Part shown: positions 1 through 64,000 of the stretch, piece by piece
How positions within the stretch are numbered: the stretch's first letter is position 1
Layout: each line of letters opens with the position of its first letter
NCBI GenBank assembly: GCA_945910005.1
Contig: OX246742.1
Location: forward strand, 47,531,902 to 47,595,901
Direction: 5' to 3'
Length of the DNA stretch: 64,000 nucleotides
Source: Isoperla grammatica
Taxonomy: Eukaryota > Arthropoda > Insecta > Plecoptera > Perlodidae
Translations under genes and position numbers: made by a program
Notes under the pieces: generated by a model
Told to the model about the DNA's origin: nothing
Databases searched by the model: none
What the model saw: the letters and a program-made list of their open reading frames with translations, nothing else

Positions 1-58
1 TTGGGTAGTTATTTATGTATTTATATATTTATTTATGTATTTATTTATTCATTCACAG

Positions 59-293
59 ACTGTTACCTGGAAATCCTATGACACTCGGCCAGCTCGATCA
101 CATACGCAAAACAATGCAAAGTATTGCGTACCTACGTCTGTGCATGGTATTATTTAAATACTACAAGCTACAAGTAGACATCAACGAAAAAGTCATGTTT
201 TTCAGGTTATTTATTATGTTTGTACATGATTTTTCACAGGTAGGTAAATACATTCTTACTATATTATATAGAAAACCAATAGTCGAGCTCTAA
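59..293 (+). CDS. Possible terminal exon of an unidentified plus-strand gene
   Basis: An AG acceptor after a T-rich stretch (cattcacag, ending at 58) opens a frame that runs to a stop at 291-293, with an AATAAA signal at 316-321. The peptide begins LLPGNPMTLGQLDHIRKTMQ and has mixed, protein-like composition. A good 5' splice site (CAG|GTAGGT at 240) lies inside, so the coding exon may instead be 59-239 and continue elsewhere. I do not recognise the family. The rest of the gene would lie left of the window. Confidence 0.35.
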
Positions 294-402
294 AGCTCGG
301 TGTAAATCCATCTAAAATAAAAATGGTCTACAGAAGCTGAATCATTTTATTGGAAGTTTTGAAGAAGAGATATGAAGAGATGAGAGTTCACAAAGGCATA
401 CA

Positions 403-674
403 TTAAATATAAATTTTGGAAGCATCTTGTGGCAGTTTAGGCAAAATAGAAGTTAAAGTTTCTCCAAGAGTAGCTCTCAATATTTCCGTTGACAAACACT
501 TACGAACAACATCAACACAATTATTGTTATTATTACTATTTATTATAGATGAAGGCCATTTCATTTTACAATAAGGTGATTGTAAGAGTGAGTGAGCTTG
601 TTCTATTTCTACAGTAAAACCTCTATTCCACGCGGGGTAAAGGACTGGCCAACATAGACGCAAGACTTTTGCAC
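403..674 (-). CDS. Possible terminal exon of an unidentified minus-strand gene
   Basis: Reading leftward, an acceptor (tgcttacag) precedes an open frame of about 90 codons that starts AKVLRLCWPVLYPAWNRG and contains a run of five asparagines. It stops at 403-405, and AATAAA on the same strand lies at 351-346, about 50 nt downstream. The exon starts in phase 1. A nearby minus-strand segment (1236-1154, ending at GTAAGT) has the wrong phase to join it directly. Family unknown. If real, this gene and the plus-strand exon at 59-293 converge with their poly(A) signals only about 25 bp apart. Confidence 0.3.
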
Positions 675-1990
675 CTGTAAGCATTTCAGAACATGTTTTA
701 TTGATTCTCTGTCCGGATACATAAAAACCCTGTTGTTTGTGAATATTGTAATATGGATAGAGATTTCATTTTTACTAATGGTTTAGAGATGGTAACATCT
801 GTCATGTACATTTGAGAAAATGGTTAAATAATTTTCATCGTTTATGTTTTGTGTATTATATCTATGAAGAGGAAGATAAACGTTTTAAAAAGACAATATT
901 GAACGATAATGTGTGATAGGGGTTTTACTGTAATGTAGTTTAATAGCTGATCATTATGATTACTTCCTCCTACTTATAAACAAAGAGTGGTATTATTTCG
1001 CATAACCAGCTCCACTCAAATCACAATTAATAAGTAGTTATAGTATTATAAGCTATGAACAAGTTCTATACTTTCAGACTCTTTTAACTTATTATCAATT
1101 GGTTACAACATTTATAGTTTTCTTTGAACAATTTCATTAAAAAATAGACTTACAATGTGGGCGTACGTACGGGCATGATGCCTTCTTATATTGACTTGTG
1201 CTTCTTGTATTTTACTCATAATGTTGGAAACGAGATCTATATGACATTTAAAAACACTACGACCATTTAACATTACACGTAACATGAATATGTAAAATAT
1301 AGACAAGCAGATGTTTAGAGTGATATAGCTTGAATACAGGGCTGCCAGCTCGATGCAAAGCCCTTGAAAAGTAAGAGGTTACGTTTAAGTTCCTTGGTAA
1401 GTGGTTAGAGAGCGGAGTGTTGGCTGGATTGGTAGGAGGGGTTAATCTATAACATTGTGTTAGTTTTGACATTTCTCTGGTGTCGTTATTTCACTTCCGA
1501 TTGGCCACAAAAACCATTCTCCCCATTCGATGGGCAACTGAGCCGTCTTTAATTTTCACAGCTTACATACATGAGCTTGTAGGGTGTGAGTGTTGTGTGT
1601 GTGAGTGAGTGTGACCAATGGAAGAACTCAAAACATATCAAGCCGAACTCACCGCCCATACAATCGTTTCATCGCGGGGTGCAAAGCAGGAAGTAGAAAA
1701 CAAACAGGCGAAGTCTTTTCATTCGGAAGTCGAAGTTATTCTGTTCTGGACGAACCATGGAGAGCGATATTCTAGCTTGTTTTAAACACTGTTTCATACT
1801 TCAATTATACCTCCAATATAAAGCTACTCACATCTCTCTCAATATCGGCAACAGAAGTACCTTTGAAACCCTCATACTCCCAACAAACCCTATTCTACTC
1901 TGTTCAAATATGTGTTCATGTTTCACGTTGATTGATTGTTAGTTGTCCTGTAGTTCTAAAACCTAAAATTAGCTGTGCTGTCCAGCTGTA

Positions 1991-2204
1991 AGGGGTGGTT
2001 TTAGCTTTTGGTCGCGGGTGGTAAAGCAGAGATTGTGAACGCTACGTTGGTCTATATAATATCAATTTATTTATTTCTTAAAGGAGAATAAATAAGGTCC
2101 ATTATGTATCAATTGGTTTAGAGATGTATTGTGCCTTTTTCATCAGTGTCCGTTAAATAGAAGGGTGGGCTTAGGGTGCCCTGCCCCCCGCTAAAACCAC
2201 CCCT
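1991..2204. mobile_element. Short MITE-like element with 15-bp terminal inverted repeats
   Basis: The left end AGGGGTGGTTTTAGC (1991-2005) is a perfect inverted repeat of the right end GCTAAAACCACCCCT (2190-2204). The 214-bp interior has no coding potential. This is the form of a non-autonomous DNA transposon. I could not see a clear target-site duplication, so the superfamily is open. Confidence 0.6.
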
Positions 2205-2661
2205 GATTAATATATCAGTGGTCTCTATATCTGTGGTTTCAGACACGTGGATCAATTAGATGTGAAACAACATGGTTCATTCTCTGAACAAGAGATGTCG
2301 GTGATTCTGTGAGTTTACAAAGCAAAACTCTATCCACTACTTTATCACTAAGCTTATTTTAAAATGTACCCGAATTATTGGCATTGCTGTCACGTACTTA
2401 ATACCGGTAATTAGAAATATTTAACAAGAATCAATTAACCCTAGCCGTGCACATGTGTTTATCTGCCCATTCTCTCGTAGTTTAGCTCGATTAGAATTAG
2501 AAAACATTTTTGTTCATAACTGGAATTTACAAAATACAAGAAGTGGCTACTATGTTCTCAATAAGCACTACATAATTATAAGAGCTTAAAATACTGGACG
2601 ATGTTTCGAACTTGCATTGATATCTCTCTTTATAGCGGGGTAATGTTCAGAGATATGGGAT

Positions 2662-2696
2662 GTCTGTCTGTCTGTCTGTATGTCTATCTGTCTGTC

Positions 2697-2750
<54 letters not shown>
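2662..2750. repeat. (TGTC)n tetranucleotide microsatellite
   Basis: An almost uninterrupted run of TGTC/CTGT units with a few TGTA and TATC variants. It lies just beyond the last exon of the four-helix membrane protein gene, in its likely 3' flank. Confidence 0.9.
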
Positions 2751-2836
2751 ACCAATTGATCCACTCGTCTGTCGTGAGTTCCATGCGGCTTATTACTAAT
2801 AATATCGTTGGGCGGAATCGTTGATGACGTCGGCAT

Positions 2837-4612
2837 TCAGACGTTCTGCGCTTTGTCGTTTGGAAAACTGATGTAGCCTGCTTTGAATTCTGTCACGATT
2901 GTGTCTGTTTCCATTCGTCGCTCGCAGGAGTCGTTTGACAGGTTCTGGTAGTAGTGCCAGACGACGAACCAGAAGCACAAGTCTGAAACACAAGACATAA
3001 TATATGAATATGCTTTGGTTGTCCGGGGGGGGGGGGGGGGGGGGATGAGGGGTTCAAGTACACCCCCTAGATTACATCGACTTTGAGAGTTGCTATAAAG
3101 TCTCGAAAAGTTTTTTTTCGAGTCTAAAAGAAGGTAGAGTTGCGTGGGAAAGGGTTTTCCTATTTAGTGAAAAGGCTTCAGGCTGTTGGGGCTCCGTTCC
3201 CTTGTTCCCTTACACTCTGCGCGCTTGTCAATTCCCTTATGACTGATATTCTAAGTTCTACCCCCCACCGAAGTGAAAGTACGCCACTGGCTGTGACAAA
3301 CCAGAAGGACAAGTCAATATCAATACATTCAAAGGTTCTGGAGCATTATAGCTAGTTATCGGATGTAATACAGACAGACAATACTACGTGATACGTACAT
3401 ATCTGCAACGTGATGGCGGCCGTCACGTATCCGAAGCCGGTTCCCTCTCCGACCCAGATGAAGTTCATGAGTAGCGCTGTGCCCAGGATGATCTCTATGA
3501 GAACTGCGCTAGACCAGGGGACCAGGAACTGACGGATACGCTGGAACATAGATCATCATACTTTGAACTATCTGGTGAGACACATAAACACATTATCATC
3601 TCCCCATGTTTGAGCCCAGAGTAGAATACTATGCCAATCGTAGAGGCGACGAAATTAGGTCCTCTCCTTTCCCTTTTACTTCCCTTAACCTCCTTCCTGG
3701 AATCTACTCTACTCTACTCCACCGTACTCTACTCTACTCTACTATACCCTACTCTACTCTACTCTACTCTACTATAGTCTACTCTACACCCTACCCTACT
3801 CTACTCTACCCTACCCTACCCTACTCTACTCTACTCTACTCTACTCTACTCTACTCTACTCTACCCTACCCTACTCTACTCTACTCTACTCTACTCTACC
3901 CTACCCTACCCTACCCTACTCTACTCTACTATACTCTACTCTACTTTACCCTACTCTACTCTACTCCACCGTACTCTTCTCTACTCTACTCTACTCTACT
4001 CCACTGTACTCTACTCTACTCTACGCTACTCTACTTTAATCTACTCACTCTGCTCTGCTCTACTCTACTCTACTCTGCTCTGCTCTGCTCTACTCTACTC
4101 TCCTCTCCTCTACTCTACTCTACTCACCAGGATGGAGCCGAAGAGCAGCGATATCGAGCTGAGGAGGTGTATCGAGACGAGGCACATGATGGTGTAGAGC
4201 GTGATGAGCGTAGCTGCAACACAAGACACAGCTGTGACGTCACGCGCACACGCACACGCACACACGCACATACGCACACACGCACACACACACGCACACG
4301 CACACCTACCCGAGGCCAGCTTCTGCGCGTTGTGTAGTCTCATCTCGTTGTTGACGCGTCCGCTCTCCGTGTCCGCGGTGCGCTCAGGATCGTCCATGTC
4401 CGCCTCCAGGACGCAGGACATGTCGTGCGCATGCGCGGACCCCAGCGCCAGGATGAACAGGAAGAAGCCGAAGACCATCTGCGTGGAGACAGGAGGTATG
4501 GAATATAACAACAGGTAACAACGCAATACTGCAGAGTGTTTGATAAGGAAGTACCTACCAGGTCCATAGCCGCTATGAGCACAACGCCCTGACGATGACT
4601 GCAGAGCGGCAT
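2837..4612 (-). CDS. Four-transmembrane protein, 198 residues, five coding exons
   Basis: Coding exons on the minus strand are 4612-4559, 4478-4310, 4213-4128, 3540-3399 and 2982-2837. They total 597 nt, every junction is GT-AG, and the phases (0, 1, 0, 1) agree. The start ATG at 4612-4610 has A at -3; its exon begins with an acceptor at 4635, so the leader is spliced. The protein starts MPLCSHRQGVVLIAAMDL, then a first helix (MVFGFFLFILALG), an acidic loop, a second helix (TLITLYTIMCLVSIHLLSS), a third (AVLIEIILGTALLMNFIW) and a fourth (AAITLQIYLCFWFVVWHYY). A C-terminal tail of about 30 residues with an NLS N-glycosylation-type sequon follows. The small tetraspan plan, starting with Cys-Ser and Arg-x-Gly, resembles uncharacterised arthropod four-helix families such as DUF4728, but I cannot prove that relation. 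Function unknown. Confidence 0.72.
3025..3044. repeat. Poly(G) tract of 20 bases
   Basis: Uninterrupted G run in the last intron of the four-helix membrane protein gene. Similar runs occur at 6947-6964 and 45800-45818, and a C run at 47960-47974. Their lengths are liable to sequencing error. Confidence 0.95.
3706..4125. repeat. (CTACT)n pentanucleotide satellite
   Basis: About 420 bp of CTACT units with CTACC, CTACA and CTGCT variants. It fills most of intron 3 of the minus-strand membrane protein gene and ends directly against the 5' splice site of exon 3 at 4128. Long open frames over it (YSTLL repeats) are artefacts of the period. Confidence 0.95.
4238..4306. repeat. Alternating (CA/CG)n tract filling a 96-bp intron
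   Basis: A nearly perfect alternating purine-pyrimidine run of CACG, CACA and CGCA. It occupies most of intron 2 (4309-4214) of the four-helix membrane protein gene and begins within a few bases of that intron's 5' splice site. Such sequence can adopt Z-DNA. Confidence 0.9.
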
Positions 4613-5937
4613 GTTGTCCACCCCTGGCGACCCGGCTGCAACACAAGGTCACAGAGGCGTTAGTGTGAGTCTTAGTTAGAGGGAGTCCCAAGTGAAAGTA
4701 CCCCTATCCCAAAGAGAATGCTCGGGGAAAAATGAAAGAAATTGTCCTTGTAAACGATTTCTTAGCAAAGGTCACGCGAGGCTCAAAACGTTCCGAGAAC
4801 AATTTTAAAGTTTTCGCCTGACATTGTCACGCAGCCCGAGTTATTGTAGACGTCATGACTTGGCAGTGGCACACTGGCACCATTCACCCACCCTGCACGC
4901 ACCTTGGTGGGGGAGAAACTACCCCCTTAGCTTATAGACACGACAAGACCGTCTCATATTCACTGGGTCTACACCTTTTGCACTATGCTCAATGAAAGAG
5001 ATGAGGCAGTGCAAAGAGTACAAAAGGTGTAGCTATTGTTGCGTGTATACTCCACGTGACGACGAAATACGTGCACTGGATTTGATTTTTTCCACATACA
5101 ACGTTTAGGAACGCAACGCCTTATCCGAATATACAGTGGAGAGTACGCTAAGGGTGTTATGACAGGGTGCGAATAAGGGGGGCACGGAGTGCGGAAAGGT
5201 CACACTGGGCACAGTTCCAGACGTCGAAAAGACTTTCATCCAAAGTCAAGTTAACCGGAAATTCTAAAATTCCTCGATTTAAAATGTTGCGAATGACAAC
5301 GATGTAAATTTTATAAGTTTACCTGATGTCCTGGCTACTGTGTAAGATGATCCCGTCCTACCCTTGTCTTGTTGGGGGTGTTTATTGTGCACTAGGCAGT
5401 TCTTTCATTGTGAGCGCACCACACTTTCTCACGAAATCAAGTCACATAAATGCAGATCAATTTAAAAGAAGTCAACTCTAAACTCGTCTTGTGCAATATA
5501 CCCACGAGTTAAGTGTAGCGGTTTTAATGGTTATATGCAAATGAGCCCCGTCACTGCTTCTTTGTCCTGCGTCAGTAATTGTAAGACATGCTATATTATG
5601 GGTACACGCGACTCACCTGCTAGTTAAGGGGCTACTTCCCCGACGTCGACTATAAGTTAAACCCCGGGTCCGTCGGTACCAGTGTCAGTCTGTTGAATCT
5701 CACCATTCCTGATGCGACACTGAGCTAAAATCAATACACCCCCTACCTCCCCAAGACGGAGCCGCAATCAATACGCGGCCAATGTTTGCAGCTCGGCCCG
5801 TAGCGCGGGTTCCTGTTGTTGTCCTGGTAACCGCGCCGTTGTCGTGTTGTTGTTTGTTTGCGAGATTTAGGCAGAGACGTATTAGCGAGGCGAAGGAAGC
5901 GTTGAGACAAATTAGGAGATTTTTTTTAAGAAGTGAA
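4613..5937. other. Shared upstream region of two divergent genes
   Basis: This holds the leaders and promoters of the minus-strand membrane protein gene and the plus-strand UPF0193 gene. A strong minus-strand 5' splice site (GCAG|GTGAGT, exon end at 5617) could close an untranslated first exon that joins the acceptor at 4635. A CCAAT box lies at about 5779-5783 and an X-box at 5818-5831. No other coding sequence is seen. Confidence 0.4.
5818..5831 (+). promoter_or_regulatory. RFX-type X-box upstream of UPF0193
   Basis: GTTGTCCTGGTAAC fits the RFX consensus GTNRYC-N2-RGYAAC in both half-sites. It sits 107 bp before the ATG of a gene family linked to motile cilia, where RFX factors commonly act. 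A CCAAT box lies about 35 bp further upstream. Confidence 0.65.
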
Positions 5938-7418
5938 ATGGATTCAAAAGTGCCGCGTGTTGTTAAGGGCGAAGGGTTCTTCCACACACAGAAGGTCCAG
6001 TACAGCAAGGAGACCCAGCAGCTGCTCAAAGGTGAGGCAACGAGGCTAATCGTGACACTCGGTGTAAACAAAGAATACAACGACTCGAACCCGGGTCTCC
6101 CGCATTCTGGAGCGAATCTGCATAGTTTATTATGTGTATTCTTGCTCACTGTAAGTCAGTGTTTAAATGTATGATTCAGGGATTGAATAAATGAATCAAC
6201 TACAAGGGAATTGTATTCGTCAGGAAATGTGAAAGAAGTAGGGGTTGTGTTGCAGTTCTGATGGACGAGAGCAAGCTGACCAATGTCCAGCGCAACCACA
6301 TCCAGCGCAGTGTGAACAAGGGTGAGCCCCTCCCCCCTCCCCTGGAGCCCCCCCGCCTCAGCCAGACGACCTCTCAGACCATCATCCTGCGACCCTGCGA
6401 GGCCAAGAGACGGACCCAGCTGGACATCATCAGGTCTGGGGCCTACGAGCGGGACGAGTTCCGACCGCTGCACCCCAAGAGTAAGTCAGCTTCATCCCTT
6501 GATGCACTGGGTCATGTAGTCCACACTTAGGTCTCTGCACCCCAAGAGTAAGTCAGCTTCATCCCTTGATGCACTGGGAGTTGTAGTCCACACTTAGGTC
6601 GCTGCACCCCAGTAGACTGATGTGATGACGATTGAAGTTTAAAAATGCATGAATACTATCGTACGTGTTCAATGTAGGCCTATTCCCTTGAGTATTTCAT
6701 GTGTATGTGCATGTTCGGTTGTTGGTACAGTGCACGATGTGACGTAGTTCTCTGGTTGCAGCGAATAAGGAGAAGGAGAAAGCTGACCTGCAGAGCATCA
6801 TGGCATACGGCAAGGTTGTGCCGCAAACGCCCAAAGTCGGGCAAAGGGTCAAGAAGCTGAAACCCCGACAACAGGTCGCGAAACCGGCGGACAAGCACGA
6901 ACGCTTCATGGAACGTGAGTATCTGGGGTAGTAAAGACGATACAGAGGGGGGGGGGGGGGGGGGCGCTGGCCTAGTAAACTACGGTGCGTGTGTTCCAGG
7001 TTCGAATCCTGGCTTGGGCATGGATGTCTTGTGGTGTTTCTCATCCTTATCTGTCACTCATCGTCTTGATTAGCATCATCCTTGTCCCCTCTACCCCGTC
7101 CCTCCTCCAATAGGCCTTGCGATGGTTCGTGACCAATCAGCGATCGGTATCTGAGACTGGGGCTCGCCGGTTGTGACGAAGCATCTTGTTGCAGTGATCG
7201 AGGAGATACGGGAGAGGGCCGACTTCCTAGAGGAGATGAAGGAATTGGGCCTGGAGCACAAGTACAAGCCGACGATAGTTCAAGAAGTGGCCGCCAAGGT
7301 GCGACAGCTCGAGGCGTTGGACAAACAGCGCACCAAGGAGTACGACGAGTTCATCAAGGAATACACCGGCTGTCTGGGGGCCCCACCGCCCTTGGAGAAC
7401 ATCATTGCCGCCAACTGA
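5938..7418 (+). CDS. C22orf23: UPF0193 protein EVG1 homologue (C22orf23-like)
   Basis: Four exons: 5938-6031, 6256-6480, 6762-6914 and 7195-7418. All introns are GT-AG and phase 1, giving 696 nt and 231 residues (human about 217). Residues 16-45 carry the family signature, a YSKETQQLLK-type segment followed by DESKLTNVQRNHIQ. A proline-rich linker, the ERDEFRPLHPK segment and a basic K-E-K-E-K stretch follow. The C-terminal third matches the family helix LIEEIRERADFLEEMKELG. The family is known from sea urchin (EVG1) and human and tracks with ciliated cells; its molecular role is not established. The ATG at 5938 gives the family-like N-terminus MDSKVPRVVKGEGFF. An in-frame ATG at 5782 would add 52 residues and place the X-box inside the coding region, so I prefer 5938. 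Confidence 0.85.
6468..6613 (+). repeat. 67-bp tandem duplication over the end of UPF0193 exon 2
   Basis: The segment starting CTGCACCCCAAGAGTAAGT at 6468 recurs at 6535, and in truncated form at 6602, a period of 67 bp. The unit contains the last codons of exon 2 and its 5' splice site. A second, nearly identical donor therefore lies 67 nt into the intron. Use of the first donor keeps the frame to exon 3. Confidence 0.9.
6947..7110 (+). mobile_element. Probable tRNA-derived SINE fragment
   Basis: After an 18-base G run comes an A-box-like segment (TGGCCTAGTAAACTACGG) and then a textbook B box, GGTTCGAATCC, at 6999-7009. The 11-bp T-arm and loop are flanked by complementary CCAG/CTGG. The 5' tRNA acceptor half is missing or buried by the G run, so this is no intact tRNA gene. 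The 3' boundary near 7110 is a guess. It lies in intron 3 of the UPF0193 gene. Confidence 0.5.
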
Positions 7419-7521
7419 AGACACTTTATACCCTATTTAATACTAAACTTACTCTGAAAACTTAGCACAAAGTGATTTCTAAAGTTGCAAGTATTGTAAT
7501 TTATATTGTAATTTATAAGTG

Positions 7522-7527
7522 AATAAA
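7522..7527 (+). terminator. AATAAA poly(A) signal of UPF0193
   Basis: Canonical hexamer 104 nt after the stop codon at 7416-7418, within AT-rich sequence. Confidence 0.7.
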
Positions 7528-8717
7528 TTGAAAACAATCAAAACTATAATGCCAACATTGCAGTTTGAAATTTTTAATGGTTTATTACATATTTTTCTTC
7601 ATAAATCATAATACAGTGAGCAATCTTACCGTATACATTTCATATTACGAATTTTCTAAGCTAAATTCAGTTTGATGGATAATAAAAGTGAACACTACTA
7701 GGGATCCAACCGAGAGATCCGGCGGCTCTACGTAACGGTACTATCTTTCTTGACACATGATGTGCAAGTCATGACTGTCTCACAAGTCGGAGACAAAATA
7801 AGGTCCTCCCAATTCCCTTTACCTCCCCTTAACCCCTTTGAATTAAAGTACTTCTACTTTCTCCTATCCTCCAATAACCTCCCTTTCCTGATTTCATAAG
7901 ACTGAACGGGTTAAGAACGTCGTTAAACCATTCTTAAACACAATCATTCAAAATAATGCAAAAGCTAGCTTTAAACATAGTTTAAATTGAGCGGGTATTT
8001 TCATTTTTCACCGCCTACTACTAATCGCAACATGGTTTCTCAGTTCTACTTTACAAGGCGGTGGTTTCCATTCTGCCATTTTTTGAAGTTTGTTTTGTAT
8101 TGATTTATTGCAGCGTAGGCTTATGAATGTGTTTTAAGTACGTAAACGGAACTGTTCTGACTTACTGAGTAAATAATAGGCATAATGTATATAATAGGAT
8201 GTTATTTTATATTTGTGATATGTACGTATGGATACTGTATTGCTGATACGACGTTCAAAGACAAAGGGTAAATTTGGTCAGACATAACCTCTGACGTACT
8301 AGGTTTTAAGGCATTTTTCATGCACCGTGCACGTCGCCTAGCCTAGGCCTAGGCCTTTCGGTGTAAAATAGATAGTTTGTGCCCTAGACTTAGGGTGCTT
8401 GCTTTGGATCTGAACCTATTGAACACCCAAAGATGAAGGTGAACGAAGTAGGCATACCTGATCCTCCCATTCACTTAGATCCTAGCACCAGTGCTCTTCA
8501 CCCAGTTGTGATTTGTGTATAGATTTCGACCCAGTTAGAAGGTAGGCTTAGGCCAAGTCAGTTTTGCTTCCTTCGAATGTTCCTGTGTTAGCAATTAGAG
8601 TTATCAAGTTCTGAAGTAAGCTGCTTTTACTGAGTGAGAAATATGGCCCGCTTTTATTGGGTTCATTAAGAATAACACTTGATTTATGTTAATAATCACA
8701 TCATGATTCTTTTACAG
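7528..8717 (+). other. Upstream region of CMAS; first coding exon not located
   Basis: AT-rich DNA with scattered TAGGCC/CCTAGG motifs. The first recognisable CMAS exon opens in phase 1 at 8718, so at least one upstream exon carrying the start codon must exist. Short frames starting at 8032 (MVSQFYFTRR) and 8433 (MKVNEVGIPD) were considered, but neither ends at a convincing phase-1 donor. Confidence 0.4.
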
Positions 8718-10343
<1,626 letters not shown>

Positions 10344-10357
10344 GGTGTCAATCAAAG

Positions 10358-13300
10358 ATGGCGACCGACTTAGCAACAGGTGGGCGTTTTTGACTCAAAA
10401 AATAATTAAAAAACGTTGCTTGTGTAGTTAAAAGTGACTGATTTGCTATGTACATTTTACTTTGCTAGGTCTAGGATTAAGTCTTTATTACTAATACACT
10501 TAAAACAGTAGTTGTCACATAGGCCTTGCCCAATCTGTGGCCTCAACTGGATAAAACATGTTCTAGGCCTAGGCCTAGTCCCCATTATTCCATTTCATCA
10601 TAGGCTATTAATTGCTTGTTTCAGGTGTGATTCCTCCATATTATCGAGAAGTGTTTGACCTATGTGCTGGAACCGATGGTACAGTCACTTCAGAGATGTT
10701 GACTAAACTTCTATCTAATTCAGGATTGCCTACACAAACACTCGGATTGGTTAGTGAATGCCACATAGCTGTCCTAGGTTTAAGGTTTGAAGTAGGCCTA
10801 GCCTAGCCTAGCATGCTCAGCTCACTTTGAAAAGCCTATGTGTAGACCCAACTTGGTCAGGGCATTCAGGGGATGTACGTCTAGTCCTACTGTAAGCGGG
10901 GCTAGGGCTAACTAGGCCCTAGGCCTATCAAACAATGTTACATAGTGTTAGATTGCTCCCACACTGCTCCGGTTCTGTAGTCTCCCATCCTCTTACAAAT
11001 AGTGGGCTAGGCCTTGTCGAGGAGATACTGGCTGGGGGCCTAGTAGTTTTATCTGCTGGCAAGTCCCTTTGCTAATGTAATCAAAAAGGCAAAATCCATG
11101 CCATCACAATGTTTAACCTATTTCAAATGTAATATTAGCTGTACATCAAATGCAGACCCATTAACAGCACTAATTGGTAGAGTTAAGGTGTGATCTACTG
11201 TGAATATCAAAGAATGCATTGAACTCGAACACTGGGACGCATGTCGTAGATATGGGGTGAGGTCGAGGCTAAGCAGGGATCGCTGTCGAGGACCAAACTT
11301 TACAAGACACTCGCGCTGATCGCTTTCGCTCAGCAGGGGAAGCAGCCGTCGGTCAAACTGCTGGAAAACTTTGGGGGAGAAGGTGAGCATTATTTACTAC
11401 GCTACGCACGTTCCGTTAGTAAGGTACCCTTTTGAGACTTAGAGTAAGTTCAGTCACTAGTCCTTCAAAACACAGTCATTATAATCTTTTACCCCTTTCA
11501 AATCAAGAATTAGTAAATACGTCCCACAACAGACTGAACAGCAAGTTTGGCTTCTTACTATATACCGTACATGCCTAGTTATACTGTAGCACTCAATCGA
11601 GCCTAGGGGACAGGCGTACGAAACATTGGTTGGATATGCGGCATCTGTCCGGGATCCACTGTGTGTTTGAGAGAAGGGCGCGTGTGATGTTTCCAGAGCT
11701 CCCCGTGCCCAAGCTGGGAGACGTGGCAACGCTGTCGCCCGAACGCTCCCCCCACCCCGGCCGCCTGGGTCTGACCTACTCCGACCTCTGCCGTATCGTA
11801 TGTGTTTGAGAGGAGGGCGCGTGTGATGTTTCCAGAGCTGCCCGTGCCCAAGCTGGGAGACGTGGCAACGCTGTCGCCCGAACGCTCCCCCCACCCCGGC
11901 CGCCTGGGTCTGACCTACTCTGACCTCTGCCGTATCGACGTCATCGGCGTGGACCTGGTGCCCGAGAAGAAGGGTCTGTTCCTGAAACACGTCGAGTACC
12001 GCGTGTCCAGCGTGCGCCTGGGCTCGCAGGTCAGGCGACGCTACACGGACTTTGTGTCGCTGAGGGACGCCCTGCTCGCGAGGTTCCCCTACAGGCTGGT
12101 GCCAAGGCTGCCACCCAAGAAGATCGCCATAGGTGAGTCATGTAACACGTTGAGTACCGCGTGTCTAGCGTGCGCCTGGGCTCGCAGGTCAGGCGACGCT
12201 ACACGGACTTTGTGTCGCTGAGGGACGCCCTGCTCGCAAGGTTCCCCTACAGGCTGGTGCCAAGGCTGCCTCCCAAGAAGATCGCCATAGGTGAGTCATG
12301 TAACACGTTGAGTACCGCGTGTCTAGCGTGCGCCTGGGCTCGCAGGTCAGGCGACGCTACACGGACTTTGTGTCGCTGAGGGACGCCCTGCTCGCAAGGT
12401 TCCCCTACAGGCTGGTGCCAAGGCTGCCACCCAAGAAGATCGCCATAGGTGAGTCATGTAACACGTTGAGTACCGCGTGTCTAGCGTGCGCCTGGGCTCG
12501 CAGGTCAGGCGACGCTACACGGACTTTGTGTCGCTGAGGGACGCCCTGCTCGCAAGGTTCCCCTACAGGCTGGTGCCAAGGCTGCCTCCCAAGAAGATCG
12601 CCATAGGTGAGTCATGTAACACGTCGAGTACCGCGTGTCTAGCGTGCGCCTGGGCTCGCAGGTCAGGCGACGCTACACGGACTTTGTGTCGCTGAGGGAC
12701 GCCCTGCTCGCAAGGTTCCCCTACAGGCTGGTGCCAAGGCTGCCTCCCAAGAAGATCGCCATAGGTGAGTCATGTAACACGTTGAGTACCGCGTGTCTAG
12801 CGTGCGCCTGGGCTCGCAGGTCAGGCGACGCTACACGGACTTTGTGTCGCTGAGGGACGCCCTGCTCGCAAGGTTCCCCTACAGGCTGGTGCCAAGGCTG
12901 CCTCCCAAGAAGATCGCCATAGGTGAGTCATGTAACACGTCGAGTACCGCGTGTCTAGCGTGCGCCTGGGCTCGCAGGTCAGGCGACGCTACACGGACTT
13001 TGTGTCGCTGAGGGACGCCCTGCTCGCAAGGTTCCCCTACAGGCTGGTGCCAAGGCTGCCTCCCAAGAAGATCGCCATAGGTGAGTCATGTAACACGTTG
13101 AGTACCGCGTGTCTAGCGTGCGCCTGGGCTCGCAGGTCAGGCGACGCTACACGGACTTTGTGTCGCTGAGGGACGCCCTGCTCGCAAGGTTCCCCTACAG
13201 GCTGGTGCCAAGGCTCCCTCCCAAGAAGATCGCCATAGGTGAGTCATGTAACACGTTGAGTACCGCGTGTCTAGCGTGCGCCTGGGCTCGCAGGTCAGGC

Positions 13301-16300
13301 GACGCTACACGGACTTTGTGTCGCTGAGGGACGCCCTGCTCGCAAGGTTCCCCTACAGGCTGGTGCCAAGGCTGCCTCCCAAGAAGATCGCCATAGGTGA
13401 GTCATGTAACACGTTGAGTACCGCGTGTCTAGCGTGCGCCTGGGCTCGCAGGTCAGGCGACGCTACACGGACTTTGTGTCGCTGAGGGACGCCCTGCTCG
13501 CTAGGTTCCCCTACAGGCTGGTGCCAAGGCTGCCTCCCAAGAAGATCGCCATAGGTGAGTCATGTAACACGTTGAGTACCGCGTGTCTAGCGTGCGCCTG
13601 GGCTCGCAGGTCAGGCGACGCTACACGGACTTTGTGTCGCTGAGGGACGCCCTGCTCGCAAGGTTCCCCTACAGGCTGGTGCCAAGGCTGCCTCCCAAGA
13701 AGATCGCCATAGGTGAGTCATGTAACACGTTGAGTACCGCGTGTCTAGCGTGCGCCTGGGCTCGCAGGTCAGGCGACGCTACACGGACTTTGTGTCGCTG
13801 AGGGACGCCCTGCTCGCAAGGTTCCCCTACAGGCTGGTGCCAAGGCTGCCTCCCAAGAAGATCGCCATAGGTGAGTCATGTAACACGTTGAGTACCGCGT
13901 GTCTAGCGTGCGCCTGGGCTCGCAGGTCAGGCGACGCTACACGGACTTTGTGTCGCTGAGGGACGCCCTGCTCGCAAGGTTCCCCTACAGGCTGGTGCCA
14001 AGGCTGCCTCCCAAGAAGATCGCCATAGGTGAGTCATGTAACACGTTGAGTACCGCGTGTCTAGCGTGCGCCTGGGCTCGCAGGTCAGGCGACGCTACAC
14101 GGACTTTGTGTCGCTGAGGGACGCCCTGCTCGCAAGGTTCCCCTACAGGCTGGTGCCAAGGCTCCCACCCAAGAAGATCGCCATAGGTGAGTCATGTAAC
14201 ACGTTGAGTACCGCGTGTCTAGCGTGCGCCTGGGCTCGCAGGTCAGGCGACGCTACACGGACTTTGTGTCGCTGAGGGACGCCCTGCTCGCAAGGTTCCC
14301 CTACAGGCTGGTGCCAAGGCTGCCTCCCAAGAAGATCGCCATAGGTGAGTCATGTAACACGTTGAGTACCGCGTGTCTAGCGTGCGCCTGGGCTCGCAGG
14401 TCAGGCGACGCTACACGGACTTTGTGTCGCTGAGGGACGCCCTGCTCGCAAGGTTCCCCTACAGGCTGGTGCCAAGGCTGCCTCCCAAGAAGATCGCCAT
14501 AGGTGAGTCATGTAACACGTTGAGTACCGCGTGTCTAGCGTGCGCCTGGGCTCGCAGGTCAGGCGACGCTACACGGACTTTGTGTCGCTGAGGGACGCCC
14601 TGCTCGCAAGGTTCCCCTACAGGCTGGTGCCAAGGCTGCCACCCAAGAAGATCGCCATAGGTGAGTCATGTAACACGTTGAGTACCGCGTGTCTAGCGTG
14701 CGCCTGGGCTCGCAGGTCAGGCGACGCTACACGGACTTTGTGTCGCTGAGGGACGCCCTGCTCGCAAGGTTCCCCTACAGGCTGGTGCCAAGGCTCCCTC
14801 CCAAGAAGATCGCCATAGGTGAGTCATGTAACACGTTGAGTACCGCGTGTCTAGCGTGCGCCTGGGCTCGCAGGTCAGGCGACGCTACACGGACTTTGTG
14901 TCGCTGAGGGACGCCCTGCTCGCAAGGTTCCCCTACAGGCTGGTGCCAAGGCTGCCTCCCAAGAAGATCGCCATAGGTGAGTCATGTAACACGTTGAGTA
15001 CCGCGTGTCTAGCGTGCGCCTGGGCTCGCAGGTCAGGCGACGCTACACGGACTTTGTGTCGCTGAGGGACGCCCTGCTCGCAAGGTTCCCCTACAGGCTG
15101 GTGCCAAGGCTCCCACCCAAGAAGATCGCCATAGGTGAGTCATGTAACACGTTGAGTACCGCGTGTCTAGCGTGCGCCTGGGCTCGCAGGTCAGGCGACG
15201 CTACACGGACTTTGTGTCGCTGAGGGACGCCCTGCTCGCAAGGTTCCCCTACAGGCTGGTGCCAAGGCTGCCTCCCAAGAAGATCGCCATAGGTGAGTCA
15301 TGTAACACGTTGAGTACCGCGTGTCTAGCGTGCGCCTGGGCTCGCAGGTCAGGCGACGCTACACGGACTTTGTGTCGCTGAGGGACGCCCTGCTCGCAAG
15401 GTTCCCCTACAGGCTGGTGCCAAGGCTGCCTCCCAAGAAGATCGCCATAGGTGAGTCATGTAACACGTTGAGTACCGCGTGTCTAGCGTGCGCCTGGGCT
15501 CGCAGGTCAGGCGACGCTACACGGACTTTGTGTCGCTGAGGGACGCCCTGCTCGCAAGGTTCCCCTACAGGCTGGTGCCAAGGCTGCCACCCAAGAAGAT
15601 CGCCATAGGTGAGTCATGTAACACGTTGAGTACCGCGTGTCTAGCGTGCGCCTGGGCTCGCAGGTCAGGCGACGCTACACGGACTTTGTGTCGCTGAGGG
15701 ACGCCCTGCTCGCAAGGTTCCCCTACAGGCTGGTGCCAAGGCTCCCTCCCAAGAAGATCGCCATAGGTGAGTCATGTAACACGTTGAGTACCGCGTGTCT
15801 AGCGTGCGCCTGGGCTCGCAGGTCAGGCGACGCTACACGGACTTTGTGTCGCTGAGGGACGCCCTGCTCGCAAGGTTCCCCTACAGGCTGGTGCCAAGGC
15901 TGCCTCCCAAGAAGATCGCCATAGGTGAGTCATGTAACACGTTGAGTACCGCGTGTCTAGCGTGCGCCTGGGCTCGCAGGTCAGGCGACGCTACACGGAC
16001 TTTGTGTCGCTGAGGGACGCCCTGCTCGCAAGGTTCCCCTACAGGCTGGTGCCAAGGCTCCCTCCCAAGAAGATCGCCATAGGTGAGTCATGTAACACGT
16101 TGAGTACCGCGTGTCTAGCGTGCGCCTGGGCTCGCAGGTCAGGCGACGCTACACGGACTTTGTGTCGCTGAGGGACGCCCTGCTCGCAAGGTTCCCCTAC
16201 AGGCTGGTGCCAAGGCTGCCTCCCAAGAAGATCGCCATAGGTGAGTCATGTAACACGTTGAGTACCGCGTGTCTAGCGTGCGCCTGGGCTCGCAGGTCAG

Positions 16301-19300
16301 GCGACGCTACACGGACTTTGTGTCGCTGAGGGACGCCCTGCTCGCAAGGTTCCCCTACAGGCTGGTGCCAAGGCTGCCTCCCAAGAAGATCGCCATAGGT
16401 GAGTCATGTAACACGTTGAGTACCGCGTGTCTAGCGTGCGCCTGGGCTCGCAGGTCAGGCGACGCTACACGGACTTTGTGTCGCTGAGGGACGCCCTGCT
16501 CGCAAGGTTCCCCTACAGGCTGGTGCCAAGGCTGCCTCCCAAGAAGATCGCCATAGGTGAGTCATGTAACACGTTGAGTACCGCGTGTCTAGCGTGCGCC
16601 TGGGCTCGCAGGTCAGGCGACGCTACACGGACTTTGTGTCGCTGAGGGACGCCCTGCTCGCAAGGTTCCCCTACAGGCTGGTGCCAAGGCTGCCTCCCAA
16701 GAAGATCGCCATAGGTGAGTCATGTAACACGTTGAGTACCGCGTGTCTAGCGTGCGCCTGGGCTCGCAGGTCAGGCGACGCTACACGGACTTTGTGTCGC
16801 TGAGGGACGCCCTGCTCGCAAGGTTCCCCTACAGGCTGGTGCCAAGGCTCCCACCCAAGAAGATCGCCATAGGTGAGTCATGTAACACGTTGAGTACCGC
16901 GTGTCTAGCGTGCGCCTGGGCTCGCAGGTCAGGCGACGCTACACGGACTTTGTGTCGCTGAGGGACGCCCTGCTCGCAAGGTTCCCCTACAGGCTGGTGC
17001 CAAGGCTGCCTCCCAAGAAGATCGCCATAGGTGAGTCATGTAACACGTCGAGTACCGCGTGTCTAGCGTGCGCCTGGGCTCGCAGGTCAGGCGACGCTAC
17101 ACGGACTTTGTGTCGCTGAGGGACGCCCTGCTCGCAAGGTTCCCCTACAGGCTGGTGCCAAGGCTGCCTCCCAAGAAGATCGCCATAGGTGAGTCATGTA
17201 ACACGTTGAGTACCGCGTGTCTAGCGTGCGCCTGGGCTCGCAGGTCAGGCGACGCTACACGGACTTTGTGTCGCTGAGGGACGCCCTGCTCGCAAGGTTC
17301 CCCTACAGGCTGGTGCCAAGGCTGCCACCCAAGAAGATCGCCATAGGTGAGTCATGTAACACGTTGAGTACCGCGTGTCTAGCGTGCGCCTGGGCTCGCA
17401 GGTCAGGCGACGCTACACGGACTTTGTGTCGCTGAGGGACGCCCTGCTCGCAAGGTTCCCCTACAGGCTGGTGCCAAGGCTCCCACCCAAGAAGATCGCC
17501 ATAGGTGAGACATGTAACACGTTGAGTACCGCGTGTCCAGCGTGCGCCTGGGCTCGCAGGTCAGGCGACGCTACACGGACTTTGTGTCGCTGAGGGACGC
17601 CCTGCTCGCAAGGTTCCCCTACAGGCTGGTGCCAAGGCTGCCTCCCAAGAAGATCGCCATAGGTGAGTCATGTAACACGTTGAGTACCGCGTGTCTAGCG
17701 TGCGCCTGGGCTCGCAGGTCAGGCGACGCTACACGGACTTTGTGTCGCTGAGGGACGCCCTGCTCGCGAGGTTCCCCTACAGGCTGGTGCCAAGGCTGCC
17801 ACCCAAGAAGATCGCCATAGGTGAGTCATGTAACACGTTGAGTACCGCGTGTCTAGCGTGCGCCTGGGCTCGCAGGTCAGGCGACGCTACACGGACTTTG
17901 TGTCGCTGAGGGACGCCCTGCTCGCAAGGTTCCCCTACAGGCTGGTGCCAAGGCTGCCTCCCAAGAAGATCGCCATAGGTGAGTCATGTAACACGTTGAG
18001 TACCGCGTGTCTAGCGTGCGCCTGGGCTCGCAGGTCAGGCGACGCTACACGGACTTTGTGTCGCTGAGGGACGCCCTGCTCGCAAGGTTCCCCTACAGGC
18101 TGGTGCCAAGGCTGCCACCCAAGAAGATCGCCATAGGTGAGTCATGTAACACGTTGAGTACCGCGTGTCTAGCGTGCGCCTGGGCTCGCAGGTCAGGCGA
18201 CGCTACACGGACTTTGTGTCGCTGAGGGACGCCCTGCTCGCAAGGTTCCCCTACAGGCTGGTGCCAAGGCTGCCTCCCAAGAAGATCGCCATAGGTGAGT
18301 CATGTAACACGTTGAGTACCGCGTGTCTAGCGTGCGCCTGGGCTCGCAGGTCAGGCGACGCTACACGGACTTTGTGTCGCTGAGGGACGCGCTGCTCGCA
18401 AGGTTCCCCTACAGGCTGGTGCCAAGGCTGCCACCCAAGAAGATCGCCATAGGTGAGTCATGTAACACGTTGAGTACCGCGTGTCTAGCGTGCGCCTGGG
18501 CTCGCAGGTCAGGCGACGCTACACGGACTTTGTGTCGCTGAGGGACGCCCTGCTCGCAAGGTTCCCCTACAGGCTGGTGCCAAGGCTGCCACCCAAGAAG
18601 ATCGCCATAGGTGAGTCATGTAACACGTTGAGTACCGCGTGTCTAGCGTGCGCCTGGGCTCGCAGGTCAGGCGACGCTACACGGACTTTGTGTCGCTGAG
18701 GGACGCGCTGCTCGCAAGGTTCCCCTACAGGCTGGTGCCAAGGCTCCCTCCCAAGAAGATCGCCATAGGTGAGTCATGTAACACGTTGAGTACCGCGTGT
18801 CCAGCGTGCGCCTGGGCTCGCAGGTCAGGCGACGCTACACGGACTTTGTGTCGCTGAGGGACGCCCTGCTCGCAAGGTTCCCCTACAGGCTGGTGCCAAG
18901 GCTGCCTCCCAAGAAGATCGCCATAGGTGAGTCATGTAACACGTTGAGTACCGCGTGTCTAGCGTGCGCCTGGGCTCGCAGGTCAGGCGACGCTACACGG
19001 ACTTTGTGTCGCTGAGGGACGCCCTGCTCGCAAGGTTCCCCTACAGGCTGGTGCCAAGGCTGCCTCCCAAGAAGATCGCCATAGGTGAGTCATGTAACAC
19101 GTTGAGTACCGCGTGTCTAGCGTGCGCCTGGGCTCGCAGGTCAGGCGACGCTACACGGACTTTGTGTCGCTGAGGGACGCCCTGCTCGCAAGGTTCCCCT
19201 ACAGGCTGGTGCCAAGGCTGCCTCCCAAGAAGATCGCCATAGGTGAGACATGTAACACGTTGAGTACCGCGTGTCTAGCGTGCGCCTGGGCTCGCAGGTC

Positions 19301-22300
19301 AGGCGACGCTACACGGACTTTGTGTCGCTGAGGGACGCCCTGCTCGCAAGGTTCCCCTACAGGCTGGTGCCAAGGCTGCCTCCCAAGAAGATCGCCATAG
19401 GTGAGTCATGTAACACGTTGAGTACCGCGTGTCTAGCGTGCGCCTGGGCTCGCAGGTCAGGCGACGCTACACGGACTTTGTGTCGCTGAGGGACGCCCTG
19501 CTCGCAAGGTTCCCCTACAGGCTGGTGCCAAGGCTGCCACCCAAGAAGATCGCCATAGGTGAGTCATGTAACACGTCGAGTACCGCGTGTCTAGCGTGCG
19601 CCTGGGCTCGCAGGTCAGGCGACGCTACACGGACTTTGTGTCGCTGAGGGACGCCCTGCTCGCAAGGTTCCCCTACAGGCTGGTGCCAAGGCTGCCTCCC
19701 AAGAAGATCGCCATAGGTGAGTCATGTAACACGTTGAGTACCGCGTGTCTAGCGTGCGCCTGGGCTCGCAGGTCAGGCGACGCTACACGGACTTTGTGTC
19801 GCTGAGGGACGCCCTGCTCGCAAGGTTCCCCTACAGGCTGGTGCCAAGGCTGCCTCCCAAGAAGATCGCCATAGGTGAGTCATGTAACACGTTGAGTACC
19901 GCGTGTCTAGCGTGCGCCTGGGCTCGCAGGTCAGGCGACGCTACACGGACTTTGTGTCGCTGAGGGACGCCCTGCTCGCAAGGTTCCCCTACAGGCTGGT
20001 GCCAAGGCTGCCTCCCAAGAAGATCGCCATAGGTGAGTCATGTAACACGTTGAGTACCGCGTGTCTAGCGTGCGCCTGGGCTCGCAGGTCAGGCGACGCT
20101 ACACGGACTTTGTGTCGCTGAGGGACGCCCTGCTCGCAAGGTTCCCCTACAGGCTGGTGCCAAGGCTGCCTCCCAAGAAGATCGCCATAGGTGAGTCATG
20201 TAACACGTTGAGTACCGCGTGTCCAGCGTGCGCCTGGGCTCGCAGGTCAGGCGACGCTACACGGACTTTGTGTCGCTGAGGGACGCCCTGCTCGCAAGGT
20301 TCCCCTACAGGCTGGTGCCAAGGCTGCCTCCCAAGAAGATCGCCATAGGTGAGTCATGTAACACGTTGAGTACCGCGTGTCTAGCGTGCGCCTGGGCTCG
20401 CAGGTCAGGCGACGCTACACGGACTTTGTGTCGCTGAGGGACGCCCTGCTCGCAAGGTTCCCCTACAGGCTGGTGCCAAGGCTGCCTCCCAAGAAGATCG
20501 CCATAGGTGAGACATGTAACACGTTGAGTACCGCGTGTCTAGCGTGCGCCTGGGCTCGCAGGTCAGGCGACGCTACACGGACTTTGTGTCGCTGAGGGAC
20601 GCCCTGCTCGCAAGGTTCCCCTACAGGCTGGTGCCAAGGCTGCCTCCCAAGAAGATCGCCATAGGTGAGTCATGTAACACGTTGAGTACCGCGTGTCTAG
20701 CGTGCGCCTGGGCTCGCAGGTCAGGCGACGCTACACGGACTTTGTGTCGCTGAGGGACGCCCTGCTCGCAAGGTTCCCCTACAGGCTGGTGCCAAGGCTG
20801 CCTCCCAAGAAGATCGCCATAGGTGAGTCATGTAACACGTTGAGTACCGCGTGTCTAGCGTGCGCCTGGGCTCGCAGGTCAGGCGACGCTACACGGACTT
20901 TGTGTCGCTGAGGGACGCCCTGCTCGCAAGGTTCCCCTACAGGCTGGTGCCAAGGCTGCCACCCAAGAAGATCGCCATAGGTGAGTCATGTAACACGTTG
21001 AGTACCGCGTGTCTAGCGTGCGCCTGGGCTCGCAGGTCAGGCGACGCTACACGGACTTTGTGTCGCTGAGGGACGCCCTGCTCGCAAGGTTCCCCTACAG
21101 GCTGGTGCCAAGGCTGCCTCCCAAGAAGATCGCCATAGGTGAGTCATGTAACACGTCGAGTACCGCGTGTCTAGCGTGCGCCTGGGCTCGCAGGTCAGGC
21201 GACGCTACACGGACTTTGTGTCGCTGAGGGACGCCCTGCTCGCAAGGTTCCCCTACAGGCTGGTGCCAAGGCTCCCACCCAAGAAGATCGCCATAGGTGA
21301 GTCATGTAACACGTCGAGTACCGCGTGTCTAGCGTGCGCCTGGGCTCGCAGGTCAGGCGACGCTACACGGACTTTGTGTCGCTGAGGGACGCCCTGCTCG
21401 CAAGGTTCCCCTACAGGCTGGTGCCAAGGCTGCCTCCCAAGAAGATCGCCATAGGTGAGTCATGTAACACGTTGAGTACCGCGTGTCTAGCGTGCGCCTG
21501 GGCTCGCAGGTCAGGCGACGCTACACGGACTTTGTGTCGCTGAGGGACGCCCTGCTCGCAAGGTTCCCCTACAGGCTGGTGCCAAGGCTGCCACCCAAGA
21601 AGATCGCCATAGGTGAGTCATGTAACACGTTGAGTACCGCGTGTCTAGCGTGCGCCTGGGCTCGCAGGTCAGGCGACGCTACACGGACTTTGTGTCGCTG
21701 AGGGACGCCCTGCTCGCAAGGTTCCCCTACAGGCTGGTGCCAAGGCTCCCACCCAAGAAGATCGCCATAGGTGAGTCATGTAACACGTTGAGTACCGCGT
21801 GTCTAGCGTGCGCCTGGGCTCGCAGGTCAGGCGACGCTACACGGACTTTGTGTCGCTGAGGGACGCCCTGCTCGCAAGGTTCCCCTACAGGCTGGTGCCA
21901 AGGCTGCCTCCCAAGAAGATCGCCATAGGTGAGTCATGTAACACGTTGAGTACCGCGTGTCTAGCGTGCGCCTGGGCTCGCAGGTCAGGCGACGCTACAC
22001 GGACTTTGTGTCGCTGAGGGACGCCCTGCTCGCAAGGTTCCCCTACAGGCTGGTGCCAAGGCTCCCACCCAAGAAGATCGCCATAGGTGAGTCATGTAAC
22101 ACGTTGAGTACCGCGTGTCTAGCGTGCGCCTGGGCTCGCAGGTCAGGCGACGCTACACGGACTTTGTGTCGCTGAGGGACGCCCTGCTCGCAAGGTTCCC
22201 CTACAGGCTGGTGCCAAGGCTGCCTCCCAAGAAGATCGCCATAGGTGAGACACACAACACGTCGAGTACCGCGTGTCTAGCGTGCGCCTGGGCTCGCAGG

Positions 22301-25300
22301 TCAGGCGACGCTACACGGACTTTGTGTCGCTGAGGGACGCCCTGCTCGCAAGGTTCCCCTACAGGCTGGTGCCAAGGCTGCCTCCCAAGAAGATCGCCAT
22401 AGGTGAGTCATGTAACACGTTGAGTACCGCGTGTCTAGCGTGCGCCTGGGCTCGCAGGTCAGGCGACGCTACACGGACTTTGTGTCGCTGAGGGACGCCC
22501 TGCTCGCAAGGTTCCCCTACAGGCTGGTGCCAAGGCTGCCTCCCAAGAAGATCGCCATAGGTGAGTCATGTAACACGTTGAGTACCGCGTGTCTAGCGTG
22601 CGCCTGGGCTCGCAGGTCAGGCGACGCTACACGGACTTTGTGTCGCTGAGGGACGCCCTGCTCGCAAGGTTCCCCTACAGGCTGGTGCCAAGGCTGCCTC
22701 CCAAGAAGATCGCCATAGGTGAGTCATGTAACACGTTGAGTACCGCGTGTCTAGCGTGCGCCTGGGCTCGCAGGTCAGGCGACGCTACACGGACTTTGTG
22801 TCGCTGAGGGACGCCCTGCTCGCAAGGTTCCCCTACAGGCTGGTGCCAAGGCTGCCTCCCAAGAAGATCGCCATAGGTGAGTCATGTAACACGTCGAGTA
22901 CCGCGTGTCTAGCGTGCGCCTGGGCTCGCAGGTCAGGCGACGCTACACGGACTTTGTGTCGCTGAGGGACGCCCTGCTCGCAAGGTTCCCCTACAGGCTG
23001 GTGCCAAGGCTGCCTCCCAAGAAGATCGCCATAGGTGAGTCATGTAACACGTTGAGTACCGCGTGTCTAGCGTGCGCCTGGGCTCGCAGGTCAGGCGACG
23101 CTACACGGACTTTGTGTCGCTGAGGGACGCCCTGCTCGCTAGGTTCCCCTACAGGCTGGTGCCAAGGCTGCCTCCCAAGAAGATCGCCATAGGTGAGTCA
23201 TGTAACACGTTGAGTACCGCGTGTCTAGCGTGCGCCTGGGCTCGCAGGTCAGGCGACGCTACACGGACTTTGTGTCGCTGAGGGACGCCCTGCTCGCAAG
23301 GTTCCCCTACAGGCTGGTGCCAAGGCTCCCTCCCAAGAAGATCGCCATAGGTGAGTCATGTAACACGTTGAGTACCGCGTGTCTAGCGTGCGCCTGGGCT
23401 CGCAGGTCAGGCGACGCTACACGGACTTTGTGTCGCTGAGGGACGCCCTGCTCGCAAGGTTCCCCTACAGGCTGGTGCCAAGGCTGCCTCCCAAGAAGAT
23501 CGCCATAGGTGAGTCATGTAACACGTCGAGTACCGCGTGTCTAGCGTGCGCCTGGGCTCGCAGGTCAGGCGACGCTACACGGACTTTGTGTCGCTGAGGG
23601 ACGCCCTGCTCGCAAGGTTCCCCTACAGGCTGGTGCCAAGGCTGCCTCCCAAGAAGATCGCCATAGGTGAGTCATGTAACACGTTGAGTACCGCGTGTCT
23701 AGCGTGCGCCTGGGCTCGCAGGTCAGGCGACGCTACACGGACTTTGTGTCGCTGAGGGACGCCCTGCTCGCAAGGTTCCCCTACAGGCTGGTGCCAAGGC
23801 TGCCTCCCAAGAAGATCGCCATAGGTGAGTCATGTAACACGTTGAGTACCGCGTGTCTAGCGTGCGCCTGGGCTCGCAGGTCAGGCGACGCTACACGGAC
23901 TTTGTGTCGCTGAGGGACGCCCTGCTCGCAAGGTTCCCCTACAGGCTGGTGCCAAGGCTCCCACCCAAGAAGATCGCCATAGGTGAGTCATGTAACACGT
24001 TGAGTACCGCGTGTCTAGCGTGCGCCTGGGCTCGCAGGTCAGGCGACGCTACACGGACTTTGTGTCGCTGAGGGACGCCCTGCTCGCAAGGTTCCCCTAC
24101 AGGCTGGTGCCAAGGCTGCCTCCCAAGAAGATCGCCATAGGTGAGTCATGTAACACGTTGAGTACCGCGTGTCTAGCGTGCGCCTGGGCTCGCAGGTCAG
24201 GCGACGCTACACGGACTTTGTGTCGCTGAGGGACGCCCTGCTCGCAAGGTTCCCCTACAGGCTGGTGCCAAGGCTCCCTCCCAAGAAGATCGCCATAGGT
24301 GAGTCATGTAACACGTTGAGTACCGCGTGTCTAGCGTGCGCCTGGGCTCGCAGGTCAGGCGACGCTACACGGACTTTGTGTCGCTGAGGGACGCGCTGCT
24401 CGCAAGGTTCCCCTACAGGCTGGTGCCAAGGCTGCCACCCAAGAAGATCGCCATAGGTGAGTCATGTAACACGTTGAGTACCGCGTGTCTAGCGTGCGCC
24501 TGGGCTCGCAGGTCAGGCGACGCTACACGGACTTTGTGTCGCTGAGGGACGCCCTGCTCGCAAGGTTCCCCTACAGGCTGGTGCCAAGGCTGCCTCCCAA
24601 GAAGATCGCCATAGGTGAGTCATGTAACACGTTGAGTACCGCGTGTCTAGCGTGCGCCTGGGCTCGCAGGTCAGGCGACGCTACACGGACTTTGTGTCGC
24701 TGAGGGACGCCCTGCTCGCAAGGTTCCCCTACAGGCTGGTGCCAAGGCTGCCTCCCAAGAAGATCGCCATAGGTGAGTCATGTAACACGTTGAGTACCGC
24801 GTGTCTAGCGTGCGCCTGGGCTCGCAGGTCAGGCGACGCTACACGGACTTTGTGTCGCTGAGGGACGCCCTGCTCGCAAGGTTCCCCTACAGGCTGGTGC
24901 CAAGGCTGCCTCCCAAGAAGATCGCCATAGGTGAGTCATGTAACACGTTGAGTACCGCGTGTCTAGCGTGCGCCTGGGCTCGCAGGTCAGGCGACGCTAC
25001 ACGGACTTTGTGTCGCTGAGGGACGCCCTGCTCGCAAGGTTCCCCTACAGGCTGGTGCCAAGGCTGCCTCCCAAGAAGATCGCCATAGGTGAGTCATGTA
25101 ACACGTTGAGTACCGCGTGTCTAGCGTGCGCCTGGGCTCGCAGGTCAGGCGACGCTACACGGACTTTGTGTCGCTGAGGGACGCGCTGCTTGCAAGGTTC
25201 CCCTACAGGCTGGTGCCAAGGCTGCCTCCCAAGAAGATCGCCATAGGTGAGTCATGTAACACGTTGAGTACCGCGTGTCTAGCGTGCGCCTGGGCTCGCA

Positions 25301-28300
25301 GGTCAGGCGACGCTACACGGACTTTGTGTCGCTGAGGGACGCCCTGCTCGCAAGGTTCCCCTACAGGCTGGTGCCAAGGCTGCCTCCCAAGAAGATCGCC
25401 ATAGGTGAGTCATGTAACACGTTGAGTACCGCGTGTCTAGCGTGCGCCTGGGCTCGCAGGTCAGGCGACGCTACACGGACTTTGTGTCGCTGAGGGACGC
25501 CCTGCTCGCAAGGTTCCCCTACAGGCTGGTGCCAAGGCTGCCTCCCAAGAAGATCGCCATAGGTGAGTCATGTAACACGTTGAGTACCGCGTGTCTAGCG
25601 TGCGCCTGGGCTCGCAGGTCAGGCGACGCTACACGGACTTTGTGTCGCTGAGGGACGCCCTGCTCGCAAGGTTCCCCTACAGGCTGGTGCCAAGGCTGCC
25701 TCCCAAGAAGATCGCCATAGGTGAGTCATGTAACACGTTGAGTACCGCGTGTCTAGCGTGCGCCTGGGCTCGCAGGTCAGGCGACGCTACACGGACTTTG
25801 TGTCGCTGAGGGACGCCCTGCTCGCAAGGTTCCCCTACAGGCTGGTGCCAAGGCTGCCTCCCAAGAAGATCGCCATAGGTGAGTCATGTAACACGTCGAG
25901 TACCGCGTGTCTAGCGTGCGCCTGGGCTCGCAGGTCAGGCGACGCTACACGGACTTTGTGTCGCTGAGGGACGCCCTGCTCGCAAGGTTCCCCTACAGGC
26001 TGGTGCCAAGGCTGCCTCCCAAGAAGATCGCCATAGGTGAGTCATGTAACACGTTGAGTACCGCGTGTCTAGCGTGCGCCTGGGCTCGCAGGTCAGGCGA
26101 CGCTACACGGACTTTGTGTCGCTGAGGGACGCCCTGCTCGCAAGGTTCCCCTACAGGCTGGTGCCAAGGCTGCCTCCCAAGAAGATCGCCATAGGTGAGT
26201 CATGTAACACGTTGAGTACCGCGTGTCTAGCGTGCGCCTGGGCTCGCAGGTCAGGCGACGCTACACGGACTTTGTGTCGCTGAGGGACGCCCTGCTCGCA
26301 AGGTTCCCCTACAGGCTGGTGCCAAGGCTGCCTCCCAAGAAGATCGCCATAGGTGAGTCATGTAACACGTTGAGTACCGCGTGTCTAGCGTGCGCCTGGG
26401 CTCGCAGGTCAGGCGACGCTACACGGACTTTGTGTCGCTGAGGGACGCGCTGCTCGCAAGGTTCCCCTACAGGCTGGTGCCAAGGCTGCCTCCCAAGAAG
26501 ATCGCCATAGGTGAGTCATGTAACACGTTGAGTACCGCGTGTCTAGCGTGCGCCTGGGCTCGCAGGTCAGGCGACGCTACACGGACTTTGTGTCGCTGAG
26601 GGACGCCCTGCTCGCAAGGTTCCCCTACAGGCTGGTGCCAAGGCTGCCTCCCAAGAAGATCGCCATAGGTGAGTCATGTAACACGTTGAGTACCGCGTGT
26701 CTAGCGTGCGCCTGGGCTCGCAGGTCAGGCGACGCTACACGGACTTTGTGTCGCTGAGGGACGCCCTGCTCGCAAGGTTCCCCTACAGGCTGGTGCCAAG
26801 GCTGCCTCCCAAGAAGATCGCCATAGGTGAGTCATGTAACACGTTGAGTACCGCGTGTCTAGCGTGCGCCTGGGCTCGCAGGTCAGGCGACGCTACACGG
26901 ACTTTGTGTCGCTGAGGGACGCCCTGCTCGCAAGGTTCCCCTACAGGCTGGTGCCAAGGCTGCCTCCCAAGAAGATCGCCATAGGTGAGTCATGTAACAC
27001 GTCGAGTACCGCGTGTCTAGCGTGCGCCTGGGCTCGCAGGTCAGGCGACGCTACACGGACTTTGTGTCGCTGAGGGACGCCCTGCTCGCAAGGTTCCCCT
27101 ACAGGCTGGTGCCAAGGCTGCCTCCCAAGAAGATCGCCATAGGTGAGTCATGTAACACGTTGAGTACCGCGTGTCTAGCGTGCGCCTGGGCTCGCAGGTC
27201 AGGCGACGCTACACGGACTTTGTGTCGCTGAGGGACGCCCTGCTCGCAAGGTTCCCCTACAGGCTGGTGCCAAGGCTGCCTCCCAAGAAGATCGCCATAG
27301 GTGAGTCATGTAACACGTTGAGTACCGCGTGTCTAGCGTGCGCCTGGGCTCGCAGGTCAGGCGACGCTACACGGACTTTGTGTCGCTGAGGGACGCCCTG
27401 CTCGCAAGGTTCCCCTACAGGCTGGTGCCAAGGCTGCCTCCCAAGAAGATCGCCATAGGTGAGTCATGTAACACGTTGAGTACCGCGTGTCTAGCGTGCG
27501 CCTGGGCTCGCAGGTCAGGCGACGCTACACGGACTTTGTGTCGCTGAGGGACGCGCTGCTCGCAAGGTTCCCCTACAGGCTGGTGCCAAGGCTGCCTCCC
27601 AAGAAGATCGCCATAGGTGAGTCATGTAACACGTTGAGTACCGCGTGTCTAGCGTGCGCCTGGGCTCGCAGGTCAGGCGACGCTACACGGACTTTGTGTC
27701 GCTGAGGGACGCGCTGCTCGCAAGGTTCCCCTACAGGCTGGTGCCAAGGCTGCCTCCCAAGAAGATCGCCATAGGTGAGTCATGTAACACGTTGAGTACC
27801 GCGTGTCTAGCGTGCGCCTGGGCTCGCAGGTCAGGCGACGCTACACGGACTTTGTGTCGCTGAGGGACGCCCTGCTCGCAAGGTTCCCCTACAGGCTGGT
27901 GCCAAGGCTCCCACCCAAGAAGATCGCCATAGGTGAGTCATGTAACACGTTGAGTACCGCGTGTCTAGCGTGCGCCTGGGCTCGCAGGTCAGGCGACGCT
28001 ACACGGACTTTGTGTCGCTGAGGGACGCCCTGCTCGCAAGGTTCCCCTACAGGCTGGTGCCAAGGCTGCCTCCCAAGAAGATCGCCATAGGTGAGTCATG
28101 TAACACGTTGAGTACCGCGTGTCTAGCGTGCGCCTGGGCTCGCAGGTCAGGCGACGCTACACGGACTTTGTGTCGCTGAGGGACGCCCTGCTCGCAAGGT
28201 TCCCCTACAGGCTGGTGCCAAGGCTGCCTCCCAAGAAGATCGCCATAGGTGAGTCATGTAACACGTCGAGTACCGCGTGTCCAGCGTGCGCCTGGGCTCG

Positions 28301-31300
28301 CAGGTCAGGCGACGCTACACGGACTTTGTGTCGCTGAGGGACGCCCTGCTCGCAAGGTTCCCCTACAGGCTGGTGCCAAGGCTGCCTCCCAAGAAGATCG
28401 CCATAGGTGAGTCATGTAACACGTTGAGTACCGCGTGTCTAGCGTGCGCCTGGGCTCGCAGGTCAGGCGACGCTACACGGACTTTGTGTCGCTGAGGGAC
28501 GCCCTGCTCGCGAGGTTCCCCTACAGGCTGGTGCCAAGGCTGCCTCCCAAGAAGATCGCCATAGGTGAGTCATGTAACACGTTGAGTACCGCGTGTCTAG
28601 CGTGCGCCTGGGCTCGCAGGTCAGGCGACGCTACACGGACTTTGTGTCGCTGAGGGACGCCCTGCTCGCAAGGTTCCCCTACAGGCTGGTGCCAAGGCTG
28701 CCTCCCAAGAAGATCGCCATAGGTGAGTCATGTAACACGTTGAGTACCGCGTGTCTAGCGTGCGCCTGGGCTCGCAGGTCAGGCGACGCTACACGGACTT
28801 TGTGTCGCTGAGGGACGCCCTGCTCGCAAGGTTCCCCTACAGGCTGGTGCCAAGGCTGCCTCCCAAGAAGATCGCCATAGGTGAGTCATGTAACACGTTG
28901 AGTACCGCGTGTCTAGCGTGCGCCTGGGCTCGCAGGTCAGGCGACGCTACACGGACTTTGTGTCGCTGAGGGACGCCCTGCTCGCGAGGTTCCCCTACAG
29001 GCTGGTGCCAAGGCTCCCTCCCAAGAAGATCGCCATAGGTGAGTCATGTAACACGTTGAGTACCGCGTGTCTAGCGTGCGCCTGGGCTCGCAGGTCAGGC
29101 GACGCTACACGGACTTTGTGTCGCTGAGGGACGCCCTGCTCGCAAGGTTCCCCTACAGGCTGGTGCCAAGGCTGCCTCCCAAGAAGATCGCCATAGGTGA
29201 GTCATGTAACACGTTGAGTACCGCGTGTCTAGCGTGCGCCTGGGCTCGCAGGTCAGGCGACGCTACACGGACTTTGTGTCGCTGAGGGACGCCCTGCTCG
29301 CAAGGTTCCCCTACAGGCTGGTGCCAAGGCTGCCTCCCAAGAAGATCGCCATAGGTGAGTCATGTAACACGTTGAGTACCGCGTGTCTAGCGTGCGCCTG
29401 GGCTCGCAGGTCAGGCGACGCTACACGGACTTTGTGTCGCTGAGGGACGCCCTGCTCGCGAGGTTCCCCTACAGGCTGGTGCCAAGGCTGCCTCCCAAGA
29501 AGATCGCCATAGGTGAGTCATGTAACACGTTGAGTACCGCGTGTCTAGCGTGCGCCTGGGCTCGCAGGTCAGGCGACGCTACACGGACTTTGTGTCGCTG
29601 AGGGACGCCCTGCTCGCAAGGTTCCCCTACAGGCTGGTGCCAAGGCTGCCTCCCAAGAAGATCGCCATAGGTGAGTCATGTAACACGTCGAGTACCGCGT
29701 GTCTAGCGTGCGCCTGGGCTCGCAGGTCAGGCGACGCTACACGGACTTTGTGTCGCTGAGGGACGCCCTGCTCGCGAGGTTCCCCTACAGGCTGGTGCCA
29801 AGGCTCCCTCCCAAGAAGATCGCCATAGGTGAGTCATGTAACACGTTGAGTACCGCGTGTCTAGCGTGCGCCTGGGCTCGCAGGTCAGGCGACGCTACAC
29901 GGACTTTGTGTCGCTGAGGGACGCCCTGCTCGCAAGGTTCCCCTACAGGCTGGTGCCAAGGCTGCCTCCCAAGAAGATCGCCATAGGTGAGTCATGTAAC
30001 ACGTTGAGTACCGCGTGTCTAGCGTGCGCCTGGGCTCGCAGGTCAGGCGACGCTACACGGACTTTGTGTCGCTGAGGGACGCCCTGCTCGCAAGGTTCCC
30101 CTACAGGCTGGTGCCAAGGCTGCCTCCCAAGAAGATCGCCATAGGTGAGTCATGTAACACGTTGAGTACCGCGTGTCTAGCGTGCGCCTGGGCTCGCAGG
30201 TCAGGCGACGCTACACGGACTTTGTGTCGCTGAGGGACGCCCTGCTCGCAAGGTTCCCCTACAGGCTGGTGCCAAGGCTGCCTCCCAAGAAGATCGCCAT
30301 AGGTGAGTCATGTAACACGTTGAGTACCGCGTGTCTAGCGTGCGCCTGGGCTCGCAGGTCAGGCGACGCTACACGGACTTTGTGTCGCTGAGGGACGCCC
30401 TGCTCGCAAGGTTCCCCTACAGGCTGGTGCCAAGGCTGCCTCCCAAGAAGATCGCCATAGGTGAGTCATGTAACACGTTGAGTACCGCGTGTCTAGCGTG
30501 CGCCTGGGCTCGCAGGTCAGGCGACGCTACACGGACTTTGTGTCGCTGAGGGACGCCCTGCTCGCAAGGTTCCCCTACAGGCTGGTGCCAAGGCTCCCTC
30601 CCAAGAAGATCGCCATAGGTGAGTCATGTAACACGTTGAGTACCGCGTGTCTAGCGTGCGCCTGGGCTCGCAGGTCAGGCGACGCTACACGGACTTTGTG
30701 TCGCTGAGGGACGCCCTGCTCGCGAGGTTCCCCTACAGGCTGGTGCCAAGGCTGCCTCCCAAGAAGATCGCCATAGGTGAGTCATGTAACACGTTGAGTA
30801 CCGCGTGTCTAGCGTGCGCCTGGGCTCGCAGGTCAGGCGACGCTACACGGACTTTGTGTCGCTGAGGGACGCCCTGCTCGCAAGGTTCCCCTACAGGCTG
30901 GTGCCAAGGCTGCCTCCCAAGAAGATCGCCATAGGTGAGTCATGTAACACGTTGAGTACCGCGTGTCCAGCGTGCGCCTGGGCTCGCAGGTCAGGCGACG
31001 CTACACGGACTTTGTGTCGCTGAGGGACGCCCTGCTCGCAAGGTTCCCCTACAGGCTGGTGCCAAGGCTGCCTCCCAAGAAGATCGCCATAGGTGAGTCA
31101 TGTAACACGTCGAGTACCGCGTGTCTAGCGTGCGCCTGGGCTCGCAGGTCAGGCGACGCTACACGGACTTTGTGTCGCTGAGGGACGCCCTGCTCGCAAG
31201 GTTCCCCTACAGGCTGGTGCCAAGGCTGCCTCCCAAGAAGATCGCCATAGGTGAGTCATGTAACACGTTGAGTACCGCGTGTCCAGCGTGCGCCTGGGCT

Positions 31301-34300
31301 CGCAGGTCAGGCGACGCTACACGGACTTTGTGTCGCTGAGGGACGCCCTGCTCGCAAGGTTCCCCTACAGGCTGGTGCCAAGGCTGCCTCCCAAGAAGAT
31401 CGCCATAGGTGAGTCATGTAACACGTTGAGTACCGCGTGTCTAGCGTGCGCCTGGGCTCGCAGGTCAGGCGACGCTACACGGACTTTGTGTCGCTGAGGG
31501 ACGCCCTGCTCGCAAGGTTCCCCTACAGGCTGGTGCCAAGGCTGCCTCCCAAGAAGATCGCCATAGGTGAGTCATGTAACACGTTGAGTACCGCGTGTCT
31601 AGCGTGCGCCTGGGCTCGCAGGTCAGGCGACGCTACACGGACTTTGTGTCGCTGAGGGACGCCCTGCTCGCAAGGTTCCCCTACAGGCTGGTGCCAAGGC
31701 TGCCTCCCAAGAAGATCGCCATAGGTGAGTCATGTAACACGTTGAGTACCGCGTGTCTAGCGTGCGCCTGGGCTCGCAGGTCAGGCGACGCTACACGGAC
31801 TTTGTGTCGCTGAGGGACGCCCTGCTCGCAAGGTTCCCCTACAGGCTGGTGCCAAGGCTGCCTCCCAAGAAGATCGCCATAGGTGAGTCATGTAACACGT
31901 TGAGTACCGCGTGTCTAGCGTGCGCCTGGGCTCGCAGGTCAGGCGACGCTACACGGACTTTGTGTCGCTGAGGGACGCCCTGCTCGCAAGGTTCCCCTAC
32001 AGGCTGGTGCCAAGGCTGCCTCCCAAGAAGATCGCCATAGGTGAGTCATGTAACACGTTGAGTACCGCGTGTCTAGCGTGCGCCTGGGCTCGCAGGTCAG
32101 GCGACGCTACACGGACTTTGTGTCGCTGAGGGACGCCCTGCTCGCAAGGTTCCCCTACAGGCTGGTGCCAAGGCTGCCTCCCAAGAAGATCGCCATAGGT
32201 GAGTCATGTAACACGTCGAGTACCGCGTGTCCAGCGTGCGCCTGGGCTCGCAGGTCAGGCGACGCTACACGGACTTTGTGTCGCTGAGGGACGCCCTGCT
32301 CGCAAGGTTCCCCTACAGGCTGGTGCCAAGGCTGCCTCCCAAGAAGATCGCCATAGGTGAGTCATGTAACACGTTGAGTACCGCGTGTCTAGCGTGCGCC
32401 TGGGCTCGCAGGTCAGGCGACGCTACACGGACTTTGTGTCGCTGAGGGACGCCCTGCTCGCGAGGTTCCCCTACAGGCTGGTGCCAAGGCTCCCTCCCAA
32501 GAAGATCGCCATAGGTGAGTCATGTAACACGTTGAGTACCGCGTGTCTAGCGTGCGCCTGGGCTCGCAGGTCAGGCGACGCTACACGGACTTTGTGTCGC
32601 TGAGGGACGCCCTGCTCGCAAGGTTCCCCTACAGGCTGGTGCCAAGGCTGCCTCCCAAGAAGATCGCCATAGGTGAGTCATGTAACACGTTGAGTACCGC
32701 GTGTCTAGCGTGCGCCTGGGCTCGCAGGTCAGGCGACGCTACACGGACTTTGTGTCGCTGAGGGACGCCCTGCTCGCAAGGTTCCCCTACAGGCTGGTGC
32801 CAAGGCTGCCTCCCAAGAAGATCGCCATAGGTGAGTCATGTAACACGTTGAGTACCGCGTGTCTAGCGTGCGCCTGGGCTCGCAGGTCAGGCGACGCTAC
32901 ACGGACTTTGTGTCGCTGAGGGACGCCCTGCTCGCTAGGTTCCCCTACAGGTTGGGCCAAGGCTGCCTCCCAAGAAGATCGCCATAGGTGAGTCATGTAA
33001 CACGTCGAGTACCGCGTGTCTAGCGTGCGCCTGGGCTCGCAGGTCAGGCGACGCTACACGGACTTTGTGTCGCTGAGGGACGCCCTGCTCGCAAGGTTCC
33101 CCTACAGGCTGGTGCCAAGGCTGCCTCCCAAGAAGATCGCCATAGGTGAGTCATGTAACACGTTGAGTACCGCGTGTCTAGCGTGCGCCTGGGCTCGCAG
33201 GTCAGGCGACGCTACACGGACTTTGTGTCGCTGAGGGACGCCCTGCTCGCAAGGTTCCCCTACAGGCTGGTGCCAAGGCTGCCACCCAAGAAGATCGCCA
33301 TAGGTGAGTCATGTAACACGTTGAGTACCGCGTGTCTAGCGTGCGCCTGGGCTCGCAGGTCAGGCGACGCTACACGGACTTTGTGTCGCTGAGGGACGCC
33401 CTGCTCGCAAGGTTCCCCTACAGGCTGGTGCCAAGGCTGCCACCCAAGAAGATCGCCATAGGTGAGTCATGTAACACGTTGAGTACCGCGTGTCTAGCGT
33501 GCGCCTGGGCTCGCAGGTCAGGCGACGCTACACGGACTTTGTGTCGCTGAGGGACGCCCTGCTCGCAAGGTTCCCCTACAGGCTGGTGCCAAGGCTGCCT
33601 CCCAAGAAGATCGCCATAGGTGAGACATGTAACACGTTGAGTACCGCGTGTCTAGCGTGCGCCTGGGCTCGCAGGTCAGGCGACGCTACACGGACTTTGT
33701 GTCGCTGAGGGACGCCCTGCTCGCAAGGTTCCCCTACAGGCTGGTGCCAAGGCTGCCTCCCAAGAAGATCGCCATAGGTGAGTCATGTAACACGTTGAGT
33801 ACCGCGTGTCTAGCGTGCGCCTGGGCTCGCAGGTCAGGCGACGCTACACGGACTTTGTGTCGCTGAGGGACGCCCTGCTCGCAAGGTTCCCCTACAGGCT
33901 GGTGCCAAGGCTGCCTCCCAAGAAGATCGCCATAGGTGAGTCATGTAACACGTTGAGTACCGCGTGTCTAGCGTGCGCCTGGGCTCGCAGGTCAGGCGAC
34001 GCTACACGGACTTTGTGTCGCTGAGGGACGCCCTGCTCGCAAGGTTCCCCTACAGGCTGGTGCCAAGGCTGCCTCCCAAGAAGATCGCCATAGGTGAGTC
34101 ATGTAACACGTTGAGTACCGCGTGTCTAGCGTGCGCCTGGGCTCGCAGGTCAGGCGACGCTACACGGACTTTGTGTCGCTGAGGGACGCCCTGCTCGCAA
34201 GGTTCCCCTACAGGCTGGTGCCAAGGCTGCCTCCCAAGAAGATCGCCATAGGTGAGTCATGTAACACGTTGAGTACCGCGTGTCTAGCGTGCGCCTGGGC

Positions 34301-37300
34301 TCGCAGGTCAGGCGACGCTACACGGACTTTGTGTCGCTGAGGGACGCCCTGCTCGCAAGGTTCCCCTACAGGCTGGTGCCAAGGCTGCCTCCCAAGAAGA
34401 TCGCCATAGGTGAGACATGTAACACGTTGAGTACCGCGTGTCTAGCGTGCGCCTGGGCTCGCAGGTCAGGCGACGCTACACGGACTTTGTGTCGCTGAGG
34501 GACGCCCTGCTCGCAAGGTTCCCCTACAGGCTGGTGCCAAGGCTGCCTCCCAAGAAGATCGCCATAGGTGAGTCATGTAACACGTTGAGTACCGCGTGTC
34601 CAGCGTACGCCTGGGCTCGCAGGTCAGGCGACGCTACACGGACTTTGTGTCGCTGAGGGACGCCCTGCTCGCAAGGTTCCCCTACAGGCTGGTGCCAAGG
34701 CTGCCTCCCAAGAAGATCGCCATAGGTGAGTCATGTAACACGTTGAGTACCGCGTGTCTAGCGTGCGCCTGGGCTCGCAGGTCAGGCGACGCTACACGGA
34801 CTTTGTGTCGCTGAGGGACGCCCTGCTCGCAAGGTTCCCCTACAGGCTGGTGCCAAGGCTGCCTCCCAAGAAGATCGCCATAGGTGAGTCATGTAACACG
34901 TTGAGTACCGCGTGTCTAGCGTGCGCCTGGGCTCGCAGGTCAGGCGACGCTACACGGACTTTGTGTCGCTGAGGGACGCCCTGCTCGCAAGGTTCCCCTA
35001 CAGGCTGGTGCCAAGGCTGCCTCCCAAGAAGATCGCCATAGGTGAGTCATGTAACACGTTGAGTACCGCGTGTCTAGCGTGCGCCTGGGCTCGCAGGTCA
35101 GGCGACGCTACACGGACTTTGTGTCGCTGAGGGACGCCCTGCTCGCAAGGTTCCCCTACAGGCTGGTGCCAAGGCTGCCTCCCAAGAAGATCGCCATAGG
35201 TGAGTCATGTAACACGTTGAGTACCGCGTGTCTAGCGTGCGCCTGGGCTCGCAGGTCAGGCGACGCTACACGGACTTTGTGTCGCTGAGGGACGCCCTGC
35301 TCGCAAGGTTCCCCTACAGGCTGGTGCCAAGGCTGCCTCCCAAGAAGATCGCCATAGGTGAGTCATGTAACACGTTGAGTACCGCGTGTCTAGCGTGCGC
35401 CTGGGCTCGCAGGTCAGGCGACGCTACACGGACTTTGTGTCGCTGAGGGACGCCCTGCTCGCGAGGTTCCCCTACAGGCTGGTGCCAAGGCTGCCTCCCA
35501 AGAAGATCGCCATAGGTGAGTCATGTAACACGTTGAGTACCGCGTGTCTAGCGTGCGCCTGGGCTCGCAGGTCAGGCGACGCTACACGGACTTTGTGTCG
35601 CTGAGGGACGCCCTGCTCGCAAGGTTCCCCTACAGGCTGGTGCCAAGGCTGCCTCCCAAGAAGATCGCCATAGGTGAGTCATGTAACACGTTGAGTACCG
35701 CGTGTCTAGCGTGCGCCTGGGCTCGCAGGTCAGGCGACGCTACACGGACTTTGTGTCGCTGAGGGACGCCCTGCTCGCAAGGTTCCCCTACAGGCTGGTG
35801 CCAAGGCTGCCTCCCAAGAAGATCGCCATAGGTGAGTCATGTAACACGTTGAGTACCGCGTGTCTAGCGTGCGCCTGGGCTCGCAGGTCAGGCGACGCTA
35901 CACGGACTTTGTGTCGCTGAGGGACGCCCTGCTCGCAAGGTTCCCCTACAGGCTGGTGCCAAGGCTGCCTCCCAAGAAGATCGCCATAGGTGAGTCATGT
36001 AACACGTTGAGTACCGCGTGTCCAGCGTGCGCCTGGGCTCGCAGGTCAGGCGACGCTACACGGACTTTGTGTCGCTGAGGGACGCCCTGCTCGCAAGGTT
36101 CCCCTACAGGCTGGTGCCAAGGCTGCCACCCAAGAAGATCGCCATAGGTGAGTCATGTAACACGTTGAGTACCGCGTGTCCAGCGTGCGCCTGGGCTCGC
36201 AGGTCAGGCGACGCTACACGGACTTTGTGTCGCTGAGGGACGCCCTGCTCGCAAGGTTCCCCTACAGGCTGGTGCCAAGGCTGCCACCCAAGAAGATCGC
36301 CATAGGTGAGTCATGTAACACGTTGAGTACCGCGTGTCTAGCGTGCGCCTGGGCTCGCAGGTCAGGCGACGCTACACGGACTTTGTGTCGCTGAGGGACG
36401 CCCTGCTCGCAAGGTTCCCCTACAGGCTGGTGCCAAGGCTGCCTCCCAAGAAGATCGCCATAGGTGAGTCATGTAACACGTTGAGTACCGCGTGTCTAGC
36501 GTGCGCCTGGGCTCGCAGGTCAGGCGACGCTACACGGACTTTGTGTCGCTGAGGGACGCCCTGCTCGCAAGGTTCCCCTACAGGCTGGTGCCAAGGCTGC
36601 CACCCAAGAAGATCGCCATAGGTGAGTCATGTAACACGTCGAGTACCGCGTGTCTAGCGTGCGCCTGGGCTCGCAGGTCAGGCGACGCTACACGGACTTT
36701 GTGTCGCTGAGGGACGCCCTGCTCGCAAGGTTCCCCTACAGGCTGGTGCCAAGGCTCCCTCCCAAGAAGATCGCCATAGGTGAGTCATGTAACACGTCGA
36801 GTACCGCGTGTCTAGCGTGCGCCTGGGCTCGCAGGTCAGGCGACGCTACACGGACTTTGTGTCGCTGAGGGACGCCCTGCTCGCAAGGTTCCCCTACAGG
36901 CTGGTGCCAAGGCTCCCTCCCAAGAAGATCGCCATAGGTGAGTCATGTAACACGTTGAGTACCGCGTGTCTAGCGTGCGCCTGGGCTCGCAGGTCAGGCG
37001 ACGCTACACGGACTTTGTGTCGCTGAGGGACGCCCTGCTCGCAAGGTTCCCCTACAGGCTGGTGCCAAGGCTGCCACCCAAGAAGATCGCCATAGGTGAG
37101 TCATGTAACACGTCGAGTACCGCGTGTCTAGCGTGCGCCTGGGCTCGCAGGTCAGGCGACGCTACACGGACTTTGTGTCGCTGAGGGACGCCCTGCTCGC
37201 AAGGTTCCCCTACAGGCTGGTGCCAAGGCTCCCTCCCAAGAAGATCGCCATAGGTGAGTCATGTAACACGTCGAGTACCGCGTGTCTAGCGTGCGCCTGG

Positions 37301-40300
37301 GCTCGCAGGTCAGGCGACGCTACACGGACTTTGTGTCGCTGAGGGACGCCCTGCTCGCAAGGTTCCCCTACAGGCTGGTGCCAAGGCTCCCTCCCAAGAA
37401 GATCGCCATAGGTGAGTCATGTAACACGTTGAGTACCGCGTGTCTAGCGTGCGCCTGGGCTCGCAGGTCAGGCGACGCTACACGGACTTTGTGTCGCTGA
37501 GGGACGCCCTGCTCGCAAGGTTCCCCTACAGGCTGGTGCCAAGGCTGCCTCCCAAGAAGATCGCCATAGGTGAGTCATGTAACACGTTGAGTACCGCGTG
37601 TCTAGCGTGCGCCTGGGCTCGCAGGTCAGGCGACGCTACACGGACTTTGTGTCGCTGAGGGACGCCCTGCTCGCAAGGTTCCCCTACAGGCTGGTGCCAA
37701 GGCTGCCTCCCAAGAAGATCGCCATAGGTGAGTCATGTAACACGTTGAGTACCGCGTGTCTAGCGTGCGCCTGGGCTCGCAGGTCAGGCGACGCTACACG
37801 GACTTTGTGTCGCTGAGGGACGCCCTGCTCGCAAGGTTCCCCTACAGGCTGGTGCCAAGGCTGCCACCCAAGAAGATCGCCATAGGTGAGTCATGTAACA
37901 CGTTGAGTACTGCGTGTCTAGCGTGCGCCTGGGCTCGCAGGTCAGACGACGCTACACGGACTTTGTGTCGCTGAGGGACGCCCTGCTCGCAAGGTTCCCC
38001 TACAGGCTGGTGCCAAGGCTGCCTCCCAAGAAGATCGCCATAGGTGAGTCATGTAACACGTTGAGTACCGCGTGTCTAGCGTGCGCCTGGGCTCGCAGGT
38101 CAGGCGACGCTACACGGACTTTGTGTCGCTGAGGGACGCCCTGCTCGCAAGGTTCCCCTACAGGCTGGTGCCAAGGCTGCCACCCAAGAAGATCGCCATA
38201 GGTGAGTCATGTAACACGTTGAGTACCGCGTGTCTAGCGTGCGCCTGGGCTCGCAGGTCAGGCGACGCTACACGGACTTTGTGTCGCTGAGGGACGCCCT
38301 GCTCGCAAGGTTCCCCTACAGGCTGGTGCCAAGGCTGCCACCCAAGAAGATCGCCATAGGTGAGTCATGTAACACGTTGAGTACCGCGTGTCTAGCGTGC
38401 GCCTGGGCTCGCAGGTCAGGCGACGCTACACGGACTTTGTGTCGCTGAGGGACGCCCTGCTCGCAAGGTTCCCCTACAGGCTGGTGCCAAGGCTGCCTCC
38501 CAAGAAGATCGCCATAGGTGAGACATGTAACACGTTGAGTACCGCGTGTCTAGCGTGCGCCTGGGCTCGCAGGTCAGGCGACGCTACACGGACTTTGTGT
38601 CGCTGAGGGACGCCCTGCTCGCAAGGTTCCCCTACAGGCTGGTGCCAAGGCTCCCTCCCAAGAAGATCGCCATAGGTGAGTCATGTAACACGTTGAGTAC
38701 CGCGTGTCCAGCGTGCGCCTGGGCTCGCAGGTCAGGCGACGCTACACGGACTTTGTGTCGCTGAGGGACGCCCTGCTCGCAAGGTTCCCCTACAGGCTGG
38801 TGCCAAGGCTGCCTCCCAAGAAGATCGCCATAGGTGAGTCATGTAACACGTTGAGTACCGCGTGTCTAGCGTGCGCCTGGGCTCGCAGGTCAGGCGACGC
38901 TACACGGACTTTGTGTCGCTGAGGGACGCCCTGCTCGCAAGGTTCCCCTACAGGCTGGTGCCAAGGCTGCCTCCCAAGAAGATCGCCATAGGTGAGTCAT
39001 GTAACACGTTGAGTACCGCGTGTCTAGCGTGCGCCTGGGCTCGCAGGTCAGGCGACGCTACACGGACTTTGTGTCGCTGAGGGACGCCCTGCTCGCAAGG
39101 TTCCCCTACAGGCTGGTGCCAAGGCTGCCTCCCAAGAAGATCGCCATAGGTGAGTCATGTAACACGTTGAGTACCGCGTGTCTAGCGTGCGCCTGGGCTC
39201 GCAGGTCAGGCGACGCTACACGGACTTTGTGTCGCTGAGGGACGCCCTGCTCGCAAGGTTCCCCTACAGGCTGGTGCCAAGGCTGCCTCCCAAGAAGATC
39301 GCCATAGGTGAGTCATGTAACACGTTGAGTACCGCGTGTCTAGCGTGCGCCTGGGCTCGCAGGTCAGGCGACGCTACACGGACTTTGTGTCGCTGAGGGA
39401 CGCCCTGCTCGCAAGGTTCCCCTACAGGCTGGTGCCAAGGCTGCCTCCCAAGAAGATCGCCATAGGTGAGTCATGTAACACGTTGAGTACCGCGTGTCTA
39501 GCGTGCGCCTGGGCTCGCAGGTCAGGCGACGCTACACGGACTTTGTGTCGCTGAGGGACGCCCTGCTCGCAAGGTTCCCCTACAGGCTGGTGCCAAGGCT
39601 GCCTCCCAAGAAGATCGCCATAGGTGAGTCATGTAACACGTTGAGTACCGCGTGTCTAGCGTGCGCCTGGGCTCGCAGGTCAGGCGACGCTACACGGACT
39701 TTGTGTCGCTGAGGGACGCCCTGCTCGCAAGGTTCCCCTACAGGCTGGTGCCAAGGCTGCCTCCCAAGAAGATCGCCATAGGTGAGTCATGTAACACGTT
39801 GAGTACCGCGTGTCTAGCGTGCGCCTGGGCTCGCAGGTCAGGCGACGCTACACGGACTTTGTGTCGCTGAGGGACGCCCTGCTCGCAAGGTTCCCCTACA
39901 GGCTGGTGCCAAGGCTGCCTCCCAAGAAGATCGCCATAGGTGAGTCATGTAACACGTTGAGTACCGCGTGTCTAGCGTGCGCCTGGGCTCGCAGGTCAGG
40001 CGACGCTACACGGACTTTGTGTCGCTGAGGGACGCCCTGCTCGCAAGGTTCCCCTACAGGCTGGTGCCAAGGCTGCCTCCCAAGAAGATCGCCATAGGTG
40101 AGTCATGTAACACGTTGAGTACCGCGTGTCTAGCGTGCGCCTGGGCTCGCAGGTCAGGCGACGCTACACGGACTTTGTGTCGCTGAGGGACGCCCTGCTC
40201 GCAAGGTTCCCCTACAGGCTGGTGCCAAGGCTGCCACCCAAGAAGATCGCCATAGGTGAGTCATGTAACACGTTGAGTACCGCGTGTCTAGCGTGCGCCT

Positions 40301-43300
40301 GGGCTCGCAGGTCAGGCGACGCTACACGGACTTTGTGTCGCTGAGGGACGCCCTGCTCGCAAGGTTCCCCTACAGGCTGGTGCCAAGGCTCCCTCCCAAG
40401 AAGATCGCCATAGGTGAGTCATGTAACACGTTGAGTACCGCGTGTCTAGCGTGCGCCTGGGCTCGCAGGTCAGGCGACGCTACACGGACTTTGTGTCGCT
40501 GAGGGACGCCCTGCTCGCAAGGTTCCCCTACAGGCTGGTGCCAAGGCTGCCTCCCAAGAAGATCGCCATAGGTGAGTCATGTAACACGTTGAGTACCGCG
40601 TGTCTAGCGTGCGCCTGGGCTCGCAGGTCAGGCGACGCTACACGGACTTTGTGTCGCTGAGGGACGCCCTGCTCGCAAGGTTCCCCTACAGGCTGGTGCC
40701 AAGGCTGCCTCCCAAGAAGATCGCCATAGGTGAGTCATGTAACACGTTGAGTACCGCGTGTCTAGCGTGCGCCTGGGCTCGCAGGTCAGGCGACGCTACA
40801 CGGACTTTGTGTCGCTGAGGGACGCCCTGCTCGCAAGGTTCCCCTACAGGCTGGTGCCAAGGCTGCCTCCCAAGAAGATCGCCATAGGTGAGTCATGTAA
40901 CACGTTGAGTACCGCGTGTCTAGCGTGCGCCTGGGCTCGCAGGTCAGGCGACGCTACACGGACTTTGTGTCGCTGAGGGACGCCCTGCTCGCAAGGTTCC
41001 CCTACAGGCTGGTGCCAAGGCTGCCACCCAAGAAGATCGCCATAGGTGAGTCATGTAACACGTTGAGTACCGCGTGTCTAGCGTGCGCCTGGGCTCGCAG
41101 GTCAGGCGACGCTACACGGACTTTGTGTCGCTGAGGGACGCCCTGCTCGCAAGGTTCCCCTACAGGCTGGTGCCAAGGCTGCCACCCAAGAAGATCGCCA
41201 TAGGTGAGTCATGTAACACGTTGAGTACCGCGTGTCTAGCGTGCGCCTGGGCTCGCAGGTCAGGCGACGCTACACGGACTTTGTGTCGCTGAGGGACGCC
41301 CTGCTCGCAAGGTTCCCCTACAGGCTGGTGCCAAGGCTGCCTCCCAAGAAGATCGCCATAGGTGAGTCATGTAACACGTTGAGTACCGCGTGTCTAGCGT
41401 GCGCCTGGGCTCGCAGGTCAGGCGACGCTACACGGACTTTGTGTCGCTGAGGGACGCCCTGCTCGCAAGGTTCCCCTACAGGCTGGTGCCAAGGCTGCCT
41501 CCCAAGAAGATCGCCATAGGTGAGTCATGTAACACGTTGAGTACCGCGTGTCTAGCGTGCGCCTGGGCTCGCAGGTCAGGCGACGCTACACGGACTTTGT
41601 GTCGCTGAGGGACGCCCTGCTCGCAAGGTTCCCCTACAGGCTGGTGCCAAGGCTGCCTCCCAAGAAGATCGCCATAGGTGAGTCATGTAACACGTTGAGT
41701 ACCGCGTGTCTAGCGTGCGCCTGGGCTCGCAGGTCAGGCGACGCTACACGGACTTTGTGTCGCTGAGGGACGCCCTGCTCGCAAGGTTCCCCTACAGGCT
41801 GGTGCCAAGGCTGCCTCCCAAGAAGATCGCCATAGGTGAGTCATGTAACACGTTGAGTACCGCGTGTCTAGCGTGCGCCTGGGCTCGCAGGTCAGGCGAC
41901 GCTACACGGACTTTGTGTCGCTGAGGGACGCCCTGCTCGCAAGGTTCCCCTACAGGCTGGTGCCAAGGCTGCCTCCCAAGAAGATCGCCATAGGTGAGTC
42001 ATGTAACACGTTGAGTACCGCGTGTCTAGCGTGCGCCTGGGCTCGCAGGTCAGGCGACGCTACACGGACTTTGTGTCGCTGAGGGACGCCCTGCTCGCAA
42101 GGTTCCCCTACAGGCTGGTGCCAAGGCTCCCTCCCAAGAAGATCGCCATAGGTGAGTCATGTAACACGTTGAGTACCGCGTGTCTAGCGTGCGCCTGGGC
42201 TCGCAGGTCAGGCGACGCTACACGGACTTTGTGTCGCTGAGGGACGCCCTGCTCGCAAGGTTCCCCTACAGGCTGGTGCCAAGGCTGCCACCCAAGAAGA
42301 TCGCCATAGGTGAGTCATGTAACACGTTGAGTACCGCGTGTCTAGCGTGCGCCTGGGCTCGCAGGTCAGGCGACGCTACACGGACTTTGTGTCGCTGAGG
42401 GACGCCCTGCTTGCGAGGTTCCCCTACAGGCTGGTGCCAAGGCTGCCACCCAAGAAGATCGCCATAGGTGAGTCATGTAACACGTTGAGTACCGCGTGTC
42501 TAGCGTGCGCCTGGGCTCGCAGGTCAGGCGACGCTACACGGACTTTGTGTCGCTGAGGGACGCTCTGCTCGCGAGGTTCCCCTACAGGCTGGTGCCAAGG
42601 CTCCCACCCAAGAAGATCGCCATAGGTGAGACACGCAACACTGCAAGAGATGGGGCTGATAAGCTGCACCATCTTGGGTGCAACAAAGGTCATTCAAATA
42701 TTCAACAATTTACAGCTCAACGTCATCTGTGCATGAGTTCAGCTTGTTGCCACCAGAATATTTACAGTCTATAGTGTTAGGGTTTTGTAGTTGTGTGTCC
42801 AACAGCTTACCGTCTGAAGTGGAACCCGCCGAAATGACAGTAACATTCTTAGTGATGACAAGTAAAAAAAATGCACAGGACATTTCAACTCAAGTTCCCA
42901 CAAAAACAATAATTTAATAAAATAGTAATATAATAGATAGAGATTATTAATTGTCAGTCATCTTTGTCCATGCCCTATTGTTTTCACCTGATATATTCAG
43001 ACTTGGCTTCCACGCGTGTACAATAACCACTTGTCGTCGTTTCAACAGGTGATTCCCACTTCTTGGAGGAGCGACGGCGCGGCCTCGTTCGCTGGCTCAC
43101 TCTGGTGGGTCGACACCCAACCATGCACAAGGTACGTAGCCAGTCATGTTGGATACAGTGTCACACTAACCTGAACAGGTGTTGATATAGAGGATGTCTG
43201 TACTACCCTCAATCACATGCCGGCAAGTGTTCAATGGTTTATTTAAACTGAGGGAAATATAACCACTAGGCACTAAAGAAACTAACCCATGTAGAGATTG

Positions 43301-46300
43301 TGGGGGTTGGTCCGACAGTGTTATCGACACCACTTGTTGCTCAGGACCCACTGGTGGAGATGTTCCTGCGATACGCCGGGGCAGACTTCCAGCAACGCAT
43401 GCGTGACCTGTTGAGACGTGTCCCCGACGAGTTCACAACGTCCGAGCTTGCGGCGCGGGCCAAGGAGTTGGCGCCACTGTACAACCAGCACGAGTTTGTC
43501 CGGCAGAGAGACGAGATCAAAAGCTGCCACGTGGCGGTGTTGCAGCTGAGGCAGGTCGCAGAGAACCTGGGTGAGTGCGTTTTAGAGAACCTCTAACTGG
43601 CTGCTGAAAGTTCAATAGTCATCAGCGCTTAGTTCCTTACCTCAACTCCCTATTGTACGATCTCGGTGTAACTGTTGGGCTAACTTGTTTTCATCATGGC
43701 AACCACCAATCACAAGCTTTGAAATGTTGTTTATCCCGAGGATACGTTGATCTAGAATCCTATCCCAATACCGGACCTGAAGGCGGTTTAAAGAATGAGA
43801 GATATGGAATCACATTTTAGCCCATCGCTGCCATTTGCAGTACAAATGAAGCACTGACATTCTAACTTATTGCTTGTAATTAGTAGGTTTACTCTCTCAC
43901 CCTTTGTAGGTCAGTTATAACTGAATGTGATGCTGTAGATATTGAATGAATATTCTGCCTGGTACTCAATGTAATACATATTGTGTTTGTGGCCCCCGCA
44001 GCCTCCCGGTCTCAGAAGTACGCCGTAGACATGCTGGAGCTGGGAACGCAACTAGACACGTTTGGCAGCGCACAACGCACAAACACTCAGTCGGCCGGGC
44101 CGAGCTCGTGGGGAAACATCAAGCAGTCATTCCACGGCATAGCCAGGTGAGTGATCAATACAGTACCTACACTCCTTTCCACGTCTTGGGCTTATATACA
44201 GAACAGTGTGAACGATACAACCTAAACAAGCTCAGTGATTATTCAAACTCTGTTGATTAGTGCCATGAAAACATATACTGAAGTTAGTGATTGAGAATGG
44301 GAGGGAAAAATCCTGCCAAGCTTAGCACAGCATGTTACAGATGTTCCCTTCACTCTCATGTCTCCCAACCCGCTCCAACTTGACCACGTTATGTCTCCAC
44401 GTTCTGTTTTATGAGATCACGCCATCGTTCACCTGGTCTTCCTACTCTGCTCTGCTTACATGTGTCTTCGTATCCCTCTCACATTGATGCTGTTATTGTT
44501 AAATTATACAAATTCTTAAGTTCACAAATTGTCGGACTGGAGAAATGCTATTATCATTTAAAAACATTGCTCTTTTCAATTTAACAATTTGAATGTTTTT
44601 GATTTTGAAAGTGAGTTAGCACTAAAGTGTCTTCTTCTTCTTATGCCAACAATTGACCTATTTGGTCATCATGCGTTTTGGCGTTTCCCAGTTGAGATAG
44701 GATTCTTTTTCTGCCTCCGCCATATCTTTTGGCATTGCATCTCTTATATCTTGGAGTGAGTGTAATTGTATACCCGGGTCACAGCGAGCTTGGCGTACTG
44801 TCTAAGCGCGCGGGCAGACAAGGGGAGCGCCAGGAGGCGGAGCTTGCTGACCGGATCCAGTTGCTGCTCGAGATATTGCAGGCGCACACCGACCTGTGGG
44901 AGAGACACGAGAAGGGCGTCACCCAGGATCACGCCCGCGCCCTCTCGACGCTGCTTGCGCTCAAGAAGAGGCAGATACACGGGGTCACGAGGGGCACGGA
45001 GGTCAGTCAGATTTCAGTGGAAACAATTAAATAGGATCTGTACAGACCATACTAGAACTGATTGATTCCATTTTTTAATAAACACTAAACATATACTTTT
45101 TCCACAAATTAAGTTCTTACACAATGGTGGGAGTAGTGATAACATTGATTAACCGAAAACCGGTTTTGAACCGGTTTTGATAATAACCGGTTTCGATTTT
45201 TAGATTCGGTTCTACTTTTTTGCTCGGCGTGTGCTTCACCCTTGCTTAGAGCCACGCCTCTGACGGGCGGTCGGGTGGGCAACAAGGAACACTACTCAGA
45301 TTTCGTCTTCTTTTCCGGCCAGCCAGTGAACCGAATTCCAAGTTGTTATTGTTCAAGTGTGACCACGTTAGTCATTCATCCCAGTTCTGCGAAGCGCCCC
45401 CCACCCCCTTCCCTCGATCAACACAATGCAACCCAGCCACCAGTGAGTGACTTGACCTTGACCAGCTGCATCTCGTTCCGCGTGGGAGGGGGGTGGGGGT
45501 TCTTTACCTGATTACCATAAATAACAAACCCTCCTCCAGTGGTCTTATTTACAAAAGCCTTTCGTCAAACTACAGAGTTTTAATTACACATTGCCATCGC
45601 ACTTCAGCTACTCTTACGTATTTTCTTAAGTATAGAAAGGAAAGCAATATTTTTAACCCACTAGCGTTTTTATATAACCCACCTCGAAAAAATGTTGGGT
45701 TACGTCATCATCATCTGCCAAGATCATCACAGCCTAGCCTAGCTGCGTGACCTTGGTCGCCGGCCTCGCTTACGACCCTTCTCAGATAAGCATGGTGTTG
45801 GGGGGGGGGGGGGGGGGGTTGTTATGTCAACAAGAGCGCGTTTTTCCCGTAACCACTTCCCTTTACAATATTACCCGAGTTGGCAGACAGGCAAAGTCGT
45901 AAGGTCGTCCCCTTTCACCCTCATATGCTGACAAAGCAGGCAGAACGGACTGGCTTTTTGCTCATTCCCCCTCGCTGATACAACCTTATGTATATCTGTT
46001 TATTTTTGGAGAATTTTTTTTTTTTTTGAAAACCGGTTTTAAACCGGTTTTGAATTCGGTTAACCGGTTAGTAATTTTACTAACCGATGTCATCACTAGG
46101 TGGGAGCACTAATTCCTTGGCTGTCCACTAATTATGATGGAACAATGATGATTGTGCTTATGTATAGTATGAGAAATAAGTAAATCAAGGGTAGGTGGGT
46201 GAGAACATGTGTTGACTTGAACGTCTCTTCTGCACTCGTGTTTTATCCGATATGGTTAGCGATTGTTATTTCTCAGCAATGTATACGTTTCCTATTGATT

Positions 46301-47447
46301 CGTTAAGCTAAACAATAATTTAGGGTGAATGCAGTTTAAGAGTTGTTGACTCTTGATTTATCTGTTTCGGCGAGTGACCTATTGGTAGGATATTTCTACC
46401 GATGTATGTTTTGCCCGTTGTCAGGCCGAGTCTGTGAGTGAGTTAGAGGCGTGCATGATGCGACAGGAGGGCGTCATGGCCAGCGTTGAGCTACGTGACG
46501 CCTTCTCTCTTCACTGTCTTCACATGGAGACGCAGCTGGTCCACGCTAACCTCGAGCTCCTGGCCTCGATACTCGCTGTGCTCGTGAGAGGGGAAGCCAC
46601 ATCACACTCGGAGGTAAGACACTACTTGGCCGTACCATCGCCTCCCTGCGAGGTTAGTGCTTGCCAGGGTTTTATGACCAAGAGTAGACATGGGGACTAG
46701 GCTGTTAGTTAAGTGGGGTATTGTAACTATATTGGGACTAATGCAAGTATTTGGTCCTACACCTAGACTACACTGTTGATGTAGGTACACATGTTTATCA
46801 AATACTAACTGTATAACATAAATACTGATGAAACCTTGTTTAACTTGTAAGGTGTATTAACTGTAATTCTTATTAATATTTGTTCCTTGTTTTATTATGC
46901 TGCTCTTAGGCTCCAAGATGGTTTGTATGCTTGGCACGTTCCCATTATCACTTGTCTGTAGAGTACAAGGTCAAGAATAGAATACTTGCGACTGCAACAC
47001 AAAATGAAGTATGTGCATATGGAATGGATATGTAGAATTGAAAATATTGGCAGGAAATGGGAAAGAAGTGTCGTGTCAATCCAATCAATGGATTGGTGTA
47101 GGCCTACTGGTAATTTGAAAATAAATAGTCGAGGCCACTTGTAACAAAACAAACTGATTTTGATTTCGTTAAACAGGAATCCAAATTACTTTGAATTTGT
47201 GAAAAGAGTTCAAAACCTTTAGAAGTTGGCTAGGTTGGGATGCACTTACTAATTTCTTAGGTAGGCCCTTTTAATATATTATTCCCTATTTATGTAAATT
47301 ATTAAGTGTTGCTCCTAGCAATGTTATTGACATGAATTTATTGAATCTCATCACTCATTGTTTGTTTTTTTACAGTTGGCGGAAGTTTGGAGGAATATTG
47401 AAACGAAATATCTGCCAGACATCGGCATGAAGTCAAACGGAAGTTAA
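10358..47447 (+). CDS. SNX8: Sorting nexin 8 (EH-like, PX and BAR domains)
   Basis: Ten exons: 10358-10379, 10625-10749, 11250-11382, 11836-12132, 43049-43131, 43345-43570, 44002-44146, 44785-45001, 46425-46613 and 47376-47447. All phases agree, giving 1,509 nt and 502 residues (human 465). SNX8 and yeast Mvp1 bind phosphoinositides on endosomes and form membrane tubules for retrograde sorting. Residues about 8-85 form an EH-like domain (GVIPPYYREVFDLC, ALIAFAQQGK). Residues 128-230 form the PX domain, with DLVPEKKGLFLKHVEY, the RRRYTDF lipid-binding motif near 161-166 and the PPKK loop at 186-189. The rest is the BAR domain, with WGNIKQSFHGIA and ERHEKGV matching the family closely. The start context AAAGATGG is strong. 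Intron 4 (12133-43048) contains nearly the whole 158-bp array derived from exon 4, so this exon carries every PX core codon that can be read in frame. Confidence 0.9.
11663..11936 (+). repeat. Tandem duplication of the 5' part of SNX8 exon 4
   Basis: Two 135-bp copies (11663-11797 and 11802-11936) are separated by 4 bp. Each has the acceptor tgatgtttccag followed by the ELPVPKLGDVATL codons through TYSDLCRI. Copy A ends at a possible 5' splice site (GTATGT at 11798). Three mismatches were counted: one intronic, and two synonymous (Leu CTC/CTG and Ser TCC/TCT). The acceptor of copy B (exon from 11836) gives the continuous PX frame. Adding copy A as an exon (11697-11797, 101 nt) would break the frame, because it ends in phase 0 and copy B opens in phase 1. 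Confidence 0.92.
22243..22265 (+). other. Relic junction inside the array
   Basis: Here a unit joins the next through gtgagacacacAACACGTCGAG instead of the usual gtgagtcatgtAACACGTTGAG. It nearly equals a fusion of the intron start found after the array (gtgagacacgcAACAC) with exon sequence AACACGTCGAG. It therefore looks closer to the founding duplication junction than the consensus units do. Confidence 0.7.
32934..32998 (+). other. Single unit with a frame-breaking deletion
   Basis: The usual AGGCTGGTGCCAAGG reads AGGTTGGGCCAAGG, one substitution and one deleted base, shifting the PX frame in this unit only. All unit starts downstream are offset by one base, which explains the array length. 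Confidence 0.9.
44330..44470 (-). mobile_element. Remnant of a non-LTR retrotransposon C-terminus
   Basis: The minus strand reads about KQSRVGRPGERWRDLIKQNV, the VGRPxxRWxDxI motif typical of the end of many non-LTR retrotransposon polyproteins. It is short and degenerate and lies in SNX8 intron 7. A related-looking segment (cttcttctt...catcatgc) occurs at 44630-44690 and again near 59148-59215, so the element may extend to about 44760. Confidence 0.4.
45134..46098. mobile_element. Non-autonomous hAT-like transposon with 8-bp target duplication
   Basis: The left end TAGTGATAACATTG and right end GATGTCATCACTA are imperfect inverted repeats. Both are flanked by the identical octamer GGTGGGAG (45126-45133 and 46099-46106). 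Subterminal AACCGGTTTT motifs are repeated at both ends. The 965-bp interior has a 19-base G run and no transposase. An 8-bp duplication and TAGTG ends fit the hAT superfamily. It lies in SNX8 intron 8. Confidence 0.85.
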
Positions 47448-50400
47448 AGGTAGATAAAGTTAGTTAGTTATTAGTGTCTGTAAGGTTGTAGGAGGTGATT
47501 GAGACATTCCCCTGGGTTCAGTGCGCCGTGTGAAGTCCAAAAATGTAAAGTCGGCCTCTAGGATAATTGTGTTTTTGATTTATATACACTGCTTTTGGAT
47601 TCCTCAATGTGGGAATGTCAGCAAGACATTTCCTCCCAATCTGTTGGTATTGCAGTTATCGTTACACGCGGCAAGTCGTGTTGCCATCGGACCTATTCAC
47701 AACTGAAGGGCCCTGCCAGAAAGATAATCTGGTCATCATGTCCTTGATAATAATCTCGACTAGTGTAGGCATCTGGAACTAAACTTAAAGCCATTAGAAT
47801 TCAAAGTATACAGTTCACGCCATCTTCTAGCATTATTGGTACAATGGTGGATTTAGAAATACAATTTCCATCATCCGTGTCATGGAGGGTCAATGTATCT
47901 CAGGCAGGGTTGTCCTATCTTCCGTATTGCTAATGAGTTGGGTGCGTTCTCTCCGTACGCCCCCCCCCCCCCCCATTTTACATCTGTCTTTCATTGAATA
48001 CCATGTCTGTTGACAAGAGTGTGAAAGCTATTATTACCATGTCATGTCACTCGGTTCGAGAGAACCAATCGCCATACTCGAAACACATTCCTGATTATGA
48101 GTGGAAGGCTGAGACTGTTTAAACAGAATCTGAACTTTGTACTATGCTTATCTTCATCTGGTGATATTACCCTCGTTAGAAAACGTGATCAAGTGAGCCG
48201 TTGTTGGAAAGACAAACACTCGTTATGAAGCGCACAATGCCCGTCAGTGTCGTGTCCAATATAGACACAAGTGTCTCGCTCACCAGCACTGCGGGTTCCT
48301 TTCTCTTCTCTAGACAATCACGGTTCATGTCGTCTCCCAACTCTGATGTATGAGAAGTGCTTCGATGCTCTCGGTCTTCATATCATGCATGCACGACAGG
48401 AGGATATCGGATAGTCGCTGAATATGATATTACCGCCTTCTCAATCAGTGATAATAATAATCACATACTATTTTGCATAATATATATGATATTAAAATTA
48501 AGCAATACATATTGTTAATTACTAGTACAATTAAACATTCCATTTACTTTGTGTGTTGTAGTCTTATCTTATGGTATCTTTGTGTAACATTGGGCTAGAG
48601 GGCAGAATGTCCTCTTGGTCTAATTAATGGACTCTAGATGTTTAGTAACTCTACTTAGTAGTTATCTTGTCATGTACCTAACATTTAAGGAAGAGTGTAA
48701 AACTGTAAAGGAGAACCTAGAGCTAAGCTTGGTGATGTGATGAGGTCTATTTCAAACTGTTGCTGTCATGGGGCCTATAGTAGATATCACTGCTTGTACG
48801 TACCACTCTATAGAATCTCTTGCTGTGGCTCTCTAAGTTGTATCACCTGTTGCATGGGGTCACCAGCATGGTTTGCCAATATAGTCCTATTGTTCATGGA
48901 CATACCATATTACTTGTGTTAGTAATTAATTAGTTGCACTGTTATTCTCTGCTTTACTAAGTTGTATCTTGTGTAGCATGGGGTCATATATTTTCATTGG
49001 CAAGTATACAATCTCATGTTATGTACCTTCTCTAGTTATATTGTTCATGGACATTGGACTTGTTTTAGTAATTACTAATTAGTAATTACCAGTACCCATG
49101 GTTGTCAAGTTTATAGCTAACAGGTGTGTGTACGGTTGAGCTGCTATCAAGTACTCATGAAAGAAGCATATGTCTACTCAAGCCTAGCAAACTGTCTTGT
49201 GCTGTAAACGCAACTGGAAAATGGCCAATCCCGGCCATGACATAATTTACGTAGGCTCTGGAAGTGTTGGTTGCATTTGTGAATAGCAGGAGTGAATAGG
49301 AATAGGAAGGTGAGGAGGAATAGGAATAGAAATCTCCGTAATCATTAATTAATTATGTGTAGATTGGCATGAAGTTTTATTTAAATTTACGATATTTAAT
49401 TTATAAATTATTATTTATTGCATTCGATAAGAGGTGAACATGATTGATGATTACAATATAAGGTTGTGCAAACTGTTAGAGAATTTGCCAACCAGAATGA
49501 AGTGTTTGAACTATTAAACATGATGGGGACCAAATGTACTGACACTCTATAGTCAGTATTAACTATTAACTTTATATATAACATGCTTATAATGTTGTGT
49601 TAGACCAACATGTTTTATCGGTAGGCCTAATGATGGACAATGGGTTGAAATACCAATATTTGTTGATTTTTACAGCGTGCTGATGTAACTCAATATATAT
49701 TGAGTAGGGACAGACTAGTTTTAGTTTCCTTCTATCCATGCATAATTTAAAAATGTATTGAAAATAGTGATATATTTATATTTACATTGTTATAATTCAT
49801 TTACTTTTAACTTTAGACTTTGTTAGATCATATATACAAATGCAATACTATCTATAATATGATTTATGGTATATTTTCAGTAAAATATGTAAAGAAGTAC
49901 TACTGTGTTAAGTATGTTCCATCAAACTAGCAATTTTCTAGTCTTGTATTATTTCATTGTTATCATTTGGAAAGCAATATAGAATGATTATTGAAAATTG
50001 TGTCATTGATTTCTCACGTGAACTCCATGTTAATCAATCAATTAATCCATCCCAGTGTGAAGGGACGCTGTGGGTTAACTGGCCAGCAGCTGACCTTCAG
50101 TTATGCACGTTCAGCCACAGACACAGATTGATAGGAACACACACTTAAAATATGGCAATCTCACATCTCGGTATCGTTATAATATTGTATTGCATTAGCT
50201 AGGGTTTAGATTTAAATGATCTCAACAAATACACATAGTACTTGGCTAAAAAAAACAAACACTGAAAACCATATTTACACATTCGAATGGAGAGGGATTG
50301 TAAATTGAATAATTTGTTTTTGTTTACACCTAGACCTGTTGGTGAGTTCTCTGTAGTTCTTTGTATTTGAGTGGGTCTTTGGTTGTAGATAGAAGTAGAA

Positions 50401-50866
50401 CTGTAGTTAGTCTATGTATCTGTAGTCATTCTATTCTGTCATTGTTGTAGTATTGTGTTTTCAAATAAGTAAATGGAACAGTATCTTTAAAATAACGTTC
50501 ATTATCAAGATTTTGAAATGACATGGGGCTTAATTTGATCAAGATCTACAGATAGTCTTAAAAAGCGCTCAAAATGTATTACGTTATCATGAAATTTGAC
50601 AATTTGAGGTATTATTGAAGTTGTCTAATTTTATCATACACAATAAATTGTGCAACCTTTTTCTTGCTATTAGTAAATCTTGATAATATCATCAAGCCTC
50701 GCATGATTCCAAAATTGTGATATTAATATTGTAATTTAATTTGGATGGTAAGCGGTTGGATCCTATCACAAAACTCAACCAATTACAACCAAACACATAC
50801 CGGAGATTAATAATTAGTCATTGATGTGGTAGACAGAGACTACACAATTACAAAAAATAGTTGAAG
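47448..50866. other. AT-rich stretch between SNX8 and PA2G4
   Basis: This contains the SNX8 3' untranslated region and the PA2G4 downstream flank. ATTAAA at about 48492 and AATAAA at 50642-50647 are possible SNX8 poly(A) signals. A 15-base C run lies at 47960-47974. No coding sequence, RNA gene or clear transposon was recognised; open frames here are under 65 codons and lack splice context. Confidence 0.5.
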
Positions 50867-50872
50867 TTTATT
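50867..50872 (-). terminator. AATAAA poly(A) signal of PA2G4
   Basis: On the minus strand AATAAA lies 98 nt beyond the stop codon at 50972-50970. Confidence 0.7.
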
Positions 50873-50969
50873 TTTTTTAAATTAACTCAACAATGTTCAT
50901 GTAAAATATATAAATATGTTGGTGTGTGATTTCTGCCAGACTGACATCTGTGTTGAGAAGGTAACGTAG

Positions 50970-53684
50970 TCAGTTGGCTGTCCTTGATATCTTATCCTTG
51001 TCTCCCATGAGCCCCCGGGCCACCTTCCTCTGCTTCTTCTTCTTGACTGTCTTGAGGTTGATGGTCTGAGCTATGAGTGCCTTCAGCTCGGAGTCTCTCT
51101 CGTACGAGTGCTCGGAGCGATACAGGTTCGGGTCGAACGGCAGCCCCGTGATCCGGTGAGACCCGACCGGCATCAGGAGTACCGTGAACTTGAATACGGC
51201 AACAAACTCCCCCGGCTTCTCGTACGGCACCGGGAACGAGTCTACGATGTTGTGTTTGAGGCACTCGACCAAGCCCAGCCTCGCCTTGTTCTCGTCGGGG
51301 AAGCTGCGTAGGTTGAAGGGCATCACGTCATACTTGTTGGTCACCTGGTTCAAAGCAAGTGAGACACTCGGTCGTTTCAACACATCACACATTATTAGAA
51401 CTAAAGTAGACAGATTGCAGTTCAGAGGACATGTAAACTGAGACATTTCGGCCAGCATTTGTTCAAATGCGGAACTACTTGAAAGAGTAAACCAAAAAAA
51501 CAAGTTTGGAGTTAATTAAAGGGGTTCTCACCCGCTAGATTTATTTTTTACCATATGATCTACTGCACCACACCAATCGATAATGAACCATTACACATCG
51601 TGAGTTGAAACCTGTGAATTGTTATTAATTAATGAAATTTCTGGTTAACTGCCGCGGCGACTGTTGGTGTCAGCCGGCTTTTGGTGCGAGTGTACTCGAA
51701 GCGATATATCTAGACGGCCTTGGTGTACTCCATTCGACACCGCATAGCAGACCGCGTTCATTGTGCATGCGTTGACTATTTCCCCTCCCAATACTACTCT
51801 CTCTCTCTCTTTCTCTCTCGCTTGGCTTACTTGACACCAACTCGACAGTCGACACCCGCCGACTCGACGTGCACAGCAACGCACAGCAACGCTCAAAACG
51901 AAATGGAGCACCCGATTACACATCTTTATTTTGTACCTGAACGGAAGCTCCGATTACAAAACCAAAATAAACGAAATACGCAGAAAAGAAAGACGCAGCG
52001 AAAAGTATTACATCATTTTTTTTTTGGAGCAGAATCCTCCAAGGTCCCAAGGCATACAGGTCGTCCCAATGCTATTTCTTATGGGAGATTTTCGCCGATG
52101 GGACCTAGCTCGAAAATCACTAACTTTGATATTTTTTTCCCGGGTTATGGTGAACCCGATTTCTTTTCATTTAGTCGCTAATTTCATAGCTAATCAGCCT
52201 TAGTTAAACATATTTTTTTGGTGTAGCGGGTGAGAACCCCTTTAAAGCAGGGGGTTCATTTTAGGGCAGGGGGTTCATCAATTAGGTGGACCTATTTTTT
52301 GCCATGAAGAAATACTTACGTGGATGGGAACAATAGTGGAAGCAGACCATGCAACAGGTAAGGCAGGATATTATGTAAATTGTAATAATTACATAGAAAC
52401 AAAGAGACTGGCAGAAAATGGACCGTCTTGGCTACTTGTTGTGCTGTGAAGGCAGCAGCTTACCTCTGTGAAGAAGGCTCGCGAGGACTTGCGCTTGAGC
52501 TGGTAGTAGCTGTCGTCCACCTTCTTGTAGACGGTGGTTCTAGTGTCTGTCTCCTTTGCAGCCCCCTCCCCCGTAGACAAAGCTATCTCGAGTGCGTAAA
52601 CCTCGTGACACTCCACGTCAAACTGCGGCGGAGTCTCGTGAGGGTTGAGCACGATGCGCTTGCCGCTCGTCAGCTTGTTCTGTTTGAGCTGGAAGCTGAT
52701 GAGGCCCTCGATCGGGCTGCACTGGTACGCCTTGGCAACCCTGGCTACGATGTCAGCCACGCCGTGGGTCGTGTTGCCCGGCCTGAGCGTGCGTAGCGCT
52801 GCCTCGGACGCGTAGTGCGCTGCCAGCATCACGTCGGCACGGCGCCCGCTGACCACCTCGTCACTCAGCACCAGCGTGTGACAGACACACGCGATGAAGC
52901 CGTCCACGTGAGCTCCCAGCTCCACCTACATCCATACACAAGCTCATCTACTTCATTTTTATTGATTGTTTCCCATTTCCTTATTTTTTATTCATTTCAC
53001 ATTTTATTCATTTTTTAAATTATTAATTTGTGAGAGTGTGTGGAGAGAAAGAGAGAGAGTGACAGAGATTGAAACAAATGTTAATGAAAAGAGGAAAGTG
53101 AGGAGATAATTCACCTTAACCATCTCCCCATCTGCCAGCATTCGGTCCACGTCCGCGCTCGTAGGAGAGAAGTGGCAGATGCAGTTGTCGACAGATATGC
53201 ACGTGGGGAACGCTATTCCCTTGCGCACGTCTTTTGCACGTTTGAACACCTTCCTGGTCTCCTTCACCAGGAGACTGTCTCCGTAGGCGCAGAGGTCACA
53301 CACTGATGCGCCTACCACGCACCTCTCCACCACCTGCTTCAGCACTCCTAGAACAATACCCTTATCTTACCCCCTCGCCTGTGCATGCAGACTAGCTTAT
53401 ACTCATTTGATTTGCCCAGATGTGCATACATTTCAAAACACCGTCGGTCCCTTAGTAGTCTCGTATGACAGGCAGAGCTACCCTGTGTCCTGATGGGGTA
53501 GGAAGTATTGTTTTGTAAGATACAGACAGTAGGCCTACTTACTGTTGACAATCTCCCCCGCCATCTTGTATTTTGTGACGACCAAGTCTTCTGCGATGGT
53601 TTTACCGGGATCGCTAATGTCAATCTCCTCGGGATCATCTTTGGGGGCCAAGTCCTGTTGTTCCATTCGCCAAGCGTCGTCCAT
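50970..53684 (-). CDS. PA2G4: Proliferation-associated protein 2G4 (EBP1)
   Basis: Four minus-strand exons: 53684-53543, 53347-53115, 52925-52464 and 51344-50970. Phases agree (1, 0, 0), giving 1,212 nt and 403 residues (human 394). PA2G4 is a catalytically dead methionine aminopeptidase-fold protein that binds RNA and ribosomes and affects growth and translation. Family blocks in order are TIAEDLVVTKYKMAGEIVN, KGIAFPTCISVDNCICHFSP, the pita-bread segment ELGAHVDGFIACVCHTLVL, YQCSPIEGLISFQLKQ, SSRAFFTE and FVAVFKFTVLLMPVGSHRIT. A lysine-rich KKKKQRK tail comes near the end. The metal-binding aspartates of active aminopeptidases are absent: the first is Glu (VELG) and the second Cys (ACVCH). 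The start ATG was chosen because an 18-residue acidic leader precedes the conserved block. Intron 3 carries a TTAA-flanked transposon. Confidence 0.93.
51520..52241. mobile_element. TTAA-flanked non-autonomous DNA transposon
   Basis: Perfect 18-bp terminal inverted repeats (AGGGGTTCTCACCCGCTA at 51520-51537 and its complement at 52224-52241) lie directly between two TTAA tetranucleotides (51516-51519 and 52242-52245). The 722-bp interior has CT-rich and T-rich stretches and no recognisable transposase. TTAA target duplication is shared by piggyBac and Kolobok elements, and I cannot choose between them. It lies in PA2G4 intron 3. Confidence 0.88.
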
Positions 53685-54559
53685 TGCGGTCAAGTTTCAC
53701 GCAAACAACGGTGCAATCTGTGAGCTCGGACACGACGTCTAGTTCTGTAAACACTGCCGGTGGTTGCCAAGTTCTCAATATCACTGTTGTTGAGGCTTTT
53801 GTTATTTTCATCAAAATCAATGCCTTCTGAATCATTTCAGTCCCAAAAAGTGATATTTGTGCTGTCATTATTTTATTTACAACTTGTTGCACATAATCAG
53901 TTTCATGACCGAATGCGACAGACATTAAATAAATAAACACATACTTTAAAATGTCTTTATTAATCAGTTGATTACAAGATATTTATTTCGATATAGGGTG
54001 AATTACAGATTTTCTTTGATGCCTCGCTGTCATTTTTGTTTGGTTTTAGTGAACGCTCTTGGTTGGAGGATGGTCACCTTCCTCAATAGGTGAGGAATTA
54101 TTTATAAATATTTATCCTTGATAAAGAAATATGTTTTAAAAACAAAATCTAACATTGCCAAGAGTAGAAAGCCAAATCCCAGGTCCTGTAACTGGTAAAT
54201 TCCCACAATCAACCACAGAGGGGTATAGGTAGCATGGGAGTGAACAAGGGTTAAATCCTAGGGCATGTGAATGCATTCTATTGCAACTCGGTCCTTAGAA
54301 CACTTCTGTTATAAAAGAAATGTTGCTACCTAAATTGAGCCAATAAAGTAGTTTCTGGGAACTCCTTTATTGACCAAACAATGGCGGATCGTACAAGTGT
54401 TGGTTTCCATGGCGATCTAGTCAACAAGACAATCAATACCAATTCGCATTTTCTTTTGATATAAAATTCTTACAATATCGTTTCTGTTCTGAAGTCACTA
54501 ATCGACTGAACTAAATTTACGTTCATGAAGTGAGCTTGTTGAACGGTTCTCACTGCAAG
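53685..54559. other. Divergent promoter region of PA2G4 and the tektin gene
   Basis: Between the PA2G4 start (minus) and the putative tektin first exon (plus). Contains a CCAAT motif near 54341 and an X-box-like palindrome at 54403-54416. A 27-codon open frame beginning ATGGCGGAT at about 54381 may be an upstream ORF. Nothing else was recognised. Confidence 0.4.
54403..54416 (-). promoter_or_regulatory. X-box-like site upstream of the tektin first exon
   Basis: On the minus strand the site reads ATCGCCATGGAAAC, two mismatches from the RFX consensus GTNRCC-N2-RGYAAC. It is 144 bp before the ATG of the candidate tektin first exon. A second ciliary gene in the window with an RFX-like site supports that exon assignment. 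Confidence 0.45.
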
Positions 54560-57500
54560 ATGGCCGACGCTAGAGCCGACTGTTTCTGTAAACCGCCACC
54601 CGAATATGGAGGTTATTCCAAGGTATGTCACCACCTTCTAAATCAACGTGAGCTCCACATAACTGCCGGTGTACACGATGCAAACATTTCAAGGTCATAA
54701 ATGTTGTGTTGTAGCTGCTAAATTAAGACGGTACCGTTGTTTAGTAAAATGAGGAAAGGGTAAATAAAATGTCTGTCTGTACCTGTTGACAGTGTAGACT
54801 GACTAAGTTACAGAATTGACATTTGTACGGTCCTCACTTGCTGTTTTGCTCTGCTCTTGTCAGATTAGATCTGGAATACAATAAGATTAGACAGTGAACA
54901 GAGCGAATGTCTATATTGAACATCTGTTGTTCTGCAAGACCCAAAACTGTGGGATGCAACTATAATATGTCAATGCAGAGAAGATGAGGCACATCCTTGT
55001 GTACAAATCTTAATGATGTCAGTTGCAATAAAACACTTCTATTGACAGTATATCACACACTACTTGAATCACACATGTTATATGGCATAATAGCCTGGGG
55101 AAATTCATCACAGAGTAACATACACAGAATATTCAAATTACAAAAAAGGGCTATAAGAACAATATGTAAACTGAAACCTATAGAATCCTGTAAAAAGCAT
55201 TTTAAAGCATTGAACATTCTAACAATTTTTGGTTTATATGTCTATGTAGCTATCCTTTATATGAATGAACAAGGGCAATTTCTGGCAAGTAGAAATAATG
55301 CAATACACTATCACAATACTAGGCAAAAAAACAATTTCTATAGCCATTGCCATAAGAAAAAGATGTATGAAGAAGCTCCAATCTATATAGGATTAAAATT
55401 ATGGAATAAATTACCAGATGAACTAAAAGAGATAGCGCAGAAGAAAAACATTTTTAAAGTTAAGTTAAAAGAATACATAATAAAGAAAACATTATATTCC
55501 ATAGAACAATTTTAGAAATGCGACAATCAGAGGCCTATCTAATCTACTTGGAGTATCAGGGATACTACTATCAGTGTTTCTATTTTAATATTATATGTGT
55601 ACAATGTTTTATATCTATATATGTGTATAGTTACTTAGTCTTAAGTCTTTATTTGTTCCTTTTTAGAATTAGAACATAAGATTATATCTTATGAAATGAC
55701 CTGTACAATATCATCCAGAATGAATACAACTGTACGTGACGAAATAAATAAATAAATAAATAAATAGTCAGGTGGTTTGATGGCACCGACTGTTTTCATC
55801 CACTTTATTTAATTGCACGTGAAGAAAGCCGGAGATAATAGCACTAAGCTAACATATTAGCCGCCTGCTTTCATCAGTTTACTCATAGTCCATCTGTGGC
55901 AGAGCTGGGGGAGCTGCTTGCATCTGGTTTTACGTAGATACATTTGGCAGTGATACGACTCTCAAGTGCATTGTCGGAGCTCGGACAGTATCCTGTTTTA
56001 TTTAAACTCATTGTATTAAGGTTGTGTAACCTGAATAACATCGGCCTGTACACAAAACAAGAACCTCAGAGTGGGTTGAGTTAGGCAAACATGACATAAT
56101 TGAACCCTTTCCAGCTCTGTGGCACCATAAGAATGCAGAATACTTAGCTCCAATGCCCAGTGATGCCATTTGCAATCGATGAAAGAAACTGCGGGCTTCA
56201 TCTTATTGCAATTGTTTTAGGTTACAAATTGGGTAATGTTAATTCTTTTTCCACCATTCCAAAAAGATGACATAATTATCTCAATATTGACAAAAAGCTG
56301 GACATTTAAATTCATACAAGTTGGCAAATGGCAATTTAGGTGAAAAAGTTTGGTAAATATTCAAAATCCAAAATTTTTCAAATCATTTTATTCACCATTA
56401 TCAATTTACATAGATTTGGGCTTTGTCAGATTACTAATACAATCCACAATACAATATAGACAATACATACAATAATACATAACTAATACAATTCAAGTTA
56501 AGAACAAAAAAAAATAAAAAAAAATAAAAAACAATTGGTAAAATTTTATCACAGTTACATAATTATATGTGAAATAATAAAAATGACATGATGAAACTAA
56601 TTTTGTTGACAAACTACATATTATGTTCTTAAATTGTCTCTAGGTTTTAATATACTCATCTAGGTGATACATAGGACTGTATATTTTTTTGTTTTGCTTT
56701 TAAAAATAGCCAACTTATCCACCTTTTGTAAATCTGGGGGTAACTTGTTAAAGATTTTCTTGCCATGTAATAGAGGTGTTTTTCAAATCGTTTAGTGTTA
56801 TGGGTAGGGTATTGTAGGAGCAGTTTATGTCAATCTTTTCAAAATTTTAAAAGTTCTTAGAAGATATTTATTTATTTATTCCTGCCATTTAAAAATGTGT
56901 TTTATGTAACGGGTAAAAAATAAAAGATTGTAGGGGTGTTCTTTGCTTGCCAAAGAGCTGTGACAACACTGAAAGATAGAACTATCCATTGTGGTCTTTG
57001 ATCCACATTGATTGTTAGAACTATATTGTTACCACTTTATGAAGAAGGAAAACAAGAAGCAGAAGATCAGAACAACATAACAAGGTTTGTATGTTATTTA
57101 TCTGCGTGTTAAAATAAAATAAATAAATTCACATTTAGAGTCTACCCACTCAGTAATGACACTGATTTGCAGTGGGGGACTTTAATTTAAAGCGACTAAA
57201 CCAACCCTGTGGAGTGTGGGCTGAACGTAGAGATGATATTCGTACCCTCGATTCACCATCTGTCAGCTCTAGAATACAATCAATTAATCTGTGCATGGCT
57301 GGCAAACGTTTCCGCTGGAAATAGGTTCCTCAAAAGTACTGACACACTACCGGTACTAGATAGATTTGTGCTGTCATATTTAAGATACAACACTGCAAAT
57401 CAACTGTATGCATTCAGATGATAAATTGAATTAGAGCAAAGATGAAATGAAGCTGTGAATGAAGTAGACAATGGTACAGGCCAGCAGCTTGTAGTATATA

Positions 57501-60500
57501 GTTGTGTTGCTTGCAGGTGTGTGAGTATGAAGACTGTCACATTGCTTGCGTTGTGCCTGGTGTGTGTGGCCGGGGGGGGTAGACAATGGTACAGGCCAGC
57601 AGCTCGTAGTATATAGTTGCGTTGCTTGCAGGTGTGTGAGCATGAAGAGTATCACATTGCTTGCGTTGTGCCTGGTGTGTGTGGCCGGGGAACAGCTGGA
57701 TACCGTGAGCGTGGTGATCTACTATGAGACCCACTGCCCTGACTGCATCCGCTTCATGACGCAGCAGTTCTGCCCTGCGTACAAGCGTCTGGGCCGCTAC
57801 ATGAAGGTGACGCTGGTTCCGTACGGCAAGGCCGTGAGGCAGCGTGAGGGGGGGTCGTATCTCTTCAGGTGCCAACACGGGCCGCAAGAGTGCCTGGGCA
57901 ACAAGTACCATGCGTGCGTGATAGCGCTGTACCCCGCCCGCGCCATAGACTATGTCCACTGTACGCTGGACACAGACACGGGCACACAGTTCCTGTGGCA
58001 GGAGTGTGCGCTGCGCCACGGCATGGACTTCAAGGTCATAAGCGCGTGCGTGACCTCCGACCTGGGTGCCAGGCTGCTCGCGAGGATGGGAGAGATGACC
58101 AACTCTCTCCGACCTCCGCTCTCGTACGTCCCGACCATCGTGTTCGCCACGGAGGGCTTTGCGAGCAACGAGCCAGAGACTGACTTCGTCCAGGCGATGT
58201 GTTCTCGCATAGCGTCGGAACCCAGGCCCAAGGAGTGTGAGACCAAGTTGGGCCGCGAGGTTGGCAACACTGCGAGCGGCTCGGGACCGTTCTACGTGAT
58301 GCCCGCGTTGGCCCTCCTGATATCTACCGCAAGGAAATGATTTGAAAAATGTATTAGAATATTCCATTATAATAATTTGTATGTATCTTTTAATCTTGAT
58401 GTTGAATCTTACTATGAATTTTCTGATATGTTTCACTTATGTACGATGTAGTCATGTGAATAAATTTGAGTCATCAAAACATGCATAACAAACGAGTATT
58501 ACATACACACTGATATATATTGCAACACGGGTACGTTGTACAAGAGGAGAGATCACTGATGCTCTGAGGCGGATGCATAGCTTGCACTCGCATGCCATGG
58601 CCCTGAGGGTAGTGGCACAGATTAGGGGACAGCTGCCCTGGCTGCAATACACAAGAGACCCCATGTGTTAGTTAGTGGATACAGTGCTAACCATGTAGTC
58701 TCCATGCTACCTGCCGTATTCTCAGCGCTAACCATGTAGTCTCCCCGCAGGCTGGCCAAGAGGACCCATGCTATCTGCCCCAGCCTGGGGACACTGAGGC
58801 CCCAGCCGGACTCACCAATGCCGACGGAGAGCCGACCAATCAGATGGGTCCCCTGGGTCCCTGGGCTACTGGCCGCGTGGACTGGGGTCCCCTGGCAGGC
58901 ATAACGGGGACTAGACCTGTGGTGGACCGATACACGATCACACGGTTCAGCGAGGGGGAGTGGAGGCAGCACAATGCTGACGTGGTCAACAGTTACGGAG
59001 GGGCGATGCACCAGGCTAACCTGTGAGTACACTCACTCGCTCTTACGCATGTTGTTCTAACCAACATTAACAGATTCCTGGCATTCTTTCACATTCAGTC
59101 TTCTGAAAACAAAAACAAGATAATCTAGAAATTGCATAATGTACTTCTTCTTTTCATATGGCTGCATTTTTGGCTTACTGGGCCATCATGCATTTTCTGG
59201 TTTTCCAGTAGAGACAGTAGTAATAGAGTAGGTAGTGCCAGGAGGAAGGGCATCAACTTCGTCTTTAAGACTTGAACATCTCATCAGATGCTCTGTATAA
59301 TGTAGAGATATGATCTCACCTGGAGGATAATGTCAGTGTTGAGCGTGGAGGTTGTTTGTTTGACAGCAACGAGTTCAACACGCGGCGTTGCATCGAGTAC
59401 ACATCTGCGCTTACCGACAAGGATCAACAGAGCAGCACGAGGCGATTACAACAGCGGACCCACGACATACATCGCTGGAAGGTACGCGATACAGTTGCTC
59501 AGTGATATGTTTCATTTGTTTGGCAAAACCATAGTGTTGCATTGAAACTGATAGAAACATATTAGTTTTACTCTCTTTGGGACCGGTTTCACCAAACCTT
59601 TAGTCCCGAGATTGAGATTACTCATTAATTCGAAATTTGCTCCGAACAAACATGGCTTCTGCTAGAAGAACTCGGACATTCGGTCCCCAAATACCTAATT
59701 AGAAAAATATGTCTGAGAAAACTTGTTTTATTGTGGGAATTTTCCAAATTTTCCATAGCTTGTTTTCTGTTCGTTTTCAGTTCGTTAAGTGTGAAAAATG
59801 CCAGTACAAGTTCTGTCCTTTTGTAAAGAAAATCATTTTAAAACATGACATCTATTTATTGTAGCCTTTTTCAGATTCTCTTTTATTACATAACAAGGTA
59901 ATGATAAAAATAATACAACTTCTTTGAACGTTGGCAGTTTCCATTAAAACAAGAAGTCATGAATCTAAATTTCTATCGAAATTAACTCATATTTTAGTAT
60001 TTTAATTATTGTTATTATTTTATTGCATATTTATAATTATTTTATTAATAGTGAATGATGTCGCCAGGTGGAGATCGAGCGATCTGTCGTGTCGTCGGGC
60101 GAGGAGATAATTGAGCTGGAGGCTCAACGCCAGCGTCTCAAGACAGCGATGGGTATTCTCAGGATGCCCGAGTCTATCGCCGGGGAGTGTCTCATGCTGC
60201 GAACAACCCGGCTGGAGAACGATCTGGTGCGAGACGAGGTGGAGGAGGAACTTGTCAAGGTACGGACGTCAACCGTTGACGGGTCGCTTAGAGGATATTA
60301 GAGACGCGTTATGGTATCGCCATATTTTTAAAGCGAAATGGATTGTTATTAACAATTGTTATTGTTGTGTTCACGTTTATTTCATTTACCGGTACATCTT
60401 AGTTGCGTGCGGGGATAGGATCCCAGAGCTTACATTCGAGTAAGACGGCAAACGACGAACGGACATGAAACATAATGGTTGTCCCCAGGAAGTGGCGCTG

Positions 60501-62109
60501 ACCAATGAGGTGAGAGACCTGTTCACTCGGACGCTGAATCAGATAGATGAGCAGTTGCGACACTGCAAGGCCGTCAAGTCCCGACTGGAGACGGATTGGA
60601 GCGACAAGATGGAAACGCTGGAGCTCGACGCGATCAACATCGGCCTACGAAACAACTCCCCGACCATCCTGTTCAAGCCCGGGGCCACGCGCTTCCCCGA
60701 GGGGTTAGTTTACGTTAGACAAGAGAACGGCTCAAGAAGCCATCTTAGCATAATCAGGGGACAAACAATATACCCAAGCCTTTTGGCACTCCTGTCAGTG
60801 CTAGTATTGTTGTATTTTTTTGTACTGTATTTATTTTATTTATGTAATAAAGGGGGCATAAAGTTTCACGACAGGGAGGCGAATCTCTATTGGCTGATGA
60901 GATCCAGCATGATGGTCAGACAGATCAATTGTGGGCATATGAAATAATAATAATATTTGCCTGCTGAGCTGCGACTATGCTTGTTGCAGGCAGTCTACCC
61001 CCGCCAGCTGGGAGCTGGCTACGCGAGAGAACCTGTTCTTGTCCGAGGAGGAACGCAACAAGGCTGTGGAACTGCGCAAGATGCTCGAATGTATCCTCAT
61101 GGACTCTGCGCGAGACTTGCGCACTCAGTGTGACCGCGTGGATGCCGCGCTTGCCCGCAACGTTGCCATGACCGACGAGTGTCGACAGAGGATGGAGAAT
61201 GATCTCATCACGGTGAGTTATTCCGTTCACTTCGGAAGCTGTCCTAGGATTTTAATTAGCCACATTTTTTAAATGTTTGTGTACAAAAAATTTAAAGCTG
61301 AACAGAAATGAGATGAATAGGATAAAGCTCTAGTTTAAAAATTATATTATGTAAAATAATATGCTGAAATAAATTGTTTGTGCTAATATTCACTAAAAAC
61401 TAACAAAATCACAATATTTTCATAATAATTTACTTTTTACTCCTATTTAGTTACACAAAGTAATTTCAAAAATGAAATTCCACATGCATTTTATTAAATC
61501 TTGTTTAATTTTATAGTTTTTACTAAATAAGATGTAATAAATTGTAATTTTTGGTAAACAAATGCTAAACTACTTTCAGCTTGTACCTCATGATTTGTGT
61601 ATGTATTTATTTCGTGTAAAGAAATGCTGAATACCGTCGTTGTTGTTGTTGTTGTTTCAGATGCTGCAGCGTATCGCCGACACGGAGAAGCTGATTGATG
61701 ATCTCAAGAGAACGCTGCGAGCAGAGGACCAAGCGATGAAGGTGGCGCAGACGAGACTGGACAACAGGTTGTTCCGAATGAGGACGGAGAGCTGTAGAGA
61801 TGCCCCCCAATACGGGTGAGAGTCCAACAATACTGATCTAATAGAATTATTGTCCACAGTTGAAACATGTTGACCTCTAACATGATTCTGTCTAGGCTGG
61901 TGGACGAGGTGAAGACGCTTGCCGAGAGCGTGGCAGCGCTGACAGCTCAGATGAACCAGGCGATATCCGTGCTGGGTCAACTAGCCGACGGTCGTGCCAA
62001 GCTGGAGCGCGAGATCATGGTCAAGCGCAAGACGCTGAGCATCGACAGAGATCGCTGTCAGCTGCTGCGCTCTCACTACCCGTCAGCAACTGCGCTAACC
62101 GGACACTAG
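54560..62109 (+). CDS. TEKT4: Tektin (tektin-4-like), axonemal microtubule protein
   Basis: Core exons: 58751-59022, 59367-59481, 60068-60259, 60489-60703, 60990-61212, 61661-61815 and 61896-62109, all in phase (461 codons). A phase-0 first exon at 54560-54622 (MADARADCFCKPPPEYGGYSK, strong Kozak, donor AAG|GTATGT) fits and would give 482 residues. That join is inferred. Tektins are coiled-coil filaments on and inside ciliary doublet microtubules. Matches to tektin-4 are DYT/TRFSEGEWRQHNAD, DLVRDEVEEELVKEV, DWSDKMETLELD, STPASWE, DSARDLRTQCDRVDAAL and the IDRDRC...RSHYP end. Oddity: the family nonapeptide RPNVELCRD reads RMRTESCRD. If exon 1 is right, intron 1 (4.1 kb) contains LINE fragments and the whole GILT gene. 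Confidence 0.8.
54985..55766 (+). mobile_element. 5'-truncated LINE fragment with AAAT tail
   Basis: An open frame (54997-55515, 172 codons) matches the C-terminal end of non-LTR retrotransposon reverse transcriptases: HMLYGIIAWG, KLQKRAIRTI and GLKLWNKLPDELK. It ends with a stop, an untranslated tail and an (AAAT)n run at 55742-55766. The 5' part is missing, as is usual for LINE insertions. The frame is intact, so the insertion is fairly young. Confidence 0.85.
56390..56880 (-). mobile_element. Degenerate LINE 3' end, minus strand
   Basis: On the minus strand around 56790-56660 the sequence reads approximately GKKIFNKLPPDLQKVDKLA followed by FKSKTKKY. This is the same C-terminal LWNxLPxxL...FK motif as the plus-strand LINE, but with frameshifts. 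The AT-rich tail runs down to about 56390. It is older than, and in opposite orientation to, the fragment at 54985-55766. Confidence 0.6.
57464..57693 (+). repeat. 115-bp tandem duplication over the GILT start
   Basis: Copy 1 (57464-57578) and copy 2 (57579-57693) both contain an acceptor-like TTGCTTGCAG, an ATG and a signal-peptide coding start (MKTVTLLALCLVCVAG and MKSITLLALCLVCVAG). Only copy 2 continues into GILT. Copy 1 reads into a stop after 29 codons. A G run marks the junction. Confidence 0.93.
57642..58340 (+). CDS. IFI30: Gamma-interferon-inducible lysosomal thiol reductase (GILT) homologue
   Basis: A single uninterrupted exon of 232 codons. GILT enzymes reduce protein disulfides in endosomes and lysosomes. 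Residues 1-16 form a signal peptide (MKSITLLALCLVCVAG). The redox centre CPDC is at 32-35 in YYETHCPDC. The diagnostic signature CQHGX2ECX2NX4C is intact at 77-92 (CQHGPQECLGNKYHAC). The later cysteines of the fold are present. The last 25 residues (GSGPFYVMPALALLIS then TARK) form a hydrophobic tail after a Ser/Gly stretch. That could be a GPI-anchor signal or membrane anchor, unlike soluble GILT. The start at 57642 gives the signal peptide; an upstream in-frame start at 57546 does not. It has no coding intron and appears to sit inside tektin intron 1, on the same strand. Confidence 0.9.
   Translation: MKSITLLALCLVCVAGEQLDTVSVVIYYETHCPDCIRFMTQQFCPAYKRLGRYMKVTLVPYGKAVRQREGGSYLFRCQHGPQECLGNKYHACVIALYPARAIDYVHCTLDTDTGTQFLWQECALRHGMDFKVISACVTSDLGARLLARMGEMTNSLRPPLSYVPTIVFATEGFASNEPETDFVQAMCSRIASEPRPKECETKLGREVGNTASGSGPFYVMPALALLISTARK
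58459..58464 (+). terminator. AATAAA poly(A) signal of GILT
   Basis: Canonical hexamer 118 nt after the GILT stop codon and about 290 bp before the next tektin exon. Confidence 0.7.
58687..58750 (+). repeat. 40-bp partial duplication before a tektin 3' splice site
   Basis: The string GCTAACCATGTAGTCTCC occurs at about 58688 and again at about 58728. The second copy runs straight into the acceptor CCCCGCAG of the exon starting at 58751. Confidence 0.8.
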
Positions 62110-62154
62110 CGGTCAGCACCCGTACCCACTCTACCGTCGCTTCGTACTTCTATC

Positions 62155-62395
62155 TGTGTTTTATACCTTCGTAAATTATTGTCTAATGAATTGAATGAAA
62201 TAAATCAGATTAGAAATAGACCTGATTAGTGATTGTCTATTATAGTTGTAGTATAGTTGCTTATCTGTGTCAAGATGCACTTCACATTGCTTATCAAGAT
62301 TTGCTTATCAAGATGCACTTTGCATCATTCATGTGTTTTATACAATTGTAAATTATTGTCTAATGAATGGAAATAAATCTAGAAATAGACTCAAG
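62155..62395 (+). repeat. Duplicated tektin 3' end with two poly(A) signals
   Basis: A block reading TTTATAC, then GTAAATTATTGTCTAATGAA, then AAATAAATC and AGAAATAGAC occurs near 62159-62220 and again near 62336-62392. AATAAA is at 62199-62204 and 62372-62377. The copies differ by small indels. Either signal could end the tektin transcript. Confidence 0.75.
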
Positions 62396-63521
62396 GCTAA
62401 TATGGGTTGGGAGACAACGGAAATACAGTATTATAAATCTACTCACTCTCTCTTAGCCATTTTTTAGTAGGGCTCATCCATAGATCTTTAAATACAGGAC
62501 TCAGGATTTTAAATTTATCCACAAAACAAGTTTTCTTTTTCATTTATATCTTCCCAAACACATACAAACATTTTCTTTCAATCAATTCTTATTGTTCTTA
62601 TTCTCTTTCTATCTGGTACTTTGATTTGTTGTTGTGTGATCTCTTGCTATTTTCTTTTATTTGGTGTTTTCCTCATGTTTCATTATTAATTGTATAGTTG
62701 TATTGTATTTATTGTCCTCCTTTGTAAATCAGATTTATAACTGAATAGGACATACATTTAATGCATGAGGTGGCGGGTATGAAGGTTCTGGTGGTTGAGG
62801 TGGAGCAGAGAGGGGGGGAACGGAACGTGTAGGACTGAGATGGTTCTAGCAAAATAGTGCGTAGTGGAAGAGAGACATCTGCAAGACATCAAGGAGAGGA
62901 AACTTTGGGACGAACGGAACCGCCAGTCAGGAAATGCAAACTGATGAAAAACAAAATACGAGCAAACTGAAAAGAATTGGACATACATTTAACCACTGGT
63001 ATTTATTGTACACTCAAATCCATTATCACATACCATTAAAATTACATATTAAGATTGAGCACTGCTAAGCAGCCTCTTTATCTGTACAGTACCTTTGCAG
63101 GCCTTACTTTAACAAACCAAACATTCAACAGTTGACAATGCATAGTTAAGAGCTTTGTATCAATTTAGGTAAGAATTTGGAGACTTTTCAAAACAATCTA
63201 CCATACTATCTACTATTTTTGCCAGTGAAGAAATATTTACTGACTAGGTGTATGTCTACAGTGTTGGGCAACAACATTGCTCTGACTAAAGTGACTCTTC
63301 ATGCATCATAGCAACAAGACATAGGCTATAAAAGAAAAAATGTATTAAATAAATAAATAAAGTAAATATATCTATTTGTTAACTGAACTTCCCAGCAATG
63401 TTCCTCGCTGACAATCGGTTTCTTTAACTGAGCGGGTAGAAGATAAGTAGAGATTTATTTATTTTAAAGCTCACTTTACAGTATTGCAACGGTAAATACT
63501 ATCATGCAATGTCTCCACCAG
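62396..63521. other. AT-rich intergenic stretch
   Basis: No gene is recognised. Minus-strand AATAAA hexamers near 63450 and 63000 could serve the gene whose last exon starts at 63954. Short open frames are not supported. Confidence 0.45.
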
Positions 63522-63770
63522 TTGAACTATGCACCAGGTAGGATGCTAGAAGTCATAACTGTGCTGCTATTTGCCGTGTGAGCAATGCGCCGGTGTCGAC
63601 TATGCTGTGTGAACTATGCACTAGGTAAGGTGCTAGAAGTCGTCATCGCTGTGCTGCTGTTTGCCGTGTGAACTATGCGCTGGTGTTGACTATGCTGTGT
63701 GACTATGCACTAGGTAAGGTGCTAGAAGTCGTCATCGCTGTGCTGCTGTTTGCCGTGTGAACTATGCGCC
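63522..63770 (-). repeat. Three ~88-bp tandem copies over a stop codon
   Basis: The segment containing TGCTAGAAGTC occurs at 63544, 63631 and 63720 (periods 87 and 89). On the minus strand each unit includes the last codons (HGKQQHSDDDF in the coding copy) and the TAG stop. The extra copies lie in the 3' untranslated region, are about 90% alike, and the farthest is the most diverged. Confidence 0.9.
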
Positions 63771-63954
63771 GGCTTTCTCTCGGCCACGGACAGTTCATCC
63801 TCGTCCTCGGTGCCCAACAGATCGGAGGAGTTGTCGGCGTCCAACAGAATGTCTGAGTCGCTGTCAAGACTTCCGCTGTCTTCGTCTTCGGGCCCAGTCA
63901 TGGTGCCAAACACTTGTCTTTGGTGAGAGGTGGATGCACTAGCCTTGCGCATCA
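63722..63954 (-). CDS. Last exon of an unidentified protein with an acidic, dileucine-rich tail
   Basis: An acceptor (TGTTGCAG) ends at 63955. The exon starts in phase 1 and reads MRKASASTSHQRQVFGTMTG, then a run rich in Asp, Glu and Ser (EDEDSGSLDSDSDILLDADN), then SSDLLGTEDEDEL, and ends HSDDDF at the TAG (63724-63722). Acidic stretches with DSDILLD and SSDLLG look like endosomal dileucine sorting signals on a cytoplasmic tail. This is inference from sequence alone. The rest of the gene is beyond the window. Confidence 0.6.
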
Positions 63955-64000
63955 CTGCAACAGACAACACAAGCCACATAATGGAGGACCAAACACTTGT

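Follow-up and report, generated by a model that had tools for sequence, protein, structure and literature searches.

The coding exon edge of an SNX8-like gene has been repeated in tandem over 30.65 kb, in 194 units as assembled. From its sequence the array is probably a giant 'mirage', which would have grown by tandem duplication of an exon-intron boundary, been stirred by gene conversion and now be spliced out as intron. Two properties of the array are new. Its units fall into 28 DNA haplotypes, yet 192 of the 194 encode one 48-residue peptide, and all eight coding variants present in more than one copy are synonymous. Moreover, there is hardly any linkage between variants at a distance of just 3 bp, and the end units carry other alleles than the interior.

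Within the window (the whole stretch of 64,000 nucleotides that was analyzed, which contains no N anywhere), TRF reports a single array at 11986-42641 with a period of 158, 194.0 copies and 99% matches. With the donor GGTGAG as an anchor the count is again 194: 193 units are 158 bp long, and a 1-bp deletion leaves the other at 157 bp. The 5 bp that TRF adds beyond 42636 are the shared AACAC. Each unit consists of 147 bp of the exon 4 3' end, out of the 297 bp of that exon (11836-12132), and 11 bp of intron including the GT donor, and unit 0 is the real exon 4 end. The RRY and PPKK motifs are both located in the unit, and the donor reads TAG/GTGAGT in 186 units and TAG/GTGAGA in 8. An array of this length at 99% identity is not a chance product, and the existence of an SNX8-like exon-edge array in the assembly is confirmed, with 194 as the assembly count. 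Thus, a sequence-only reading made before this analysis was right in giving 194 copies over 11986..42636, a 158-bp unit made of the 3'-terminal 147 bp of exon 4 and the intron start, and both motifs inside the repeat. It had also called the array the largest structure in the gene, which agrees with 30.65 kb out of a 30.9-kb intron, and rightly asked that an origin as an assembly product be tested. No higher-order repeats above shuffled expectation were found in the array. Strand structure as a driver of expansion was rejected, as the plus strand of the unit folds ordinarily as DNA (z -0.60). Coordinates are collected in Table 1.

Table 1 Features of the SNX8-like locus and other exon-edge duplications in the window.
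Feature	Position	Strand	Evidence or remarks
67 bp x 2.2 exon-edge duplication, UPF0193 exon end and gtaagt donor	6466..6611	+	
SNX8-like coding exon, EH-like part	10625..10749	+	Pfam EH E 7e-4, below gathering score
SNX8-like coding exon, EH-like part	11250..11382	+	
139-bp x 2 tandem duplication, exon 4 5' end and acceptor	11662..11937	+	TRF
Functional exon 4, SNX8-like gene	11836..12132	+	Acceptor tttccag/AG, donor ATAG/gtgagt, in frame with neighbouring exons; unit 0 covers its 3' 147 bp, from 11986
Tandem array, 194 units as assembled	11986..42636	+	TRF and donor-anchored unit count
Predicted intron 4, 30,916 bp, nearly all array	12133..43048	+	423 bp counted from last donor
Unit 64	22098..22255	+	Sole interior unit uniting the last unit's intronic alleles 152A, 155C and 157C; one private change
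Unit 132	32842..32998	+	Sole frameshift (1-bp deletion) and two synonymous changes
Last unit (193)	42479..42636	+	Departs from array consensus at four synonymous and three intronic sites; intron continues into unique sequence
SNX8-like exon 5, further PX part	43049..43131	+	Acceptor tttcaacag/GTGATT
SNX8-like coding exons, four (43345-43570, 44002-44146, 44785-45001, 46425-46613)	43345..46613	+	Mvp1 (6q0x) aligned, query 112-378
115 bp x 2 exon-edge duplication, acceptor-like site and GILT coding region start	57464..57690	+	

The earlier SNX8 assignment is borne out as SNX8-like: the protein has a Pfam PX domain (E 4.9e-17), and its best PDB match is Mvp1 (6q0x, E 3.5e-21, query 112-378), in an alignment that extends past the PX domain. 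Mvp1 is the yeast counterpart of SNX8. Sorting nexins of the SNX8/Mvp1 type have an EH-like N-terminus and a BAR region; the Pfam EH match here is below the gathering score, and no Pfam BAR match was found at E 0.001. When the first donor is joined to 43049, the eight modelled exons (excluding the gene's first and last) hold an open frame of 471 codons. Among the eight donors tested, only the first keeps the frame open: each of the seven later donors (units 1-6 and 193, out of 193 downstream) leads to a stop at codon 213, located in the second unit, by which read-through translation of the array was rejected. Units as separate exons were rejected as well, given that a simple pyrimidine count finds no convincing acceptor (best 9/13). 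Unit length is 2 mod 3, and the units read into a stop. Use of the first donor of exon 4 would leave the gene able to work, with the array removed as intron.

Among distinct coding substitutions, 12 of 13 are synonymous, whereas five mutation models predict 27-33% (P 1.5e-6 to 1.6e-5), and for the eight multi-copy variants the corresponding P is 2.9e-5 to 1.5e-4. Of the 48 third codon positions 9 are variable, but of the 96 other codon positions only 2 (Fisher P 0.0009). The synonymous sites include positions 7, 22, 94, 124 and 127 of the unit, counting from 0. With too few singleton substitutions (five, one of them non-synonymous) and one frameshift, neutral evolution inside the array cannot be shown. 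The end units differ from the consensus at four (unit 0), three (192) and seven sites (193), at synonymous and intronic sites only, and of the 11 variants present in at least two units, 9 occur as well in one of these end units. All four alleles of unit 0 are minor in the array interior, which argues that it does not exchange freely with the interior. Both the near-wholly synonymous variation and the unlike ends had escaped the sequence-only reading.

Linkage was tested in 191 inner units at seven sites, with units 0, 192 and 193 dropped, site 91 (two copies) left out and non-consensus bases pooled per site (G and T at site 94). It is not above that of shuffles (P 0.35), r is 0.16 between variant sites 3 bp apart, and all four gametes are present in 12 of 21 site pairs. 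The lag-1 autocorrelation along the array is 0.008; among nine lags tested, lag 8 stands out (P 0.001) but is not relied on, and P is 0.05-0.06 at lags 2 and 3. Some regional order is present: copies of rare haplotypes lie closer together than shuffled (mean gap 21.7 versus 47.9 units, P 0.0007), and two of the seven variants are regional (85G, confined to units 40-99, P 0.007; 94G, P 0.012). Pairs of neighbouring variant units with the same sequence are slightly commoner than in shuffles (7 versus 3.9, P 0.08). Copying of multi-unit blocks does not exceed that in shuffles, whether judged by the size of the largest identical block (7 units, P 0.66) or by the most non-consensus units within a repeated block (3, P 0.20).

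We compared gene conversion with unequal exchange in simulations that both assume fully linked minor haplotypes at the start. Random-donor conversion lowers the 3-bp linkage to 0.27-0.59 at 40 events per unit and to 0.12-0.34 at 80, where 6.4 of 7 sites are still polymorphic with 30-bp tracts and 4.75 of 7 with 100-bp tracts. Under unequal exchange, r stays at 0.89-0.99 in 11 of 15 settings, namely those with both sites polymorphic in at least 6 of 12 runs (ten settings at least 8 of 12, one 6 of 12). The remaining four settings kept 0, 1, 1 and 2 runs, with r of none, 0.21, 1.0 and 1.0, respectively.

The near-absence of linkage, the weak local structure and the distinct end units together point to stirring by conversion. 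In the proposed origin of the mirage, a stretch that starts within exon 4 and takes in the first 11 bp of intron 4 would have been duplicated in tandem, likely by a microhomology-mediated event given that its two ends share AACAC. The pattern of variation suggests that the copies derive from functional exon alleles, which would explain why the older unit differences are synonymous. Expansion to about 194 units would have been accompanied by frequent, short conversion tracts from distant donors within the array, with end units keeping other alleles. Splicing at the first donor would then discard the array as intron, and the open frame indicates that the host gene can still work. A conversion-stirred mirage is a better fit than loop-copying or consensus noise.

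It is rather unlikely that an assembler extended a short mirage of a few units to 194 and that allelic reads or polishing supplied the variants. The extreme regularity, with 193 of the 194 units equal in length, and the weak spatial order would agree with this, as would synonymous variants, which are expected from a heterozygous single-copy exon. A globin mirage was apparently misassembled in the amphioxus draft (PMC3087553), and PGBD5 repeat numbers are unequal in two lancelet sequences (PMC3902484). However, consensus noise from two allelic haplotypes would be expected to preserve linkage over 3 bp, where r is 0.16; copying of multi-unit blocks shows no excess, and regional variants and clustered rare haplotypes are present. 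Furthermore, no stretch of identical units exceeds 8 units or 1.26 kb, a length that long accurate reads can cross.

Two readings that give the units a present role seem doubtful. The array may be a living reservoir, in which 193 silent half-PX copies would trade short tracts with each other and now and then with the expressed exon, at such a rate that only protein-neutral variants spread, so that conversion would keep a non-expressed array protein-coding. The many strong donor sites might in addition protect the long intron through U1 snRNP binding. Similarly doubtful is that the units are now under protein-level purifying selection, via conversion back into exon 4 or expression of some units, as the kept peptide and the synonymous multi-copy variants could suggest; here unit 0 is poorly mixed with the interior, the units lack a convincing acceptor and at 2 mod 3 length read into a stop, and inherited allelic variation is the simpler account. 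An ordinary neutral minisatellite evolving through unequal crossing-over is very improbable: the array is tandem and homogeneous with distinct ends, and in a gene-dense window a chance hit on an exon edge may be nothing unusual, but 12 synonymous changes out of 13 are not what neutral mutation produces and simulated unequal exchange leaves 3-bp linkage nearly intact.

Tandem duplications of exon-intron boundaries have been published as 'mirages' in the amphioxus Adh3, globin, TnC and PGBD5 genes (PMC3087553, PMC3902484), and the earlier claim that no such satellite was described does not stand. For the globin genes, PMC3087553 reports few copies, with units of 150-160 bp and 157 bp, 6 and 3 units with 81-100% identity in two haplotypes of BflGb6, whose cluster boundaries are excluded from homogenisation, and a duplicate in BflGb9; RT-PCR suggested normal splicing, and mirages are proposed there as a source of new introns. 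The marks of a mirage, boundary-spanning units, duplicated splice signals and boundary units apart from a homogenised interior, are found in the SNX8-like array, which resembles the globin cases as reported there in unit size, in the splice signals of many units, in its excluded boundaries and in that 5' and 3' exon boundaries are both affected. It differs in having about 30-fold more units, and in that normal splicing is here predicted from the reading frame. The Adh3 mirages are likewise minisatellites at exon-intron boundaries, although with 10-72 bp units; splicing is reportedly undisturbed, and length and somatic instability are reported (PMC3087553, PMC3902484). The lancelet PGBD5 repeats (60 and 108 bp; 2 and 7, and 3 and 6 copies in two genomes) also overlap splice sites in tandem, but their copies are described as few and imperfect (PMC3902484).

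Exon-edge tandem duplications also occur elsewhere in the window, which had been missed before. In the 139-bp duplication, both exonic differences are third-position and synonymous, and one more is intronic. Four of the five TRF rows with a period above 50 clearly touch an exon edge; the window is gene-dense and no preference is claimed. PDB matches of PA2G4 and tektin were found, and no RNA gene matched Rfam at the gathering score in the window.

The known mirages compared here, as far as described in these sources, are few-unit arrays at exon edges, and the SNX8-like array is far longer. A satellite-sized mirage in a gene that can still be read would reveal to what extent exon edges can be duplicated with the frame kept intact. 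It also poses a question of splicing, with 193 near-identical donors lying 3' of the true donor. Lastly, synonymous-only variation combined with near-complete shuffling would offer a countable record of gene conversion versus mutation in a tandem array.

The array is a single tandem repeat, and anchoring on the splice donor resolves it into 194 units (numbered 0–193; 11986–42636), of which 193 are 158 bp long and one carries a 1-bp deletion. Each unit consists of the 3'-terminal 147 bp of exon 4 of the SNX8-like host gene followed by the initial 11 bp of intron 4, and the first unit is the real end of the exon. Intron 4 measures 30,916 bp, or 423 bp if its start is taken at the last donor. In 33 kb of sequence flanking the array there are 9 occurrences of the palindrome TAGGCCTA, roughly 20 times the number that base composition predicts.

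Coordinates of the array, exon 4 and other features in the window
Position	Feature	Repeat	Content
6466–6611	Another exon-edge tandem duplication	67 bp, 2.2 copies	UPF0193 exon end with gtaagt donor
11662–11937	Duplication, once	139 bp	5' part of exon 4 with its acceptor
11836–12132	Exon 4
11986–42641	Array	158 bp, 194.0 copies, 99% matches (TRF)
54988–55515	Open frame, 175 residues		No Pfam match; looks like a non-LTR retrotransposon reverse transcriptase (C-terminal part)
57464–57690	GILT gene start	115 bp, 2 copies	Acceptor-like site, start codon, first part of the coding region
63523–63772	Tandem repeat	89 bp, 2.8 copies	Adjoins a possible minus-strand acidic coding stretch

Splicing of eight modelled coding exons, the outermost not included, gives an open frame of 471 codons. 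The predicted product has a PX domain (Pfam, E 4.9e-17) and a sub-threshold Pfam match to EH, its best solved relative is the sorting nexin Mvp1, and these matches together point to SNX8 as the gene name. The frame stays open with the first donor and meets a stop at codon 213 with all seven other donors tested (units 1–6 and 193, out of 193); on this predicted splicing the gene is still readable. A near-consensus donor is present in every unit (TAG|GTGAGT in 186, TAG|GTGAGA in 8), and a simple pyrimidine count found no convincing acceptor in the units. Hence, exon 4 would most simply be delimited by its own acceptor together with the first donor, which we infer to be the one used in life.

Tandem duplications of exon–intron boundaries, termed mirages, are described for the amphioxus Adh3, globin, TnC and PGBD5 genes, where they are said to leave splicing undisturbed, with Adh3 units of 10–72 bp (PMC3087553, PMC3902484). 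Amphioxus globin mirages have units of 150–160 bp, with 6 and 3 in two haplotypes, and another of 157 bp, and the BflGb6 mirage has a homogenised interior that excludes its boundaries (PMC3087553). Judged from its sequence, our array has the three structural mirage features that could be tested here. Among the matches listed from the open-access literature we found no other report of such arrays, or of any this large. The exon at the unit start (tgAAACACgtc) and the native intron past the last unit (gacacgcAACACtgc) have AACAC in common, which suggests that the tandem duplication was microhomology-mediated.

Across the 191 inner units, seven variant sites show no linkage above that of shuffled arrays (sum of r2, P 0.35). 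All four combinations occur at 12 of 21 site pairs, r is 0.16 for sites only 3 bp apart, and the variant autocorrelation at lag 1 is 0.008. Of the nine lags tested, that of 8 units has a prominent autocorrelation (P 0.001), possibly the trace of an old 8-unit duplication. Rare haplotypes recur closer together than in shuffles (P 0.0007), and two variant bases are regional, with 85G confined to units 40–99 (P 0.007) and seven of the eight interior 94G units lying within units 104–148 (P 0.012); no clustering is seen for the remaining five of seven variants (P 0.16–0.94). Linkage broken across 3 bp should not arise from two mixed allelic haplotypes, and together with the regional alleles and with multi-unit blocks that are not repeated beyond shuffled expectation it speaks against a copy number strongly inflated in assembly, as a loop or polishing product. 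We consider such inflation unlikely, although the extreme regularity of the array, the weak order among its units and the assembly problems already published for loci of this kind would fit it.

Exchange among the units was simulated in two ways, both beginning with minor haplotypes assumed to be fully linked. Random-donor conversion lowers the 3-bp linkage to 0.27–0.59 at 40 events per unit and 0.12–0.34 at 80, depending on tract length. Restricting donors to 5–20 units creates a lag-1 correlation of 0.13–0.58, absent from the array, and donors within 50 units give 0.04–0.06. Under unequal exchange, 3-bp linkage is 0.89–0.99 in the 11 of 15 settings in which both sites are polymorphic in at least 6 of 12 runs, and the remaining four lose variation in at least 10 of 12 runs. 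At 80 conversion events per unit, 6.4 of 7 sites are retained with 30-bp tracts and 4.75 with 100-bp tracts, so in these models short tracts fit better than long ones.

The variation is protein-neutral. There are 28 unit haplotypes, the consensus accounting for 100 of 194 units, and 192 units encode an identical 48-residue peptide, the other two having an R-to-C change and a frameshift. Twelve of 13 distinct coding substitutions are synonymous (five mutation models, strong CpG decay among them, predict 27–33%; P 1.5e-6 to 1.6e-5), as are all eight present in at least two units (P 2.9e-5 to 1.5e-4). Variation affects 9 of 48 third codon positions compared with 2 of 96 at codon positions one and two (Fisher P 0.0009), and 4 of 11 intronic positions vary. 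Neutral array decay does not account for this pattern. In the 139-bp duplication, two exonic differences between the copies are both third-position and synonymous, and a third is intronic. Units 0, 192 and 193, at the two array ends, carry alleles other than the consensus, and nine of the 11 variants present in at least two units match an allele carried by one of these three. On the simplest reading, the older variants arose in, or passed the filter of, working copies of exon 4.
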